Origin: Corynebacterium lactis
Lineage (GTDB): Bacteria; Actinomycetota; Actinomycetes; Mycobacteriales; Mycobacteriaceae
Direction of reading: 5' to 3'
Assembly (NCBI RefSeq): GCF_900519355.1
Contig: NZ_ULHE01000003.1
Span: 62,001 to 126,000, forward strand
Length of the DNA: 64,000 bases
A program made the position numbers and the translations under genes. Shown here one piece after another: positions 1 to 64,000 of the stretch (positions are counted from its first letter, which is position 1; each line of letters opens with the position of its first letter). The notes below the pieces were generated by a model. It did not search any database, was not told where the DNA came from, and worked only from the letters and a program-made list of their open reading frames with translations.

Positions 1-67
1 GCACGGACGCCGTCGCCGTGCCCGCGAGGAATACGAGGATTGGGTGCCAGGGGACGACGTCGCGCAT
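1..67 (-). CDS. 5' end of a gene running off the left edge, possible membrane or exported protein
   Basis: An ATG on the minus strand at 67-65 opens a reading frame that stays open to the window edge (22 codons seen). A strong Shine-Dalgarno stretch, GGGGAGG, lies about 6 nt before it. The visible N-terminus is MRDVVPWHPILVFLAG followed by TATASV. It is hydrophobic from about residue 8 to 22, consistent with a membrane segment or signal. Too little is present to name a family. The open frame and SD are seen directly; that it is a gene is inference. Confidence 0.5.
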   Translation of the reverse strand, partial: MRDVVPWHPILVFLAGTATASV

Positions 68-282
68 TGCAGACCTCCCCGCAAAATCGTCGCTAGACCG
101 AACGAGACTAGCCTAGTCCACGTCAATGGCTAATCGAGGGGTCTTCATGCTTACACGCTAGACACCACCTGCTAGTTTCCGCTCTAAATCTTCCATTTTT
201 CCCACATTAATTTGCACTGGGTGTAGCGTTGTCTAACGCGTGAAAACACCCGCAGAGGCGGCCGAGGCGAAAGCGAGGACCG

Positions 283-1167
283 ATGAACGTCAGCGACGTA
301 GCGCTAGTCCTGGAGGGCGGCGGCACCCGAAACAGTTACACCGCACCGTTTATCGAACGGCTGCTTCGCGACAATATCGACGTCGGCTGGGTCGGCGGCA
401 TCAGCGCCGGCGCAACCCACCTGGTCAACTATCTCTCCCGCGACATCGCCCGCAGCGCCGAGAGTTTCGTCGAGTTCGTCGCGTCGCCCCAAGCAGGAGG
501 CCTGCGCCCCATTTTGCGCGGCCGCGGCTACTTCGACGCCGAGTACATCTACGAAACCGCCGGACTTCCCGACGGCGACATGCCCCTCGACTTCGAAACC
601 TTTCAGTCGAACCCGATTCCCTACCGCATCGGCGCGGTGCGGGCCGACACCGGCGAGACGGTCTACTGGGGGCGCGAGGATATTACCGACTTTCCGAAGC
701 TGATGAAGTACACCCGAGCCAGCTCGACCATCCCCGGCATGATGCGCATGCCCATCATCGACGGAGTTCCGTATATCGATGGCGCGATGGGGTCGTCGGG
801 AGGCATTGCGATCGACGCGGCGGAGGCGGACGGCTTCGAGAAGTTCCTGGTCGTGCTGACTCGCCCCAAGGGATTCCGGCGAGTGGCTCCGGCGCGCCCG
901 CAGGTTCTGCGCCGGATTTTCCGCAAGACTCCCGAGGTCGCGGAGCTGATGATCACCAGGCACGAGCGCTACAACGCGTCGCTGGAACGCATCGAGGAGC
1001 TGCAGCGTCAGGGCAAAGCCTACGTGTTCTACGCCAACCAGATGAGCGTGAGCAACCGCGAGCGCAGACTCGCGAAGCTGCAGGCCAATTACGCCCTCGG
1101 CGCAGCTCAGGCGGACTCGGAGTGGCCGGCGGTGCGGGAGTTCTTGGGGGTGCCGGACGAGAACTAG
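283..1167 (+). CDS. Patatin-like phospholipase family protein
   Basis: Encodes 294 aa with the hallmarks of the patatin acyl-hydrolase fold. An N-terminal glycine-rich oxyanion loop (GGGTRNSY, residues about 12-19) is followed by the nucleophile elbow GISAG (Ser41) and a DGA motif with the second dyad residue Asp166. Patatins use this Ser-Asp dyad to hydrolyse lipid esters. The protein resembles bacterial YjjU-type patatins of about 290 aa. No signal peptide or membrane segment is seen, so a cytosolic or peripheral enzyme is likely. An SD-like GCGAGGA precedes the ATG. The natural substrate cannot be told from sequence. Confidence 0.85.
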   Translation: MNVSDVALVLEGGGTRNSYTAPFIERLLRDNIDVGWVGGISAGATHLVNYLSRDIARSAESFVEFVASPQAGGLRPILRGRGYFDAEYIYETAGLPDGDMPLDFETFQSNPIPYRIGAVRADTGETVYWGREDITDFPKLMKYTRASSTIPGMMRMPIIDGVPYIDGAMGSSGGIAIDAAEADGFEKFLVVLTRPKGFRRVAPARPQVLRRIFRKTPEVAELMITRHERYNASLERIEELQRQGKAYVFYANQMSVSNRERRLAKLQANYALGAAQADSEWPAVREFLGVPDEN

Positions 1168-1221
1168 CGCAGATATCGCCGTTCACCTGTATCCTTTGTC
1201 ACACAAACGCAAATGAAACAA

Positions 1222-1239
1222 CGTCGGCAGCAGCCGACG
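1222..1239 (+). other. Short perfect hairpin in the lipoprotein leader
   Basis: CGTCGGC and GCCGACG form a perfect 7-bp stem around a 4-nt loop (AGCA), ending 18 nt before the ATG at 1258 and just upstream of the SD (GGGGGAG). No T-run follows, so it is not a typical terminator. It could influence translation initiation; this is inference only. Confidence 0.4.
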
Positions 1240-1257
1240 GAAGGGGGAGCGACGATC

Positions 1258-2137
1258 ATGAAGCCACGCCGGACCGGAACAGGGCTCGCGGGAACGCAAA
1301 AGAAGCAGGCGGTGGCGATTTTCGCTGCCTTGGGCGTTCGCAGCACTCGGCGCATGCAGCGCGGGCACCGGTGGTAACTCCGCATCGTCTGCCGCGTCGA
1401 ATCCGAAGACTGTCGCATCTACCCCGACGGTCAGCGAGAAGGACATGCTGCTGGTCAGCGAGATTCCAGGCGCAACCTTTGATTCCTCCATTGACCCCGC
1501 GCTTGCGGAGTCATTGACATCGCCAATCTCTGAAGGCATGACCGTCGAGCCAACCGAGTGCACAAAGCTTGTCGATATCTCGGCGAAGCTGGCCAGTGTG
1601 CCAACCGCCCTCGCGCAGATTTCCGACCAGAGCCTCTCGGCTTCCATCTCCCTGTCCAAGCAGTCCTCGCTCTACGACGAACTCACCGGTGCGTCGGACG
1701 GCTGCGGAGACGTCACGGTCACCGCCGACGGCAACGCCGTGGCCCGCAATGAGCTCGAAGCCCAGAACCTTCCGCCGGAGGCAATGGATTTCCTGAAGGA
1801 CATGGATCTGAAGTCGACTTTCTCGGTTCATACTCGCCCGTGGGATCCGCAGCTGTCCTCCTCCCCACAAAAGGTCACGGCCGAAGAGTCCTACGGCGAG
1901 GGGACAGTTGCCGGAGTTAAGACGAACGTCACTAGCTACCGAATCATCGGAATCGTCAACGGCGTGGTCATCGCCGTCAGCACGGTACCGACCCCTAGCG
2001 CAGATCACATTCGCATGGGCGAAGCGGGCCTGACCATCGAGAATCCGGAGATCTCACAGGAGGCTAAGGACGCCGCGAAGGCGCGGGCCATCGAGATCTT
2101 CGATGCGCAGGCACAGAAGGTCCGGGCGGCGAAGTAG
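1258..2137 (+). pseudogene. Secreted lipoprotein of unknown function, frameshifted in the signal peptide
   Basis: An ATG at 1258 with a good SD (GGGGGAG) starts a typical lipoprotein signal: basic residues, then AVAIFAALG. That frame stops at TAA 38 codons on. The +1 frame carries the lipobox LGAC (Cys codon 1355-1357) and then a long open frame to 2137, but it has no start codon upstream of the lipobox. Removing one G from the GGG run at 1332-1334 joins them into AIFAALAFAALGAC, an ideal lipobox. The mature part is about 260 aa, serine/threonine-rich at first and then a mixed globular domain. No family is recognised. It is either a sequencing error or a genuinely broken gene. Translation from the internal ATG at 1445 would give a protein without export signal. 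Confidence 0.7.
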
Positions 2138-2198
2138 CGACGAGAAAAGGTCGCAGTGCGGACTGTTGCGGGCGGTGCGGGCTGTTGCCTGCTGTCGC

Positions 2199-2480
2199 CT
2201 ATTGAGCACCACGGTCGACGACATAATCGCGGCGTATCGCGGAAGTGCGCCGACCCCACTCGCTGTCCTTAACCCTTCGCTGGTGGGCATCGAACGCCTG
2301 CTGGTTGGCAAATTCCTCGGAGACCGACCAGATGCGCGAATCGCTCGTCTCGTTCACCTCGAACCGCAGGCAGCCGGGTTCAAGCCGGGTCAGCCGGATG
2401 TGCTCCCCTATGAGCGACCGGACGAGATCGACTTGCGACGAAGTGTCGCAAATGAGTTTTCCACGGAGCCGAACAACCAT
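2199..2480 (-). CDS. Antibiotic biosynthesis monooxygenase (ABM) domain protein
   Basis: A 93-aa single-domain protein of the ABM superfamily, a dimeric ferredoxin-like alpha/beta barrel. Typical features are EPGCLRFEV in the second strand region and the EEFANQQAFDAHQ helix. Members oxidise quinols or other reactive small molecules without cofactors, and many small bacterial ones have no known substrate. Its ATG lies one base after the stop of the upstream membrane-protein gene (TGA-C-ATG), so the two are translationally coupled and probably act together. Confidence 0.75.
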   Translation of the reverse strand: MVVRLRGKLICDTSSQVDLVRSLIGEHIRLTRLEPGCLRFEVNETSDSRIWSVSEEFANQQAFDAHQRRVKDSEWGRRTSAIRRDYVVDRGAQ

Positions 2481-2481
2481 G

Positions 2482-3648
2482 TCAGATATTATCGTTCCAA
2501 ATTTCGCTCGCGGGGGCAGGATGGGCCGAAGACGGAGCTAGCGTTTCGACGGCTGAACGGCGCGACTGTCCACAGATCTGGAGCAAATCGACGATCATGG
2601 AGCGCGACTGCGCCAGCACCACCTGAGCGGAGAGTACTTTCCCCTCGGCCACGTCAACGCCCGCGTCGCTGCCAATTTCTTTGAGCCTACGAATAAGCCC
2701 GGGCAGTTCCTTGCTGTCGCTGACCTCGGATGTGCCCTGGTAGAGCGCACTGAGGCGCTCCGATACCTCGGCCAGCTGCTCAATAATCTCGATTTGCCGT
2801 GGCGAGACCTCGTCCTTGTCCTCGCAGAGCACCAGCGACCTGCGCGCCATCACGCGGGTGTTGCGCATGACGTTGTCCACGGGGTTCAGGATGCGGATCA
2901 GCGACTGGATGCGGCGGCGCTGCGCCCAGAGCAACGGAGAGGCTTGGATCGTCTCCTTGCCCATGTTGGCGGCGGCAATCATCTGGTTGATCTGCCCCTG
3001 CGTTCCGCGCGCCCGGAGCAGGGCCTCGGCGATACGGTCGGTGTCGTGACTGCGCAGGGCACCCGCGACTTCGCGCTGGACCTCGGCCGCGATGCCGAGG
3101 ATTTTTGCAATTTCCCGACGCCCCGACCGCAGCGGCGACTCCGGAACAATGGCGATGACGGCGATTCCGACGAGACCTCCGACCAGGGCGTCAATCATGC
3201 GGTCGGCGCCGCCGGAGGTGCCCGGCGGGAGAATCGTCGCAATCAGCACGGCCGCGAACGAGGCCTGGTTCGCCACGAGGACGCCCTTGTCCGCGATGGT
3301 GCCCAGCACGATGGCCAACGACACCGCGACGGCGATCTGCCACACTCCCGAGCCGACTTCAGCAATGAAGATGTCGCCGAGCCCGACGCCGATACTGACG
3401 CCAAGGACCAGCTCAAAGGCACGGCGGAAGCGCTCGCCACCGGTCGTACTGAGCACGATGACGGTCGCCATCGGAGCGAAGAAGGGTTGCGCGTGCCCGA
3501 AGACATGGAGGCCGACGTAGTAGGAAAGCCCGGCGGCCAGGCCCGCCTGGATCACGTAGACCCAATTCGCCCGAAGCCTGGAAAGCCCCTGTTGGAAACG
3601 ATTCAGCAGCGGACTAACAGCCCTACTTTTCACCCTCGATAACGCCAT
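2482..3648 (-). CDS. FUSC / aromatic acid exporter family membrane protein
   Basis: A 388-aa protein with about six transmembrane segments in residues 30-170 (for example FFAPMATVIVLSTTGG, VWQIAVAVSLAIVLGTIA and ALVGGLVGIAVIAIVPESP). A long soluble, helical C-terminal region follows. This is the architecture of the FUSC/YccC and ArAE families, some of which export aromatic acids. The PFFAP motif after the first hairpin is typical. A -10-like TACACT lies 7 nt before the ATG, suggesting a leaderless transcript. It heads a two-gene operon with the ABM protein, which hints at export or detoxification of an aromatic or quinone-like compound (inference). Confidence 0.75.
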   Translation of the reverse strand: MALSRVKSRAVSPLLNRFQQGLSRLRANWVYVIQAGLAAGLSYYVGLHVFGHAQPFFAPMATVIVLSTTGGERFRRAFELVLGVSIGVGLGDIFIAEVGSGVWQIAVAVSLAIVLGTIADKGVLVANQASFAAVLIATILPPGTSGGADRMIDALVGGLVGIAVIAIVPESPLRSGRREIAKILGIAAEVQREVAGALRSHDTDRIAEALLRARGTQGQINQMIAAANMGKETIQASPLLWAQRRRIQSLIRILNPVDNVMRNTRVMARRSLVLCEDKDEVSPRQIEIIEQLAEVSERLSALYQGTSEVSDSKELPGLIRRLKEIGSDAGVDVAEGKVLSAQVVLAQSRSMIVDLLQICGQSRRSAVETLAPSSAHPAPASEIWNDNI

Positions 3649-3710
3649 GGATCAAAGTGTAATACGTGCAATTGAGACGGATGTCTCGCCTGTCCCCGCA
3701 GCCTCCATCG

Positions 3711-4046
3711 CTACGACTGAATAAGTCCCCCAATGAAGTCTCGCAGCAGCACGAGTGTGTCGGGACAAATACTAAAATGCGCCCAATTTCCGCGCTGCTC
3801 CCTGCGCAGCACACCAGCTTCGACCAACTTCTTCAGGTGGTGCGACAGCGTCGGCTGGCTCACCCCGTATGTGTCAGGCATCGAACAGGCACACATAGAA
3901 TCCTGCTCCGACTGAGCCAGCGAGGTAACAATCCGCAGGCGGACCGGATCCGCTAAGGCCTTGAGCACCACAAGTCGGGCCTTTTCGTCGAAATCGTCGT
4001 CGGCAAGCTTTTGGCAACACGCAATCGGAGATCCAACACTGCTCAT
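3711..4046 (-). CDS. ArsR/SmtB-family metalloregulator, arsenic-type
   Basis: 111-aa winged-helix repressor starting at ATG 4046 (MSSVGSPIACC). The recognition helix region is GVSQPTLSHHLKKLVEAGVL. A vicinal Cys10-Cys11 pair plus Cys52/Cys54 (MCAC) matches the three-thiol As(III)/Sb(III) site of C. glutamicum ArsR1 (CC near the N-terminus plus one Cys in the helix before the DNA-binding helices). It is transcribed divergently from a permease gene, with perfect dyads between them, so autoregulation is likely. A longer upstream start is possible in frame but would run through the operators, so the shorter start is preferred. Confidence 0.88.
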   Translation of the reverse strand: MSSVGSPIACCQKLADDDFDEKARLVVLKALADPVRLRIVTSLAQSEQDSMCACSMPDTYGVSQPTLSHHLKKLVEAGVLRREQRGNWAHFSICPDTLVLLRDFIGGLIQS

Positions 4047-4062
4047 ACAAACAGCATAGGCA

Positions 4063-4086
4063 CGATATTGACACTCATCAATATCG
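4063..4086. promoter_or_regulatory. ArsR operator (9-bp inverted repeat)
   Basis: CGATATTGA and TCAATATCG form perfect 9-bp arms around a 6-bp spacer, 17 bp upstream of the arsR start and between the divergent genes. This is the size and AT-rich character of ArsR-family operators. Binding here would cover the arsR promoter. Confidence 0.7.
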
Positions 4087-4100
4087 GCGTATCGTTGGGT

Positions 4101-4120
4101 ATATCGATGGATTTCGATAT
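4101..4120. promoter_or_regulatory. Second probable ArsR operator
   Basis: ATATCG and CGATAT arms separated by 8 bp, about 15 bp beyond the first dyad and sharing its CGATAT half-site. It lies 59 bp upstream of the permease start, so it could control that direction. Confidence 0.5.
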
Positions 4121-4178
4121 CGATTTTGTCCGCCATCCGGCAACAACCGCCAAAATCTCCCGACCTAGGACAGCACTG

Positions 4179-5228
4179 ATGTCCGCAGATACACGCATTC
4201 CCCGACCTCACAGCACCACGCAGTCCGTACTGTGGCTGGGCATCAGCGCAGTGTGCTGGGCGCTACTCTACTGGGCCAACGGCCGAGTGTGGACCGCGCT
4301 CATACTGCGCCCGAGCGCCGACCAAGCAGGGCGGCTTCAGCAGGCCATCCACTTTTTCTTCTACGACTCCGGGAAAGTGCTCCTGCTGCTCTTCGCCACG
4401 GTTTTTGCGATTGGGCTCGTGCGCACAACCCTCAACCCCGAAGCCGTCCGTGAATACTTGCTGGACAAGCCGCTGTGGCTCTCGCTCCTGCTCGCGGTCC
4501 TGCTCGGCGCAATTACCCCGTTTTGCTCCTGTAGCTCGATCCCCCTCTTCATCGGCTTCGTCGCCGCAGGGGTCCCACTCGCGGTCACCCTGGCGTTCCT
4601 TCTCGCTTCCCCACTGGTCAACGAGGTAGCCGTCGTGATGCTAGCCCAATCCTTCGGATGGCCGATCACGGTAGCCTACGTTGCGTCGGGGCTCGGCATG
4701 GCGATGCTCATCGGCGCCATCCTGTCCCGGTTCGACCTCGACGACCAGGTCAAGGACTTCATCCGCAGCACGCCCACCAGCCGTCTCCACGCGACACAGC
4801 ACCGCCCGACGCTCGCAGAGCGCATCGACGCATCGATCGAAGAGACCAAGGAGATTGTCGGGCGCATCTGGAAGTGGGTCCTGCTCGGCGTCGGGGCCGG
4901 AGCTCTCATCCACGGCTGGATCCCGGCGGACTTCATCTCGACCTACGCGGGCAGCAACAGTCCCCTGGCTGTCCTGCTCGTCGTCGCACTCGGAGTCCCG
5001 CTCTACAGCAACGCCGCCGGGGTCATCCCCATCGCCGAGGCCCTCTGGAGCAAAGGCATGGCCACAGGCACGGTGCTGTCCTTCATGATGGCCACCGTCG
5101 CCCTCAGCATCCCCGAGTTCGTGCTGCTCAAGCAGGTTTTGAAGAACCGCCTGCTCGGCATCTACGCCGCGGCGGTGAGCGTCGCGATCATCATCATTGG
5201 AGTGAGCTTCAACATGATTTTCCACTGA
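4179..5228 (+). CDS. Permease of the ArsP / DUF318 family
   Basis: Encodes about 349 aa with eight or so membrane segments. The conserved GAITPFCSCSSIPLFIGF motif, with its cysteine pair, is diagnostic of the PF03773 permease family. A second conserved element is SNAAGVIPIAEAL. ArsP members export trivalent organoarsenicals; other members are uncharacterised. Divergence from an As-type ArsR, and a thioredoxin-like gene just downstream, support export of a thiol-reactive metalloid. The ATG at 4179 is chosen because upstream in-frame ATGs lie inside the operator region. Confidence 0.8.
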   Translation: MSADTRIPRPHSTTQSVLWLGISAVCWALLYWANGRVWTALILRPSADQAGRLQQAIHFFFYDSGKVLLLLFATVFAIGLVRTTLNPEAVREYLLDKPLWLSLLLAVLLGAITPFCSCSSIPLFIGFVAAGVPLAVTLAFLLASPLVNEVAVVMLAQSFGWPITVAYVASGLGMAMLIGAILSRFDLDDQVKDFIRSTPTSRLHATQHRPTLAERIDASIEETKEIVGRIWKWVLLGVGAGALIHGWIPADFISTYAGSNSPLAVLLVVALGVPLYSNAAGVIPIAEALWSKGMATGTVLSFMMATVALSIPEFVLLKQVLKNRLLGIYAAAVSVAIIIIGVSFNMIFH

Positions 5229-5313
5229 CTCCTCTCTGGCGGAACCTCGCCCGACGCTATTGCCCGACGTCTCACCCCATAACCGACAACCCGAATCAGA
5301 ACGGAGAACTGAA

Positions 5314-5550
5314 ATGAAAGACATCAAAATTCTCGGCCCAGGCTGCGCAAACTGCAAGAAGCTGGAGCGAGAGGCCCGCAAGGCCGTGGACAGCATCGGC
5401 ATCGAGGCCAATATCGAAAAGGTCACCGACTACGCGGAAATCGCAGCCTACGGACTCATGGCAACGCCCGGCCTCGTCGTAGATAACGAACTGGTCAGCG
5501 CCGGAAAAGTTCTCCCGGCCCGGACCATCGCCGAGATTCTGACGCGCTAG
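5314..5550 (+). CDS. Small thioredoxin-like redox-active disulfide protein
   Basis: A 78-aa protein, MKDIKILGPGCANCKKLE at the start, with the redox motif CANC (Cys11 and Cys14) and a cis-Pro segment (MATPGLVVD). This is the short TM0996/MTH895-type thioredoxin fold, which often follows DUF318 permease genes. It starts 85 nt after the permease stop with a good SD (GGAG), so the same operon is likely. It may reduce or deliver the metalloid substrate; that role is inferred. Confidence 0.85.
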   Translation: MKDIKILGPGCANCKKLEREARKAVDSIGIEANIEKVTDYAEIAAYGLMATPGLVVDNELVSAGKVLPARTIAEILTR

Positions 5551-5571
5551 GGGGAAACGGGCGACATAGCC

Positions 5572-6093
5572 CTAAAACTCCTGAAATTCCTGCGCCTTCG
5601 GGCTCCAGTAGCCGACCTGCTCTGCCCTTAATGTCTTGAAGTGCGGGGACGTCGCCTCGTCCAGCGCGCGAATATAGTCCGGCACGGTGGCACGCGGGAT
5701 GCGCAACCCCATGGTCAGGTGCGGGATCCACCGGTCACCGCGCCCGTCCGGGTTCAGTCGGCTCAACTCGCGCGCCGCCCGCTCCAGCTCCTCGCTGGTC
5801 TCCAGCAACCACGCCACGGTCTGCTTGCCCTTCGTGCCGAAAACCACCGTGCCCATCCGCCGAAACTCCGCGGGCATCAGCGGAGGCAGGATTTCTGCCG
5901 CCCGCTTGACGACGTCTCCCCGCATCTCCGGCGCAAGAGTCAGCGTGATGTGTGGGGTCTGGTTTTGGACGGGGAAACCGCGTCGCCCTAGCTCCGCGAA
6001 AATCTCCCTGACCTGGCGTTCCTGATCGGCAGCGAGGCGCATCAGGATATTGTCGGGAGATACCACGTACCCATCATATGAGGGCTGCCACAA
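5572..6093 (-). CDS. 2'-5' RNA ligase family protein (2H phosphoesterase)
   Basis: A 173-aa protein with the two HxT motifs of the 2H superfamily: HITL at His48 and HLTM at His125. The spacing fits LigT/CPDase enzymes, which act on 2',3'-cyclic phosphates or 2'-5' linkages in RNA. The physiological substrate in actinobacteria is not known. It is convergent with the thioredoxin-like gene and ends 21 nt from it. No terminator is visible between them. Confidence 0.8.
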   Translation of the reverse strand: MWQPSYDGYVVSPDNILMRLAADQERQVREIFAELGRRGFPVQNQTPHITLTLAPEMRGDVVKRAAEILPPLMPAEFRRMGTVVFGTKGKQTVAWLLETSEELERAARELSRLNPDGRGDRWIPHLTMGLRIPRATVPDYIRALDEATSPHFKTLRAEQVGYWSPKAQEFQEF

Positions 6094-6123
6094 TCACGTC
6101 GAACGCGTATGACCACGCCGAAG

Positions 6124-6444
6124 TTACGCCACCTGTAGCGGCTCGATTGCGGAAATCTGATCGCGCAGTGCGCGTCGCTCAAGCCGCAGTTCATAGTTCG
6201 ACTGCAGGTTCATCCAAAATTCTTCAGAGGTCCCGAAGTATCGCGCCAAGCGGATTGCCGTATCAGCGGTAATTCCCCGCTTTCCATGCACGATTTCGTT
6301 GATTCGGCGCGGCGGTACCCCAATAGAAACCGCGAGCTTGTGCTGGGTAATTCCAAAGCCTTCGATAAAGTCCACCATGAGAATCTCCCCTGGATGAATC
6401 GGCTCTATTGCATCGGCATTAGTGGTAATCGACGAGTTCGACAT
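6124..6444 (-). CDS. higA: HigA-family antitoxin
   Basis: A 106-aa XRE-type helix-turn-helix protein, with the HigA signature IHPGEILMVDFIEGFGITQHKLA in two parts, then VPPRRINEIVHGKRGI and the conserved C-terminal WMNLQSNYEL. The start at ATG 6444 has GGAGG 8 nt upstream. It overlaps the 3' end of the toxin gene by 26 nt. It neutralises HigB and represses the operon with it. Confidence 0.9.
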   Translation of the reverse strand: MSNSSITTNADAIEPIHPGEILMVDFIEGFGITQHKLAVSIGVPPRRINEIVHGKRGITADTAIRLARYFGTSEEFWMNLQSNYELRLERRALRDQISAIEPLQVA

Positions 6445-6700
6445 TGTCCGCACCTCCATCTCTCCAGATAAAGCAAAGTCGCCATTGCGCGTTGACACGA
6501 ATGCTGTATTGACCGCGCCGATCTCCCACCAGCCGTTCGAGCCGGTTCCCCGGTGGTATTCGGAGGTCTTCAGCGTCCTGGGCCGCATGAATCATTTCAA
6601 GCTTTCGCAGAGCTACCCTATGAACCGACCGATCCATACGCTTAACATACTGTTCATGCCAGATGCGCTCGGTGTCCTTGTTTCCGAACGATCGAATCAC
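6419..6700 (-). CDS. higB: HigB-family toxin (RelE/ParE superfamily)
   Basis: A 93-aa toxin starting with GTG. Family features are MIRSFGNKDTERIW at the N-terminus, a PPGNRLERL segment and the C-terminal core QYSIRVNAQWRLCFIW. HigB toxins are ribosome-dependent mRNA endonucleases. The toxin-first order and overlap with higA are normal for this type II system. A TATATG hexamer 8 nt before the GTG suggests a leaderless start. Confidence 0.9.
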   Translation of the reverse strand: MIRSFGNKDTERIWHEQYVKRMDRSVHRVALRKLEMIHAAQDAEDLRIPPGNRLERLVGDRRGQYSIRVNAQWRLCFIWRDGGADNVELVDYH

Positions 6701-6733
6701 TAGTTCAGCATATAACGGGATCCGTCAATAACG

Positions 6734-7813
6734 CTACACGTTAAACTTGAACTCCACGACGTCGCCGTCGTGCATGATGTAGTCCTTGCCCTCCTGGCGA
6801 ACCTTGCCATGCGCCTTGGCCTCGGCCATGGATCCGGCCTCAATCAGGTCGTTGTAGGAGACAATCTCGGCCTTAATGAAGCCACGCTCGAAGTCGGTGT
6901 GGATGACGCCTGCGGCCTGCGGGGCGGTCGCGCCCTTGCGGATCGTCCAGGCGCGGGCCTCCTTCGGGCCGGCGGTCAGGTAGGTCTGCAGGCCGAGGGT
7001 GCGGAAACCGGCGCGGGCCAGTGCGTGCAGGCCCGGCTCGGACTGGCCAATCTCGGCCAGCAGCTCGTTGCGGGACTCTTCATCCAGCTCCAGCAGGTCC
7101 GACTCGGCCTTCGCGTCGAGGAACACGCAGTCCGCCGGCTCGATGGCCGAGGCCAGTTCGGCACGGCGGTCTTCGTCGGCAAGCACATCCTCGTCCGCGT
7201 TGAAGACGTAGAGGAACGGCTTGGCGGTGAGCAGGTGCAGCTCGCGCAGGGCGGAGAGCTTGACGTCGTCGCCTGCGGCGAAGAGGGTGCGCCCCTCCTC
7301 CAGCACGGCCAGCGCCTTCTTGACTGCGTCGACCTCGGCGGCCTTCTCCTTGTCCTTCTTGGCTTCCTTCTCCAGGCGCGGCAGGGCCTTCTCAATGGTC
7401 TGGATGTCCGCCAGGATCAGCTCGGTCTCAATAACGCCGATATCGGAGGCCGGGTCGACCTTGCCGTCGACGTGGATGACGTCGTCGTCAGCGAAGACGC
7501 GCACTACCTGGCAGATAGCGTCGGCCTCGCGGATGTTGGCCAGGAACTTGTTGCCCAGGCCCTCACCCTCGGAGGCGCCCTTGACAATGCCCGCGATGTC
7601 CACGAAGGACACGGTGGCCGGGAGAATGCGCTCGGAGCCGAAGATCTCGGCGAGCTTATTCAGGCGCGGGTCGGGAAGCTCCACGACGCCGACGTTCGGC
7701 TCGATGGTGGCGAACGGGTAATTCGCAGCCAACACATCATTGCGCGTCAACGCGTTAAAGAGGGTTGACTTTCCGACATTGGGCAGACCGACGATTCCAA
7801 GAGTAAGAGTCAC
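6734..7813 (-). CDS. ychF: Redox-regulated ATPase YchF (Obg family)
   Basis: 359 aa, the normal length for YchF/OLA1. The P-loop is [14 protein letters not shown] near the N-terminus, and the C-terminal TGS-like domain ends in [11 protein letters not shown]. YchF prefers ATP to GTP, binds the ribosome and is linked to oxidative stress responses. GTG start at 7813. One copy of the 11-bp repeated word (7174-7184) encodes its VLADE segment. Confidence 0.97.
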
Positions 7814-7888
7814 AATCCCCTATCTTACGGGCATCGGTTTTATAACTGAACTTGCCCGCCCCTGCCAGGTGTTCGCCATAATAAGACG

Positions 7889-9429
7889 GTGACTAATAAT
7901 TCCCGCGGAGACCAAGAGTGGACCGCACAGAACGAACGCGACGCCATTGACCACGTCATGGGGTCCGAGCCTCTGCGCGTCGAGCAGTCCCTGTCCATCC
8001 CCTCGGACACGCACAAGGCCGACGCCACACAGCCGGATCTCCCAGAGGACGGCGCCCACCTCGACGATCTAATGGGTGAATCCAAAACGGAATCCATCGA
8101 CCGAGCCGACGTTATCGGCGAGGGGGCCCGCTGGTTCGCCGGCTGGTGCCTGCGCTTCCTCATCGTCTGCGCCGCCGTCTACGTCGCGGCCATCGCTCTG
8201 GGCAAGGTCTGGAGCGGCGTCCTGCCGATCCTGCTGGCCCTGATTGTCTCTACTGTTCTGGCCCCGCCCGCCGTTTTCCTGATGCGCCACAAGTGGCGCG
8301 CGCGCTGGCCGCCTTGACCGTCATCCTCGGCGCCTTCGGCATCATCGGCGGCGTCATCGCAGTCCTCGCTCCGACCGTCCAGTCCCAGATCCCCGAGCTG
8401 CGCCAGCAGTTCACCGACGGCATCAAGGAGGTCCAGAACCTGGTTCAGGGCCCGCCCTTTAACATCAAGGACGACCAAATCCTCGACGCCCTCGACCAGG
8501 GCTCGAAGTGGCTCCAGCAGCGCTCCGGCGACATCGCCAACACCGTATTCCAGGGCATTTCCGTGGTCTCCTCGGTGGCAGTGACACTGGTGGTCATGCT
8601 GGTTTTGACCTTCTTCTTCATCAAGGACGGCCAGGACTTCCTCCCCTGGGTCCGCCGTCTCACCGGCCGTCGCCTCGGCTGGCACCTCACCGAGGTCCTC
8701 ACCCGCTCCTGGAACACCCTGTCTGGGTACATCCGCGCGCAGGCCCTCGTTTCCCTTATCGACGCCATCTTCATCGGCATCGGCCTGGCCGTCTTGAACG
8801 TTCCCCTCGCGATGGTCCTGGCGGTGCTGACCTTCTTCGCGGGCTTCGTTCCCATCGTCGGTGCGTTCACCGCTGGCTTCATCGCAGTCGTCGTGGCACT
8901 GGTCGCCAACGGCCTGACCACCGCGATTTTCGTCCTTCTGATCATCGTCGCTGTGCAGCAGATTGAGGGCAACATCCTCTCCCCGATGCTGCAGTCCAAG
9001 GCGATGGACCTCCACGCGGCAATCGTGCTACTGGCCGTCCTGGTCGGCGGCGGTATCTTCGGCATCATCGGCGCCTTCCTGGCCGTCCCGGTCGCAGCCG
9101 TCGTGGCCGTATGGATGCGCTACCTGGGCGACCTGACCGACCTGCGCACTGGCGACAAGACTGCGAAGGACATTCACTTTGCCACGGACGCCGGATCGAT
9201 CTCCGGCGTGCAGATCGAGGCCGCCGGCCGAGCAATGCGCGACCGCCTGGCCTCCTTCCGCCTCGGGCACAACGAAGATCGCTCGGCGGACAATGCAGTC
9301 AAGACGGACCAGAGCACAGCCGGCGAGGTCTCTCCCGATGCCGGGCCGACGAAGGCACCGGAGGGAGCGGCGACCAAGGCCTTCCACAAGATCACTGAGG
9401 CCGTCACCGGACCGTTCAAGAAGAACTAG
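7889..9429 (+). pseudogene. AI-2E family transporter (UPF0118), single-base frameshift
   Basis: The N-terminal part (GTG 7889 to about 8300) has a soluble acidic head and two membrane segments ending LAPPAVFLMRHKW. The rest continues in another frame from ALAALTVILGAFGIIGG to the end at 9429. The joined protein is about 513 aa with eight membrane segments and the family's VLTFFAGFVPIVGAF and QQIEGNILSPMLQ motifs. One base appears to be missing in the GGCGCGCGCGC stretch at 8295-8305; adding one restores KWPRALAALTV. Members transport small molecules or ions; AI-2 export is not assured. A CATAAT hexamer 6 nt before the GTG suggests a leaderless transcript. Confidence 0.8.
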
Positions 9430-9452
9430 CCTTTTGGCTGTCTAAAGACGAC

Positions 9453-9488
9453 ACGGGCAAGCCCATTCCCGCGGCTTGTCCGTTTTTT
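9453..9488 (+). terminator. Intrinsic terminator of the AI-2E transporter gene
   Basis: An 11-bp stem (ACGGGCAAGCC with GGCTTGTCCGT, one G-T pair) with a 9-nt loop, followed by TTTTTT. Confidence 0.85.
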
Positions 9489-9517
9489 CGTTGCCACAAC
9501 AGGTAAAATACCTTCTC

Positions 9518-10732
9518 GTGTCGAACAAATCAGCAGCAAACCGAACGCTCAGTGGCCCCAGGCCTCTCCTTCCCCGCGTCTCGATGCTGGTGCCGCCGCT
9601 GCTGATGATTCTGGCCGGAGTTCTCGGCGTCTTTTTCTCCGTCTCCAAAGGGACTATCGGCACCGCGTACCTGGTCACCTTCGCTATTGCGGCAATCGTG
9701 TCTGTGCTGCTCGTGGTCCCTCGGGGGCTCGTCGTCACCGTCGCACAGATCCCCATTGTCTACTCGGTCGTAACTGTCCTGACCGCGTGGTTCACCGGAT
9801 CGTTTGCCGACCCGGCCAACGGTGGCGCCACGGCGACGACCCCCACGAAGGCACGGCTCATCACCGCGGCCTATCCCATCATTCAGTACTTCCCCTGGCT
9901 CGCTGCGCTCATGGTTATCTGCAGCGCTATCGCCGTCTGGCGATACCTGGAGCTCACTCGAAAGAATGCGCTGTCAACCAACACGAAGGCGAAGGAGGCC
10001 AAGAAGCGCCAGCAGGACGCAGAGGCCACGATGGAAACCGCTTCCGAGGTGCGCCGTCATCTGACGGAATCCGACACTCGAGTGGAGCGAGCCCGCCGTT
10101 CGCTGGCCAGCGACAGGCCCGGGGATACCCGTCGTCCTGCCGCCGACATTATCCGCGCCGCGGAAGAACGCCGTCGCCAGCGCGCCGAGGCCTTGCGCCA
10201 TCAATCCGCACAGCGCCGCGGGCCTGTGGCACAGCCTCGTCCCACGGGGCAAGAATCCAACCCTTCGACGGACAATTTCTCGACGCGCCCAGCCCGCTCG
10301 GTGCGCCCGCAAAGGCAGGAACGGCCGGAACGGCTGGACAGGTTGGCACAGCCCAATCGACCAAACCCACAGAATAGGCCGAGCACGCGGGGTCCACAGT
10401 TCGAACCGAATCCCACTTCCCGCCGCCCGATCCAGCGCCCAGCGCCGTCTGGAACCGAATACCCCCGTCGTCAAGCCGTCCGTCCGGGTAGCGCCAATCA
10501 GGGCGGGCCGGGGCGCGTCTGGGGCGCGGACGAGTGGCCTCCGAGGCAGGAGCGGCCGCGCCACTCCATGCGGGAGACGCGTGAGGCTTCGCGACGCGTG
10601 TACGACCAAAGACGTAACAACGGCGCCGACGACCGCTCCGGCAGGCGCGAGTGGGGTGAGCGAGGCGACCGGGGTGACCGAGGCGAGCGGGGCGAATGGG
10701 GCCCGTGGCGCGAACGGGACAAGCGCGCCTAG
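9518..10732 (+). CDS. DUF6542-like membrane protein with long charged tail
   Basis: About 404 aa from GTG 9518, chosen because a TAAAAT -10 element sits 8 nt upstream (leaderless) and the upstream TTG in frame lies inside a terminator. Residues about 25-150 hold four membrane segments (for example LVPPLLMILAGVLGVFF and YFPWLAALMVICSAIAVWRY). The rest is a disordered Arg/Pro/Glu-rich tail with RGDRGDRGERGEWG-type repeats near the end. The position directly upstream of xseA and the membrane part fit the DUF6542 proteins of corynebacteria (from memory). Function unknown. Confidence 0.7.
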   Translation: MSNKSAANRTLSGPRPLLPRVSMLVPPLLMILAGVLGVFFSVSKGTIGTAYLVTFAIAAIVSVLLVVPRGLVVTVAQIPIVYSVVTVLTAWFTGSFADPANGGATATTPTKARLITAAYPIIQYFPWLAALMVICSAIAVWRYLELTRKNALSTNTKAKEAKKRQQDAEATMETASEVRRHLTESDTRVERARRSLASDRPGDTRRPAADIIRAAEERRRQRAEALRHQSAQRRGPVAQPRPTGQESNPSTDNFSTRPARSVRPQRQERPERLDRLAQPNRPNPQNRPSTRGPQFEPNPTSRRPIQRPAPSGTEYPRRQAVRPGSANQGGPGRVWGADEWPPRQERPRHSMRETREASRRVYDQRRNNGADDRSGRREWGERGDRGDRGERGEWGPWRERDKRA

Positions 10733-10820
10733 GACTTTTCCACAGCCACCCGGTTGCGGATTGTGGACAGTTTCGAATCGATTGGACGCCAAGTCCGGGC
10801 AATCGTGTATGAGTTGATTT

Positions 10821-12056
10821 ATGTCAAAGCTGGAAACAACGGCAGAAAAGCCCATCCAGGTCCGTCGGCTGAATCAACTTGTCAAGGACTACATTGAGCG
10901 GCTCGGCCACATTTGGGTGGAGGGCGAGATTGCGCAGGTCAACTCTAAGCCGAGTTGGAAGCTCTCCTACATCACCCTGCGAGATACCTCCGCGGAGTTT
11001 TCAGTTTCAATCACCTGTTCCACTGCCGCGCTGAGGGAGCATCCTCTCAAAAACGGCGACCGTGTCGTTGTGTACGGAAAACCCGCCTTTTACGCGGGGC
11101 GCGCGCAGTTTTCCCTCTGGGCTACCGAGTGGCGCCCGGTCGGGCTGGGGATGCTGCTGGCAAGGCTGGAGCAGCTCCGCAAGGCTCTAGCGGCCGAGGG
11201 GCTCTTTGACCCGAGGCTCAAGCGGCCACTTCCCTACCTTCCCAACAAGGTGGGGCTCATTACAGGCCGTGGCTCGGCAGCAGAACGAGACGTACTCTCC
11301 GTGGCACGCGCAAGGTGGCCGGAGGTGGACTTCCGCGTTATCAACACCATCGTCCAGGGTGCCAAGGCCGTTCCGGAGATTCTGGAAGCACTGGCGGAGT
11401 TGGATGCGGATCCCGAGGTTGACGTCATCATTATTGCCCGCGGTGGCGGCAGCGTGGAGGATTTGCTTTCGTTTTCAGACGAGGCACTCATCAGGGCCGT
11501 CAGCAGAGCTACCACGCCCGTGGTCTCCGCGATTGGCCACGAGCCCGACAACCCGCTGTTGGACAACGTGGCGGACCTGCGCGCGGCGACGCCGACGGAT
11601 GCCGCGAAGAAGACGGTTCCCGATGCAGCCGAAGAGCGTCGCCTCATCGCGGATCTGAGGCAACGTTCTTCCGCCTCGCTGCGCCGCTGGGTCGATCGTG
11701 AGATTGCGATGCTGCGAGACCTCACTTCGAGGCCTGTCCTGAGAGATCCGCACACTCCCATTACCGCCCGCCAGGAGATGGTAGATACCCAGGTGGAGCG
11801 CATGCGCTTTATCGTGTCCCGCCAGTTGGAGAGAGAGGAATCCTTGGTCGCGGGACTACGGGGAAAGGTCGCTGCCCTGGGCCCGGCGGCCACACTTGCC
11901 CGCGGATACGCGGTGGTCCAGGTTCAGCCAAAGGACAACTCGGGAGACCTGATTGTGACGTCTATTGAGCAAACCCCGCCTGGATCGCAACTACGCATCC
12001 GGGTCGGAGACGGTTCCATCACCGCGGCGACCATGGGAGTTCGCGCGGCCAACTAG
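10821..12056 (+). CDS. xseA: Exodeoxyribonuclease VII large subunit
   Basis: 411 aa, the family's usual size. An N-terminal OB-fold ([21 protein letters not shown]) is followed by the catalytic domain with [27 protein letters not shown] and [12 protein letters not shown]. It forms the DNA-degrading ExoVII with XseB, whose gene follows 71 nt downstream. The adjacent order xseA-xseB is standard in actinobacteria. Confidence 0.97.
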
Positions 12057-12127
12057 GCCTTGCCCACCAGCTTCCGCAACGACACACAACGAAACCACTG
12101 CGCCACTCAACCACAAAGGAATGATCA

Positions 12128-12391
12128 ATGTCTGACAATGTTTTCGGTGCCGGCCAGGTCCAACAGGACGCCCCCGCGGTCGAAACCCTCAGCTACGAGC
12201 AGGCCCGCGATAGCTTGATCGAAACGGTGAAGCTCCTCGAGCTGGGCCAGATGAGCCTCGATGAGTCCCTTGCCCTCTGGGAGCGAGGCGAAGCACTGGC
12301 CCGTAGGTGCGAGGAGCACCTCGCTGGGGCCCGCGCAAAGGTGGAGGCAGCGCTCGCGGCCCGAGACGTCAGCGACGCCACTGAGAGTTAA
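12128..12391 (+). CDS. xseB: Exodeoxyribonuclease VII small subunit
   Basis: 87 aa. The helical-hairpin core [20 protein letters not shown] then [22 protein letters not shown] is the XseB signature. An AAAGGA SD precedes the ATG. Its stop codon TAA overlaps, on the opposite strand, the stop codon of the convergent DUF4245-like gene, so the bases TTAA end both genes. Confidence 0.96.
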
Positions 12392-12954
12392 TGTGCCGTT
12401 GCCTTGGGCGCAGCGTCGATCAGGCCCTTCGCCAACTGGGAGAACTCCGCCTCAGAGGCTGTTCCCTCGATGATCGCGCGGGAAGTCCCCAAATCTCCGA
12501 CCCAGACCGGGCGCACATTGTCCTCGGCCGGTACGTACTTCTTCCACTGCACACCCCCAACATCGACCGAGCCGTCGGAGGTGCGGTCCTTGCCGTCAGC
12601 GGGCAGTTTATCCGCCGGGGCATCGGTCTGCGTGACCTGCGCGAATGCCCCGCTTGCGGTGACGTAGCCGACAATTGTCGACTGGTTGCCTGCAGCCATT
12701 CCGGCACGGGTGGAATTCGACGTCCAGCCCTCGGGCACCTTTGGCAGGCGCACCGGGTACGGCACACGCCTGGCCTCCATGTTCAGGAAAGCATCCGCGT
12801 CAACCTCCCTAACCGGGCCGTTTTCGGGCTTGCCGGGGTTGAAGCTGCACAGGCCAGTGAAGCCAATGGTCACGGCTACGCCGATAAACATCACCACGAG
12901 GGTGAGAATCATGTCTCGACTGTCCTGCAGGATCCTGGGTTTTTCGTTTGCCAC
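12388..12954 (-). CDS. DUF4245-like membrane-anchored protein
   Basis: 188 aa. One membrane segment near the N-terminus ([18 protein letters not shown]) is followed by an extracytoplasmic domain with [19 protein letters not shown] and a GGVQWKKYV strand. Size, anchor and position next to xseB/glpX fit the actinobacterial DUF4245 family. No function is known. Convergent with xseB with a 4-nt overlap. Confidence 0.75.
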
Positions 12955-13003
12955 GTCGCTTAGTATGCCAAACCTTCCTCCGCAAGGCGGAAAATATGGG
13001 TCT

Positions 13004-13014
13004 CGTCGGCAAGC
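13004..13014 (+). repeat. Intergenic copy of the 11-bp repeated word CGTCGGCAAGC
   Basis: One of 15 exact copies found by eye in this window. Plus orientation: 3998, 7174, 13004, 28443, 35554, 37509, 39953, 54422 and 63689. As GCTTGCCGACG: 19054, 30227, 31415, 43807, 54164 and 62372. This is the only copy outside a gene. Near matches with one change lie near 33718, 52816, 56650 and 60978. Confidence 0.75.
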
Positions 13015-13216
13015 AGCTCTTTAGCGATTGCGGAAATTCTGCGGTGGCGCAATGTGGTGCGGGCCGGGGTTTCCTCCCCCACAATGGAACCTCGTCCACC
13101 CCCGAAAGCTGAAAAAGTGGAACACTGGAAACAGATGTGGGCGCGGGATTTCAGTCCGGGTCCAATACATCGCCATTTCGCTCATACGAATCCCAAAGAC
13201 GGAAGGCCACGAGTTA

Positions 13217-14242
13217 ATGAACGCCTCGAATCCTGAAGCACCAGATCGCAACCTAGCAATGGAGCTGGTCCGAGTGACCGAATCCGCAGCGCTTGCTGCG
13301 GGCCAGTGGGTCGGTCGCGGCCAAAAGGAAAAGGGCGACGGCGCTGCAGTCGACGCCATGCGCAAGCTGATTAACACCGTCACTATGAATGGCGTCGTCG
13401 TCATCGGTGAGGGCGAGAAGGACGAAGCCCCGATGCTGTTCAACGGCGAGCAGGTCGGCAACGGCCACGGCCCGGCAGTCGACATCGCGGTTGACCCGAT
13501 CGATGGCACCACGCTGATGGCCGAGGGTCGCCCGAACTCGATCGCGGTCCTCGCAGCAGCTGACCGTGGTTCGATGTACGACCCGTCCGCGGTGTTCTAC
13601 ATGGACAAGATCGCCGTCGGCCCGGAGGCCGCAGGCAAGATTGATATCGAGGCACCGGTCGAGCACAACATCAAGGCGGTTGCGAAGGCCAAGGGCCTTC
13701 GTCCCGAAGATGTCACCGTGGTCGTCCTGGACCGCCCGCGCCACGCCGACATGATTCGCGATATTCGCGAGGCCGGCGCGAAGGTTCGTCTGATCGGTGA
13801 CGGCGACGTGGCTGGTGCCGTTGCCGCCGCGCAGGACACCAACTCCGTCGACATCATGATGGGCGTCGGCGGCACCCCGGAGGGCGTCATCACCGCGTGT
13901 GCGATGAAGTGCATGGGCGGCGAGATTCAGGGAAAGCTGCACCCGCGCGACGAGGCCGAGATTAAGAAGGCCCTCGATGCAGGCCACGACCTCTCCCGCG
14001 TCCTGACCACCGACGACCTGGTCTCCTCCGACAACTGCTACTTCGTCGCGACCGGCGTCACCAACGGCGACATGCTGCGCGGCGTCGCCTACCGCGGCAA
14101 TGGCGCATGGACCCGCTCGCTGGTCATGCGTTCTAAGTCGGGCACGATTCGCCGCATCGAAGCGTTCCACTCGCTGGAGAAGCTGCGCAAGTACGCCTCC
14201 ATCGATTACGGCTCCGGCGAGATGCCGAGCATCGACCTGTAG
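13217..14242 (+). CDS. glpX: Class II fructose-1,6-bisphosphatase
   Basis: 341 aa from ATG 13217. GlpX motifs: [26 protein letters not shown] (metal and substrate ligands) and [20 protein letters not shown]. It dephosphorylates fructose-1,6-bisphosphate in gluconeogenesis and is the sole FBPase in many corynebacteria. Frame extension upstream exists, but the conserved N-terminus ([21 protein letters not shown]) and GGAAGG upstream support this start. A terminator follows. Confidence 0.97.
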
Positions 14243-14256
14243 AAAATTACCCCTTT

Positions 14257-14286
14257 AGTGGTGCCCTCGTGGCACCACTTTTCTTT
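14257..14286 (+). terminator. Intrinsic terminator after glpX
   Basis: Perfect 9-bp stem AGTGGTGCC/GGCACCACT with a 5-nt loop, followed by TTTCTTT. Confidence 0.9.
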
Positions 14287-14343
14287 AAATCTGATTCATA
14301 CTTGAAAGAGTATTGAGTAGTTCCCTAACGAAAGAGGAAACGA

Positions 14344-15744
14344 ATGACAGAGCAGCAGTTCCGCATCGAGCACGACACCATGGGCGAGGTCAAGGTCCCG
14401 GTCAACGCTCTTTGGCGTGCACAGACCCAGCGTGCGGTCGAGAACTTCCCGATTTCCGGCCGTCCGCTGGAGTCCGCTCAGATTCGCGCAATGGGCCTGC
14501 TGAAGGCAGCCTGCGCCATCGTCAATAAGGACCGCGGTCTGCTGCCCGCCGAGCAGGCAGACGCCATCGTCGCCGCCGCGAAGGAGATCGCAGACGGCAA
14601 GCACGACGCCGAGTTCCCGATTGACGTCTTCCAGACCGGCTCGGGTACCTCCTCCAACATGAACACCAACGAGGTCATTGCTTCCATCGCGAAGGCCAAC
14701 GGCGTCGAGGTCCACCCGAACGACCACGTCAACATGGGCCAGTCCTCCAACGACACCTTCCCGACCGCCACTCACGTCGCCGCCACCGAGGCAGCCGTGA
14801 AGGACCTGATTCCGGGCCTGAAGGTACTGCAGGAGTCCCTGGCCAAGAAGGCCGCCGAGTGGAAGACCGTCGTCAAGTCCGGCCGTACCCACCTGATGGA
14901 TGCCGTCCCGGTCACCCTGGGCCAGGAGTTCTCCGGCTACGCACGCCAGATCGAGGCTGGCATCGAGCGCATCGAGGCCACCCTGCCCCGCCTGGGCGAG
15001 CTGCCGATCGGCGGTACCGCAGTGGGCACCGGCCTGAACACCCCGGCCGACTTCGGCGCCAAGGTCACTGCAGAGCTGGTTGGGCTCACCGGTGTCGAGG
15101 AGCTGCGCGAGGCAAAGAACCACTTCGAGGCTCAGGCCAACCGCGACGGCCTGGTCGAGTTCTCCGGCGCAATGCGCTCGGTTGCCGTGTCCCTAAACAA
15201 GATCGCCAACGACATCCGCTGGATGGGCTCCGGCCCGCTGACCGGCCTCGGCGAGATTCACCTGCCGGACCTGCAGCCGGGTTCCTCCATCATGCCGGGC
15301 AAGGTCAACCCGGTCCTGTGTGAGACCGCGACCCAGGTTTCCGCACAGGTCATCGGCAACGACGCCGCCGTCGCCTTCGCAGGCGCTAACGGTGCGTTCG
15401 AGCTGAACGTCTTCATCCCGGTCATGGCCCGCAACGTTCTGGAGTCCGCGAAGCTGCTGGCCAACACCGCCCGCGTCTTCGCCACCAAGCTGGTCGACGG
15501 CATCGAGCCGAACGTTGACCGCATGAAGACCCTGGCCGAGTCCTCCCCGTCGATTGTGACCCCGCTGAACTCCGCCATCGGCTACGAGAACGCAGCCAAG
15601 GTCGCCAAGACCGCTCTGAAGGAGGGCAAGACCATCCGCCAGACCGTCATCGACATGGGCTTTGTCGACGGCGAGAAGCTGACCGAGGAAGAGCTGGATC
15701 GTCGCCTGAACGTCCTCGATATGGCCAACACCGACCGCGACTAG
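14344..15744 (+). CDS. fumC: Class II fumarate hydratase
   Basis: 466 aa. The superfamily signature [15 protein letters not shown] is intact, as are [18 protein letters not shown] and the [14 protein letters not shown] segment. It interconverts fumarate and malate in the TCA cycle. Located next to glpX as in corynebacteria and mycobacteria. A GAAAGAGG SD lies upstream. Confidence 0.97.
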
Positions 15745-15805
15745 TCCCCTACCAATCCCTGGCTAGCGCCGACTAGTCAAATCCGGGTAGGTTCCTGGCT
15801 TGTTG

Positions 15806-15846
15806 ACGCCCCGGAATTCACGATTTTTCGTTGGATTCCGGGGCGT
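15806..15846 (+). terminator. Strong hairpin after fum, probable terminator
   Basis: Perfect 12-bp stem ACGCCCCGGAAT/ATTCCGGGGCGT with a 17-nt loop, downstream of fum. The T-tract is weak (TTCAGCGTTTC). Confidence 0.6.
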
Positions 15847-15936
15847 TTCAGCGTTTCGAGCAATCCTCTTAAAAATCCTTCTCGGCAGTCCCCCCTCCCC
15901 TCAAAAATATACGTTAACCTGTCAACTTGATTTTTG

Positions 15937-15968
15937 TTGCACGTGGCGTAAAAATACACTACGTGCAA
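15937..15968. promoter_or_regulatory. Operator dyad overlapping the tetR start
   Basis: TTGCACGT and ACGTGCAA form perfect 8-bp outer arms; GTA and TAC pair inside them around AAAA. The 32-bp dyad covers the -10 region and the GTG start of the TetR gene, so it is very likely the regulator's own operator. Confidence 0.7.
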
Positions 15969-16673
15969 GTAAGCAATGTAGACGATACAGAACACGAAGG
16001 TGCCCCCCAGACCGAACGGGAATCAGAATCCCTCCCGGAAATCGGCCTCCGCGAACTAAAGCGACTCAAGACCCATCGTGACCTCGCCGATGCCGCCTCC
16101 TCGCTCGTCCTGGAAAAGGGCTACGACTCCGTCAACATCGAGGACATCTGCGAGCGCGCACACATTAGCCGCAGGACCTTTTTCAATTACTTCGAGTCCA
16201 AGGATCAGTCGATCTTCGGCAAGGGCATAATCCACTTTGGCGAGGAGGACGAGGAAGAGTTCCTCGCCACCACGCACCAGGACCCCATCATGGAGATGCT
16301 CACCCAAATCGAGCGCAAGAACCGGGAAGTCCTGGCCAAGGAAATGGCCCTGGACAACACCAGGGAGTTCCACCGGAGTTTGCGCGATCGTCGCCAGGAG
16401 ATTCTGCGCGAGGAGCCAAAGCTGTCCTCCGTCGTGGTGGCCTACTTCAGCCGCTCGATGCGGAGGGTTCGCTCAGCATTCGAGCGCTATTTCGAGGCCC
16501 ACCCGGAGTCGCGCAACTTCCCAGAACTCCCTACCGAGCACGAAGTCACGCTTTCGATGGGATTCGTCCGCGAATGCGTGCTCTACTCCGCCCTTCATCT
16601 CGATATCTTTGATACTGAAACCCCGCTTCACGACGCCGCGAAGGTCGTCACAACTTTCATGAGGAGGATGTAA
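15963..16673 (+). CDS. TetR-family transcriptional regulator
   Basis: 236 aa from GTG 15963. The N-terminal HTH region is LVLEKGYDSVNIEDICERAHISRRTFFNYFESKD. The ligand domain is unassigned. Its stop (TAA) is immediately followed by the ATG of the exporter gene, so the two form one operon, and the dyad over its start suggests negative autoregulation relieved by an exporter substrate. A further in-frame start exists upstream, but the GTG inside the dyad fits a leaderless mRNA. Confidence 0.88.
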   Translation: MQVSNVDDTEHEGAPQTERESESLPEIGLRELKRLKTHRDLADAASSLVLEKGYDSVNIEDICERAHISRRTFFNYFESKDQSIFGKGIIHFGEEDEEEFLATTHQDPIMEMLTQIERKNREVLAKEMALDNTREFHRSLRDRRQEILREEPKLSSVVVAYFSRSMRRVRSAFERYFEAHPESRNFPELPTEHEVTLSMGFVRECVLYSALHLDIFDTETPLHDAAKVVTTFMRRM

Positions 16674-18292
16674 ATGACCAGCACAACAACTGTCAATGGC
16701 TCGGACAACACAGCGCGCATGGAAACTGCTGCGAAGGTCGTCGCGGAAAATCGCTCGCACATTGGCATCATCTTCCTCGCCCTCATCCTGACGATGCTGA
16801 TGAGCTCGCTGGGACAGATGATCTTCTCTACCGCGCTGCCGACCATCGTCGGCGAGCTCGGCGGCGTGGACCACATGTCGTGGGTCATCTCGGCATTCTT
16901 GCTGACGCAGACGATCGCCATGCCCGTCATTGGCAAGTTGGGCGACATGATCGGGCGAAAGGGCCTGTTCATGATGGGCATCGTCCTGTTCATGTTCGGC
17001 TCCATCCTCGGAGCCATCGCCCACTCGATGAACCTCCTCATCGCCGCCCGCGCCTTCCAGGGCTTCGCCGGCGGAACCCTGATGGTGTCCTCGCAGTCGA
17101 TTCTCGCGGAGGTCGTGCCCGCACGCCAGCGCGGTAAATACATGGGCATCATCGGTGCGGTGTTCGGTTTCAGCTCCGTTCTGGGGCCGGTCCTCGGCGG
17201 CTGGTTCACCGACGGTCCGGGCTGGCGCTGGGGCCTATGGGTCAACGTTCCGCTGGGCCTCATCGCCCTCGCGGTGACGGCGGTGTTCCTTAAGCTGCCT
17301 CGTCGCAGCAATGTCGGCCGCTTTGATTACCTCGGCGCCACCCTGCTCACCGTCGCAGCGTCGACCCTGATTCTGACTACGACATGGGGCGGAACCCAGT
17401 ACGCCTGGACCTCGGGAACAATCCTGACCCTCATCGCGGTCTCCGCGGTCGCCTGGGCCCTCTTCATTTTCACCGAGCGCCGCGCCGCGAACCCTCTGAT
17501 CCCGATGCATCTTTTCCAAACCCGCAACTTCGTGTTGACGACGGTGGCTGGACTGATCCTGGGCATCGCGATGTTCGGCACGATGGCCTACATCCCAACC
17601 TACCTGCAGATGGTTCACTCGATGTCGCCGACGGCAGCTGGCCTGATGATGACGCCAATGATGGTCGGCATGCTGCTGATGTCCATTTTCGTCGGGCAGA
17701 TCATCTCACGCACGGGGAAGTACCGCTTCTACCCCGTGGTCGGCCTGCTGATCATGTCGGTGGCGCTGTACCTGCTGTCTACCTTGGAGTCCTCGACCCC
17801 GCTGTGGCAGGCCGGTATCTACCTGTTCATCATGGGCTTCGGCCTAGGCACCGGCATGCAGGTCCTGGTCCTCATTGTCCAGAACTCGTTTCCGGTCGTC
17901 ATGGTCGGCACCGCGACCGCTGCGAACAATTTCTTCCGTCAGATTGGCGCGCGGTCGGGTCCTCCATCGTCGGCTCGATCTTCATCCAAAGGATGCAGGA
18001 TCTGGCAGGCCAGCGCATCCCTGCCGCCATCGAGCAGATTAAGGCCGCCTCCCCGCAGGCCGCCGCCCAGCTCGCACAGCGCATGGGTTCGGAAGGGTTC
18101 TCGACCAAGTCGATCGGGTCTCTGACCCCGAGCGTCCTGGAATCCCTCCCCGCACCTCTGCACGAAGCACTGGTGACGAGCTACAACGACGGCCTTACCC
18201 CCGTGTTCCTCATGCTCGTCCCGGTGATGGTCCTCGCCGCGGCGATCGTGTTCTTCGTCCGCGAAGAACCGCTAAAGGAGACCGTCGAATAG
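16674..18292 (+). pseudogene. DHA2-type (EmrB/QacA) MFS drug exporter, single-base frameshift
   Basis: Joined, the protein is about 539 aa, the normal length for 14-segment DHA2 exporters. Motif A is GKLGDMIGRKGL, motif C region is GFSSVLGPVLGGWF, and a long extracytoplasmic loop lies near the C-terminus (LAGQRIPAAIEQIKAASP). The frame breaks near 17945-17952: the sequence reads FFRQIGARSG, whereas inserting one G gives FFRQIGGAVGSSIVGSIF, the expected family sequence. Adjacent TetR regulation supports a drug or toxin efflux role. It is either a sequencing error or an inactivated exporter. Confidence 0.85.
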
Positions 18293-18310
18293 GCCCTGCA
18301 CAGGCCCCGC

Positions 18311-18955
18311 TTATGCCCCCACCTGGCCGTCGGCACGGTCGAGCTTGTCCAGAATCGGACGGTTCGGATCGCCGGCGGCCTCGGCTTCTTCCTGAGCCCG
18401 CTTCAGCGCCCGCTCCTCCGGCTTTTCCAGGAGCTTCTCCAGGATGATGACGTCGCGCCACTGGCCGGCCATCGGCCCGTAGGTCATCTTCGCCATGTGA
18501 TGGTAGATGCCCACCTCCCGGAAGCCGAGCTTCTGGTGCAGCTTCAGCGAGCCGATATTCTCCGGGAACACCCACGAATGGATGGACCAGCGCCCCTGCT
18601 CGGTCGCGTCCTCGATCAGGCGGCCGAGAAGCGTGCCGGCAAGGCCCATACCCTGCCCGTCGGGGTGGACGTAGATCGAGTCCTCAATAACTCCGTCGAA
18701 AATCGGCCTCTTCGACACCGGCGCCGCCGACGCCCACGCCAGGATCTTATCCGGATTGTCGTCATCCACCGCGACATAGCACAGGTCAACGTGCTTGAGG
18801 GCGATGAACTCCTCCCACTCGGGTGCCGAGTGTTCCCACGACGCATGCCCCGTATCCAGGCCAATCTCGTAGATCTCCTGAATCTGCGGGTAGTCTTCCT
18901 CGCGCATCATCCGGATTGTGAAACCGCGCTTGCTCTCAGCCTTCTTTTCAGCCAT
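18311..18955 (-). CDS. GNAT acetyltransferase, phosphinothricin/methionine-sulfoximine type
   Basis: 214 aa. The GNAT acetyl-CoA loop is VHPDGQGMGLAGTLL, followed by FPENIGSLKLHQKLGFREVG, typical of the Pat/MddA/YncA subgroup that acetylates phosphinothricin, methionine sulfoximine or similar amino acids. There is a C-terminal extension of about 40 charged residues (EERALKRAQEEAEAAG) not usual for the group. The real substrate is unknown. It is convergent with the exporter gene. Confidence 0.8.
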   Translation of the reverse strand: MAEKKAESKRGFTIRMMREEDYPQIQEIYEIGLDTGHASWEHSAPEWEEFIALKHVDLCYVAVDDDNPDKILAWASAAPVSKRPIFDGVIEDSIYVHPDGQGMGLAGTLLGRLIEDATEQGRWSIHSWVFPENIGSLKLHQKLGFREVGIYHHMAKMTYGPMAGQWRDVIILEKLLEKPEERALKRAQEEAEAAGDPNRPILDKLDRADGQVGA

Positions 18956-19018
18956 ACCTACAGTCTTACGAAATTTCGCCCGCGCGTCGAACTAATCCGA
19001 AAAATACCTGTAAAAAAG

Positions 19019-19843
19019 TTACCTTCTGCGCTTGCCTCGCCCGCCCGACTTCCGCTTGCCGACGGCCCCACCGTTACCGTTATTTCCACCCTTGCCGGCC
19101 CGCCGCGCCTGCTTCGCTAGCGTCTTCTCGCGGGCGCTTAGCCTCTTCGGCTCAGATTCGGCGGCCGCGCGCCCGAGCTGCGCCCGAGTCGAGCCTTCGC
19201 GGCGGCCCTGCACGATGCCGACGAATTCCTGGCGGATCTCATCGTCGCTGGCCTTCGGCCACACCAGCCAAATGGAGGTCTTCGACATTGGCGCCACGCC
19301 CTCCGCCTGCTCCTGGGAGTCGACGTCGACGAGGTTGGAGGAAGAAATTGCCTTCTTCGACAGGGTCTTCAGGATTGTCCGCGGCCCCACCACGACGCCT
19401 GCGCCGGTCGCCGCGACCGGCAGCATCTGCCGCAGCTGTGCCGGGTCCGTGGAGGTGAGCAGGATCGTTTCGTCGCCAAGCAGGGGAAGGGCGATGGATT
19501 CGGAGAGGGAGAAGACGTGCTCCTTCTCGAAGGCGACGCCCCACGCCTCGTCGTAGAGGCGGATGCGGTGCAGGGAGTCGGGCAGCGCTGCATCGGGGCG
19601 CGCCGCACCTGGCTGTCCTGGCTGGCCTGGCTGGTCTGCCTGGACGGCGCCTGTCGAGGGCAGGCGGACGATGGCCATATCGGCGGCACCCGACTCGAGC
19701 GCCTCCATCGGGTCATCGAACGCCTCGGGGGCAAGCCGGGCAATCCGGGCCGGGATCCGCTGCGAAAAGCGGCGGAACCACTTTTCGGGGCTGGTGCCCA
19801 TGGCGAAGGCGATGCGCAGGGTGACGGAGTCAGGAGTCGACAT
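19019..19843 (-). CDS. LysR-type substrate-binding domain protein with basic tail
   Basis: About 274 aa from ATG 19843. The sequence (LRIAFAMGTSPEKWFRRF, then ADMAIVRLP and LYDEAWGVAFEKEH) matches the periplasmic-binding-like effector domain of LysR regulators, but there is no N-terminal helix-turn-helix. The C-terminus is a Lys/Arg/Gly-rich tail (GKRKSGGRGKRRR), perhaps for nucleic-acid contact. Such HTH-less proteins next to DUF5997 genes are a conserved actinobacterial arrangement (from memory). Function unknown. A copy of the 11-bp word encodes AVGKR in the tail. Confidence 0.7.
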   Translation of the reverse strand: MSTPDSVTLRIAFAMGTSPEKWFRRFSQRIPARIARLAPEAFDDPMEALESGAADMAIVRLPSTGAVQADQPGQPGQPGAARPDAALPDSLHRIRLYDEAWGVAFEKEHVFSLSESIALPLLGDETILLTSTDPAQLRQMLPVAATGAGVVVGPRTILKTLSKKAISSSNLVDVDSQEQAEGVAPMSKTSIWLVWPKASDDEIRQEFVGIVQGRREGSTRAQLGRAAAESEPKRLSAREKTLAKQARRAGKGGNNGNGGAVGKRKSGGRGKRRR

Positions 19844-19896
19844 ACTCCGCAAGGTTACCCGCATGGGTAGCGCGCATGGGTGCTAGCGTTGAATCC

Positions 19897-20307
19897 ATGA
19901 AGCCACTAACTGCAGCCAAGAAGCTTGGCATTTTCCTCCCCGCGACCCCCGAGGAGTTTCAAAAGGGCGAGATTTCGCACGCTCAGTTCGCCGAGCTCCA
20001 GGCAAACCCGCCGGAGTGGCTCACCGAGCTTCGCCGCAATGGCCCGCACCCGCGGCCGGAGGTCGCCCGCAAGCTGGGCATCACCATCACGGCGTTGAAG
20101 AAGAACGACATGGATAAGCCTCTGACCACTGAGGACATCAGGGCGCTGCTGGCCGAGATGCCGGAGTGGCTCGCCGCCGCGCGAGAGTCCCTGGCGACCC
20201 AGCGTTCCGAGGCCGCCGAGACGGAGGCGAAGAAGGACGAGGGCCCCGGCAAGGCAGCAGCCGACGCCGCACGGGCCGAAGCCACGAAGGCCACCGAGCA
20301 GGAATAG
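19897..20307 (+). CDS. DUF5997-like protein
   Basis: 136 aa from ATG 19897 (MKPLTAAKKLGIFLPATP). A TAGCGT hexamer 7 nt upstream suggests a leaderless start. The body has two helical modules (PPEWLTELRRNGPHPRPEVARKLG and EDIRALLAEMPEWL), then an Ala/Glu/Lys-rich tail. The conserved N-terminal part and divergence from the LysR-like gene fit DUF5997. It may bind nucleic acid, given the KLGITITALKKN helix resembling an HTH, but nothing is proven. Confidence 0.75.
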   Translation: MKPLTAAKKLGIFLPATPEEFQKGEISHAQFAELQANPPEWLTELRRNGPHPRPEVARKLGITITALKKNDMDKPLTTEDIRALLAEMPEWLAAARESLATQRSEAAETEAKKDEGPGKAAADAARAEATKATEQE

Positions 20308-20320
20308 TTCGAGAGTCGTC

Positions 20321-20354
20321 CTAGATCCGTCAGGAGCCTAGATCCGTCAAGAGC
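20321..20354 (+). repeat. 17-bp tandem repeat before the enol-lactonase-like gene
   Basis: CTAGATCCGTCAGGAGC is followed directly by CTAGATCCGTCAAGAGC (one mismatch). The repeat duplicates a purine-rich, SD-like segment just upstream of the true SD (AAGGAG) of the gene at 20369. Confidence 0.7.
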
Positions 20355-20368
20355 AAGGAGTACACATC

Positions 20369-21169
20369 GTGACAGACACACCAAACACCAAATCCGTCGC
20401 CATCGAGTACACCGCGCACGCGATTAACCATCGGGATGGTGGCACGGTAGTTCTATTGGGCTCGCTTGGCACCACGCAGGACATGTGGGAGCCACAGGTC
20501 GCAGCTCTGTCCGAGAAGTACCAGGTCATCACCCCGGATGTGCGGGGCCACGGGGACTCCCCCGCGCCCGAGGGGCCGTGGACGATGAGCGACCTGGCGG
20601 CCGATGTCGTCGCCATCCTGGACGAGGAGGGAATCGACCGCGCTCACTTCGTCGGACTCTCCCTTGGCGGCGCAATCGCGCAGACTATTGCCCTGGAGCA
20701 CCCGGATCGCGTCGAGAGCCTGACGCTGTCCTCGACAGCCCCGAAGTTCGGCACGCCGGAGGTCTGGCAGGACAAGGCCGAACTCGTACTTAGGGAGGGC
20801 ACGAAGGCCCTGGTCGACGGCGTCGTCCACAACTGGTTCACCGACGCCTGCTTCGACACTAACCCGGATCTGCCCGCGCGTTTCGCCACCATGGTCGAGG
20901 ACTGCCCCGACGCCGGGTACGCGGGCTGCTGCGGGGCGCTTGCTACCTTCGACACTCGCGACCGCCTAGCAGAGATTTCCGCACCCACCCTGGTTATCGC
21001 GGGCAAGCAGGACACCTCTACGGCGATCGAGGTGGTCACCTCGCTTCACGACGGAATCCCGGGTTCCCGCATGGTGGTGGTCTCGCCGGCGAAGCACCTG
21101 CTCAGCGCGGAAGTTCCCGAATACTACACGGCCGCCCTGCTGGCGCACATCGATTCGGTGGCTGGCTGA
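20369..21169 (+). CDS. Alpha/beta hydrolase, 3-oxoadipate enol-lactonase-like
   Basis: 266 aa, GTG start with AAGGAG 9 nt upstream. Nucleophile elbow GLSLGG; the cap region GYAGCCGALATFDTRDRLAEI and APTLVIAGKQDTST closely resemble PcaD-type 3-oxoadipate enol-lactonases of the beta-ketoadipate pathway. His is in the C-terminal AKHLLSAE. No other pca genes are in this window, so the physiological role may differ. Confidence 0.8.
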   Translation: MTDTPNTKSVAIEYTAHAINHRDGGTVVLLGSLGTTQDMWEPQVAALSEKYQVITPDVRGHGDSPAPEGPWTMSDLAADVVAILDEEGIDRAHFVGLSLGGAIAQTIALEHPDRVESLTLSSTAPKFGTPEVWQDKAELVLREGTKALVDGVVHNWFTDACFDTNPDLPARFATMVEDCPDAGYAGCCGALATFDTRDRLAEISAPTLVIAGKQDTSTAIEVVTSLHDGIPGSRMVVVSPAKHLLSAEVPEYYTAALLAHIDSVAG

Positions 21170-21196
21170 TTCGTTCTCCGCAACGTCATGCCACGT

Positions 21197-21255
21197 AGCC
21201 GACGTTGTGACAGCGCGTACCGTGGCACAACGTCGGCTTCGTGGCACAACGTCGG
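21197..21255. repeat. Inverted and direct repeats of CACAACGTCGG
   Basis: AGCCGACGTTGTG (21197-21209) and CACAACGTCGGCT (21226-21238) form a perfect 13-bp stem with a 16-nt loop. GTGGCACAACGTCGG is also directly repeated at 21222-21236 and 21241-21255. It sits just downstream of the hydrolase gene. It may be a terminator without T-run or a regulator-binding cluster. Confidence 0.6.
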
Positions 21256-21283
21256 AATGAAGCGGCGGGAAAATAGTAAAGGC

Positions 21284-21336
21284 GGCGCGTTTCCCTATCC
21301 CCGGTACTGGGATTGAGCGAGAAACGCGCGCCTTTT
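21284..21336 (+). terminator. Long imperfect hairpin with T-run
   Basis: GGCGCGTTTC pairs with GAAACGCGCGCC (2-nt bulge); an inner ATCCC/GGGAT stem closes around CGGTACT; TTTT follows. It could be a terminator of the upstream gene or part of a structured leader to the small ORF at 21358. Confidence 0.5.
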
Positions 21337-21357
21337 CGAGTGCAATTGGAGGTTGCG

Positions 21358-21420
21358 ATGACTGCAGTGGCGAACCGGAAAATCAAGGCAAAGCCGGCTT
21401 CCACCTGGCATCAACAGTAG
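21358..21420 (+). CDS. Candidate 20-aa small protein or leader peptide
   Basis: An ATG with a perfect GGAGG 5 nt upstream opens a 20-codon frame, MTAVANRKIKAKP then ASTWHQQ and TAG. It is basic in the middle. It lies directly after a strong hairpin and 457 nt before the acyl-CoA dehydrogenase gene. There is no homology to judge by, so it could be a real small protein, a leader peptide or chance. Confidence 0.3.
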   Translation: MTAVANRKIKAKPASTWHQQ

Positions 21421-21877
21421 CGCCTGCCTGCACCGTTGGGAATAACGCAACGAAATTGTTCCCTAAATCACCCCCGCTAACGAACGCCCACCATCCCCAC
21501 ATTCCCCCATCTTGCAATCCCCAGCTAACCTTCCCACCCACCCCCAATCACAGCAGCCCATGCCACATATTGTGGATAGGTTTACCTAACCTAACTCCCG
21601 CCATCAAAAGCAGCCAAGCCCCCTCCCTCCCCCATTTGCCGCCGGGGGTAGAAACCGCACCCCAAGGGCGAAAGCCAATCGCGAGCTTCCATCCCAACGA
21701 CGGGGGAAGATAAAAGAAAAGTTTTAAATTAATTAGTGTTCCGCGTCACATTCATGCATAATGGGACGCAACAGTCATAGTCCACTATGGCCGGTGATAA
21801 GGGTCGCAGCGCAGTGTGGCGATTGCGACTGATGAATACTGCAAACCCATTTGCCAATCACTACAAGGAGCACTCCC
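21421..21877. other. Gene-poor region upstream of the acyl-CoA dehydrogenase gene
   Basis: The first 280 nt are unusually C- and A-rich on the plus strand, with runs such as CCCACCCACCCCCAATC and no convincing gene. AT-rich DNA at 21720-21735 (TTTTAAATTAATTAG) and a CATAAT hexamer near 21757 suggest the dehydrogenase promoter. A GTGT-N6-TCAC site at 21736-21749 is a weak GlxR-like match. Confidence 0.4.
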
Positions 21878-23050
21878 ATGAAGGACTTTCTGCCCCGCAC
21901 CCACTTCGAAGAAGAGCACAACATGTTCCGCGACATGGTTCGCGGCTTCGTCGAGAAGGAAATCACCCCGAACGTAGACCGCTGGCACAAGGCCGGCATG
22001 CCGGACCGCGAGGTCTTTAAGAAGGCCGGCGAGCTGGGCCTGATCGGCATGTCCACCCCGGAGGCCTACGGCGGCGGCGGCGAGATGGACTTCCGCTACA
22101 ACCAGGTCCTCAACGAGGAGCTCGCCAACGCGGACTGCGGCTCCATCGTCGTCTCCTTCGGTACCCTCAACGACCTGGTCGCGCCGTACCTGGCCAAGTT
22201 CGGCAGCGAGGAGCAGAAGCAGAAGTACCTCGCGGGCATGAACGCCGGCGACCTGATTGGCTGCCTCGCCATGACCGAGCCGGGCGCGGGCTCCGACCTC
22301 GCCGGCATGCGCACCTTCGCCAAGAAGGACGGCGATGACTGGATCCTGAACGGCACCAAGATCTTCATCTCCAACGGCATGCTCTCCGACTTCGCCCTGG
22401 TTGCCGCGATCACCGACCCCTCCAAGGGCCGCGCGGGCGTCTCCATGTTCATCGTCGACACCGGCCTGGAGGGCTACACCAAGTCCGGCCCGCTGCAGAA
22501 GGTCGGCCTGAAGGCGCAGGACACCGCCGAGCTGAACTTCGACAACGTCCGCGTCCCGGGCGCGAACCTCCTGGGCGAGGAGGGCGCGGCCTTCGGCTAC
22601 CTGCGCACCAACCTGGCCCACGAGCGCCTGACCCTGGCGGTCGGCTCCGTCGCCACTTCCCGCCGCGCCTGGACCCTCGCCTACAAGTACGCCCAGGAGC
22701 GCGAGACCTTCGGCCGCCCGATCATCCAGCACCAGGTTCACGGCCACTACCTCGCCGACATCGCAACCCGCATCACCGCACTGCAGGCGTTCGTCGACCA
22801 GGCGGTCATGGCCCACAACGCCGGCCAGCTCGACGAGACCGGCGCCTCCATGGCGAAGTTCTGGACCACCGAGGAGCAGCAGGACATCGTCACCCGCTGC
22901 CTCCAGATGTTCGGTGGCTACGGCTTCATGCTCGAGTACCCGATCTCCACCCACTACCTCGACTCCAAGGTGCAGACCATCTACGGTGGCACCAACGAGA
23001 TCATGAAGGAGATCATCTTCCGTCGCATCGCCAAGGGCGGCGCGGAGTAA
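21878..23050 (+). CDS. Acyl-CoA dehydrogenase
   Basis: 390 aa, ATG at 21878 with AAGGAG 8 nt upstream. Family landmarks are AMTEPGAGSDLAGM (FAD/substrate), the RETFGRPIIQHQ helix and the C-terminal QMFGGYGFMLEYPI and IYGGTNEIMKEII. It introduces the trans-2 double bond in acyl-CoA beta-oxidation or branched-chain acyl-CoA breakdown; chain specificity is not clear. It is alone in its transcription unit, with a terminator after it. Confidence 0.92.
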   Translation: MKDFLPRTHFEEEHNMFRDMVRGFVEKEITPNVDRWHKAGMPDREVFKKAGELGLIGMSTPEAYGGGGEMDFRYNQVLNEELANADCGSIVVSFGTLNDLVAPYLAKFGSEEQKQKYLAGMNAGDLIGCLAMTEPGAGSDLAGMRTFAKKDGDDWILNGTKIFISNGMLSDFALVAAITDPSKGRAGVSMFIVDTGLEGYTKSGPLQKVGLKAQDTAELNFDNVRVPGANLLGEEGAAFGYLRTNLAHERLTLAVGSVATSRRAWTLAYKYAQERETFGRPIIQHQVHGHYLADIATRITALQAFVDQAVMAHNAGQLDETGASMAKFWTTEEQQDIVTRCLQMFGGYGFMLEYPISTHYLDSKVQTIYGGTNEIMKEIIFRRIAKGGAE

Positions 23051-23109
23051 TCCTCCCCCACAGAGCCCAGCGCTTTACGACGGCGCCCACGACGACGTCT
23101 CCATAACGG

Positions 23110-23146
23110 CGCCTCGCTGCAACCTAGCGGCGGGGCGTCGTTTTTT
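23110..23146 (+). terminator. Intrinsic terminator after the acyl-CoA dehydrogenase gene
   Basis: CGCCTCGCTGC pairs with GCGGCGGGGCG (two G-T pairs) around AACCTA, followed by TCGTTTTTT. Confidence 0.85.
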
Positions 23147-23290
23147 ACCTTTCCCGGCGGGGACCGAGGGCCCCGTCGTCAAGCAGATCACAAGGCGAAA
23201 AGCACAAGCCCTACCCTGAGAATTACCCCCGAGAAAGCTGGCTATGAAATGAGACGGCTATCTCATATACTAAGACTCATCGTAATTATA

Positions 23291-23304
23291 GTGACCTAGT
23301 TCAC
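23291..23304. promoter_or_regulatory. GlxR (CRP-like) box candidate
   Basis: GTGACCTAGTTCAC matches the core GTGA-NN-TA-NN-TCAC of the corynebacterial GlxR consensus exactly. It lies 21 bp before the transporter start, close to or downstream of the likely promoter, so repression would be expected. Confidence 0.55.
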
Positions 23305-23324
23305 GATTGGAGTTTTCATCAACG

Positions 23325-25001
23325 ATGAGCACCACAGCTAACGCCGGCGCCGCGCCGAAGAGAGACGTATTCTCTTCGCGCGCCGCCTTCCTCTTCGCGG
23401 CCATCGGCTCAGCCGTCGGCCTGGGCAACATCTGGCGCTTCCCGTACGTCGCCTACGACTCTGGCGGAGGCGCGTTCCTCATTCCTTACATGGTCGCGCT
23501 GCTGACCGCGGGTATCCCCCTGCTGTTCCTGGACTTCGCTATCGGACACCGCTTCCGCGGCTCCGCGCCGAAGGCCCTGCGCCGCATCAAGCCGTGGGCC
23601 GAGCCGATCGGCTGGATCCAGGTGGGCATCGCCTTCTTCATTACGGTCTACTACGCCGTCATCATCGCGTGGGCCTTCATTTACGCCTGGAAGTCGATTG
23701 GCAAGGGCTGGGGCGACGCCCCGGACGACCACTTTATGAAGGACTTCCTGCAGGCCGATACCTCCAGCGTGCTCTCGCTGGACTTCGTGCCGTCCATCTC
23801 GATTGTCCTGCTGATCGTGTGGGTGCTGGTCATCGCCATCCTGGCGGCAGGCGTCGACAAGGGCATCGGCACCGTCTCGGTGATCTTCATCCCGCTGCTG
23901 ACCGTGCTGTTCCTGATCGTCGTGGTCTACTCGCTGACCCTGCCGGGCGCTGCTAAGGGCCTGGACGCCTTCTTCACCCCGAACTGGTCCGCCCTGGGCG
24001 ACTCGGGCGTGTGGATCGCCGCCTATGGCCAGATCTTCTTCTCCCTGTCCGTGGCCTTCGGCATCATGCTGACCTACGCCTCCTACCTGAAGCCGCGCAC
24101 CAACCTGACTGGCTCCGGCCTGGTCACCGCGTTCGCTAACTCCTCCTTCGAGGTCCTCGCAGGCATCGGAGTCTTCGCGACGCTGGGCTTCATGGCGACG
24201 CAGGCGGGCAAGGGCGTCGACGAGGTCGCTACCTCCGGTATTGGCCTGGCGTTCATCGCGTTCCCGACCGTCATCTCGCAGATGCCGGGCGTCATCGGCT
24301 CCCTTTTCGGCGTCCTCTTCTTCGTCTCCCTGGCGATCGCGGGCGTCACCTCGCTGATTTCGCTGCTGGAGGTCGTGGTCTCCGCAGTCCGCGACAAGCT
24401 GAACCTGGGCCGCGTCCAGGCGACCCTCGTCGTCGGCGGGCCGATGGCCGTGATCTCCCTGATCCTGTTCCCGACCACGTCGGGCCTGGCGACGCTGGAC
24501 ATCGTGGATAAGTTCACCAACAACATCGGCATCGTGCTGATCGCGCTGCTGACCATCATCGCGGTCGAGTGGGTCCTGCGCCGCACCGACGAGTTCGCGC
24601 TGCACCTCAACGCCGTCTCCTCTTTCCGCGTCGGCACCATCTGGCGCATCTGCGTCGCCAACATCACCCCGGTGGTCCTGGCCTTCATCCTCTCCAAGGA
24701 GCTGATTGGCCTGGTCAAGGAGAACTACGGTGACTACTCTGACGCCCAGATCAACCTCTACGGTTGGGGCGTGATGGCAGTCATTATCATCGGCGCGCTG
24801 CTGCTGTCGATTGCGCCGTGGCGCGGCCAGCACCGCCTGTCCGGCCCGCCCGGCTCGGACTTCGGCGTCACCCCGGATTACCAGTTGACCCCGCACATTC
24901 CGCGCAAGCACGACCCGAACAACCAGGACAACCCGGACGCCCCGGTAGCTTCGGCCGCTTCGGCCAACGCCGCACCGAGCTCGCAGGAGAAGGAGGACTA
25001 A
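23325..25001 (+). CDS. metP: NSS-family sodium-dependent transporter, MetP-like
   Basis: 558 aa from ATG 23325. Twelve membrane segments. The NSS signature SRAAFLFAAIGSAVGLGNIWRFPY contains the Na+ and substrate site of TM1, and SLSVAFGIMLTYASYL lies in TM6. The next gene encodes the MetS-type small subunit, so by analogy with C. glutamicum MetPS this is a Na+-coupled methionine/alanine importer in the membrane. The C-terminal tail is Pro/Ala-rich and disordered. A GlxR-like box precedes the gene. A TTG six codons upstream is possible but poorer. Confidence 0.85.
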   Translation: MSTTANAGAAPKRDVFSSRAAFLFAAIGSAVGLGNIWRFPYVAYDSGGGAFLIPYMVALLTAGIPLLFLDFAIGHRFRGSAPKALRRIKPWAEPIGWIQVGIAFFITVYYAVIIAWAFIYAWKSIGKGWGDAPDDHFMKDFLQADTSSVLSLDFVPSISIVLLIVWVLVIAILAAGVDKGIGTVSVIFIPLLTVLFLIVVVYSLTLPGAAKGLDAFFTPNWSALGDSGVWIAAYGQIFFSLSVAFGIMLTYASYLKPRTNLTGSGLVTAFANSSFEVLAGIGVFATLGFMATQAGKGVDEVATSGIGLAFIAFPTVISQMPGVIGSLFGVLFFVSLAIAGVTSLISLLEVVVSAVRDKLNLGRVQATLVVGGPMAVISLILFPTTSGLATLDIVDKFTNNIGIVLIALLTIIAVEWVLRRTDEFALHLNAVSSFRVGTIWRICVANITPVVLAFILSKELIGLVKENYGDYSDAQINLYGWGVMAVIIIGALLLSIAPWRGQHRLSGPPGSDFGVTPDYQLTPHIPRKHDPNNQDNPDAPVASAASANAAPSSQEKED

Positions 25002-25004
25002 GCA

Positions 25005-25172
25005 ATGTCAGGTATCGCAATTGTCATGATGGTGCTGTTCATGCTGGTCATCTGGGGCGGTCTGGCCGCCTCCCTGGTGAACCTGGCCAAGCACCCGGAT
25101 GAGGTCTCCGGTTATCTGGGCGATCACCCGGAGCTCACCAACGAGATCCTGGTAGCCCAGGAAGAGCAGTAG
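25005..25172 (+). CDS. metS: MetS-type small subunit of the NSS transporter
   Basis: 55 aa with one membrane segment (VMMVLFMLVIWGGLAASLVNL) followed by KHPDEVSG and a short acidic tail. This is the pattern of the MetS/methionine-alanine importer small subunit family, found beside NSS genes. The ATG is 3 nt after the metP stop and the SD (AGGAGG) lies in the end of metP. C. glutamicum needs both subunits for uptake. Confidence 0.88.
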   Translation: MSGIAIVMMVLFMLVIWGGLAASLVNLAKHPDEVSGYLGDHPELTNEILVAQEEQ

Positions 25173-25191
25173 TTGGACCGAGAAGGTCCGT

Positions 25192-25989
25192 CTACTTCCC
25201 CGTAAACAGCGGTGGTCGCTTCTCAAGGAAGGCGGCCACCGCTTCTCTATGATCCGCGGAGACAGCCAGGCGCGCCTGGGCGTCGGCCTCCGCGTCGGCG
25301 GCTGCGAGCGTGTCTCGGCGCAGCAGGGCCTTAATTTCCTTGAGAGCGGCCGTCGACCCGGCCGCCAGTTGCGTGGCCAGAGCCCGAGCCGCCTCCACCG
25401 GGGCCTCGGAAACCTCGGTAACCAGCCCCAACTCGAGCGCATCCCGGGCGCCGATCTTGCGGTCCAGGAAGAGGATCTCCCGGGCCTTGGCGTCGCTCAC
25501 CATGCGCGGCAGCAGCGCCGACATGCCGCAGTCCGTCGCCAGGCCAATCGACGGGAACGCCGCCTTAAACGACGCCCCCTCGCCCGCGATGCGGAAGTCG
25601 CAGTGCAGCGCCAGCGACCAGCCCGCACCCGCAGCCGCACCCTCGATGCCGGCGATGACGGGCACGTCGATAGCCACCAACTCGGCGACCATCGGGTTGT
25701 ACTCCTCCACGACCTTGCCCATGCCGGCACCTGCCTGCAGGTCGGCGATGTGCTCCTTCAGATCCTGGCCGGTACAAAATGCCTTCGGCCCGCCGACGAG
25801 CAGCACCGCGCGCACGTCGGGCTGCTGGGCGCGCACGAAGGCCTCCTTCAGCTCGGCGCGGAGTTGCTTGTTCAGGGAGTTGTAGGCCTCGGCCCGATTG
25901 ATGGTGATGGTCAGGACGCCGTCGGCCAATTCCGTCAGAACGGTGCTCGCGTTTTGTTGTGGGTTAGTACCTTCTGCAATGTTGCTCAT
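25192..25989 (-). CDS. Enoyl-CoA hydratase/isomerase (crotonase) family protein
   Basis: 265 aa from ATG 25989. Crotonase core: TINRAEAYNSLNKQL, the oxyanion-hole segment FCTGQDLKEH and GIEGAAAGAGWSLALHCDFRIA. The NSL..Q(L) and TGQDL style resembles PaaG-type isomerases of phenylacetate or related pathways, but no paa genes are nearby. A role in fatty-acid or amino-acid acyl-CoA metabolism is equally possible. It is convergent with the metPS operon. Confidence 0.85.
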   Translation of the reverse strand: MSNIAEGTNPQQNASTVLTELADGVLTITINRAEAYNSLNKQLRAELKEAFVRAQQPDVRAVLLVGGPKAFCTGQDLKEHIADLQAGAGMGKVVEEYNPMVAELVAIDVPVIAGIEGAAAGAGWSLALHCDFRIAGEGASFKAAFPSIGLATDCGMSALLPRMVSDAKAREILFLDRKIGARDALELGLVTEVSEAPVEAARALATQLAAGSTAALKEIKALLRRDTLAAADAEADAQARLAVSADHREAVAAFLEKRPPLFTGK

Positions 25990-26068
25990 ACCTCGCGACA
26001 CTATCGCAGGCCACCGGCCCCCACCTGGCTTTTGCGTGCAATCGGCCACCACGGGTAAAGAGAAAACC

Positions 26069-26584
26069 ATGACTGCCACTTCTGACTCCCCCACTGTGCG
26101 CCCCGCACGCCCCGACGACGTCGACCAGATCGTCGAGCTGATCCGCGACCTCGCCACCTACGAGAAGGAGCCCGACGCCGTCCGTCTGACGCCGCAGCGC
26201 CTGCGAGAGCAGCTCTTCGGCGAGTCCCCCGCGATCTTCTGCCACGTCATTGACGCGGACGGCAGCGAAGGCGCCGAAACTCCACGCCTGGACGGCATCG
26301 CCCTGTGGTTTTTGAACTATTCCACCTGGGAGGGCACCCACGGCATCTACCTGGAGGACCTCTACGTCCGCCCCGAGGCCCGCGGCACCGGAAAGGGCAA
26401 GGCGCTGCTGCGCAACCTTGCCGCCATCGCCAACCAGCGTGGATACTCCCGCGTCGAGTGGAGCGTTTTGAAGTGGAACCAGCCCTCCATCGACTTCTAC
26501 CGCTCCATCGGCGCGTTCCCCATGGAGGAGTGGGACACCTTCCGCCTGACCGGCGACGCGCTGGCGGAATTCGGCGGGAACTAG
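26069..26584 (+). CDS. GNAT acetyltransferase, diamine (spermidine/spermine) type
   Basis: 171 aa from ATG 26069; a TAAAGA hexamer 7 nt upstream suggests a leaderless transcript. Segment FLNYSTWEGTHGIYLEDLYV followed by RPEARGTGKGKALL is the SSAT-like hallmark, along with the N-terminal VRPARPDDVDQIVELIRDLA. SSAT-like enzymes acetylate polyamines or thialysine. Divergent from the crotonase gene. Confidence 0.85.
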   Translation: MTATSDSPTVRPARPDDVDQIVELIRDLATYEKEPDAVRLTPQRLREQLFGESPAIFCHVIDADGSEGAETPRLDGIALWFLNYSTWEGTHGIYLEDLYVRPEARGTGKGKALLRNLAAIANQRGYSRVEWSVLKWNQPSIDFYRSIGAFPMEEWDTFRLTGDALAEFGGN

Positions 26585-26591
26585 CCGACAC

Positions 26592-27380
26592 TCACCTCAG
26601 CACCAGCTCCGGAAACTCGCCCCGCGCCGCCTCGATCGCCCCTGATATCGCGCGCTGCCGCTCAGGCTTGACGACGTCAACCGCCCCCGCGAACGCCTCG
26701 TCCGTCCCCTCCCCGCGGCTGCGCTGGATTGCCCAGGCGGGAACACCTGCTTGTTTTAGGTCGCGGCCAAGCTCCGGCAGCGTGTCCAGTTGCGCTGCGC
26801 AGTCGAAGACGGTGGTGCGGACCTCGAAGGACCTCCCTCGGTACGGGGCACCCGGCCGCTGCCCCACAGGCCGCTCCTCGGCCCAGGCCTGTAGCAGCCC
26901 GAGGCTTTCCCAGGCGCGCGCAGCCGCAGCTGCACCCGCAGCATCGCTGACGGCACCGATGGCCTGCGCGTAGGCGCAAGCGTCGGCCTTGATGTCCAGG
27001 CCGACCCAATCGACCAAGCCGGAGTCCAACAGTGGCGCCAGCAGCGCCGGGTACATCCCGTTGGTGTGCAGGCCGATAGCGAAGCCCAGGTCGCGGATCT
27101 GGCCAATCGCGCCCGGCAGCCCGCGATGCCGGGTGGGCTCGCCGCCGCTGAAGACGAAGCCGTCGAGAAGCCCCTGCCTGCGGCGGGCGAGCTCGACGAC
27201 CGAGCCCCAGCCGATGACGCCCGGCGCGGTGGTGTCGCGTAGCGCCGGGTTGTGGCAATACGGGCAGTCCCAGGAGCAGCCCTGCGTGAAGACGGTCGCG
27301 ACGAGGCGGCCCGGCCAGTCCACCATCGAGAAGGGAGTGAGCCCGGCGATAGGAATGGGGCTGCGGGCCGGGTCAGGCAT
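26592..27380 (-). CDS. nrdG: Anaerobic ribonucleotide reductase activating protein
   Basis: 262 aa radical-SAM enzyme. The cluster motif is CSWDCPYC (CX3CX2C) inside TQGCSWDCPYCHNPAL, and FSGGEPT follows. It generates the glycyl radical on NrdD. Its start overlaps the 3' end of nrdD by 8 nt, giving coupled translation. Confidence 0.93.
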   Translation of the reverse strand: MPDPARSPIPIAGLTPFSMVDWPGRLVATVFTQGCSWDCPYCHNPALRDTTAPGVIGWGSVVELARRRQGLLDGFVFSGGEPTRHRGLPGAIGQIRDLGFAIGLHTNGMYPALLAPLLDSGLVDWVGLDIKADACAYAQAIGAVSDAAGAAAAARAWESLGLLQAWAEERPVGQRPGAPYRGRSFEVRTTVFDCAAQLDTLPELGRDLKQAGVPAWAIQRSRGEGTDEAFAGAVDVVKPERQRAISGAIEAARGEFPELVLR

Positions 27381-29202
27381 GGCTTGGCTGCTGGGGCTGC
27401 TGGGCTTGTGACTGCTCCGGCAGCCGCGGCGCGGCGAAGGTGGTGCGCTGGAAGTACTCCCCCTTCTTGCCGATGTTGAAGCTGGACACCGGGCGGAAGT
27501 AGCCCATCACGCGGGTCCAGACCTCGGACTCGGTGCCGCAGGTCGGGCAGTGGAAATGCTCGCCCGAAACGTAGCCGTGCGTCGGGCAGATGGAAAACGT
27601 CGGCGTGACCGTGAGGTACGGCAGCCGGTGAGTCTCCAGCGCGCGGCGGACCAGGACCTTGCAGGCCGCGCCGTCGGACAGCGAGGACCCCAGGTAGAGG
27701 TGCAGAACGGTGCCGCCGGTGTAGAGGGTCTGCAGCGCGTCCTGGGCGTCGAGGGCGGCGAAGGGGTCGTCGGTGTAGTCGACCGGGAGCTGCGTGGAAT
27801 TCGTGTAGTAGGGGTTATCCGCCGTGCCCGCCTGCAGGATGTCCGGGAACTGCTCGCGGTCGGTCTTGGCGAAGCGGTAGGTCGCTCCCTCGGCGGGCGT
27901 GGCCTCCAGGTTGTACATGTGGCCGGTGGACTCCTGGATCTCCACCAGTCGGGCGCGGATATGGCCGAGGACGCGGTGCGCCATCGCCTCGCCGTCGACG
28001 CTGGCGAGGTCATAGGCGTCCGAGGTGAAGTTGCGCACCATCTCGTTGCCGCCGTTGACGCCGATCGTGGAGAAGTGGTTGTCGAAGGACTCCATCCACC
28101 GCTTCGAGTATGGGTACAGGCCAGCTGCCATGAAGCCGTCAACCGCGGCGCGACGGCGCTCCAGGGTGTCCGAGGCAACATCGATGAGCTCGTCGAGCTC
28201 CGCGATGAGTCCGTCGAAGTCACCCTTGTGCAGGTAGCCCAGGCGCGCCAGGTTGATGGTCACCACGCCGATGGAGCCGGTCTGCTCCGCCGAACCGAAC
28301 AGGCCGTTGCCGCGCTTTTCCAGCTCCCGCAGGTCCAGCTGCAGCCTGCAGCACATCGAGCGAATCTGGCCCGGGTTCAGGTCCGAGTTGATGAAGTTCT
28401 GGAAGTACGGCAGCCCATACTTCGCGGTCATGTCGAAAATGTCGTCGGCAAGCGGGCTGTCCCAGGCGAAGTCTTCGGTGATGTTATAGGTCGGGATGGG
28501 GAAGGTGAAGACGCGGCCGTCGGCGTCGCCGGCGCTCATCACGTCGATGAAGGCGCGGTTGATCACGGCCATCTCGGCAGCGAGGTCGCCGTAGGTAAAG
28601 TCGCAGACCTCCTCGCCGATGAGTGGGTACTGGTCGGCGAGGTCGGCCGGGCAGGTCAGGTCGAAGGTGAGGTTGGTAAACGGGGTCTGCGAACCCCAGC
28701 GGCTCGAGGCGTTCAGCGAGAAGACCATCTCCTGGATGCACTGGCGAACCTCGTCGAAGGTCATGTGGTCCAGGCGCACGAAGGGGGCCATGTAGGTGTC
28801 GAAGGAGGAAAACGCCTGCGCGCCCGCCCACTCGTTTTGCAGCGTGCCCAGGAAGTTGACAATCTGTCCACAGGCGGAGCTCATGCGCTTCGGCGGCGCG
28901 GAATTGACGGCGTTGGGAACGCCGGAAAAGCCCTGCTCCAGCAGCTGGCGCAGGGACCAGCCAGCGCAGTAGCCACCGAGGACGTCGAGGTCGTGGATGT
29001 GAATCGCACCCCGCTTGTGTGCTTGCGCGGCCTGGTCGGTGAAGACTTCGCTGAGCCAGTAGTTGGCAATAACTTTTCCGGCCACGTTCAGGACGAGGCC
29101 GCCGTAAGAGAAGTCCTGATTGGCGTTCGCGTTGACGCGCCAGTCACTTCGGTCCAGGTATTCGCTAACGCTCGCAATGGGGTCAACTGTAATACCGCTC
29201 AT
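27373..29202 (-). CDS. nrdD: Anaerobic ribonucleoside-triphosphate reductase
   Basis: 609 aa, shorter than E. coli NrdD (712) because it begins directly at the catalytic barrel (VNANANQDFSYGGL) and lacks an N-terminal ATP-cone. Near the C-terminus are the zinc cysteines CPTHG..CPTCG and the glycyl-radical loop RVMGYFRP. It makes dNTPs without oxygen, so the host can grow or survive anaerobically. Forms an operon with nrdG. Contains one copy of the 11-bp word (28443). No NrdR box is recognised upstream. Confidence 0.93.
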   Translation of the reverse strand: MSGITVDPIASVSEYLDRSDWRVNANANQDFSYGGLVLNVAGKVIANYWLSEVFTDQAAQAHKRGAIHIHDLDVLGGYCAGWSLRQLLEQGFSGVPNAVNSAPPKRMSSACGQIVNFLGTLQNEWAGAQAFSSFDTYMAPFVRLDHMTFDEVRQCIQEMVFSLNASSRWGSQTPFTNLTFDLTCPADLADQYPLIGEEVCDFTYGDLAAEMAVINRAFIDVMSAGDADGRVFTFPIPTYNITEDFAWDSPLADDIFDMTAKYGLPYFQNFINSDLNPGQIRSMCCRLQLDLRELEKRGNGLFGSAEQTGSIGVVTINLARLGYLHKGDFDGLIAELDELIDVASDTLERRRAAVDGFMAAGLYPYSKRWMESFDNHFSTIGVNGGNEMVRNFTSDAYDLASVDGEAMAHRVLGHIRARLVEIQESTGHMYNLEATPAEGATYRFAKTDREQFPDILQAGTADNPYYTNSTQLPVDYTDDPFAALDAQDALQTLYTGGTVLHLYLGSSLSDGAACKVLVRRALETHRLPYLTVTPTFSICPTHGYVSGEHFHCPTCGTESEVWTRVMGYFRPVSSFNIGKKGEYFQRTTFAAPRLPEQSQAQQPQQPSHA

Positions 29203-29249
29203 AGTCGAAGACCGTACTCCCCCAAATCACAGGGGTGTAAGCCCGGCAG

Positions 29250-29339
29250 GTGGTGAGAAATATCACCGCTGACCACCAGATACGGAAATGGAGGCGACCT
29301 CCCGGGCCATATCTAGTAGCCATTCGGGAGGGCGCCTCC
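29250..29339. other. Hairpin and small dyad upstream of nrdD
   Basis: GGAGGCGACCTCCCG (29290-29304) and CGGGAGGGCGCCTCC (29325-29339) form a 15-bp stem with one mismatch. A smaller dyad, GGTGA-N6-TCACC, lies at about 29251-29266, nearer nrdD. The large hairpin has no T-run on either strand, so it may end the upstream sulfur operon weakly or act in the nrdD leader. Confidence 0.4.
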
Positions 29340-29406
29340 GTGTTCGCCACGCTATGTTGTGGTGCGCCTGATCGCGATGGGCCAGGAGCGAAGTCTGGCC
29401 CCGCAA

Positions 29407-29892
29407 CTAGATAAAGATAATCTGCGCCCCCTCCGAGATCTCGATGAAGTCGTTGGCGCTAATCACGGCGTCGACGCCCTCGTAGAGGTCTGCCATGGTC
29501 AGCCCCAGCATGTCGAAGGTCATGCGGCAGCCCCACAGGTGGCCACCCGCGGCCGTGATCTGGTCGAGCATCTCCGGCACGGTCGGGATGTCCAGGTCGT
29601 CGATCTGGCCACGCATCATGCGGGTGGCGAACTCCGTCATCCCCGGCAGCGCGCCCAGCATGTGCGGGATCTTCAGGCCCGGGGCCTGCGGCATGTGCAT
29701 AGCCGTGTTGCCCACCATGGTGAACTTCAGGGAATCCATGTGGTCCTTATTGACCATGTCGAATCCCCAGAACGTGAAGAAGATGTGGGTCTCGATCCCC
29801 TCGGACAGCGCCGCGTTGGCGAGAATCAGGCCCGGGTATGCCATGTCCAGGTTGCCCTTGGAGCAGATGATGGCGATTTTGCGGTCGGACAT
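29407..29892 (-). CDS. DsrE-family sulfur-relay protein
   Basis: 161 aa, resembling the DsrE2-like (PF13686) group: MSDRKIAIICSKGNLDMAY, THIFFTFWGFDMV, and a conserved cysteine in HLWGCRMTFDMLG. These proteins carry persulfide sulfur in TusBCD/Dsr-type relays. The gene lies 55 nt downstream of the SQR-DsrC fusion gene on the same strand, so they very likely form one operon. The SD is contained in a GAGGTAAC tandem duplication before the ATG. Confidence 0.85.
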   Translation of the reverse strand: MSDRKIAIICSKGNLDMAYPGLILANAALSEGIETHIFFTFWGFDMVNKDHMDSLKFTMVGNTAMHMPQAPGLKIPHMLGALPGMTEFATRMMRGQIDDLDIPTVPEMLDQITAAGGHLWGCRMTFDMLGLTMADLYEGVDAVISANDFIEISEGAQIIFI

Positions 29893-29947
29893 TGTTACCT
29901 CGTTACCTCAAAAAAGTGTGATGGACTGTGTTCTTCCGCCGCGCCGC

Positions 29948-31711
29948 TTAGACGCATCCTCGCGGCTTCGGCAGGCCCGCGATCCAGGCCATCTTCTTCG
30001 CCGGCTTGCCGGAGAAGGTCGCGTACAGGTCCTTAATCGGCACCTCCGCGCCAGTCGAGACGCGGCGCAGCGTCGGCGTCTCCTTGCGCACGGGATAATC
30101 CTCGCGCATGAAGTCGATGACCTTCCACGCGGCCGGGTCCAGCTCCACGCCGAGCTCGCGGGCGCGCTGCGTGGCCATCTCCTTCGTCCACGCCGCGTTC
30201 GGCGCCTTCTCCTCCGGCACCGCAACGCTTGCCGACGCGGCCCGCGCCGCGCTCGGGCCAGCGGGCGCCGCCGAGGTCTCCGCCGTGGTATCCACCGAAG
30301 CCCCGCCAGGGGCCGGTGCCGACACGGACTCAGCCGGTGCCGCAACAGCCACGGCTGGGGCTGCCGCCCGCGACCCGGTGAACTCCGCCAGGCGCGACGG
30401 CTCCGGCGGCGTCGGCACGATGGTGAGCTGCCCGCCGTGCCAGGCCGGCTTTGCGGGCTTTTCCTTACCCGCCGGAACCTTACCCGCCATGGACATCGCC
30501 GAGGCCAGCGGCAACGGACGGCCGCGAACCAGGATGTTCCAGTAGACGTAGCGGAAGGCCAGCTTCGACCAGTGGTTGATGCGGGACTCGCCGAGCAGCT
30601 TCAGCGGGCCGACCTTCGGCACCGGGAAGACGCCGGTCAGGGGCTGGGTATCGTAGTTGAAGTCCAGCAGCATGCCCTGCCCGTCGCCGGTCTCCACGAA
30701 GCAGTTGGCGTGGCCGTCGAACTTGGCGGTCATCTCGCGCCCGGCCAGGTAGTCGCGGAAATTCTCCATGAAAATATCGACCGCGAAGTGCGCCACCGCA
30801 CCCGCCTTCGACGTCGGCAGAGTTCCCGCGTCGCCGAGGACGAAGATGTTCTTGTGCGCCACCGACTGCATCGTGTGATCATCGCATTCGACGTAGTTGT
30901 GCTCGTCGCCAAGCCCGGAGCGGGCGATGAACTCGGCACCCATGTTGACGGGCACGGTGACCAGCATGTCGAAGGGGATCTCGCGGCCGTCGTAGCCGAC
31001 CAGGTGCTTGGTCTCGCCATCGACGCGCTCGACGTCGAAGTCGGTCTCCAGCTCGATCTGGCGGGCCTTCAGCGCCCCGCCCAGCTGCGCCGACGCCACC
31101 GGCTTCGTGAAAGCCCCATCCAGCGGCGTGACGTAGGTGACCGAGGTCTTCTCGCGCAGGCCCTTCTTGCGCAGCCACGAGTCCACGAGGAAGGTGAACT
31201 CCAGTGGCGCCACCGGGCACTTGATGGGCATCTCGGAGACGTGCACCACCACGCGCCCGCCGCGGAAGTAGCGCAGCCCCTCGCGCAGCGCCTCGGCGCC
31301 GGCCAGGTCGTAGAACTGGAACACGCCTTCCGAGTCGTAGCCCTCCGTCAGCTCGGGGTGCGGCTGGGTGCCGGTCGCCACGATGAGGTGGTCGTAGGCC
31401 AATTCCTCCGGCTCGCTTGCCGACGCGCTTGACGCCCGCCGAATGAGAACCTTGTTGGCGTCCGCGTCGACGCTGTCGATCTCCGCCTCGATGAAGCGGA
31501 TGCCGTCGGAAAACTGTGCGGAGCGGGACTTCACAATCTGCTTGCGGCTGGCCTTGCCGAAGGGCAGGAAGAGGAATCCGGGCTGGTAGAGGTGCTCGTC
31601 GTCGCGGTCGACGACGGTGATCTCCAGCTCAGATGGACTGTATTCGGCGCGCAGGCGGTTGGCGACCATGCTGCCGGCGGTGCCGCCGCCGAGAATGAGT
31701 ACTCGCGACAT
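29948..31711 (-). CDS. Sulfide:quinone oxidoreductase-like flavoprotein fused to a DsrC/TusE domain
   Basis: 587 aa from ATG 31711 (SD AAGGGGAGG). Residues 1 to about 410 are an SQR-like two-dinucleotide-binding fold: FAD motif GGGTAG (8-13), ATGTQPHPEL, a redox Cys165 in KCPVAPLEF, FVLGDAGTLPTSKAG, and a second Cys in HANCFVETGDG. A proline/alanine-rich linker (about 430-500) follows. The last 85 residues are DsrC/TusE-like: WTKEMATQRARELGVELDPA, DFMREDYPVRKETPT and the C-terminal IAGLPKPRGCV with the catalytic penultimate cysteine (Cys586). The second DsrC cysteine (CysB) is absent, as in TusE. Sulfide oxidised by the N-terminal half could be handed as persulfide to the C-terminal swinging arm and then to the DsrE partner (inference). 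Confidence 0.85.
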   Translation of the reverse strand: MSRVLILGGGTAGSMVANRLRAEYSPSELEITVVDRDDEHLYQPGFLFLPFGKASRKQIVKSRSAQFSDGIRFIEAEIDSVDADANKVLIRRASSASASEPEELAYDHLIVATGTQPHPELTEGYDSEGVFQFYDLAGAEALREGLRYFRGGRVVVHVSEMPIKCPVAPLEFTFLVDSWLRKKGLREKTSVTYVTPLDGAFTKPVASAQLGGALKARQIELETDFDVERVDGETKHLVGYDGREIPFDMLVTVPVNMGAEFIARSGLGDEHNYVECDDHTMQSVAHKNIFVLGDAGTLPTSKAGAVAHFAVDIFMENFRDYLAGREMTAKFDGHANCFVETGDGQGMLLDFNYDTQPLTGVFPVPKVGPLKLLGESRINHWSKLAFRYVYWNILVRGRPLPLASAMSMAGKVPAGKEKPAKPAWHGGQLTIVPTPPEPSRLAEFTGSRAAAPAVAVAAPAESVSAPAPGGASVDTTAETSAAPAGPSAARAASASVAVPEEKAPNAAWTKEMATQRARELGVELDPAAWKVIDFMREDYPVRKETPTLRRVSTGAEVPIKDLYATFSGKPAKKMAWIAGLPKPRGCV

Positions 31712-31836
31712 GGGGGTAACCTCCCCTTCTCTCGTGAACATGTGGAATACGTCTGTGTCACGAAAAGCGCGAGGGGCTACGCTTTGGCCTCGGCATGAAG
31801 GTCGAGGCAATACCCAGATTGTTCGCAGATACGACA

Positions 31837-31882
31837 GCCCCAGGCGGTATTCCTGACTTAATTCAGGTATACCCCCTGGGGC
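31837..31882. promoter_or_regulatory. CsoR/CstR-like G-tract dyad upstream of the sulfur operon
   Basis: GCCCCAGGCGGTAT (31837-31850) is the inverted repeat, with one mismatch, of ATACCCCCTGGGGC (31869-31882). Inner bases TCCTGA/TCAGG also pair. Each arm looks like the ATACCCC-N-GGGGTAT-type operator of copper- or persulfide-sensing CsoR/CstR repressors. It lies 126 bp upstream of the flavoprotein start. No csoR-like gene is present in the window. Confidence 0.55.
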
Positions 31883-31941
31883 ATGAAGTGTCGAGGGCCA
31901 CAGCCCTCAACCCATGGAGACTTACGTTACAAAAGCCCCTC

Positions 31942-33243
<1,302 letters not shown>

Positions 33244-33422
33244 GAGTAGGTTTTCGACCTTTCAATGAAACTTCAATGTCACAGGCCATGCTAACCCCTG
33301 GCCCGGAAAACCCCTAAAGCAACCGCCCTCCCGCTAACCCGGCATTGCCCCCAAAGCAAAAACTCCGCCAAAAACTGCCACCCGCTTGCATATGTGACGG
33401 GAACACTTGGCACAATTGACCT

Positions 33423-34358
33423 ATGACCCGCGCAACATCTCCCAGCCCCTACATCGAGTTCAGGCGCGAGCAGTGGCGTGAGATGCGCAAGAACATGCCG
33501 CTGGTCCTGTCGGCCAAGGAGGCCGAGCGCCTCTCGGGCATCGGCGAGAACATCGACCTCCAGGAGGTCGAGGAGGTCTACCTGCCGCTGTCCCGCCTGA
33601 TCCACATGCGGGTAGCCGCGCACCGCGAGCTAAACGCCACCACATCCAACTTCCTCGGAGAGGGCCCCGAGCGCGGCATGCGCGTGCCCTTCATCATCGG
33701 CGTCGCAGGATCCGTCGCCGTCGGCAAGTCCACGACCGCCCGCCTCCTGCAGGTGCTGCTCGAGCGCTGGGACACCAACCCGCGCGTGGACCTGGTCACC
33801 ACCGACGGCTTCCTCTACCCCTCCGCAGAGCTCAACGCCCGCGGCATCATGCAGCGCAAGGGCTACCCGGAGTCCTACGACCAGCGCGCCCTGATGAAGT
33901 TCGTCACCGCCGTCAAGTCCGGCGCGCGCCACGTCAAGGCCCCGGTCTACTCGCACACGCTCTACGACCGCGTCCCCGACGAGTTCATCGAGGTAGACCA
34001 GCCCGACATCCTCATCCTGGAGGGCCTCAACGTCCTACAGACCGGCCCCACGCTGATGGTCTCCGACCTCTTCGACTTCAGCGTCTACGTCGACGCACCC
34101 CGCGCCGACATCGAGCGCTGGTACATCGACCGTTTCCTGCGCCTGCGCCAGACCGCTTTCCGCGCCCCCGGGGCGCACTTCGCCGACTACGCCACGCTTG
34201 ACGACGCTGCCGCCGCCGAAGAAGCTCGCCGCATCTGGCAGCAGGTCAACCTGCCGAATCTCACCGAGAACATCCTGCCGACGCGCGTGCGCGCGTCCCT
34301 GGTCCTGACGAAGTCGAAGGACCATAAGGTCAGCAGGGTGCGGATGCGCAAGCTCTAG
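33423..34358 (+). CDS. coaA: Type I pantothenate kinase
   Basis: 311 aa, usual length. P-loop [17 protein letters not shown] and the substrate segment [17 protein letters not shown] are intact. First step of CoA synthesis. CACAAT lies 6 nt before the ATG, suggesting a leaderless transcript. Confidence 0.97.
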
Positions 34359-34376
34359 GATCGCCCGCGCCGGAAA

Positions 34377-35162
34377 TTACTTACCGTAGCGGCGGGAGCG
34401 CTGCGAGTAATCGCGCAGCGCGCGCAGGAAGTCGATCCGGCGGAACTCGGGCCAGTAGGTGTCGGTGAACCAGATCTCCGAGTAGGCGGACTGCCAGAGC
34501 AGGAAGCCGGACAAGCGTTGCTCGCCGGAGGTGCGAATCACCAGGTCCGGGTCCGGCTGCCCCGAGGTGTAGAGCCTGCGGGAGATGGCGTCCGCGGTGA
34601 TCATCTGCTCGATCTCCTCGGCGCCCGCCCCCTCGGCCACGGCCTCGTGGACGATTTTGCGCACGGCGTCGACGATTTCCTGGCGGCCTCCGTAGCCGAC
34701 GGCGATATTGACCTGGATACCCTTGTTGGAGGAGGTCAGCTCCTCGTCATTGCGCAGGCGCGTCGCCATCGACTCCGGCAGCAGCTCCAGGTGGCCGACC
34801 ATACGCAGACAGACGTCGTGAGGCGAATGGGCCAGCTCGTCGACGACGTCGGCGATGATGTCGAAGAGGAGGTGCAGCTCCTCCGGCTCGCGGCCGAGGT
34901 TCTCGGTGGAGAGCAAATAGATGGTGACCAGCTCGATGTCCTGCTCGGCGCACCAGCCGACGAACTCCGCGATCTTTCGGGAGCCGACGCGGTGGCCGTG
35001 ACTGACATCGGTGAATCCGGCCTCACGGGCCCAGCGCCGGTTGCCGTCGGCCATGACGGCGACGTGCTTCGGGCGGGGCTTGCCCTCGAGCTCCAGCGAT
35101 AGCTTGCGTTCATAAATCGGGTACGCGAGCCGCCGGAGGGAGGATGGCTGGACATCTTTCAC
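34377..35162 (-). CDS. Cis-prenyl transferase (UppS family), possibly short-chain Z-isoprenyl synthase
   Basis: 261 aa from GTG 35162, which has TATTGT 7 nt upstream (leaderless). UppS motifs: HVAVMADGNRRWARE (catalytic Asp), YLLSTENLGR, VNIAVGYGGRQEI and DLVIRTSGEQRLSGFLLWQSAYSE split over two segments. Location beside coaA and glyA is that of Rv1086 of M. tuberculosis, which makes Z,E-farnesyl diphosphate, so a short-chain product is likely for the decaprenyl phosphate pathway (inference from synteny). Confidence 0.88.
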   Translation of the reverse strand: MKDVQPSSLRRLAYPIYERKLSLELEGKPRPKHVAVMADGNRRWAREAGFTDVSHGHRVGSRKIAEFVGWCAEQDIELVTIYLLSTENLGREPEELHLLFDIIADVVDELAHSPHDVCLRMVGHLELLPESMATRLRNDEELTSSNKGIQVNIAVGYGGRQEIVDAVRKIVHEAVAEGAGAEEIEQMITADAISRRLYTSGQPDPDLVIRTSGEQRLSGFLLWQSAYSEIWFTDTYWPEFRRIDFLRALRDYSQRSRRYGK

Positions 35163-35224
35163 ACTTGCAACAATACCCAATGGCTCTATTCGAACTTCGT
35201 TTAGACCGAGCCTGTCGCCGATCG

Positions 35225-36325
35225 CTACGCCGAGGCCTCGCGACCTTCACGACGAGCGCGCACGGCCTCGGCAAGGCGGCGCAGCAGGCCGTCGGTGGTC
35301 GGCCAGTCCATGCAAGCATCGGTGACGGACTTGCCGTAGACCAGGCCCTTTCGGCCGTCCGTGATCTTCTGCGCCCCCGCCTCGATGAAGGATTCCATCA
35401 TGATGCCACTGATGCGGGAATCTCCGCCCGCGATCATGTCGGCGATCTCGCCCACCACCTCGGCCTGGCGCACCTCGGACTTTCCGGAGTTCGCGTGCGA
35501 TGCATCGACCATGATGCTCACCGACTGATCGGCCGCCTCCAGGCGCGTGGCGGCGTCGGCAAGCGAGGCGTCGTCCCAGTTCGGGCCGGCGGTTCCGCCG
35601 CGCAGGATGATGTGGCAGTTCTGGTTGCCGGCGGTCTCGACGACGGAGGAGCAGCCCTGGTCGTTCATACCAAAGAAGAAGTGCGGGTTGGCAGCCGAGA
35701 CCAGCGAGTCGACTGCGACCTGGACGTTTCCGTCGGTGCCGTTCTTGAAGCCGATCGGCATGGACAGGCCGGAGGCCAGCTGGCGGTGCACCTGCGACTC
35801 GGTGGTGCGGGCACCGATCGCGCCCCAGGACACGGCGTCGGCGATGTACTGCGGGCTATTCGGCTCCAGGAACTCGGCGCCTGCGGGCAGGCCGGTGCGC
35901 AGGACCTCGATCAGCACCTCACGGGCCATGTGCAGGCCCTTGGTGATCTTGTAGGACCCGTCCAGGTCCGGGTCGTTAATGAGACCCTTCCAGCCGACGG
36001 TCGTGCGCGGCTTCTCGAAGTAGACACGCATGACGACGAGCAGATCCTCGGCGAGCTCATCGGCCGTGGCCTTCAGCCGGCGGGCGTAATCGATAGCGGC
36101 CTCCGGGTCATGGATCGAGCAGGGGCCCACCACAACGATGAGGCGGTCGTCCTCGCCCGCGACAACGCGCGCTACGTCCAGGCGGGAGCGTTCGACCTCG
36201 GCCGCGAGGTCAGCGGACAGCGGCTGCTTCGCCATCACCTCTTCGGGCGAGGGCAGGTCATGGAAGGCTACGACGCGACGGTTCGCGGTCGAGGCTGGGG
36301 CTTCGAGTGAAGTGGGTGGGGTCAT
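35225..36325 (-). CDS. aroG: 3-deoxy-7-phosphoheptulonate (DAHP) synthase, class I
   Basis: 366 aa from ATG 36325; a TTG 17 codons upstream is an alternative. AroFGH-type motifs: VVVGPCSIHDPEAAIDYA, RVYFEKPRTTVGWKG, GFKNGTDGNVQVAVD and MVDASHANSGK. It commits carbon to the shikimate pathway. The 200 nt upstream hold a promoter, a leader peptide rich in aromatic codons and a terminator hairpin, so expression is probably controlled by attenuation. The 11-bp word at 35554 encodes SLADA. Confidence 0.96.
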   Translation of the reverse strand: MTPPTSLEAPASTANRRVVAFHDLPSPEEVMAKQPLSADLAAEVERSRLDVARVVAGEDDRLIVVVGPCSIHDPEAAIDYARRLKATADELAEDLLVVMRVYFEKPRTTVGWKGLINDPDLDGSYKITKGLHMAREVLIEVLRTGLPAGAEFLEPNSPQYIADAVSWGAIGARTTESQVHRQLASGLSMPIGFKNGTDGNVQVAVDSLVSAANPHFFFGMNDQGCSSVVETAGNQNCHIILRGGTAGPNWDDASLADAATRLEAADQSVSIMVDASHANSGKSEVRQAEVVGEIADMIAGGDSRISGIMMESFIEAGAQKITDGRKGLVYGKSVTDACMDWPTTDGLLRRLAEAVRARREGREASA

Positions 36326-36402
36326 GGTGGGGGGAAACTTTCTGTGCTGAAATTCTGAATTTTTCGGGATATTCAAACGTCTGAGTCATACATAGAGACG
36401 AC

Positions 36403-36434
36403 AAAAGGCAGCCGCCCAATTTTGGGCTGCTGCC
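36403..36434 (-). terminator. Attenuator terminator in the aroG leader
   Basis: Read on the minus strand: GGCAGCAGCCCAA, AA, TTGGGCGGCTGCC (12 of 13 pairs) then TTTT. It lies between the leader peptide and aroG. Another dyad, GGGGTGA/TCACCCC, at 36451-36474 could be the pause or antiterminator element. Confidence 0.75.
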
Positions 36435-36480
36435 TTCGGCTCCGGTTTTTGGGGTGATGTGACGACGTCACCCCGTGAGA

Positions 36481-36534
36481 CTAGGTCAACCTAGTCGCCG
36501 GAGCCTTCTCAAAATAAAATCGCCACATACGCAT
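36481..36534 (-). CDS. Leader peptide of the DAHP synthase gene
   Basis: A 17-codon frame, MRMWRFYFEKAPATRLT, starts 7 nt after a TACAAT -10 element, so it is probably leaderless. Trp, Phe, Tyr and Phe codons fall within five positions (WRFYF), as expected of a peptide that senses aromatic aminoacyl-tRNAs. It ends about 47 nt before the terminator stem. C. glutamicum has a comparable aromatic leader peptide (AroR) before a DAHP synthase gene. Too short for routine gene finding. Confidence 0.75.
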   Translation of the reverse strand: MRMWRFYFEKAPATRLT

Positions 36535-36541
36535 GTCGTGA

Positions 36542-36570
36542 ATTGTACAACCGGATAACGATTCCCGCAA
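36542..36570 (-). promoter_or_regulatory. Promoter of the aroG leader transcript
   Basis: On the minus strand TTGCGG (36570-36565) and TACAAT (36547-36542) are separated by exactly 17 bp, a good sigma-A promoter, and the leader ATG begins 7 nt after the -10. Confidence 0.75.
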
Positions 36571-36599
36571 TCCGAACAATCAATCTCACTATGTGGACA

Positions 36600-36899
36600 T
36601 CACTCAGCTTCGCGACGTGCCGCCGCTTCCGCCATCGCGGCGTCCACCGTAGCGGAGTCGAACGGATCGAGACCGTGCTCCTCGGCAAACCTGCGGCGCG
36701 CGGCCATACGCTTGGCACGGCGCGACAGGTCCCACCCCAACGCCAGGATGATAATCAGCAGTACAACGATGATGAGCAGCCCCACCGGGGAGGCCTTACC
36801 AAAGTCAGCCCCCATTGGGCCGGAGGGGTTCTGGGCCAGGACTACATTCGCGCCAAGCACATGAGCGTTGGCCGCAAGGACGCTGAGGCTTTCAATCAT
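36600..36899 (-). CDS. Small membrane protein conserved beside mca
   Basis: 99 aa. An N-terminal export-like or membrane segment, then a strong transmembrane helix VGLLIIVVLLIIILALGWDL and a basic/acidic cytoplasmic tail RRAKRMAARRRFAEEHGLDP. Its place directly downstream of mca matches Rv1083 in M. tuberculosis. Function unknown. Confidence 0.75.
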   Translation of the reverse strand: MIESLSVLAANAHVLGANVVLAQNPSGPMGADFGKASPVGLLIIVVLLIIILALGWDLSRRAKRMAARRRFAEEHGLDPFDSATVDAAMAEAAARREAE

Positions 36900-36939
36900 G
36901 CCCCTAGCTTAGGCCACCGCCTTCCGTCGCTGCGCATTA

Positions 36940-37809
36940 CTACTGCGCGTTCGGGTCGATCCCGGCAAACAGGTCCGTCTCCGGCAAGGAGGCCGGAACG
37001 CGGGTGCGAGCCAGCTCGAACCCCTCGGTCGGCCACACCTCCTGCTGAATCTCCGTCGGAACCGCGAAGAAGGGGCCATTCGGGTCAATCTGCGTGGCAT
37101 GCGCCCGCAGGGCCTCGTCCCGGACCGGGAAGTACTTGGCGCACTCGACCTGCGTGGTCACGCGGGTCATGATGTCACCCTTCTCCTTAGCCCAGCGCCG
37201 GAAGGCCTCCCCGAGAGGGCTCTCCATATTGTTGTCGGAGTAGTACTTCTCGAGGAACATCAACCGCGCCTTGATGAAGCCGTGCGTGTAGTAGAGCTTG
37301 GAGATCTCCCAGGGCTCCCCCAGCTCCGGATACTTGTCCGTTCCCGCCTCCAGCCACGCACGCATGGAAATGATGTGCGTCATAATGTGGTCCGGATGCG
37401 GATACCCGCCGTTTTCGTCGTAGGTGATCAGGACATGCGGCTTGAATTCGCGGATCGAGCGGATCAGCGGTTTAACCGCCACATCGATGGGCTGGCACGC
37501 GAAGACGCCGTCGGCAAGCACGGGGACGGGACGCCCGGAGGGAAGGCCGGAGTCGACGAAGCCCAGCCACTCGTGCTCCACGCCGAGGATCTTCGCCGCC
37601 CTTTCCATCTCCTTGACCCGGACGGCGGCGATGTTGTCGCGGATTTCGGGACGGTCCATGGCCGGATTGAGGATACTTCCAGCCTCTCCGCCGGTGCAGG
37701 TGACGACTTTCACCCGATGCCCCTCCGCGGAGTAACGGGCCATCGTTGCGGCCCCCTTGCTGGATTCATCATCCGGGTGCGCATGAACTGCCATAAGACG
37801 CAGAGCCAC
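36940..37809 (-). CDS. mca: Mycothiol S-conjugate amidase
   Basis: 289 aa from GTG 37809 (SD GGGAG 8 nt upstream). Zinc site AVHAHPDDESSKG near the N-terminus and a third ligand in GGYPHPDHIMTH. Mca cleaves mycothiol S-conjugates of electrophiles and antibiotics into mercapturic acids and GlcN-Ins. It shows the host makes mycothiol. Sits with the DUF4307 gene and greA as in mycobacteria. 11-bp word at 37509 encodes VLADG. Confidence 0.95.
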   Translation of the reverse strand: MALRLMAVHAHPDDESSKGAATMARYSAEGHRVKVVTCTGGEAGSILNPAMDRPEIRDNIAAVRVKEMERAAKILGVEHEWLGFVDSGLPSGRPVPVLADGVFACQPIDVAVKPLIRSIREFKPHVLITYDENGGYPHPDHIMTHIISMRAWLEAGTDKYPELGEPWEISKLYYTHGFIKARLMFLEKYYSDNNMESPLGEAFRRWAKEKGDIMTRVTTQVECAKYFPVRDEALRAHATQIDPNGPFFAVPTEIQQEVWPTEGFELARTRVPASLPETDLFAGIDPNAQ

Positions 37810-37983
37810 GACGCCACTCCCTTTCCTCAAAATCGCGCCTAAGAAAAATATTTCCTTCTAGCAATAGTGCCACAACGTCAATATTGTTGGCATATCAACA
37901 TAATAGCATGGCCTGCGCCCCCACCCCAGCGCGAATCCATTCGCTTTAGCATGATCCAGCGCAACTCGGATAGGCTTATAACC

Positions 37984-38430
37984 ATGGCTGAAAGTTCGGA
38001 GCGTAACCTCGCGTCGCTCAAGCAGCAGCGCTACGGCGACACCAACCGCAACATGCCCGCCAAGCTGATCGTCATTGGCATCGTCGGCATGCTCATTATC
38101 GCTGGTGCATACATTTTCGTTCAGATGAACCGAGTGACCACCCCGGACGTCTCCGCGACGCAGGCAGGCTGGAGCAGGACCCCCGGCAAGGAGGCCGAGG
38201 AGTTCATCTTCACCCTCGACGTCACCCGCGAGAAGCCGGAGCTCGATAGCTACTGCATCATCTACGCACTGAACTACGACCTCGCCCAGGTCGGCCGCCG
38301 CGACGTACTCGTCCCCGCGGGAGGCCCCGCCACAGTGCGCATGGATGTCCCCATTGCCACCCGCGAAACCGCAGTGGCGGGCGACGTCTACGGCTGCTCC
38401 ACCGAGATTCCGGACTTCCTGAAGAAATAG
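37984..38430 (+). CDS. DUF4307 membrane protein
   Basis: 148 aa. One transmembrane helix ([20 protein letters not shown]) after a polar N-terminus ending [12 protein letters not shown], then an Ig-like domain with [20 protein letters not shown] and a second Cys in VYGCSTEIP. Syntenic with Rv1081c. A TAGGCT hexamer 7 nt before the ATG suggests a leaderless start. Function unknown. Confidence 0.85.
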
Positions 38431-38590
38431 TCGCAGCAGAGTTTCCGGAAAAAAGTTTCGGAACTTTTCCGCGCCCATTTATCACGACGCCCCGCGGGGG
38501 TGCTATCCTGTGACGCGTCCGACGCCCCAGTTGGGGCCGCTTTTGCATAAACAGGCAAAACACCCATTTGGCAGATTACGAGGAGGAACC

Positions 38591-39103
38591 ATGACTGAGG
38601 CTCAGAACAACAGCCCATGGCTCACCCAGGAGTCCTACGACAAGCTCAAGAACGAGCTCGAGGCGCTTTACGAAAACCGCCCGGTCATCGCAGCCGAGAT
38701 CAACGAGCGCCGCGAAGAGGGCGACCTGAAGGAGAACGCCGGCTACGACGCCGCACGTGAGCAGCAGGGCCAGGAAGAGGCCCGCATCCGCTACCTCGAG
38801 GACCTCCTCCAGCGCGCCACCGTCGGCGAGATTCCGCAGGAGTCCGGCGTGGCGCTGGTGGGCACCGTCGTGCACGTCTACTACGACGGCGACGAGGACG
38901 ACACCGAGACCTTCCTGATCGGTACCCGCGGCGCGGATTCCTCCAACCCGAACCTGGAGACTTACTCCACCGATTCCCCGCTGGGCAAGGCCATCATCGG
39001 TGCCAACGAGGGCGAGACCCGCACCTACGTCTCCCCGACCGGCGACGAGGTCTCCGTCACCCTGATCAAGGCGGAGCCGTACAACCCGGAGATGGACGCC
39101 TAA
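38591..39103 (+). CDS. greA: Transcription elongation factor GreA
   Basis: 170 aa. N-terminal coiled coil with [16 protein letters not shown] and the acidic tip region [19 protein letters not shown], then the FKBP-like domain ending [16 protein letters not shown]. It rescues backtracked RNA polymerase by stimulating transcript cleavage. Strong SD (AGGAGG) upstream. Confidence 0.97.
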
Positions 39104-39110
39104 GCGGCGC

Positions 39111-40004
39111 CTACGCGCCTCTCCCCTGGCAAGCGTCCAGCCAGGACACCACCTCGGGCCACAGAGCCCGATTCTTCGACCGGTAGAAGCCCATGTGGCC
39201 TACCGGTCCTCTTTTTGTGCCGCGGCCTGCCTCAATATCCCGCTTGACGACGTCACACCGCACGGCGCGGTCCGTGAGCACGTCGACGGCCCGCCGGTTC
39301 GCCCACAGGTCGTCGGTAAACACCAGCGACAGCAGGGGTCCAGTGGCAGCCGCGTACCGATCCGCCAGGTCGAACTCGGGGTCGTCGAAGAAGTACCCGC
39401 GCTGCCGCGTCCACCCCGCCCACTGCGTCATCACGCCGACCGGCACCGGCTTGCCCATGCCCAGGGCCTCGATGGGAACGTATCCGAGCAACCGCGACGC
39501 CAGCGGCGTGACCACGTTGAACACGGCCCAGATCTTCGCCCGCTCCGCCGCGGTGCTGATCAGCCTCGTGATGCCCGCGTGGCTCGCTACCATCACCATC
39601 GCGTCCACCGGCTCCTGCGCCTGCGTGGCAATCATGCCGTGGGCGCCGACCGAATGCCCGATGGCAAAATGCCGAGCATGCGGGAACCGCGCCTTCAGTG
39701 CCGCCGTCGCCGCCGGTACATCCTTGAGGATCCAATCGCTCATTCGGATCGATCGATTTCCCCTGTCCCCGGTTGCCCCCTTCTCTCCCGCCCCCTCGCT
39801 TATCGACGCCCCCGTGCCACGGAGATCGTAAACAAGGACGGCCCAGCCCTGCTCCGCCAGGTAGGCCGCAAACTTCCGGTACAGGTTCAGATCCACGCCT
39901 GTGGCTGGGTGGAGGACCACCGCCGTAGAGACGTGGGCGTCGCTGGTATGGTCGTCGGCAAGCGGGAGGACCCACTGCCCGGCCAGGCGAAAACATCGGG
40001 GCAT
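39111..40004 (-). CDS. Alpha/beta hydrolase, probably frameshifted near the N-terminus
   Basis: 297 aa in this frame. Nucleophile elbow AIGHSVGAHG, YDLRGTGAS before it and His in GPVGHMGFYR. The ATG at 40004 has no SD. In another frame an ATG at 40060 with a TATGTT hexamer 6 nt upstream begins MTDAMLPAASSRTEPAS. Adding one C near 39987 would join the two as VFALAGQWVLPLAD. So the true protein probably starts at 40060 and a base is missing here. Substrate unknown. Confidence 0.7.
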   Translation of the reverse strand: MPRCFRLAGQWVLPLADDHTSDAHVSTAVVLHPATGVDLNLYRKFAAYLAEQGWAVLVYDLRGTGASISEGAGEKGATGDRGNRSIRMSDWILKDVPAATAALKARFPHARHFAIGHSVGAHGMIATQAQEPVDAMVMVASHAGITRLISTAAERAKIWAVFNVVTPLASRLLGYVPIEALGMGKPVPVGVMTQWAGWTRQRGYFFDDPEFDLADRYAAATGPLLSLVFTDDLWANRRAVDVLTDRAVRCDVVKRDIEAGRGTKRGPVGHMGFYRSKNRALWPEVVSWLDACQGRGA

Positions 40005-40082
40005 GCGATGGAGGCGGGCTCGGTGCGGGAGGAGGCGGCTGGCAACATGGCGTCAGTCATTATCCCAACATAAACAACAAAA

Positions 40083-40115
40083 CGCCGAGCCGCCCGAAAA
40101 ACGGGCAACTCGGCG
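40083..40115 (-). terminator. Intrinsic terminator after the Bax-inhibitor-like gene
   Basis: CGCCGAG pairs with CTCGGCG and GCCCG with CGGGC. On the minus strand TTTT follows the stem. Confidence 0.8.
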
Positions 40116-40164
40116 ATTGAAGAATGACGTGGGGGCCGCGCAAGGGGCGCCCCCTCGCCCGGTG

Positions 40165-40992
40165 CTAGTCCCTGAAGTAGGACAGCAGGCGCAGGATCTC
40201 GATGTAGAGCCAGACCAGAGTCACAGCCAAGCCCAGGGCGACGCCCCAGGCGTAGTTGGCGGGAGCACCGGCGCGGACCAGCTTGTCAGCCTGGTCGAAG
40301 TCGAGCAGGAAGCTAAACGCAGCCAGGCCGATGCAGACCAGGGAGAAGATGATCGACAGGGTGCCGCCGTCACGCAGCGGGAAGCCCAGGCCGAAGAAGG
40401 ACAGCAGCAGGTTGCCCACCATCAGGACCAGGACGCCGATCAGCGCCGAGGTCATAAAACGGGTGAACTTCGGGGTCACGCGAATCGCGCCGGACTTGTA
40501 GACCCACAGCATGCCGGCGAAGACGCCGAGCGTCGCGAGCACTGCCTGGACGATCAGCGCACCGGCGTTGACGCCCTGGATGGGAGCCGTGAAAATGAAG
40601 CTGACGCCACCGACAAAGAGGCCCTCGAAGGCCGCGTAGGTCAGGGTGACTGGAGCCGAGCCGAACTTCTTACCGAAGGTGGAGACCAGGACGGTAATCA
40701 GGCCGCCAATGGCGCCCACCATGGTCAGGATCATGGCGAGGGAGCTGGAGACGCTGACAGCGATGAAGAAGTTCACCGCTGCGGCAACGATGATGGTGGC
40801 CAGGGTGATGCCGGTCTTCGACACGACATCGTCCACCGTCATCGGACGGTAGTCGGCCATCTGCTGTGGCTGGAACTGATCGACACCGTACCCGGCGCCC
40901 ATCTGCTGCTGGCCGTAAGCATGCATGCCCGCCTGGCCGCGGGCGACGGTCTTGGTCAGTGAACTGAAGGCAGGATTGCTGCTTTCGCGCAC
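40165..40992 (-). CDS. Bax inhibitor-1/YccA family membrane protein
   Basis: 275 aa, GTG start with GAGG 6 nt upstream. A Gln/Gly-rich cytoplasmic head of about 45 residues is followed by seven membrane segments (for example ITLATIIVAAAVNFFIAV and LSIIFSLVCIGLAAFSFLLDFDQAD). Bacterial BI-1 proteins are thought to be pH-sensitive cation channels. The biological role in actinobacteria is unknown. Confidence 0.88.
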   Translation of the reverse strand: MRESSNPAFSSLTKTVARGQAGMHAYGQQQMGAGYGVDQFQPQQMADYRPMTVDDVVSKTGITLATIIVAAAVNFFIAVSVSSSLAMILTMVGAIGGLITVLVSTFGKKFGSAPVTLTYAAFEGLFVGGVSFIFTAPIQGVNAGALIVQAVLATLGVFAGMLWVYKSGAIRVTPKFTRFMTSALIGVLVLMVGNLLLSFFGLGFPLRDGGTLSIIFSLVCIGLAAFSFLLDFDQADKLVRAGAPANYAWGVALGLAVTLVWLYIEILRLLSYFRD

Positions 40993-41137
40993 GTCGTCCT
41001 CTTTTCGTTAAAAATTTTCTACTTTCAACAGGTTCTAACGGACGCGCGCGCGGTATTGTTCCATTCACCTCGAAACAGTTACTATCAGGGTAGTTTTCAA
41101 GGTAGTTTTTCTACGTGCGATGTAGGAGGTTGGTCCG

Positions 41138-41464
41138 ATGCCTGACAGCTACGACGCAGACACGACCGGCGATTTCGACGAAACCACTCTCGACGGCTCG
41201 GAAGGCCTGGACGGAGATTTCCTCACCGGCGACGGCGAAAATTACGTGATGGACCCGCCGGACCGCTGGCGCGGCGCCGAACCGCACGACACGCTCCGCA
41301 AGCGCCTGGCTGAGGAGAAGCCGGATATCGACGCCGACGACGACCTCGACTACGACCCCGAGATGCGCTACGGAGATGTCGACGGCCAAGATCCCTTCGA
41401 CTTCGGCAACGACGGCCCCCGCGACCCGGACCGCAACCGGCGCATGGGCTGGACCACGTACTAA
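41138..41464 (+). CDS. Acidic DUF5709-like protein
   Basis: 108 aa, strongly acidic (for example EEKPDIDADDDLDYDP), no membrane segment. DTLRKRLAEEKPD and the C-terminal RRMGWTTY fit the small actinobacterial DUF5709 group (from memory). AGGAGG 8 nt before the ATG. Function unknown. Confidence 0.7.
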   Translation: MPDSYDADTTGDFDETTLDGSEGLDGDFLTGDGENYVMDPPDRWRGAEPHDTLRKRLAEEKPDIDADDDLDYDPEMRYGDVDGQDPFDFGNDGPRDPDRNRRMGWTTY

Positions 41465-41514
41465 TTTCCCGTTTTGGCACGATAGCGGGTGGCCTACACA
41501 GTAATATCTGTGGA

Positions 41515-43095
41515 ATGACCGCCACTATCTCGGACAATACCGCGACCATCCGCAACCCCCTCGACGACGGCCTCGTTGCCCGCCTGCTCGGGCGCGTGAC
41601 CATCGCCGACATGTCGAAAACGGCCACCATTTCGGCGCCGTTTACGGGGCAGCCACTCGCGGAAATCCCCGTCGGCACGGCAGCCGACGTCGACGAGGCC
41701 TTCAAGCGCGCCCGCGCAGCACAAAAGGTCTGGGCGCGCGTCTCGCCCGCCCAGCGGCGTGAAGTCCTCCACCACTTCCACGATCTCCTCTTCACCCACG
41801 AGAAGCTCGTTCTCGATGTTATTCAGGCCGAGACCGGAAAGAACCGAGCCAGCGCGCACGAGGAGCTGGTACACACCGCGATTACCGCGCGTTACTACGG
41901 CAATCAGGGCGAGCGGCTGCTCTCGCCCAAGAAGGCACACGGCGCGCTGCCCGTGCTCTCCCAGACCACCGTCTATCACCACCCCAAGGGCGTCGTCGGC
42001 GTCATCTCCCCGTGGAACTACCCGCTCACGCTCGCCATTTCCGACGCCATCGCGGCGCTGATGGCAGGCAACGGCATCGTGTTGAAGCCGGACAGCACCA
42101 CCCCGTTTACGGCGCTTCTCGCGGTTGACCTGCTCTACCGTGCTGGCCTGCCGAAGGACCTCGTCCAGGTCGTTCCCGGCCCGGGCCGCGTCGTCGGGCA
42201 GGCGATTATTGCACAGTGCGATTACCTGATGTTCACGGGTTCCTCCGCAACCGGCAAGTCGCTGGCCGCACAGTGCGGCGAGCGCCTCATCGGCTTCTCC
42301 GCGGAGCTCGGTGGCAAGAACCCGCTCATCGTTGCCGAGGATGCCAACGTCGGCATGGCCGTCGAGGGCGCCCGCATCGCATCCTTCACCAACTCGGGCC
42401 ACCTCTGCGTCTCCATCGAGCGCATCTACGTCGTCGACGCGGTCTGGGACGAGTTCGTCCCCGCGTTTGCAGACCGCACCAGGGCGATGTCCATCGGCGT
42501 CGGCTACGACTGGGAGACCGAGATGGGCTGCCTGCAGTCCCAGGGCCAATTCGACATCGTGAAGTCCATGGTCGACGAGGCCATCGAGGCCGGCGCGACG
42601 GTGCTGGCCGGTGGCCGTCCCCGCCCCGACCTCGGCCCGCTGTTCTACGAACCGACCATCCTCACCGACGTGCCAGAGGGCGTCGCGCTGCTGACCGAAG
42701 AGGTCTTCGGCCCCGTCGTGGTGCTCCACCGCGTCGCCAGTGTCGACGAGGCCATCGCCAAGGCCAACGACACCCGCTACGGCCTAAACGCCTCGCTGTG
42801 GACCCGGCCGTCGCGTGCCAAGGAGCTAGCACCCCGCATCGAGGCCGGCTCCGTCAACGTCAACGATGGGTTCGCCGCGTCGTTTGCCTCCGTCGATGCC
42901 CCGATGGGCGGTTTCAAGGAGTCCGGTGTGGGCCGTCGTCAGGCGGCGGACGGTCTGCTGAAGTACACGGACGCGCAGACCGTCACCATCCAGCGCGTCA
43001 CACCGATTGCGGTCCCGCAGCTCTCGCGCGAAACCTACGCGAAGGTATTCGACACGGCGCTGAAGCTCGGCAAGAAGTTCCGGGTGCTGCCATAA
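41515..43095 (+). CDS. Succinate-semialdehyde dehydrogenase-type aldehyde dehydrogenase
   Basis: 526 aa. Catalytic Glu264 in SAELGGKNP and Cys298 in NSGHLCVSIER; VISPWNYPLTLAISD marks the cofactor loop. The form resembles the mycobacterial GabD2-like group, which oxidises succinic semialdehyde to succinate and so feeds the TCA cycle. TAATAT 7 nt before the ATG suggests a leaderless transcript. Followed by a strong bidirectional terminator. Confidence 0.88.
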   Translation: MTATISDNTATIRNPLDDGLVARLLGRVTIADMSKTATISAPFTGQPLAEIPVGTAADVDEAFKRARAAQKVWARVSPAQRREVLHHFHDLLFTHEKLVLDVIQAETGKNRASAHEELVHTAITARYYGNQGERLLSPKKAHGALPVLSQTTVYHHPKGVVGVISPWNYPLTLAISDAIAALMAGNGIVLKPDSTTPFTALLAVDLLYRAGLPKDLVQVVPGPGRVVGQAIIAQCDYLMFTGSSATGKSLAAQCGERLIGFSAELGGKNPLIVAEDANVGMAVEGARIASFTNSGHLCVSIERIYVVDAVWDEFVPAFADRTRAMSIGVGYDWETEMGCLQSQGQFDIVKSMVDEAIEAGATVLAGGRPRPDLGPLFYEPTILTDVPEGVALLTEEVFGPVVVLHRVASVDEAIAKANDTRYGLNASLWTRPSRAKELAPRIEAGSVNVNDGFAASFASVDAPMGGFKESGVGRRQAADGLLKYTDAQTVTIQRVTPIAVPQLSRETYAKVFDTALKLGKKFRVLP

Positions 43096-43133
43096 CAGGA
43101 CACTTTGTGGACGCTTTTTGAGTCCCGATGACG

Positions 43134-43172
43134 AAAAGACCAGGTAGGAAAACGATCCTACCTGGTCTTTTT
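43134..43172. terminator. Bidirectional terminator between the dehydrogenase gene and tRNA-Leu
   Basis: A perfect stem, AAGACCAGGTAGGA with TCCTACCTGGTCTT, and a 6-nt loop; T-runs follow on both strands. Confidence 0.9.
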
Positions 43173-43183
43173 GCTATTTTCAG

Positions 43184-43257
43184 TGCCCCCAGTGGGACTC
43201 GAACCCACACTTGGCGGATTTTAAGTCCGCTGCCTCTGCCAATTGGGCTATAGGGGC
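43184..43257 (-). tRNA. tRNA-Leu(UAA)
   Basis: A full cloverleaf can be folded. The acceptor GCCCCTA pairs with TGGGGGC; the D-arm has a Leu-like GGCAGA loop; the anticodon stem GCGGA/TCCGC closes loop CTTAAAA (anticodon UAA); the T-arm is GTGGG-TTCGAGT-CCCAC. The variable loop is only 5 nt (CAAGT), unlike the long arm normal for leucine tRNAs. CCA is not encoded. Confidence 0.9.
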
Positions 43258-43285
43258 CAACGCGCCTGCGTGGCACGGTTTTAGG

Positions 43286-44269
43286 TTAATGGGGAATATG
43301 GGTGTCCACCAAACCCGCGACGATTCCGTCGAGGATGTCCTTCTCACTGATGTAGAACTCCAGCGGGTTATCCCTCGTGCCACCGAGCGCGGAGTCGAAG
43401 AGGTCCATGAGCCCATCGACGATGACGGCGCCACCGGCGAAGACATCGGCCCGCCCCGGGTGCATGACGGGGTTTTCCGCCAGCGAATGTGCATCGGACT
43501 GCACCACGGAGGAGGTCAGCGCACGCAACGCGTTAAAGCGGAGCACGGAGAGGTGAATGGCGGCGGGGTCGTAGGTCTCCAACCCCTGAGCGAGCGCGGA
43601 CAGCGTGGTAAAAGTCCCCGCGCAGCCGACGATGGTACGGGCCTCATCAATCGGCACCGCGCCCCGAACCTTCTCGCAGAGGTCCGCGACGTAGGCCCGC
43701 GCCTGTTCGATCTCCTCCTCCGTGGCTGGGTCGCTCAGCAGAAATCGCTCAGTCAGACGCACGCTTCCCATCGCCACCGACTCGCAGCCCAGCACCGTAC
43801 CGTCGTGCTTGCCGACGATGATCTCCGTCGATCCGCCACCCACATCGATCACGCAAAATGGTTCCGGCTGGTCATGGAGGTCGTCGATGGCCCCGCGGAA
43901 AGACAGCGATGCCTCCTCCTCCCCCGAGATGACCTCGGCCTCGGCGCCCCAGGGCGCGAGGATCTCGCGGGTCATCGAGAAGAACTCGTCACGGTTTTCA
44001 GCGTCGCGGGTCGCGGAGGTTGCCACCATGCGCACCGCGGTGACGTTCTCGGCGCGCATCAGCTCCGCGAAATTCGTCAGCGCCGAGCGGACCCGCGCGA
44101 GGGCCTTGGACGAAAGGCGCCTGGTCGCATCGACGCCCTCCCCCAAACGCACGATCTCCATGACGCGGTGCAGCTCGGTGATCTCGAGGACGCCGTCGAC
44201 CTCGGTGATATCGCTGATGAGCAGGCGAATCGAATTGGTTCCGCAGTCTACTGCGGCGAGCGTCGTCAC
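43286..44269 (-). CDS. ppx: Exopolyphosphatase / pppGpp phosphatase family protein
   Basis: 327 aa from GTG 44269, which overlaps the upstream stop codon (TAGTG). The actin-like ATPase motifs are AAVDCGTNSIRLLI and VIDVGGGSTEIIVG. Members cleave polyphosphate or pppGpp. At this length it is the short actinobacterial form (Ppx2/Rv1026 type). Third gene after ftsB and DUF501 in the conserved block. 11-bp word at 43807 encodes IVGKH. Confidence 0.93.
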   Translation of the reverse strand: MTTLAAVDCGTNSIRLLISDITEVDGVLEITELHRVMEIVRLGEGVDATRRLSSKALARVRSALTNFAELMRAENVTAVRMVATSATRDAENRDEFFSMTREILAPWGAEAEVISGEEEASLSFRGAIDDLHDQPEPFCVIDVGGGSTEIIVGKHDGTVLGCESVAMGSVRLTERFLLSDPATEEEIEQARAYVADLCEKVRGAVPIDEARTIVGCAGTFTTLSALAQGLETYDPAAIHLSVLRFNALRALTSSVVQSDAHSLAENPVMHPGRADVFAGGAVIVDGLMDLFDSALGGTRDNPLEFYISEKDILDGIVAGLVDTHIPH

Positions 44270-44814
44270 TACTCCTTCACCTCCGGCCCCGCCGGATACT
44301 CGATACCGAGCTCCTCCAGGGTCGGCCAATCAGCGGGGATCGCGCTACCACGAAGGCGTTCGTTTTCTGCGGCCAGGGCGACGGCCTCCGTGCCCAGACG
44401 GAAGTGCTCCGGGCCCTTCGCCAGCGCGTAGGCGATGAGCACGTGCAGGCACTTCACGCGCGTCGGCATGCCACCGCCAGAGAAGTCGGTGCCGAGGTCC
44501 TCCATCTCGTTGCGCTCGGCGAGGAAGGATTCGTGGGCTCGACGGTAGTCCGCGGCGAGGTCCTCGTCGTCTTCCAGGCGGGCGGTCATTTCCTTCATCA
44601 CACCGGTGGTCTCCAGCCGCGATGCCTCCGCGGTCAGCCGCGGATCGGTGAGGTAGAAGAGCGTCGGGAACGGGGTGCCGTCGTCCAGGCGCGGCTTAGT
44701 CTTCACCACGCCGGGCGTGCCATCCGGGCTGCGGTAGGCAATATCAACAACGCCACGCGGCTCGCGCCCCAACTGACCGGCTACGATTTCCAGATCCGAA
44801 GCATCGACCGACAT
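44269..44814 (-). CDS. DUF501 protein
   Basis: 181 aa from ATG 44814 (SD GGGGAGC). DUF501 landmarks: GREPRGVVDIAYR, LPT-like PFPTLFYLTDPRL, and the Gly-rich FSGGGMPTRVKCLHVLIAY. Always found between ftsB-like and ppx genes in actinobacteria (Rv1025 in M. tuberculosis). Function unknown. A 1-nt overlap couples it to ppx. Confidence 0.92.
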   Translation of the reverse strand: MSVDASDLEIVAGQLGREPRGVVDIAYRSPDGTPGVVKTKPRLDDGTPFPTLFYLTDPRLTAEASRLETTGVMKEMTARLEDDEDLAADYRRAHESFLAERNEMEDLGTDFSGGGMPTRVKCLHVLIAYALAKGPEHFRLGTEAVALAAENERLRGSAIPADWPTLEELGIEYPAGPEVKE

Positions 44815-44917
44815 TCGACCCGCTCCCCTTTCCATACACGTCCTCGCACGGCCACACACGCACTGCGCACGAGCGCAACGTTAGGCGGGCCCGGGAATAT
44901 TCAAGACTTTAAAGATA

Positions 44918-45466
44918 CTACTGTTGGCCCTGGCCATTGTGAACATCGTCCGGGATGGTGGGCAAACTCTCCGGCCTGGTCGCCTGATCCCTACCCGGAT
45001 TCGGCACGGTCGGCTTAGTCTCGACCGGAATCGAGATCGAGTCCCACAGAGCCGTATACCAGGCCTTGTCGCTCTGCCGGGCCTCCCCAGGATGATTAGT
45101 GACCGGCTCCTCGCCCAGCGCCGGGTCAAGAATCCTAAACGGGGTCTCCCCCGGCTTGATCAGGCCCAGCCGAAGACGCGCCTGTTCCTCAGCGTACGCG
45201 GGGTCTGAGTAGAGCTCCTTTTCGCGCTCTAGCTCCGCAATCCGCGACTCCATCCGGGCGATGTTAGCCCTGGTCTCTGCCAGGTCCGAGCGCTGTTGGG
45301 CAAAAGTGCGCAGGGGCATCGACAGCGTCAACACGAGGAAAAGCAGGAGCAGGAAAATGCCCACGACCTCGCCTTTGCTCAGAGTACGGGCGCCGTGGAC
45401 AAGCCCCGAGGACGCCCGCGACGTGCGGAGTGTGCCCTTGGTCTTCGGCTTGTCAGTTGCGCTCAT
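44918..45466 (-). CDS. ftsB: FtsB/DivIC-family septum formation protein
   Basis: 182 aa from ATG 45466; TAATGT lies 7 nt upstream, so probably leaderless. Cytoplasmic head, transmembrane helix VVGIFLLLLFLVLTLSM, then a periplasmic coiled coil (ETRANIARMESRIAELEREK) and the family's DPAYAEEQARLRLGLIKPGE. It joins FtsL and FtsQ in the divisome. The C-terminal Pro-rich tail is long. Confidence 0.9.
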   Translation of the reverse strand: MSATDKPKTKGTLRTSRASSGLVHGARTLSKGEVVGIFLLLLFLVLTLSMPLRTFAQQRSDLAETRANIARMESRIAELEREKELYSDPAYAEEQARLRLGLIKPGETPFRILDPALGEEPVTNHPGEARQSDKAWYTALWDSISIPVETKPTVPNPGRDQATRPESLPTIPDDVHNGQGQQ

Positions 45467-45518
45467 GCTCGACACATTACCCGACCCTCGACCACGCTTG
45501 CTCCCCACACACGCAAAA

Positions 45519-45549
45519 CCCGCCCGAGCGGATTGCTCGAGCGGGCGGG
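45519..45549 (-). terminator. Intrinsic terminator after eno
   Basis: CCCGCCCG/CGGGCGGG stem with internal self-complementary bases; TTTT follows on the minus strand. Confidence 0.8.
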
Positions 45550-45586
45550 CGCGTCACACGCTTGACGACGAATCGTACTACGCGGA

Positions 45587-46864
<1,278 letters not shown>

Positions 46865-46946
46865 TCACCTTTCCGCCGGAACCATTCCGGCACACGCCAT
46901 CAATTGTGGCACGGTTTGGCAACCTTCGCCGTAAACGGCTTTCCCC

Positions 46947-47819
46947 CTACGCCGACTGGTTCAGCGCGTAGTTCGCCGCAGCATCTCGAACATCGCGAAG
47001 ATACTGCTCAGACTGGTTATATGAGCGAACCGCCGAAGCCCACCCTTCCGGGGTGGCGAGGTCGCGGCCACCGCTGCACAACATTCTGGCGGTCGTCGCG
47101 GTCGCATCGTCGATGTTATTAGGGTCCGCAACCCCGTCCCCAGAAGCGTCCGTCGCAAAGCGAGCCCATGTCTCGGGGATGAACTGCATCGGGCCGACCG
47201 CCCTGTCGTACTCGGTGTCCCCGTCGAGGGCGCCATGGTCCGTGTCGCGCACCTCCGCGAACGCGCCCGTGCCGTTGAGGGAAGGCCCGATGATCGGGGG
47301 CCGGACGACGCCGTCAGGATCAATCCGCGAGGGGTTGAGCCAGTTGCCCGAGTAGGTACCGTGCCTCGTCTCGATCTGGCCGATTCCGGCCAGGGTATTC
47401 CAGGCCAGGTGGCACTCGGGATAGGACTCCGCCGCGATGAGGTAGGCGTTTCCGTACGCCCTCACCGCATCCTCCGAGATGCCGGTGGCCTGCGCGATCG
47501 GCTGCGCCCACTGATGCAGCTGGTCGGAGGTCCGGCCGGGGGCGTGAATGTCGACTAGCGGCGGGGCTGCCGCGGCGGCCGGCGGAACATGGTCCGGGAT
47601 GGGCTGCTTATTCAGCGAGGGAACAACCGGTCCCGCGATCATGCTCAGCGCACCGACCGTTCCGATGATGATGAGTACCGCCAGCGAGGTCAGCCCCAGG
47701 CAGCCACAACCGCGGGACTTCGCCTTCCGGCCATTTCCCCGCCCACGCGCTTGCCCACGGCCAGAAGCCCCGCGGGGTGCGGGGCGGGCGTACTCATCAA
47801 AAGGCGGATTCGCAGGCAT
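46947..47819 (-). CDS. Lytic transglycosylase-like cell wall protein (LpqU-like)
   Basis: 290 aa. Basic N-terminus, membrane anchor GLTSLAVLIIIGTVGALSMIAGPVV, Pro/Ala-rich linker, then an SLT-type muramidase domain with the catalytic Glu in LAGIGQIETRHGTYSG and AVGPMQFIPETWARFATD. It cleaves peptidoglycan glycan strands outside the membrane. Corresponds by position to Rv1022 (LpqU), but no lipobox is evident, so it is membrane-anchored here. Confidence 0.88.
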   Translation of the reverse strand: MPANPPFDEYARPAPRGASGRGQARGRGNGRKAKSRGCGCLGLTSLAVLIIIGTVGALSMIAGPVVPSLNKQPIPDHVPPAAAAAPPLVDIHAPGRTSDQLHQWAQPIAQATGISEDAVRAYGNAYLIAAESYPECHLAWNTLAGIGQIETRHGTYSGNWLNPSRIDPDGVVRPPIIGPSLNGTGAFAEVRDTDHGALDGDTEYDRAVGPMQFIPETWARFATDASGDGVADPNNIDDATATTARMLCSGGRDLATPEGWASAVRSYNQSEQYLRDVRDAAANYALNQSA

Positions 47820-47897
47820 GGGGAGATACTCTACGGCCCCAACGTGTTAAGAAGTCGAAGCCGATTTAAGTGTTTGCTGAAAAATTCGCTGAAAAAT

Positions 47898-48872
47898 TTA
47901 CTCGCTGACCGACTCTGGCCCCTGCTGTGCGAGGGCGTCGAGCTGCGCCAGGAAGGCGCGAGCCGCCTTGCGGGTACGCTCCTCCGCGCCGGAGGTAGTC
48001 TCCAGGCCGGGAGTCGGAACCAGGATTTCCACCGGAATCTCCGCATCGGAAAGCCCCAGGGCGCGGGCGCGGGAAATCGCCTGCTCAGCCAGCGCCAATG
48101 CCGGGAGCTGCTCCGACGGCTGCGAGCGAGGAGTCCTGCGCCCGGCGTTCCACAGCTTCTCCTGCTCGGCCTCGGACACCATCTGCCCCTCCTGCACGGA
48201 GCCATCGAAGAGGTAGGGCTGGCGGGCGCGCATCTTCAGGACGAAACCGGCGGCGACACCGTCGAAGTCGAAGTCCTCAGCGATTTCCGCGTGGAAAAGG
48301 ATCTGCAGGAGAAGGTCGGAGAGCTCGCTGCGAATGTCCCCGCCCTCATTGACCGCGTCGACGAACTCGTACGTCTCCTCAATCAGGTATGGCAGGAGGC
48401 TCTGATGAGTCTGCTTAGCCTCCCACTCGCCCATACTCCGCGCGGCGGCCATAACGTCGACGGCCTCCTCGACGTGGGGCAGCCGGGAGCGCGCCGGAAC
48501 AGGTTCCGCCTGGGCCGACTCTGACTGGGTCGGCTCCGCCTGTTCACTCTCCGGGGCGGACCCGGGAGTGGCCTCGGGCGTGACCTCAGTGCCCGCGGCA
48601 GCGTCAGGCACCGGAGTCGGCGTCGGGGCGTCGTCAAGCCCGACGGAGTAGACCTTCTCGCCCCGGTCGAGGCGGTCGAGGACCTCGTCGTTGTCCATAT
48701 CGGTGGTGACCAGCACCTCGGCGGTGGACACGGAGTGCCCGCCGGCATCGGCGATGGCCCAGCGCACGCGGATGGGGACCTCTTCGGTGTAGCTGACCTC
48801 ACCTGTCAGCAGGTTGGCGGCCTCCAGCGGAATTGCCGTTGGGAACCGGCCATCGAGCTTGATGACAGTCAT
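47898..48872 (-). CDS. mazG: Nucleoside triphosphate pyrophosphohydrolase MazG
   Basis: 324 aa. An N-terminal domain is followed by a disordered Pro/Glu/Ser linker (about residues 82-128), then the MazG helices with metal motif EETYEFVDAVNEGGD and ELSDLLLQI. It hydrolyses abnormal (d)NTPs. The start is only 7 nt after the mfd stop, so translation is coupled. Mycobacterial MazG is of similar length. Confidence 0.92.
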   Translation of the reverse strand: MTVIKLDGRFPTAIPLEAANLLTGEVSYTEEVPIRVRWAIADAGGHSVSTAEVLVTTDMDNDEVLDRLDRGEKVYSVGLDDAPTPTPVPDAAAGTEVTPEATPGSAPESEQAEPTQSESAQAEPVPARSRLPHVEEAVDVMAAARSMGEWEAKQTHQSLLPYLIEETYEFVDAVNEGGDIRSELSDLLLQILFHAEIAEDFDFDGVAAGFVLKMRARQPYLFDGSVQEGQMVSEAEQEKLWNAGRRTPRSQPSEQLPALALAEQAISRARALGLSDAEIPVEILVPTPGLETTSGAEERTRKAARAFLAQLDALAQQGPESVSE

Positions 48873-48879
48873 ACTTTCA

Positions 48880-51800
48880 CTAGTCCTTTCCGATGTGCGA
48901 GATATCCATCCGGGGGATGCCCGCCATTGACGTCAAGAAATCTGCGACCCACTGCACCAGCGCGACGTCTCGCACCGGCTTGGCCCGAAGCCCCTTGCCC
49001 TCCTTCGGCATACCGACGGACACCGTCCTGGTGGCCGCCCTATATGTCGACTGCGGGTAGAGGCGCTTCAGGCGTACTTGCTTGGAGTCAGCAAGTTCCA
49101 TAGGGGCTATCTTAATGTGCGCACCCATCGCTTGAACTTCATGCACGCCGAATTCGCGACAAATAATTCGAAGTCGCGAAATTACCGCCAGGCGCTCCAC
49201 CTCAATGGGTGGGGCACCGTAGCGGTCGACCAACTCCTCGAGCACAACGTCGATATCATCCAGCCCCTGCGCCGAGGCGAACTTGCGGTAGGCCTCCAGG
49301 CGCAGGCGTTCCGACGACACGTACTCGGCGGGAATGTTGGCGTCGACCGGAAGGTCAATGCGGACTTCCTTCGGCTCCTCCTCGCTGGCCTCCGGCGTGC
49401 CCCCATCCGCCACGGTCTTCAGCGCGGCGACGGCCTCGCCGACCAGCCGGACGTACATGTCGAATCCGACGCCAGCGATGTGGCCGGACTGCTCGGCGCC
49501 CAGGACGTTGCCGGCGCCGCGCATCTCCAGGTCTTTCATGGCTACGGCCATGCCCGCGCCGAGGTCGTTGTTCTGCGCGATGGTAGCCAGGCGGTCGTAG
49601 GAGGTCTCGGTCAGGGTGATGTCCGCCGGGTAGAGGAAGTAGGCGTAGGCGCGCTCACGAGAACGGCCGACGCGCCCGCGCAGCTGGTGGAGCTGCGACA
49701 GTCCCATGTGGTGGGCGTTTTCCACGATCAGGGTGTTGGCGTTGGCGATGTCCAGGCCCGTCTCGACGATGGTGGTACACACCAGGACGTCGTACTCGCG
49801 CTTCCAGAAACCGTCGACGGTGCGCTCTAGTTGTTCCTCGCCCATCTGTCCGTGGGCGACGCCAACGCGCGCCTCCGGCACCAGGTTGCGGACCCGCTGC
49901 GCGGCCTTGTCAATGGTCGCAACCTTATTGTGCAGGTAGAACACCTGGCCGTCGCGAAGCAGCTCGCGCCTGATGGCGGCGGCGATCTGCTTGTCGGACT
50001 GCGCGCCGACGTAGGTCAGGACGGGGTGACGGTCCTGCGGTGGGGTGAGGATCTGGCTCATCTCGCGGATGCCGGCAATCGACATCTCGAGGGTGCGCGG
50101 GATCGGGGTCGCCGACATGGTCAGCACGTCGACGTGGTGACGTAGGGCCTTGATGTGCTCCTTGTGTTCGACGCCGAAGCGCTGCTCCTCGTCGACGATG
50201 ACCAGGCCCAGCTCCTTCCACTGCACGCCGGTCTGCAGGAGGCGGTGGGTGCCGATAACGATGTCGACCTCGCCGTTTTTCAGCCCTTCCAGGACCTTCT
50301 TCGACTCCTTCGGGGAGGTAAAGCGCGACAGACCGCGGATGGTGACCGGGAAGCCCTCCATGCGCTGGGTAAAGGTGGCCAGGTGCTGCTGCGCCAGCAG
50401 CGTAGTCGGCACCAGCACCGCGACCTGGCGGCCGTCCTGCACGGCCTTAAACGCGGCACGCAGCGCGACCTCGGTCTTGCCGTATCCGACGTCGCCGATC
50501 AGGACGCGGTCCATCGGCACCGGCTTTTCCATGTCCGACTTGATCTCGTCGATGGCCTGGAGCTGATCCTCGGTCTCAGTGAAGGGGAAGTTGTCCTCCA
50601 TCTCCGTCTGCCAGGGCGTATCCGGCGCGAAGGCGTGGCCCGGCGAGGCCTGCCGCTCGGCGTAGAGCTTGACCAGCTCCTCCGCGATCTCGCGCACCGC
50701 GCCGCGGGCCTTGCGCTTAGTGGACTTCCAGTCCGAGCCGCCCATCTTCGACAGATGCGGCTTCTCCCCTCCGACGTAGCGGGAGAGCAGATCCAGACTC
50801 TCCATCGGGACGTAGAGCTGGTCGGCGGGACCGCCCCGCTTGCTCGGCGCGTACTCGAGCACGACGTACTCGCGCCGCGCTTGATCCTCACCGGTGCCAA
50901 TCGTGCGCTCAGTCAGCTTCACGAAACGCCCGATGCCGTGGGTGTCGTGGACGACGTAGTCGCCAGCTTTCAGCGCCAGCGGGTCGACGCGGCCGCGCCT
51001 CTTCACGGGCTTGCGGCGCCCGCCCAGCGCGCCGTCGGCGACGCGGTTGCCGGTGAGGTCCTCCTCCGTCACCAGGGTCAGGGCGCCGCCCGGGATGCGG
51101 GGGAAGACCAGGCCGCCGTGCAGCACGCCCTGGTAGACGGTCACGCGCCCCGGCTCCGGCTGCTCGGGGCCGGTCGCCACTCGGGTCGCAATCCCCGCCT
51201 CGCGGAACTTCTCCGCCTGACGACGCGCCCCCGCCGGCGTCGCCGCCACGTAGGCCGCGCGCTCGCCGCCGACCGTCGCGTCGCGCAGCTGCTTCATCAT
51301 GGCGCCGATGGCCTTCAGGTCGCCACGCGGGGCCGGGCCCGGCTCGAAGGTCAGAGGTAGGACGTCCCCCTCGTCGACGCCTGCCTCCAGCATGCCGGGC
51401 GGCGAGATGCTCCAGGACGGGGACATGTCGATGCTGGCCAGGCTGCGGTAGGCGCTGGGCTCCAGGCCGTCCGTCGCGATCGGGGCCGAGCCGCCCATCG
51501 CCGCGGTCTCCCAGGCAGCCGCCATGAACTCCTCGCCGGCGCTGATCAGGTCGGCCGCGCGGGAGCGGATCCGCTCCGGGCTACACATCAGCGTGTGGGC
51601 GCCCTCCGGCATCATCTCGGTCAGCATCCTCATCGGATGCTTCGTCAGCAGCGGAATCAGGGCCTCCATGCCATCGACCCACTGCCCGTCGGAAATCCGG
51701 GTCAGCATCTCCTGGACCTGCCCGGTGCGCGTCGCCGCCAGCTCTTCCGCGGCGGCCTTGACCTCGTCGTCGATAAGCAGGGCACGGCAGGGGTAGACGT

Positions 51801-52488
51801 CGAGAGAATCGATCTCGACCTCGGCGATGGTGCGCTGGTCCCCGACGGAGAAGGCGCGAATGTCGGTGACCTCGTCGCCCCAGAGCTCGATGCGCACGGG
51901 CAGTTCCGCGTTGGCGGCGAAGACGTCGACGATGCCGCCTCGCACCGCGAACTGGCCGCGACGCCCCACCATGTCCACGTGCGAGTAGCCGTGGTGAACC
52001 AGGCGCTCGACGAGGTCCTCGCAATCGGCGTCGCGACGAATCTCGATGGGGCCCGCGGCGGCGTCGGACCGGTCGTCCACGATGGGCTGCACCAGCGAGC
52101 GCACGGCCGCCACCAGTACCGTCACCTTCCCGTCGGAGACCTCTCGCAGCGCTTTACGACGGCGCGCCACCGTGTCCACGGCGGGTGAGAGTTTCTCGTG
52201 CGGCAGGGTTTCCCAGGAGGGGAACATCGCGACCCGGTCGCCGATCATGGAGGAGACCTCGGCGGTGAGATCCTCCGCCTCACGGCCGGTCGCGGTGACG
52301 ACCAGCACCGGAGTCTTGGTGGACAGCGCGTGAATGAGGTGCGAGCGCACCGAGTCCACGCCGGACAGCGCAAGGCCGTCCTCCCCCACGCGCCCCAGCA
52401 CGCCGACGAACTGAGGATCAGTTGTTATCAGCCCCGCCAGCCCGGATAGCGGGTGGACCTGGGTGGCGGTGCGAGGCGAAGTTGGCAT
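48880..52488 (-). CDS. mfd: Transcription-repair coupling factor
   Basis: About 1202 aa. UvrB-like N-terminal part ([14 protein letters not shown]), RNA polymerase-interacting domain ([17 protein letters not shown]), Walker A in [20 protein letters not shown] box in [14 protein letters not shown] and the translocation motif [14 protein letters not shown]. It removes stalled RNA polymerase and recruits UvrA. ATG 52488 is preferred: TATATT lies 7 nt upstream, and the TTG three codons earlier falls in that spacer. Confidence 0.97.
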
Positions 52489-52543
52489 ACCCCTCAATAT
52501 AACTGAGGCTCAAAATAACTGAGGCCCTTAAAAAAGCGCTCTC

Positions 52544-53230
52544 TTACTCGACTTCTGCCGTGGGGTCAGCTTCCGCCCCGGCGCCAAACGTCGCGCCCTG
52601 CTCCGCGACGGCCGCCTCCGCCCTACCCCTTAGTATCGGCGCGGACTCCATTCCGGCGAGGCCGTTCCAGCACAGGTTCACGATGTGGGCCGCGACGGTT
52701 TCCTTATCCGGGCTGCGCTTCTCCAGCCACCAGCGCGCCGTCTGCGACACCATGCCGACCAGACAATTTCCGTAGAGGACCGCCATAGAGGGATCGAATC
52801 CGGCGCGCACGAAGGCGTCGGCAAGAATCGGGGTGACCGACTCCGTGGCGTTATTCAGTAGGGTCTCGTAACCGCCCGCGGTGCCGGGGTCGCGGGAGAT
52901 GATGGAGAAGCCCTCTGGGTTCGTCTCGACGTACGTGAGCAGCGCCAGCACGGCCTGCTCGATGCGGTAGCGGGAGCGTCCCAGGGATAATGCTTCGCGG
53001 ATCGTCGAGTCGAGAACCGCCATTTCGTGCTGCACGACGGTCTCGTAGAGGCGCTCCTTGGTTCCGAAATGCTCGTAGACGACCGGCTTGGATACGCCTG
53101 CTGCAGCGGCAATTTCCTCCATCGAGGCGGCATCCGGCCCCTTCGCGGCGAAAATGGCGCGGCTGACCTCAATCAGCTGTGCCCTGCGCTGTGGTCCGGT
53201 CATGCGTCGTCGCGGAGAATTGGCTGCCAT
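52544..53230 (-). CDS. TetR-family regulator beside mfd
   Basis: 228 aa. HTH in SMEEIAAAAGVSKPVVYEHFGTKERLYETVV. C-terminal ligand domain with a conserved WWLEKRSPDKETVAAHIV. By position it corresponds to Rv1019. Target and ligand unknown. No clear operator was seen. Confidence 0.88.
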   Translation of the reverse strand: MAANSPRRRMTGPQRRAQLIEVSRAIFAAKGPDAASMEEIAAAAGVSKPVVYEHFGTKERLYETVVQHEMAVLDSTIREALSLGRSRYRIEQAVLALLTYVETNPEGFSIISRDPGTAGGYETLLNNATESVTPILADAFVRAGFDPSMAVLYGNCLVGMVSQTARWWLEKRSPDKETVAAHIVNLCWNGLAGMESAPILRGRAEAAVAEQGATFGAGAEADPTAEVE

Positions 53231-53307
53231 GCTTTTTAGATTAGTGGCTAAAGACTTGCTATCGTGTACCCAGGCGGAGCGAGCACAAATCGTGGCTATT
53301 CCGCCGG

Positions 53308-53378
53308 TCTCCTATGGTGTAATGGCAACACTCCGGTTTTTGGTACCGGCATTCTAGGTTCGAGTCCTGGTGGGAGAG
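53308..53378 (+). tRNA. tRNA-Gln(UUG)
   Basis: Acceptor TCTCCTA/TGGGAGA, anticodon stem CCGGT/ACCGG with loop TTTTGGT (anticodon UUG), T-arm CTAGG-TTCGAGT-CCTGG. Encoded CCA follows at 53379-53381. tRNA-Gln next to glmU is conserved in mycobacteria. Confidence 0.93.
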
Positions 53379-53471
53379 CCAACGGGGGGCCTATCCCCGA
53401 TTTTCGCCCCGCCGTGACCGTGATACACACGACGTCTAACACCCGATACGCGATCGAGGAGTAGCAAGTAC

Positions 53472-54968
53472 ATGTCAAACGGTTCGGCCACCGCTGTGGT
53501 CATTCTGGCCGCAGGCCAGGGCACCCGCATGAAGTCGGATACGCCGAAGATGCTGCACGCCATCGGCGGGCGCACCATGCTGGAGCACGCCCTCTACGCG
53601 GCCGCGGGCATTGACCCGGAGCAGATTGCGGTCGTCGTTGGCCACCAGAAGGACAAGGTCATCGAGGCTGTCCAGGAATGGGTCGGCAAGACCGGGCGCT
53701 CCGGCGTCACTATCGCTCACCAGGCCGAACAGAAGGGCACCGGGCACGCCGTCCAGTGCGCCCTGGACGACGAGGCACTGAAGGACTTCGAGGGCACAAT
53801 CCTGGTCACGACCTCCGACGTCCCGCTGCTCGACTCCGCAGCACTGTCCGCCCTTCTTGCGGAGCACAACCGCAAGCCCCGAGCCGCCGTGACCGTGCTC
53901 ACCTCCACCGCGGATAACCCGCACGGCTACGGACGCATCGTCCGCAACGCCGACGGCGAGGTCCTGCGCATCGTCGAGGAAAAGGACGCCACCGCCGACG
54001 AGCGCGCGATCACCGAGGTCAACTCCGGCGTCTACGCCTTCGACGCCACGACCCTGGCCAGCGCCCTGTCCCAGCTGGATACCAACAACGCGCAGGGCGA
54101 GCTGTACCTGACCGACGTCATCGGCATCGCCCGCGAGGCCGACCGCTCCGTCCGCGGCCACCGGCTTGCCGACGCCACCGTGGTCGCCGGCGTCAACGAC
54201 CGCGTGCAGCTCGCAAATCTGGGTCGCGAACTCAACCGCCGCCTGTGCGAGGCGGCCATGCGCGGCGGCGCGACCATCGTCGACCCGGCCACCACCTGGA
54301 TCGACGTCGACGTCCAGATTGGCCGAGACGTCACCATCCTGCCGGGCACGCAGCTCCACGGCACGACCGTCATCGGCGACGGCGCCACCGTCGGCCCGGA
54401 TACGACGCTGACCAACATGACCGTCGGCAAGCGTGCGAGCGTGGTGCGCACCCACGGATTCGATTCGGAGATCGGCGAGGAGGCCAACGTCGGCCCCTTC
54501 ACCTACATCCGCCCCGGCACGAAGCTGGGCGCGCAGGCGAAGCTGGGCGGCTTCGTGGAGGCGAAGAACGCGCAGATTGGCACGGGTTCGAAGGTGCCGC
54601 ACCTGACCTACGTCGGCGATGCGGAAATCGGCGAGCACTCCAACATTGGAGCTTCGAGCGTCTTCGTCAACTACGACGGAGTCAACAAGCACCGCACCGT
54701 TATCGGCAGCCACGTGCGCACCGGATCGGACACCATGTTCATCGCTCCGGTGACCGTGGGTGATGGAGCGTACTCGGGTGCGGGTACTGTTATTAAGGAT
54801 GACGTTCCTCCGGGGGCGCTCGCGGTCAGCGGTGGTCGCCAGCGCAATATCGACGGATGGGTTGCCCGCAAGCGTCCCGGCACTGCTGCTGCCGAGGCCG
54901 CCCAGGCCGCCCAGGCCGCCCAGGCAGCGGAGAACGCCAGCAACACCAAGGAAGACCAGGAAGGCTAG
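53472..54968 (+). CDS. glmU: Bifunctional GlmU (uridyltransferase / GlcN-1-P acetyltransferase)
   Basis: 498 aa. N-terminal pyrophosphorylase loop [15 protein letters not shown], then the left-handed beta-helix with [20 protein letters not shown] and the acetyl site SSVFVNYDG. It makes UDP-GlcNAc for peptidoglycan and mycothiol. The C-terminus carries [11 protein letters not shown], from near-perfect 9-bp repeats at about 54896-54925. Two 11-bp words occur, encoding RLADA (54164) and TVGKR (54422). Confidence 0.97.
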
Positions 54969-54975
54969 ACGGCAG

Positions 54976-55953
54976 ATGACCGGCCAGTGGATCGATAACC
55001 AAAAGAACCTCATGCTCTTCTCCGGAAGGGCTCACCCGGAACTGGGCGAGGCCGTCGCGAAGGAGCTGGGCATTGAGCTCACCCCGATGACGGCGCGCGA
55101 CTTCGCCAACGGCGAAATCTTCGTCCGCTACGAGGAGTCGGTCCGCGGCTCCGACGCCTTTGTTTTGCAGGCGCACCCGGCCCCGCTGAACAAGTGGCTC
55201 GTCGAGCAGCTCATCATGATTGACGCGCTCAAGCGTGGTTCCGCGAAGCGCATCACCGCCATCCTGCCGTTCTTCCCCTACGCCCGCCAGGATAAGAAGC
55301 ACCGCGGCCGCGAGCCGATCTCCGCTCGCCTGGTCGCAGACCTGCTGCTGACGGCCGGTGCCGACCGCATCGTCTCGGTCGACCTGCACACCGACCAGAT
55401 CCAGGGCTTCTTCGACGGCCCGGTCGATCACATGCATGCCATGCCGATCCTGACGGACTACATCAAGTCCAAGTACCCGATGGAGAACCTGTGCGTGGTC
55501 TCCCCCGACGCGGGCCGAGTCAAGTCCGCTGAGAAGTGGGCGAACATCCTGGGCGACGCCCCGATGGCCTTCGTCCACAAGACCCGCAGTGTCGACGTCG
55601 CTAACCAGGTCGTCGCGAACCGCGTCGTCGGCGAGGTCGAGGGCAAGGACTGCATCCTCATCGACGACATGATTGACACCGGCGGAACCATCGCCGGCGC
55701 CGTCGGCGTGCTGAAGGATGCGGGCGCGAAGTCCGTCGTCATCGCCTGCACCCACGGCGTGTTCTCCGACCCGGCCCGCGAGCGCCTGAGCGCCTGCGGC
55801 GCCGAGGAAGTCATCACGACCGATACCCTGCCGCAGTCCACCGCGGGCTGGGACAACCTCACCGTGCTCCCGATTGCCCCGCTGCTGGCCAAGACGATCC
55901 ACGAGATCTTCGAAAACGGCTCGGTGACCACCCTCTTCGAGGGTCAGGCCTAG
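54976..55953 (+). CDS. prs: Ribose-phosphate diphosphokinase (PRPP synthetase)
   Basis: 325 aa from ATG 54976, 7 nt after the glmU stop. Motifs: FPYARQDKKHRGREPIS, SVDLHTDQIQGFF and the PRPP loop IDDMIDTGGTI. It supplies PRPP for nucleotides, His, Trp and decaprenylphosphoryl-arabinose. Co-transcribed with glmU and followed by a strong terminator. Confidence 0.97.
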   Translation: MTGQWIDNQKNLMLFSGRAHPELGEAVAKELGIELTPMTARDFANGEIFVRYEESVRGSDAFVLQAHPAPLNKWLVEQLIMIDALKRGSAKRITAILPFFPYARQDKKHRGREPISARLVADLLLTAGADRIVSVDLHTDQIQGFFDGPVDHMHAMPILTDYIKSKYPMENLCVVSPDAGRVKSAEKWANILGDAPMAFVHKTRSVDVANQVVANRVVGEVEGKDCILIDDMIDTGGTIAGAVGVLKDAGAKSVVIACTHGVFSDPARERLSACGAEEVITTDTLPQSTAGWDNLTVLPIAPLLAKTIHEIFENGSVTTLFEGQA

Positions 55954-55991
55954 GCGTTCCGGGAATCGGAGGAGTCAGACTTCGACGTTAA

Positions 55992-56032
55992 AGATCCCTC
56001 ACCCCGCCACTTTGTGGGGTGAGGGATCTTTT
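55992..56032 (+). terminator. Intrinsic terminator after prs
   Basis: Perfect 14-bp stem AGATCCCTCACCCC/GGGGTGAGGGATCT followed by TTTT. The catabolic cluster begins immediately beyond it. Confidence 0.93.
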
Positions 56033-56039
56033 ATGCCCG

Positions 56040-57410
56040 CTAGATGGTAATTGGCTCCGAGGCACTGGATCCTCTGGCCTGCCTTGCGATGCGGTAGAGG
56101 TTGTACTCCCACTCCTTCAGCTCTGCCGGCATCTCTCCCTTCTCCGGGTTCCGGAGGTACTCACGGCGCTCGGCGTCGTAGCCCCACAGCCAGTCGACGT
56201 ACTTGAACCAGCCGGACTCCGCCTGGCGAAATACCTCGTTGCGGATCAGTCGGGCGAGCCCGTCGACGTGCCAGAGCTCGCCCCAGAAGCGTCCCGTGGA
56301 CTGGATGCGCTTGCAGCGTGGAGCGCGCTCGGCCGACACTTCCTCCAACACGTCCTTCCAGACGAGCTGGCCCCCCTCGGCGGCCTCGGAGGCAAACAGG
56401 GCCAGGCATTCCGCGTCTTCCATCGCCATCACCGCGCCCGAGGCCAGGTACTGTAGCGGCGGGTGGGCGGCGTCTCCCATGAGGATGATGCGGTCGCTGA
56501 CCACCCAGTTGTCGATCGGGTCGCGGTCGGACATCTGCCACCAGGTGTCCAGCCACATCTGGTCCAGGCGCCCCTGGATGAACTCATTGGTGTGGCCGTA
56601 GGCCTCGCGGAACTCGTCGTTGTTGCCCCAGTCTTCCGGAACCTCGGTGCCGTCGGTAAGCGCGCGCAGGTAGCGCGGCGACTGGAACACGGCGACCTGG
56701 TTGAGCAGCTCACCGCCGCGCAGCGGGTACTGGATGAAGTGACAGCGCGGGCCGATGTAGCCGACGACGTCCTTCAACTCGCTCATCTCCGGATCAGTCG
56801 GCAGGTCGGAGGTGCCGCGGTAGGCGACGTAGGCCGACGGGACTGCCTCGTCGGTGACCAGGTGCTTGCGGAACACGGAGTGGATGCCGTCGAAGGCGAC
56901 CAAGAGATCGGCGGAGTCGTGCGTGATCTCGCCGGTGTCGACGTTTTTCAGCTCCGCCACCACGCGGTCCGGCTCGGTGTCGGCGCCCAGCACCTTCGTA
57001 CCGTTGACCAGCTTTGTACCGGCCTCGCGGGCGGCCTCGATGAGGAGGCTAAGCAGGTCGGAGCGGTGGATGACCAGGTAATTACTGCCGTAGTGCTCCT
57101 CGAACTCCTCGTCGAAGTTCATGGTGAGGATCGGCTCGCGGGTGATCGCGTCGCGGAATTGCATGCGCTCGGGCAGGTAGCCCAGCTCCAGTGCGCGCTC
57201 CTTCAGTCCCCACTTCTGCAGCATCTTCACGCCGTGCGGGCCGATCTGTAGGCCGGCACCGACCTCCTTAAACTCGCGGCTGCGCTCGTAGAGGGTCACA
57301 TCCGCGCCACGCAGCGACAGCGCGAGGGCGCCCGCGGCACCGCCAATTCCGCCGCCGGCAATGATGACCTTCTGGCCCGCGAGGTTGCGATCAATGTTCT
57401 GTGCGTTCAT
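56040..57410 (-). CDS. 3-hydroxybenzoate 6-monooxygenase
   Basis: 456 aa FAD monooxygenase from ATG 57410 (SD AAAGGAA). FAD motif [18 protein letters not shown] segment [15 protein letters not shown] and the [15 protein letters not shown] motif. Close in form to C. glutamicum and Klebsiella 3-hydroxybenzoate 6-hydroxylases, which convert 3-hydroxybenzoate to gentisate with NADH. It lies downstream of the transporter gene and opposite the ring-cleavage genes. Confidence 0.9.
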
Positions 57411-57444
57411 GGGGAATTCCTTTTCTGTACGATTTTGCAGCGAA

Positions 57445-58719
57445 TTAGCGGCGGGTCGTCCGGGACTTGGCGGCCAGGACAACCAGCGAGACTGCGGAGA
57501 GCAGCGCGGAGACGGCGAAGAGCAGGTAGTTGGAGGCCACGCCCAGGTCCCAGCTGAGCAAAAGCCCAGCCAGCTGTGGTGCGAGCACGGCTCCGATGCG
57601 CCCAACTCCGAGGGCCCAGCCGAGTGCGGTTCCGCGCAGCTCGGAGGGGTAGAACGTGGCGATGGCGGCAATAATCAGAATCTGAGTGCCGTGCGTGCCG
57701 ACGCCCGCCAGGACGAGGATGAGGTACACCGCCGCGACCGGCGGGCCCGCAAGCAGCCCCAGCAGCGCGACTCCGGCCAAGCCGGCGGCGACAACACCCG
57801 AGCGCAGCGGCCCGAAGCGGTCACCCGCCCAGGCCGTCACGACGGACCCGAGCACCGCGCCGAGATTCAGGGCCAGCGTGAAGTTCAGCGCCTTGCCAAA
57901 GTCATAGCCCGCGGTCTGCATCAGCTTCGGCAGCCACGTTCCCAGCCCGTACCAGGCCAGCAGGGTCACAAATGTCGCCAGCGCAAACCACACGGACACC
58001 GCGCGGTAGTTGCCACCGAGCAGTTCCTTGAATCCAGGCTGGTGCCGCTGGGCCGCTTGGTCTGCAGGCCGCGGCCGCTTGAGCTCGCCTGCCGACGGCA
58101 GGAGCCGGATTGCCAGCGGAATGCCGATGATGAGCGGGACGATCGCGAAGAGGAACATCGCCCTCCAGCCCCACTCCGGGTGCAGCGGCAGCACGAACTG
58201 CGCCAGCACAGCGGCGATGGAGCCGCCCAGCGGGACTCCGGACATCATGACGGTCGCCCACGCCGAGAGGGTGCGGCGCGGGACCAGCTCCGAGGTCATG
58301 GCGTTGACCGATGGCACGAGTCCGCCCAGCCCGATGCCCGCTAGCAGACGGAACAGGCCGAACAGCCATGGGTTCGGGGCGAAGGCACACAGCAGGGTGA
58401 ACAGCGACAGCACCAGAACGGAAGCCAGGACCGCGAACTTGCGCCCCCTACTGTCGGAGACCCGGCCGATGAAGACCGCTCCGATGATCATCCCCAGGAA
58501 CGCGGTGGACCCGACGGTTCCCGCCTGTGCGGGGGTCAGGCCCCACTCGGACATGAGGGCACCTTGGACGGTTCCGTAGACGATGAGGTCGTAGCCGTCG
58601 AATACGACGAAGAACCAGCCGAGGAGTACAGCCGCGAGATTGCGTCCGCTCACTCCGAGGATTGCCGGTCCGCGGGAGGCGCCGGTGGCGCTGGGCGCTT
58701 GGGTTTCAACTCGTGTCAT
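57445..58719 (-). CDS. genK: Aromatic acid:H+ symporter (AAHS family MFS), GenK-like
   Basis: 424 aa, twelve membrane segments. AAHS hallmark [20 protein letters not shown] in TM1 and [14 protein letters not shown] between TM2 and TM3. Family members import benzoate-type acids. Position in a gentisate cluster matches GenK of C. glutamicum, which imports gentisate and 3-hydroxybenzoate. First gene of an operon with the 3-hydroxybenzoate hydroxylase; divergent from the IclR regulator. Confidence 0.9.
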
Positions 58720-58734
58720 AGCCCAATCATCGAA

Positions 58735-58748
58735 GTGACCCAGGTTAC
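58735..58748. promoter_or_regulatory. GlxR-like box between genK and the IclR gene
   Basis: GTGACCCAGGTTAC matches GTGA-N6-TCAC with one change. In C. glutamicum the gen genes are under GlxR as well as GenR control. An ATTCC-N7-AGAAA sequence at 58759-58775 is a degraded GenR-type site in the same 64-bp gap. Confidence 0.4.
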
Positions 58749-58783
58749 AATCAACGTTATTCCGCTATGCAGAAAAGGCGCCC

Positions 58784-59553
58784 ATGAATCACCCCGTCCC
58801 CACCTACGGCCCTCCCCCGAAGGACATGATCCAGTCCGTAGACCTGGCACTACGCCTGATTTACACCCTTCGGGACCGCGGCTCCGTGCGCATTTCGGAC
58901 ATCGCCCAGGAATTCGGAGTTAGCCCCTCTACCGTGCACCGATCGATGGGAATGCTCGTCTACCGCGGCTACGCGACCAAGAGCGAGTCGCGCACCTACC
59001 TGCCCGGCCCCGCCCTAGACATGCAAAGCATCCAGCCGGGGCTCGGCGAAGAGCTGATTAGGGCGGCCACGTCACACCTCAAGGCCATCGCGGCCGAATC
59101 GGGCGAGACGGTCAACCTCTCTATCCGAGTGGGCGACAAGTCACATTTCGTCCATTCGTCGAGGGCACGCATCCGGTACGCGTCGGCACGCGAAAGGGGC
59201 AGGTCATGCCGGCGAACCAGAACTCGGGCGGGCTGGCGGAGCTGCCCGAGCTGTCGGTCTCCGAGCTCCGCGCCCTCTACCCGGACATGGGCGACGAGGA
59301 GTTTACGAAGTTCCGACGGATTCTGCACAAGAACCGCAAGCGCGGCTTCGCAATCAATCACGGGATCTTCGAGCACGACGTCTCCGCGGTGGGGGCGTGC
59401 CTATTCAACGAATTGGGCGATCCCCTCGGCGCGATTTCCATCTCGATCCCCACCGAGCGTTTCCTCAGCGTACAGAGGAAATGTAGCGAGTCGCTCCTCA
59501 CCTATACGCGGGACCTAAACAGAAAATTTGAGGTTTTGAAAGTCCGAATTTGA
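58784..59553 (+). pseudogene. genR: IclR-family regulator (GenR-like), single-base frameshift
   Basis: Joined length about 257 aa, normal for IclR. The N-terminal winged HTH is VRISDIAQEFGVSPSTVHRSMGML. The frame breaks at about 59161: HFVHSS should continue EGTHPVRVGTRKGQVMPANQNSGG, which requires one extra G in TCGAGGG. The remainder holds the effector domain (NELGDPLGAISISIP). In C. glutamicum GenR activates and represses gentisate genes. If the frameshift is real, the cluster has lost its regulator. Confidence 0.85.
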
Positions 59554-59590
59554 CACAAATTGGGGGAAATGTCGCTCCCCACGCCCCCTT

Positions 59591-59607
59591 ATTCCACCTT
59601 GCGGAAT
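59591..59607. promoter_or_regulatory. GenR-type operator upstream of the gentisate operon
   Basis: ATTCC-ACCTTGC-GGAAT matches the ATTCC-N7-GGAAT motif reported for GenR of C. glutamicum (from memory). It lies 104 bp before the gentisate dioxygenase start. Confidence 0.7.
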
Positions 59608-59711
59608 TTCATTGAGTGACGGGTCACCATCTCCTATGTTCGACATCACATCGCCCCGACCGTGAAAGTGCGAGGCGATTGCCCATCAATCCCGCAAAAG
59701 GAGGTTTTACG

Positions 59712-60833
59712 ATGGCAACCGAGTCGGACTACTCCAACAAGCACGTTGAATTCGTCGCACCGGAGCCCACTGCCGAGGAGCAGGCGGAACTCGACACCAT
59801 GTACGTCGAGATGGACAAGCTCCACATGAAGCCGCTGTGGACTCAGATCGGCGGCCTGATGCCCAACAGCCCCGAGCCCCGCGCTGTGGCCCACAAGTGG
59901 GAATGGGACCGCCTAATTAAGCTGGCGCAGCGCGCCGGCGACCTGGTCCCGGTCGGCCGAGGTGGCGAGCGTCGCGCCATCGGCCTGGCCAACCCGGGCC
60001 TCGGCGGCCCGACCTACATCGCGCCGACGCTTTGGGCGGCAATCCAGTATCTCGGGCCCGGCGAAAACGCGCCGGAGCACCGCCACTCGCAGAACGCCTT
60101 CCGCTTCGTCATCGAGGGCGAGGGCGTGTGGACCGTCGTCAACGGCGACGCCGTCCCAATGCGCCGCGGAGACTTCCTGCTCACCCCGGGCTGGAATTTC
60201 CACGGTCACCACAACATCGCGACGGAGCCGATGACCTGGCTCGACGGCCTCGACATCCCCTTCGCGTACCAGATGGATACCGGCTTCTTCGAGTACGGCT
60301 CCGAGAAGCTCACCGACGAGTCAACGCCGGACCACTCACGCTCCGAGCGACTGTGGGCACATCCGGGCCTGCGCCCGGTCGCCTTCCCGGGAGGCACCGT
60401 TTCTTCCCCCATCGGCCGCTACGCCTGGGAGCATACCGACGCAGCCCTGAACGATCAGCTGGCTCTCGAGGACGCGGGCTACCCCGGCGTCGTCGAGCCG
60501 GGCCACGCGGCAATCCGGTTTAGCAACCCCACCACCGGCGGCGATGTCATGCAAACCATCCGGGCCGAGTTCCACCGCCTGCGCCCGAACGCGACAACAA
60601 AGCCGCTGCAAGAAGTCGGCAACCGCGTATTCCAGGTCTTCGAGGGCAGCGCCACCATCAGCGTCGGCGAGGAGACCTTCGAGGTCGCCCACGGCGACGT
60701 CGTCAACATCCCGTCGTGGAAGACGTGGTCCATCGTCGCCGGTGGCGACGGCATCGACCTCTTCTGCTTCAGCGACCACCCCATTTTTGAAAAGCTCGCG
60801 CTCAACCGAACTCTCACTCACGAAGGAATCTAA
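59712..60833 (+). CDS. Gentisate 1,2-dioxygenase
   Basis: 373 aa from ATG 59712, with AAAGGAGG 7 nt upstream. Bicupin; the Fe(II) ligands are in [17 protein letters not shown] (His123, His125) and GWNFHGHHN. It opens the gentisate ring to maleylpyruvate. First gene of the three-gene ring-cleavage operon; a GenR-type site lies in the leader. Confidence 0.95.
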
Positions 60834-60837
60834 GAAT

Positions 60838-61680
60838 ATGAAACTCGCGACCATCCGCTCCAACGGCACCACCTTCGCCGCCCGCGTCGAGGGCACCGAC
60901 GAGGGCGCCACCACCGCCGTGCGCATCGAGGGCTTCGCCAACGTCGGCGAGCTGCTGCAGGAGGCCAACTGGCGAGAGCTTGCCGAGGCGGCATCCGGCC
61001 AGGCCACTGCGTTCAACAAGGAAGACCTCGACGCTGTAGTCCCGGCCCCGAAGAAGATCGTCTGTGTTGGCCTGAACTACGCGAACCACATCAAGGAGAT
61101 GGGCCGAGAGCTCCCCGAGTTCCCGACCCTGTTCATCAAGTTCCCCGACGCGCTGGTCGGCCCGTACGACGACGTTGTCGTCCCCGATTATGCAAACTCG
61201 CAGCTGGACTGGGAGGGTGAGTTGGCCGTCGTCATTGGCAAGCGGGCCCGCCGCGTTTCCGAGGCGGACGCCGAGGACTACATCGCCGGCTACGCGGTGA
61301 TGAATGACTACACCATGCGCGACTACCAGTACCGCACCCTGCAGTGGCACCAGGGCAAGTCCTTCGAGAAGTCCGCTGGCTTCGGCCCGTGGCTGACCAC
61401 GAAGGAGGACTTCTCCTTCGGCGGCGAGCTGGCCACCTACCACGGCGACGAGAAGGTTCAGTCCACCCCGACCGACGACCTGGTCTTCACTCCGGCGAAG
61501 CTGATCGAGTACATCTCGCACATCTACCCGCTCGACGCAGGCGACGTCATCGTGACCGGCACCCCGGGCGGCGTCGGTCACGCCCGCAAGCCGCAGCGCT
61601 ACATCGGTGACGGCGACGTGGTCACCGTCGAGATCGACGGCCTGGGCAATGTCGCCAACAAGACCGTCTTCGAGAAGTGA
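60838..61680 (+). CDS. Fumarylpyruvate hydrolase (FAH family)
   Basis: 280 aa, starting 5 nt after the previous stop. FAH core: [17 protein letters not shown], a metal site in [16 protein letters not shown] and [16 protein letters not shown]. It splits fumarylpyruvate into fumarate and pyruvate, the last step of the gentisate route. Confidence 0.93.
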
Positions 61681-61688
61681 TCCCCGGC

Positions 61689-62417
61689 ATGACTAATTTT
61701 CATGATCTCCCCATCGAGGAGCGACTCAGCCTGGTTCGCCGTGGCACTGCCCACTACTCTGGCCAGCTCGCGCTGATCGATAACGAGGACTTCCAGCGCC
61801 CGACCCTGCTCGAAGGCTGGAACGTGGCCACGTTGGCGGCGCACGTCGCCTACAACGCCAACGCGCTGTGCAACCTGATGCACTGGGCGGAGACCGGCGA
61901 GGAGACCCCGATGTACGCCTCCCCGACCGCCCGCAACGAAGAAATCGCCCGTGGCGCCACGCTGCGCCCGGACGCGATCCGCAACCTACACGACCACACC
62001 CTCGTGCGCCTCGACGTCGCCTGGCGCGATGCCACCGAGCAGGCGTGGCAGGCGGAAGTCCGCACCGCGCAGGGCCGTACCGTTCCCGCGTCGGAAACCC
62101 TGTGGATGCGTGCCCGTGAGGTATGGATCCACGCGGTCGACCTCAAGGTCAAGGCTGCTTTCGAAGACATTCCCGAGGTCATCCTGCGCACGCTGCTGCC
62201 GGAGATCGCCGGCAAGTGGCGCAGTGGCGGCGTCGGAAGCGAACTGGCGCTCGTCGACGCCTCCTCGGGCAACCGCATCGAGGTCTCCCCCGGCTCCGCG
62301 ACGGTTGAGGTTCACGGCGATCTGCCCGGCCTGGTCCGCTGGGCCACGGGTCGCGGCGGCGAGGGGGTCCGGCTTGCCGACGGCTCTGCCGCGCCCGAAC
62401 CTCCCCGCTGGCTGTAG
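61689..62417 (+). CDS. Mycothiol-dependent maleylpyruvate isomerase
   Basis: 242 aa from ATG 61689 (MTNFHDLPIEERLSL), nearly the N-terminus of the C. glutamicum enzyme; a GTG overlapping the previous stop is an alternative. DinB-like metal ligands: His52 (AAHVAYNANALCNLMHW) and Glu144/His148 (REVWIHAVDL). It isomerises maleylpyruvate to fumarylpyruvate using mycothiol, consistent with mca in this window. The 11-bp word at 62372 encodes RLADG. Confidence 0.95.
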   Translation: MTNFHDLPIEERLSLVRRGTAHYSGQLALIDNEDFQRPTLLEGWNVATLAAHVAYNANALCNLMHWAETGEETPMYASPTARNEEIARGATLRPDAIRNLHDHTLVRLDVAWRDATEQAWQAEVRTAQGRTVPASETLWMRAREVWIHAVDLKVKAAFEDIPEVILRTLLPEIAGKWRSGGVGSELALVDASSGNRIEVSPGSATVEVHGDLPGLVRWATGRGGEGVRLADGSAAPEPPRWL

Positions 62418-62648
62418 CGACGCGCCCGGAAAATGACGACACTGGACGACCCGTCTAGTTTGTTATTTCTCCGGGCGCTCTACTACACTCTTCCCGGTAA
62501 GTCTCGGCGAGGGCGGCCCTATATCCAGTGGCTGCCGTTATCGACGCGACGCTCGCAGTCCCCACAGGCGCCCCACGGGTCCTTCCTGGATAGCGGCACG
62601 TGCTCGACTCGACGACTCAATACACGAATCGTTTAGGAGTCCATTCCC

Positions 62649-63290
62649 ATGGCAAAGCCCAACATCATCAAGATTGAAGCTCGTAACCGCACCGAGTTCG
62701 GCAAGGGTGCCGCCCGCCGCGCCCGCGTTGCCGGCGACATCCCGGTCGTCATCTACGGCGCGGACCTCGAGGCCCCGAAGCACATCCTGGTTGACTCCCT
62801 GGAGTTCCACTCCATCGTCCGTAACCACGGCGTCAACGCTGTTCTGGACGTCGACATCGAGGGCGAGTCCCAGCTGTCCATGGTCAAGGCCGTTGACCAG
62901 AACCCGCTGACCTTCAACATCGACCACGCCGACCTGCTCGCCATCCACCGTGGCGAGAAGGTTGAGGTCGAGGTTCCGGTCGTCGCCACCGGCGAGGTCG
63001 CCCCGGGCGCCCTGCTCATGCAGGATGCCGAGACCATCCTGGTCGTCGCTCCGGTTCTGTCCATTCCGGAAGAGATCGAGGTTTCCGTCGAGGGCGCCGA
63101 GATCGGCACCCAGATCCACGCCGGCTCCGTTGCCCTGCCGGAGGGCCTCGAGCTCGCCGACGACGCCGAGCTGCTCATCTTCAACATCGTCGAGCCGGAG
63201 GAGGACCCGGCCGGTGACGTCGATGCCGACATCGAGGGCATGGGCGAGGCCGAGCTGCCGACCGAGACCGCCGAGGGCGAGGGCGAGTAA
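62649..63290 (+). CDS. rplY: 50S ribosomal protein L25 (CTC family)
   Basis: 213 aa, the long general-stress form. N-terminal 5S-rRNA-binding domain (EARNRTEFGKGAARRARVAGDIP) and C-terminal TL5 domain, with an acidic tail ending EGEGE. AGGAG 9 nt before the ATG. In related genomes rplY follows prs closely; here 6.7 kb lies between them. The 230 nt before it contain no convincing gene, only its probable promoter region. Confidence 0.96.
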   Translation: MAKPNIIKIEARNRTEFGKGAARRARVAGDIPVVIYGADLEAPKHILVDSLEFHSIVRNHGVNAVLDVDIEGESQLSMVKAVDQNPLTFNIDHADLLAIHRGEKVEVEVPVVATGEVAPGALLMQDAETILVVAPVLSIPEEIEVSVEGAEIGTQIHAGSVALPEGLELADDAELLIFNIVEPEEDPAGDVDADIEGMGEAELPTETAEGEGE

Positions 63291-63325
63291 TTCTCGCGCG
63301 CGAGTAATCACCTCGTAGAAAATTC

Positions 63326-63356
63326 AAGGGGACGGAAATCTTCCGTCCCCTTTTTT
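63326..63356 (+). terminator. Intrinsic terminator after rplY
   Basis: Perfect 12-bp stem AAGGGGACGGAA/TTCCGTCCCCTT with a 3-nt loop, followed by TTTTTT. Confidence 0.93.
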
Positions 63357-63379
63357 CGTGCTCCTCCCTGGCCGCCTCC

Positions 63380-64000
63380 CTATCGGCGCTGCCGCACCAT
63401 GAGGGCCAGAGCTGGGGCGATGAGCACCGCGTTGCCGACTGCCATGGCGACGGCCATCGCGGGCACTCCCCCGGCGTCGGCGACAACGCCGAATACGAAC
63501 GCACCCGCGGGGATCAGCACGCGGTCCGTCTGGGAGATACCTGAGAAGAGGCCTCGGTGCTCCTCGGGGGCGAGCAGGAGGGTCGCTGCCCTGTTGGAGG
63601 TGCGGTAGAGCTGGCCCACCAGCCCAATCGCCCCGACTGCGGCCAGGCCCGCCGCCGCGGGAAGGGCCCCGGAGCAGGCCAGGGCCAGCGTCGGCAAGCT
63701 AAGCGCCGCGGCGGAGACCGCGGCAATCGCGCCCGGACGCGGCGGCAGCAGCCTCTTGAGGCACACCGCGCCCACGACGGCGCCGAGCCCGCCCGCTGCG
63801 GAGAGGTAGGCGATACCTGCCTGCGCGCCCCCTCCGAAGACGGTGTGGGCGATTACCGGCAGCATCGCCGTGTAGGGGAAGATGCACAGCATCGGGCCCG
63901 CGGCGAGGATCAGCTGGGCGCCGAGCCGGAGGCTGCGGCGCACCTCGCGCGCGGCGACCGGCCACGGGGAGGCCGACGGTCGGGACTGGGCAGCGGGGGC
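63380..64000 (-). CDS. C-terminal part of an MFS transporter, cut by the right edge
   Basis: The frame is open from the window edge to a TAG at 63382-63380, giving about 206 residues. It has five or six membrane segments (for example LILAAGPMLCIFPYTAMLPVIAH and GLAAVGAIGLVGQLYRTSNRAATLLL), in the pattern of the second half of EntS-like (MFS_3) exporters. Substrate unknown. The peptidyl-tRNA hydrolase gene expected after rplY in this lineage is not here. An 11-bp word at 63689 encodes SLPT, a frame different from most copies. Confidence 0.75.
   Translation of the reverse strand, partial: APAAQSRPSASPWPVAAREVRRSLRLGAQLILAAGPMLCIFPYTAMLPVIAHTVFGGGAQAGIAYLSAAGGLGAVVGAVCLKRLLPPRPGAIAAVSAAALSLPTLALACSGALPAAAGLAAVGAIGLVGQLYRTSNRAATLLLAPEEHRGLFSGISQTDRVLIPAGAFVFGVVADAGGVPAMAVAMAVGNAVLIAPALALMVRQRR

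Follow-up and report, generated by a model that had tools for sequence, protein, structure and literature searches.

A selected CRTCGNNAAGC motif dispersed over Corynebacterium chromosomes, a likely DNA uptake signal

The window analysed here, a single stretch of 64,000 nucleotides, carries 15 exact copies of the 11-bp word CGTCGGCAAGC, nine on the + strand and six on the - strand, each lying where a previous sequence-only reading had placed it. The word proves to be a variant of a wider motif, CRTCGNNAAGC, in which the two spacer bases are free and dialects differ between species; this had escaped that reading. Two of the 15 copies fall outside called genes (3998 and 13004; simple gene caller), rather than the single intergenic copy previously claimed. 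All sites in the window are given below, together with their state in a close relative (G055) and a more distant one (G033); the window's own genome is G000.

3998..4008, +, exact CGTCGGCAAGC, outside called genes
5904..5914, -, motif CGTCGTCAAGC
7174..7184, +, exact CGTCGGCAAGC, identical in G055 and G033
10466..10476, +, motif CGTCGTCAAGC
10586..10596, -, motif CGTCGCGAAGC
13004..13014, +, exact CGTCGGCAAGC, outside called genes; identical in G055
16625..16635, -, motif CGTCGTGAAGC, identical in G055 and G033
19054..19064, -, exact CGTCGGCAAGC
19471..19481, +, motif CGTCGCCAAGC, CGTCGGCAAGC in G055 (spacer change only); not kept in G033
21043..21053, -, motif CGTCGTGAAGC, identical in G055 and G033
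23072..23082, -, motif CGTCGTAAAGC
23174..23184, +, motif CGTCGTCAAGC, CGTCGTAAAGC in G055
26666..26676, -, motif CGTCGTCAAGC, CGTCGTAAAGC in G055
27161..27171, +, motif CGTCGAGAAGC, identical in G055
28443..28453, +, exact CGTCGGCAAGC, identical in G055
30227..30237, -, exact CGTCGGCAAGC
30904..30914, +, motif CGTCGCCAAGC
31415..31425, -, exact CGTCGGCAAGC
34196..34206, -, motif CGTCGTCAAGC, identical in G055 and G033
35554..35564, +, exact CGTCGGCAAGC, identical in G055; spacer variant in G033
36607..36617, -, motif CGTCGCGAAGC, spacer variants in G055 and G033
37509..37519, +, exact CGTCGGCAAGC, identical in G055; not kept in G033
39242..39252, -, motif CGTCGTCAAGC, spacer variant in G033
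39798..39808, -, motif CGTCGATAAGC
39953..39963, +, exact CGTCGGCAAGC
43807..43817, -, exact CGTCGGCAAGC, spacer variant in G055; not kept in G033
45560..45570, -, motif CGTCGTCAAGC, spacer variant in G055
46702..46712, +, motif CATCGCGAAGC, identical in G055; not kept in G033
47151..47161, +, motif CGTCGCAAAGC, identical in G055; CATCG form in G033
48044..48054, +, motif CATCGGAAAGC, not kept in G055 or G033
48629..48639, +, motif CGTCGTCAAGC, identical in G055; not kept in G033
49950..49960, +, motif CGTCGCGAAGC, identical in G033; not kept in G055
51768..51778, +, motif CGTCGATAAGC, identical in G055 and G033
52151..52161, -, motif CGTCGTAAAGC, identical in G033; not kept in G055
54164..54174, -, exact CGTCGGCAAGC in a glmU-like gene, CATCGGTAAGC in G055; not kept in G033
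54422..54432, +, exact CGTCGGCAAGC in a glmU-like gene, identical in G055 and G033
56651..56661, +, motif CGTCGGTAAGC
62372..62382, -, exact CGTCGGCAAGC
63689..63699, +, exact CGTCGGCAAGC

Shuffling the window by dinucleotides (n = 100) yielded the exact word 0.06 times on average and at most once, and under a stricter null, a fifth-order Markov model derived from the window, 0.80 copies were predicted against the 15 found. Allowing up to one mismatch to the 11-mer, 38 sites were counted against 3.5 expected, with CGTCGTCAAGC being independently enriched (8 vs 0.18). Genome-wide, the exact 11-mer occurs 603 times in 2.57 Mb (287 + and 316 -), or approximately once per 4 kb, compared with two occurrences (1 + and 1 -) of the control, in which the word is read backwards. 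The wider motif, of which CGTCGGCAAGC is the most frequent form in this genome, is present 1,669 times, approximately once per 1.5 kb, compared with 92 for its reversed control.

Copies in the window encode different peptides, as previously described (LAD in 7 of the 15, VGK in 3, SAS in 2 and SLPT in 1), and the unusual codon choice reported for LAD was also found, its Leu being CTT in 58 of 129 cases in a 464-kb sample vs 6.9% CTT over all Leu codons. When codons were shuffled synonymously, the 83 exact coding copies observed in the window's genome, 51 of them in the LAD frame, the commonest, contrasted with a mean of 5.34 (maximum 14 in 200 shuffles), and the same held for the close relative (68 vs 2.58) and for the wider motif in both genomes (220 vs 37.9 in G000; 179 vs 23.1 in G055).

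Comparison with the close relative revealed that the motif was retained at 60 of 82 aligned sites. Mismatches amounted to 50/738 (6.8%) at the nine fixed core positions, 33/164 (20%) in the NN spacer and 449/1954 (23%) in the flanks (core vs flank, Fisher p 2e-25). At four-fold degenerate third positions, the core differed at 15/117 (13%), compared with 8062/17451 (46%) elsewhere and 9/14 in the spacer. Since the core evolves more slowly than flanks and spacer, four-fold degenerate sites included, selection acts at the DNA level, and CRTCGNNAAGC is a chromosomal motif maintained by selection on the DNA itself. The DNA-level signal put forward by the sequence-only reading is thus supported by both codon shuffling and synonymous conservation: the observed count far exceeds the codon-aware expectation (83 vs 5.34), and synonymous positions within the motif are conserved, so neither result refutes it. 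Against the more distant relative, the spacer was hardly freer than the core (7/40 vs 24/180; 20 sites). The flanks past the 11 bp, earlier described as unconserved, do diverge about as fast as their surroundings, but they carry base preferences, which we read as codon bias; no AT-rich flanks of the USS type were present in those examined. The 72% of the window alignable to G055 contains 8 of the 15 exact and 25 of the 39 wider sites, the latter proportion therefore indicating no core enrichment within the window.

Across 61 genomes of the genus Corynebacterium, the wider motif reached 5.1-21.7 times its control in 48 and remained near control (0.9-2.7 times) in 13, while it was strong in none of 147 other genomes sampled from the class (at most 2.6 times control). 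Separate lineages without the motif are C. pygosceleis, G013, G038 and the variabile-kalidii clade. Thirteen named loci from other Mycobacteriales genera (239 kb) contained 14 wider motifs vs 21 of the reversed pattern. The exact word, counted in 201 genomes of the family (16 from Corynebacterium), moderately exceeded its reversed control in some other genera, among them G222 (54 vs 6; 6.3 Mb), G143 (57 vs 15) and G102 (93 vs 30), which lie outside the 147-genome count; its density there was below 15 per Mb vs 235 per Mb in the window's genome. Dialects are defined by positions 2, 6 and 7, which vary by species. The CATCG form is dominant in G005 (1,021/1,118) and G052 (680/708) and accounts for at most 17% in the remaining 46 motif-bearing genomes, whereas A at position 6 ranges from 266/1,669 in G000 to 1,011/1,490 in G018. 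A hidden dialect was considered for the motif-less G013 and G040 and rejected, as k-mer scans (220 kb and 100 kb, respectively) yielded no comparable word.

The mixed orientation noted earlier, with no FtsK-type polarity, was borne out in 400 kb of G055, a single-contig relative, where exact sites were divided 48:48 between leading and lagging strands and wider sites 132:113 (p 0.25); neither KOPS/SRS-type skew to the terminus nor Chi-type orientation with replication was seen in this region. Strand polarity in the form of long + runs was likewise dropped, since neither the genome-wide totals (287/316) nor the stretches read (9/6 for the window; 40 + / 61 - for contig C4) showed it. Counts per 20 kb along G055 were Poisson-like (variance/mean 0.93), the sites being spaced a little more evenly than expected by chance in G000 (CV 0.81) and almost randomly in G055 (0.91), and inverted pairs within 60 bp were rare (2/268 neighbours in G000, 3/225 in G055). 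In four small contigs of motif-bearing genomes (first 20 kb each, 80 kb in all), 5 motifs were found vs 35.7 expected; two of these contigs were recognised, one by a TrwC relaxase (plasmid) and one by a tape-measure protein (phage).

Genes for transformation are widespread in the genus, ComEC and DprA occurring in 61/61 genomes and the Tad ATPase in 60/61 (58 above the family cut-off), with comEA genes present as well; in the assembly used here, ComEC of the window's genome is split over two overlapping frames. Reading 19 tad and 21 com loci showed that species without the motif have these genes too, so the machinery is no predictor of the motif. Several correlates were rejected. ComEC open reading frames at first seemed longer in motif-less genomes; lengths were 709 and 666 aa in the motif-bearing G055 and G033, and 568 and 469 aa in the motif-less G013 and G040. 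The lowest Tad ATPase scores lay in 8 of 13 motif-less genomes, together with G023, which had no match, but these nine form one clade; scores were normal in the motif-less G013, G040, G038 and G053, and the motif-bearing G020 gave a partial match. TadB/TadC layouts were mixed across motif-bearing and motif-less genomes, and a by-eye comparison of candidate receptors (Flp, ComEA and TadE/F-like proteins) revealed no feature that tracked the motif. In the actinobacterium Micrococcus luteus, the known competence genes belong to the tad/com set, according to part of one account (PMC4322843).

Of the three functions offered by the sequence-only reading, namely uptake, chromosome organisation and a nuclease or modification site, uptake fits best on the sequence evidence, and we consider CRTCGNNAAGC likely, at a probability of roughly 0.6, to be a Gram-positive DNA uptake signal of Corynebacterium. 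Free DNA carrying the word would be recognised by a receptor at the cell surface, probably located on the Tad/Flp pilus or close to it, and then passed to ComEA and ComEC. Reading of the word by this receptor would bias uptake, and repeated transformation with related DNA could spread and maintain the copies, each uptake favouring tag-bearing alleles. Odds only a little better than even are given to the joint proposal of a first Gram-positive DUS that would be a third independent origin, ancestral to Corynebacterium, with dialects acting as species exchange barriers, a candidate Tad/Flp receptor and at least four losses together with receptor specificity. The literature searched contained no description of these selected DNA sites and no report of sequence-preferring natural transformation in Corynebacterium; among the matches listed for the exact and dialect words, all had titles unrelated to the question, as judged by title. 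A survey of dispersed motifs, in the part drawn on here, gives CRISPR-related pairs for three corynebacteria (PMC5217627).

The best-surviving alternative, though unlikely, is that CRTCGNNAAGC serves, throughout the chromosome, as the binding site of a protein for segregation or condensin loading, or of a nucleoid-associated protein. The chromosome-wide distribution, with spacing slightly even in G000 and near random in G055, and the depletion on the four small contigs would suit such a mark. Organisation sites such as KOPS, matS and parS show an ori/ter or strand trend, which is lacking here; moreover, the absence of the motif from several lineages is hard to reconcile with an essential role in the chromosome, and dialect drift would require a coevolving binder. 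Somewhat less probable again is a Chi-like site at which a helicase-nuclease, perhaps AdnAB in Actinobacteria, is switched from degradation to recombination of self DNA. The density of the exact word (about 1 per 4 kb) and the small-contig depletion resemble Chi, which in E. coli is read by RecC; the RecC family (PF04257), the only reader searched for, was found in 0/61 genomes with a positive E. coli control, although the reader could be an enzyme other than RecBCD. Chi sites, where known, are leading-strand biased, 5-8 bp long and less over-represented, whereas the exact sites here are longer and divided 48:48. A self mark for genome defence, by which a nuclease or modification system would spare or mark word-bearing DNA, is improbable: a genus-level distribution with motif-less lineages and the scarcity of the motif on the four small contigs read are compatible with it, but methylation would not usually target an asymmetric word this frequent (about 1 per 1.5 kb), a search narrower than genome-wide revealed no linked gene, and the enrichment is unlike restriction sites, which usually are shorter and tend to be avoided. 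Ordinary sequence bias, whether from mutational pressure, codon usage or a frequent peptide such as LAD or VGK, has a negligible chance, for although LAD is the commonest frame (51/83) and codon bias might explain the exact word above control in other genera, e.g. G222, it is refuted for G000 by synonymous shuffles (maximum 14 vs 83) and four-fold conservation, and is opposed by CTT at the Leu of LAD (58/129 vs 6.9%) and by the retention of the motif with different spacers in other species.

If the word is an uptake tag, it would let Corynebacterium prefer DNA of its own kind. Most corynebacteria would then be predicted to be naturally competent, with the DNA they accept being indicated, a practical tag would be available for hard-to-transform species, and species barriers to gene flow would be explained. 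How and why uptake sequences arise is an old question, and a third origin would make a comparative test possible, this genus having another kind of pilus, about 1,000 tags per genome, dialects and several motif-less lineages. Even with another function, about 1,000 selected DNA sites per genome in a well-studied genus require an owner.

To our knowledge, uptake sequences have so far been known from two Gram-negative families, Neisseriaceae and Pasteurellaceae. The DUS of Neisseriaceae is read by the minor pilin ComP. In the portion of a published description drawn on here, it is a short, non-palindromic word present in very many copies, often within genes and with dialects around a fixed core, and inverted pairs are found in high numbers in DUS genomes (PMC3630211). 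Typically, such pairs are linked to terminators. The Corynebacterium motif is likewise short, non-palindromic, multi-copy and common in genes, with dialects around a fixed core; it has 603 exact and 1,669 wider copies in G000, exceeds codon-aware expectation, lacks replication polarity and coexists with transformation genes, while preferential uptake of word-bearing DNA is a prediction. It differs in that the word is unrelated, the core is split by a largely free two-base spacer, the host is Gram-positive, inverted pairs are few, the pilus is Tad/Flp rather than type IVa, and no ComP-like receptor was found. The USS of Pasteurellaceae, with more than 1,000 copies, two dialects and AT-rich flanks, shares the short word and a copy number over a thousand; the Corynebacterium word is unrelated to it, without AT-rich flanks and with rare inverted pairs. 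Chi sites of RecBCD/AddAB, a mark of self DNA, are spaced similarly to the exact Corynebacterium copies, which are longer, without strand polarity and without a RecC found. KOPS/SRS, matS and parS are protein-bound chromosomal DNA words, from which the Corynebacterium motif differs in having neither polarity nor regional pattern. HIP1 of cyanobacteria is also a highly iterated word inside genes, but it is palindromic, whereas the Corynebacterium word is non-palindromic and combines a spacer with dialects.

All 15 copies of the 11-bp word CGTCGGCAAGC reported in the window by the sequence-only reading were recovered as listed. The window (C8:62001-126000) belongs to a genome of 2,568,615 bases in 13 contigs (G000), in which the word occurs 287 times on the forward and 316 times on the reverse strand, and the reversed word once on each. 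In a 464-kb sample of this genome, comprising the window and 20 stretches of contig C4 and holding 116 exact copies, single-base variants were frequent only at positions 6, 7 and 9, the remaining positions being near-fixed. Different forms are in use in other Corynebacterium genomes: CGTCGATAAGC and CGTCGAGAAGC are used in G007, CGTCGACAAGC in G015, CGTCGAGAAGC in G018, and CATCGGCAAGC in G005 and G052. Given these variable positions and the forms of other species, counting was done with CRTCGNNAAGC, which has nine fixed core positions and a free NN spacer; it occurs 1,669 times in the genome of the window, against 92 for the reversed pattern.

Codon usage accounts for little of this excess. 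Genes were called with a simple codon-usage ORF picker, covering 76% of the G000 sample, and synonymous codons were shuffled inside each gene in 200 rounds. The called genes hold 83 exact words, against 5.34 in the shuffles (s.d. 1.97, maximum 14), so that the codon-aware expectation, against which the sequence-only reading had set its proposal of a DNA-level signal, is far exceeded and the excess is larger than codon bias provides. The close relative G055 (400 kb) gave 68 words against 2.58 (maximum 8), and the wider motif 220 against 37.9 in G000 and 179 against 23.1 in G055. Since 72% of exact sites (83/116) lie in called genes, compared with 76% gene coverage, sites are neither excluded from nor clustered in genes. 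The preference for CTT in copies encoding LAD was also borne out, CTT being used in 58 of 129 LAD leucines versus 6.9% of leucine codons.

Stretches of G000 and G055 were aligned at about 82% identity, bringing together 82 motif sites, of which 60 kept the motif and 41 were identical. Differences amounted to 50/738 in the core, 33/164 in the NN spacer and 449/1,954 in the flanks, taken as 12 bases to each side. With the direction of comparison reversed, 86 sites gave 57/774, 35/172 and 449/2,028, respectively. Reversed-pattern control sites, few in number (7, 6 and 3), were flank-like in divergence (16/63, 11/54 and 6/27). At four-fold degenerate third positions, 15/117 differed in the core, 9/14 in the spacer and 8,062/17,451 elsewhere. 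This divergence pattern is not explained by peptide conservation alone and, as judged from these alignments, points to selection on DNA. In the more distant G033 (20 sites), the core (24/180) was less diverged than the flanks (120/473), and the spacer (7/40) was barely freer than the core. Comparison of orthologous positions, raised in the sequence-only reading, found the motif kept at 21 of 25 alignable window sites in G055, seven of these having changed only at free positions (spacer or R), and at 12 of 19 in G033.

Layout was assessed in G055, whose one contig has a dnaA-like gene at base 1 and reverses its GC skew near 1.4 Mb, using 20 evenly spaced 20-kb stretches. The mixed orientation that had been taken to argue against a polarity motif holds relative to ori and ter, with exact sites split 48:48 between the leading and the lagging strand; for the wider motif the split was 132:113 (p = 0.25). 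Motif counts per stretch were Poisson-like (variance/mean 0.93), with no ori-ter trend across the 20 stretches. Spacing was slightly more even than random in G000 (CV 0.81; 21 gaps under 200 bp vs 33 expected) and near random in G055 (CV 0.91; 27 vs 28), and close inverted pairs were rare (2/268 neighbours in G000, 3/225 in G055). Every one of the 40 sampled 20-kb stretches (contig C4 of G000 plus G055) held at least five motifs. Three motif-bearing genomes supplied four small contigs, whose first 20 kb held 0, 2, 0 and 3 motifs, against 8.7, 8.7, 8.3 and 10.0 expected; two of the four were recognised, one by a TrwC relaxase and another by a phage tape-measure protein. The relaxase contig, G028:C2 (44.5 kb; first 20 kb, L341), also carries a second DprA-family gene (43485-44057, E = 2.9e-53).

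Among 61 genomes drawn evenly from the larger genus group, 48 bear the motif (320 to 1,969 copies, a 5.1- to 21.7-fold excess over the reversed pattern) and 13 are motif-less (0.9- to 2.7-fold). In a class-wide draw of 148 genomes, which included four other genera of the family, the sole enriched genome was that of the window, the other 147 reaching at most 2.6 times the control. The exact word showed a moderate excess in some genera among 185 family genomes outside the genus (at most 54 vs 6, in 6.3 Mb), at densities far under that of the window's genome; it was sparse, at 3 to 9 times its reversed control, in G222, G143, G156 and G212 (genus g23) and G102 (genus g15), where it may reflect codon bias or a weak relative of the motif. 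The wider motif showed no excess in 13 named loci from other Mycobacteriales genera (239 kb; 14 vs 21 reversed).

A tree of one gene, GlmU, was built from 30 of the 61 genomes together with named species. In it, 10 of the 13 motif-less genomes form a clade that also takes in C. variabile, C. kalidii and C. spheniscorum, each of which has 0 or 1 motif in 21 kb. G013, G038 and the pair of C. pygosceleis and C. marambiense stood each apart amid motif-bearing relatives, and the motif-bearing G012 branched first, at a weakly supported fork. Read most simply, this one gene tree would imply a single origin followed by four or more losses. The motif-less G040 agrees in sequence with the C. pygosceleis record NZ_JAENIQ020000003.1. 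In this C. pygosceleis genome, none of 10 alignable window sites keeps the motif, yet its genome-wide level is 2.7 times the control; this may be a relic of recent loss, but some genomes outside the genus also reach 2.6.

Motif-bearing species differ in dialect. CATCG forms make up 1,021/1,118 copies in G005 and 680/708 in G052, but only 125/1,046 in G003, the neighbour of G005 on the GlmU tree, and 51/1,669 in the window's genome; A at position 6 is found in 1,011/1,490 copies in G018 versus 266/1,669 in G000. The G052 motif may extend upstream (GGCATCGGCA, 20 vs 2.05, and a second extended form, GGCATCGGCAA, 10 vs 0.58, in 60 kb, L096-L098). Different words are enriched in motif-less species, for example in G038 (CCTCCGCCAGG, 10 vs 0.41; L093-L095), G009 (CGACGCCACC, 11 vs 1.08; L081-L083) and G053 (GGCGTCAATA, 8 vs 0.46; L099/L100/L119), each in 60 kb.

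ComEC and DprA are present in all 61 genomes, and an actinobacterial Tad ATPase in 60 (above the family cut-off in 58). Among 19 tad loci, 17 showed a Flp-type pilin; of two small proteins resembling pilins, one was seen in 16 loci and the other in 17. In the G000 locus, the Tad ATPase precedes two T2SSF proteins (one below the Pfam cut-off), the Flp-type pilin (DUF4244) and a pair of small proteins that match no Pfam family; across tad clusters, the last small protein often has an AGP-type C terminus conserved across species (e.g. L163, L161, L165). ComEA of G000 combines SLBB and HHH domains. Its comEC (L152:6016-8294, contig C4) is split into two overlapping open frames of 387 and 382 aa, being one frame in G055 (709 aa) and G033 (666 aa); the split could stem from misassembly, from inactivation of the gene or from a switch. 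Motif-less genomes also carry the tad/com set, no protein among those compared tracked motif presence, and RecC was found in 0 of 61 genomes. In Micrococcus luteus, orthologues of ComEA, ComEC and DprA and tad clusters are described, and transformation requires ComEC and Flp pilus genes (PMC4322843).

The literature searched, with subscription papers mostly outside reach, held no description of the word, its complement or dialects, or of Corynebacterium uptake sequences or natural transformation. A review on pili in DNA uptake mentions the DNA uptake sequences (DUS) of Neisseria (PMC6370729), and the introduction of PMC3630211 names DUS and USS, calling the need for such sequences unique. CRTCGNNAAGC is short and asymmetric, with about 1,000 selected copies per genome, no polarity and enrichment in one genus among those sampled, besides dialects, motif-less lineages and depletion on the small contigs read. 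Uptake sequences are the nearest known class to this profile, and by this analogy the motif is therefore likely to work like one. It is regarded as a candidate rather than filed as a proven member of the class, whose defining property is preferential uptake. No receptor emerged from the proteins compared, and inverted pairs, a habit reported for DUS genomes, are few in G000 and G055. The dialects of the two are alike in behaviour, the eight variants described in Neisseriaceae tracking phylogeny (PMC3630211).
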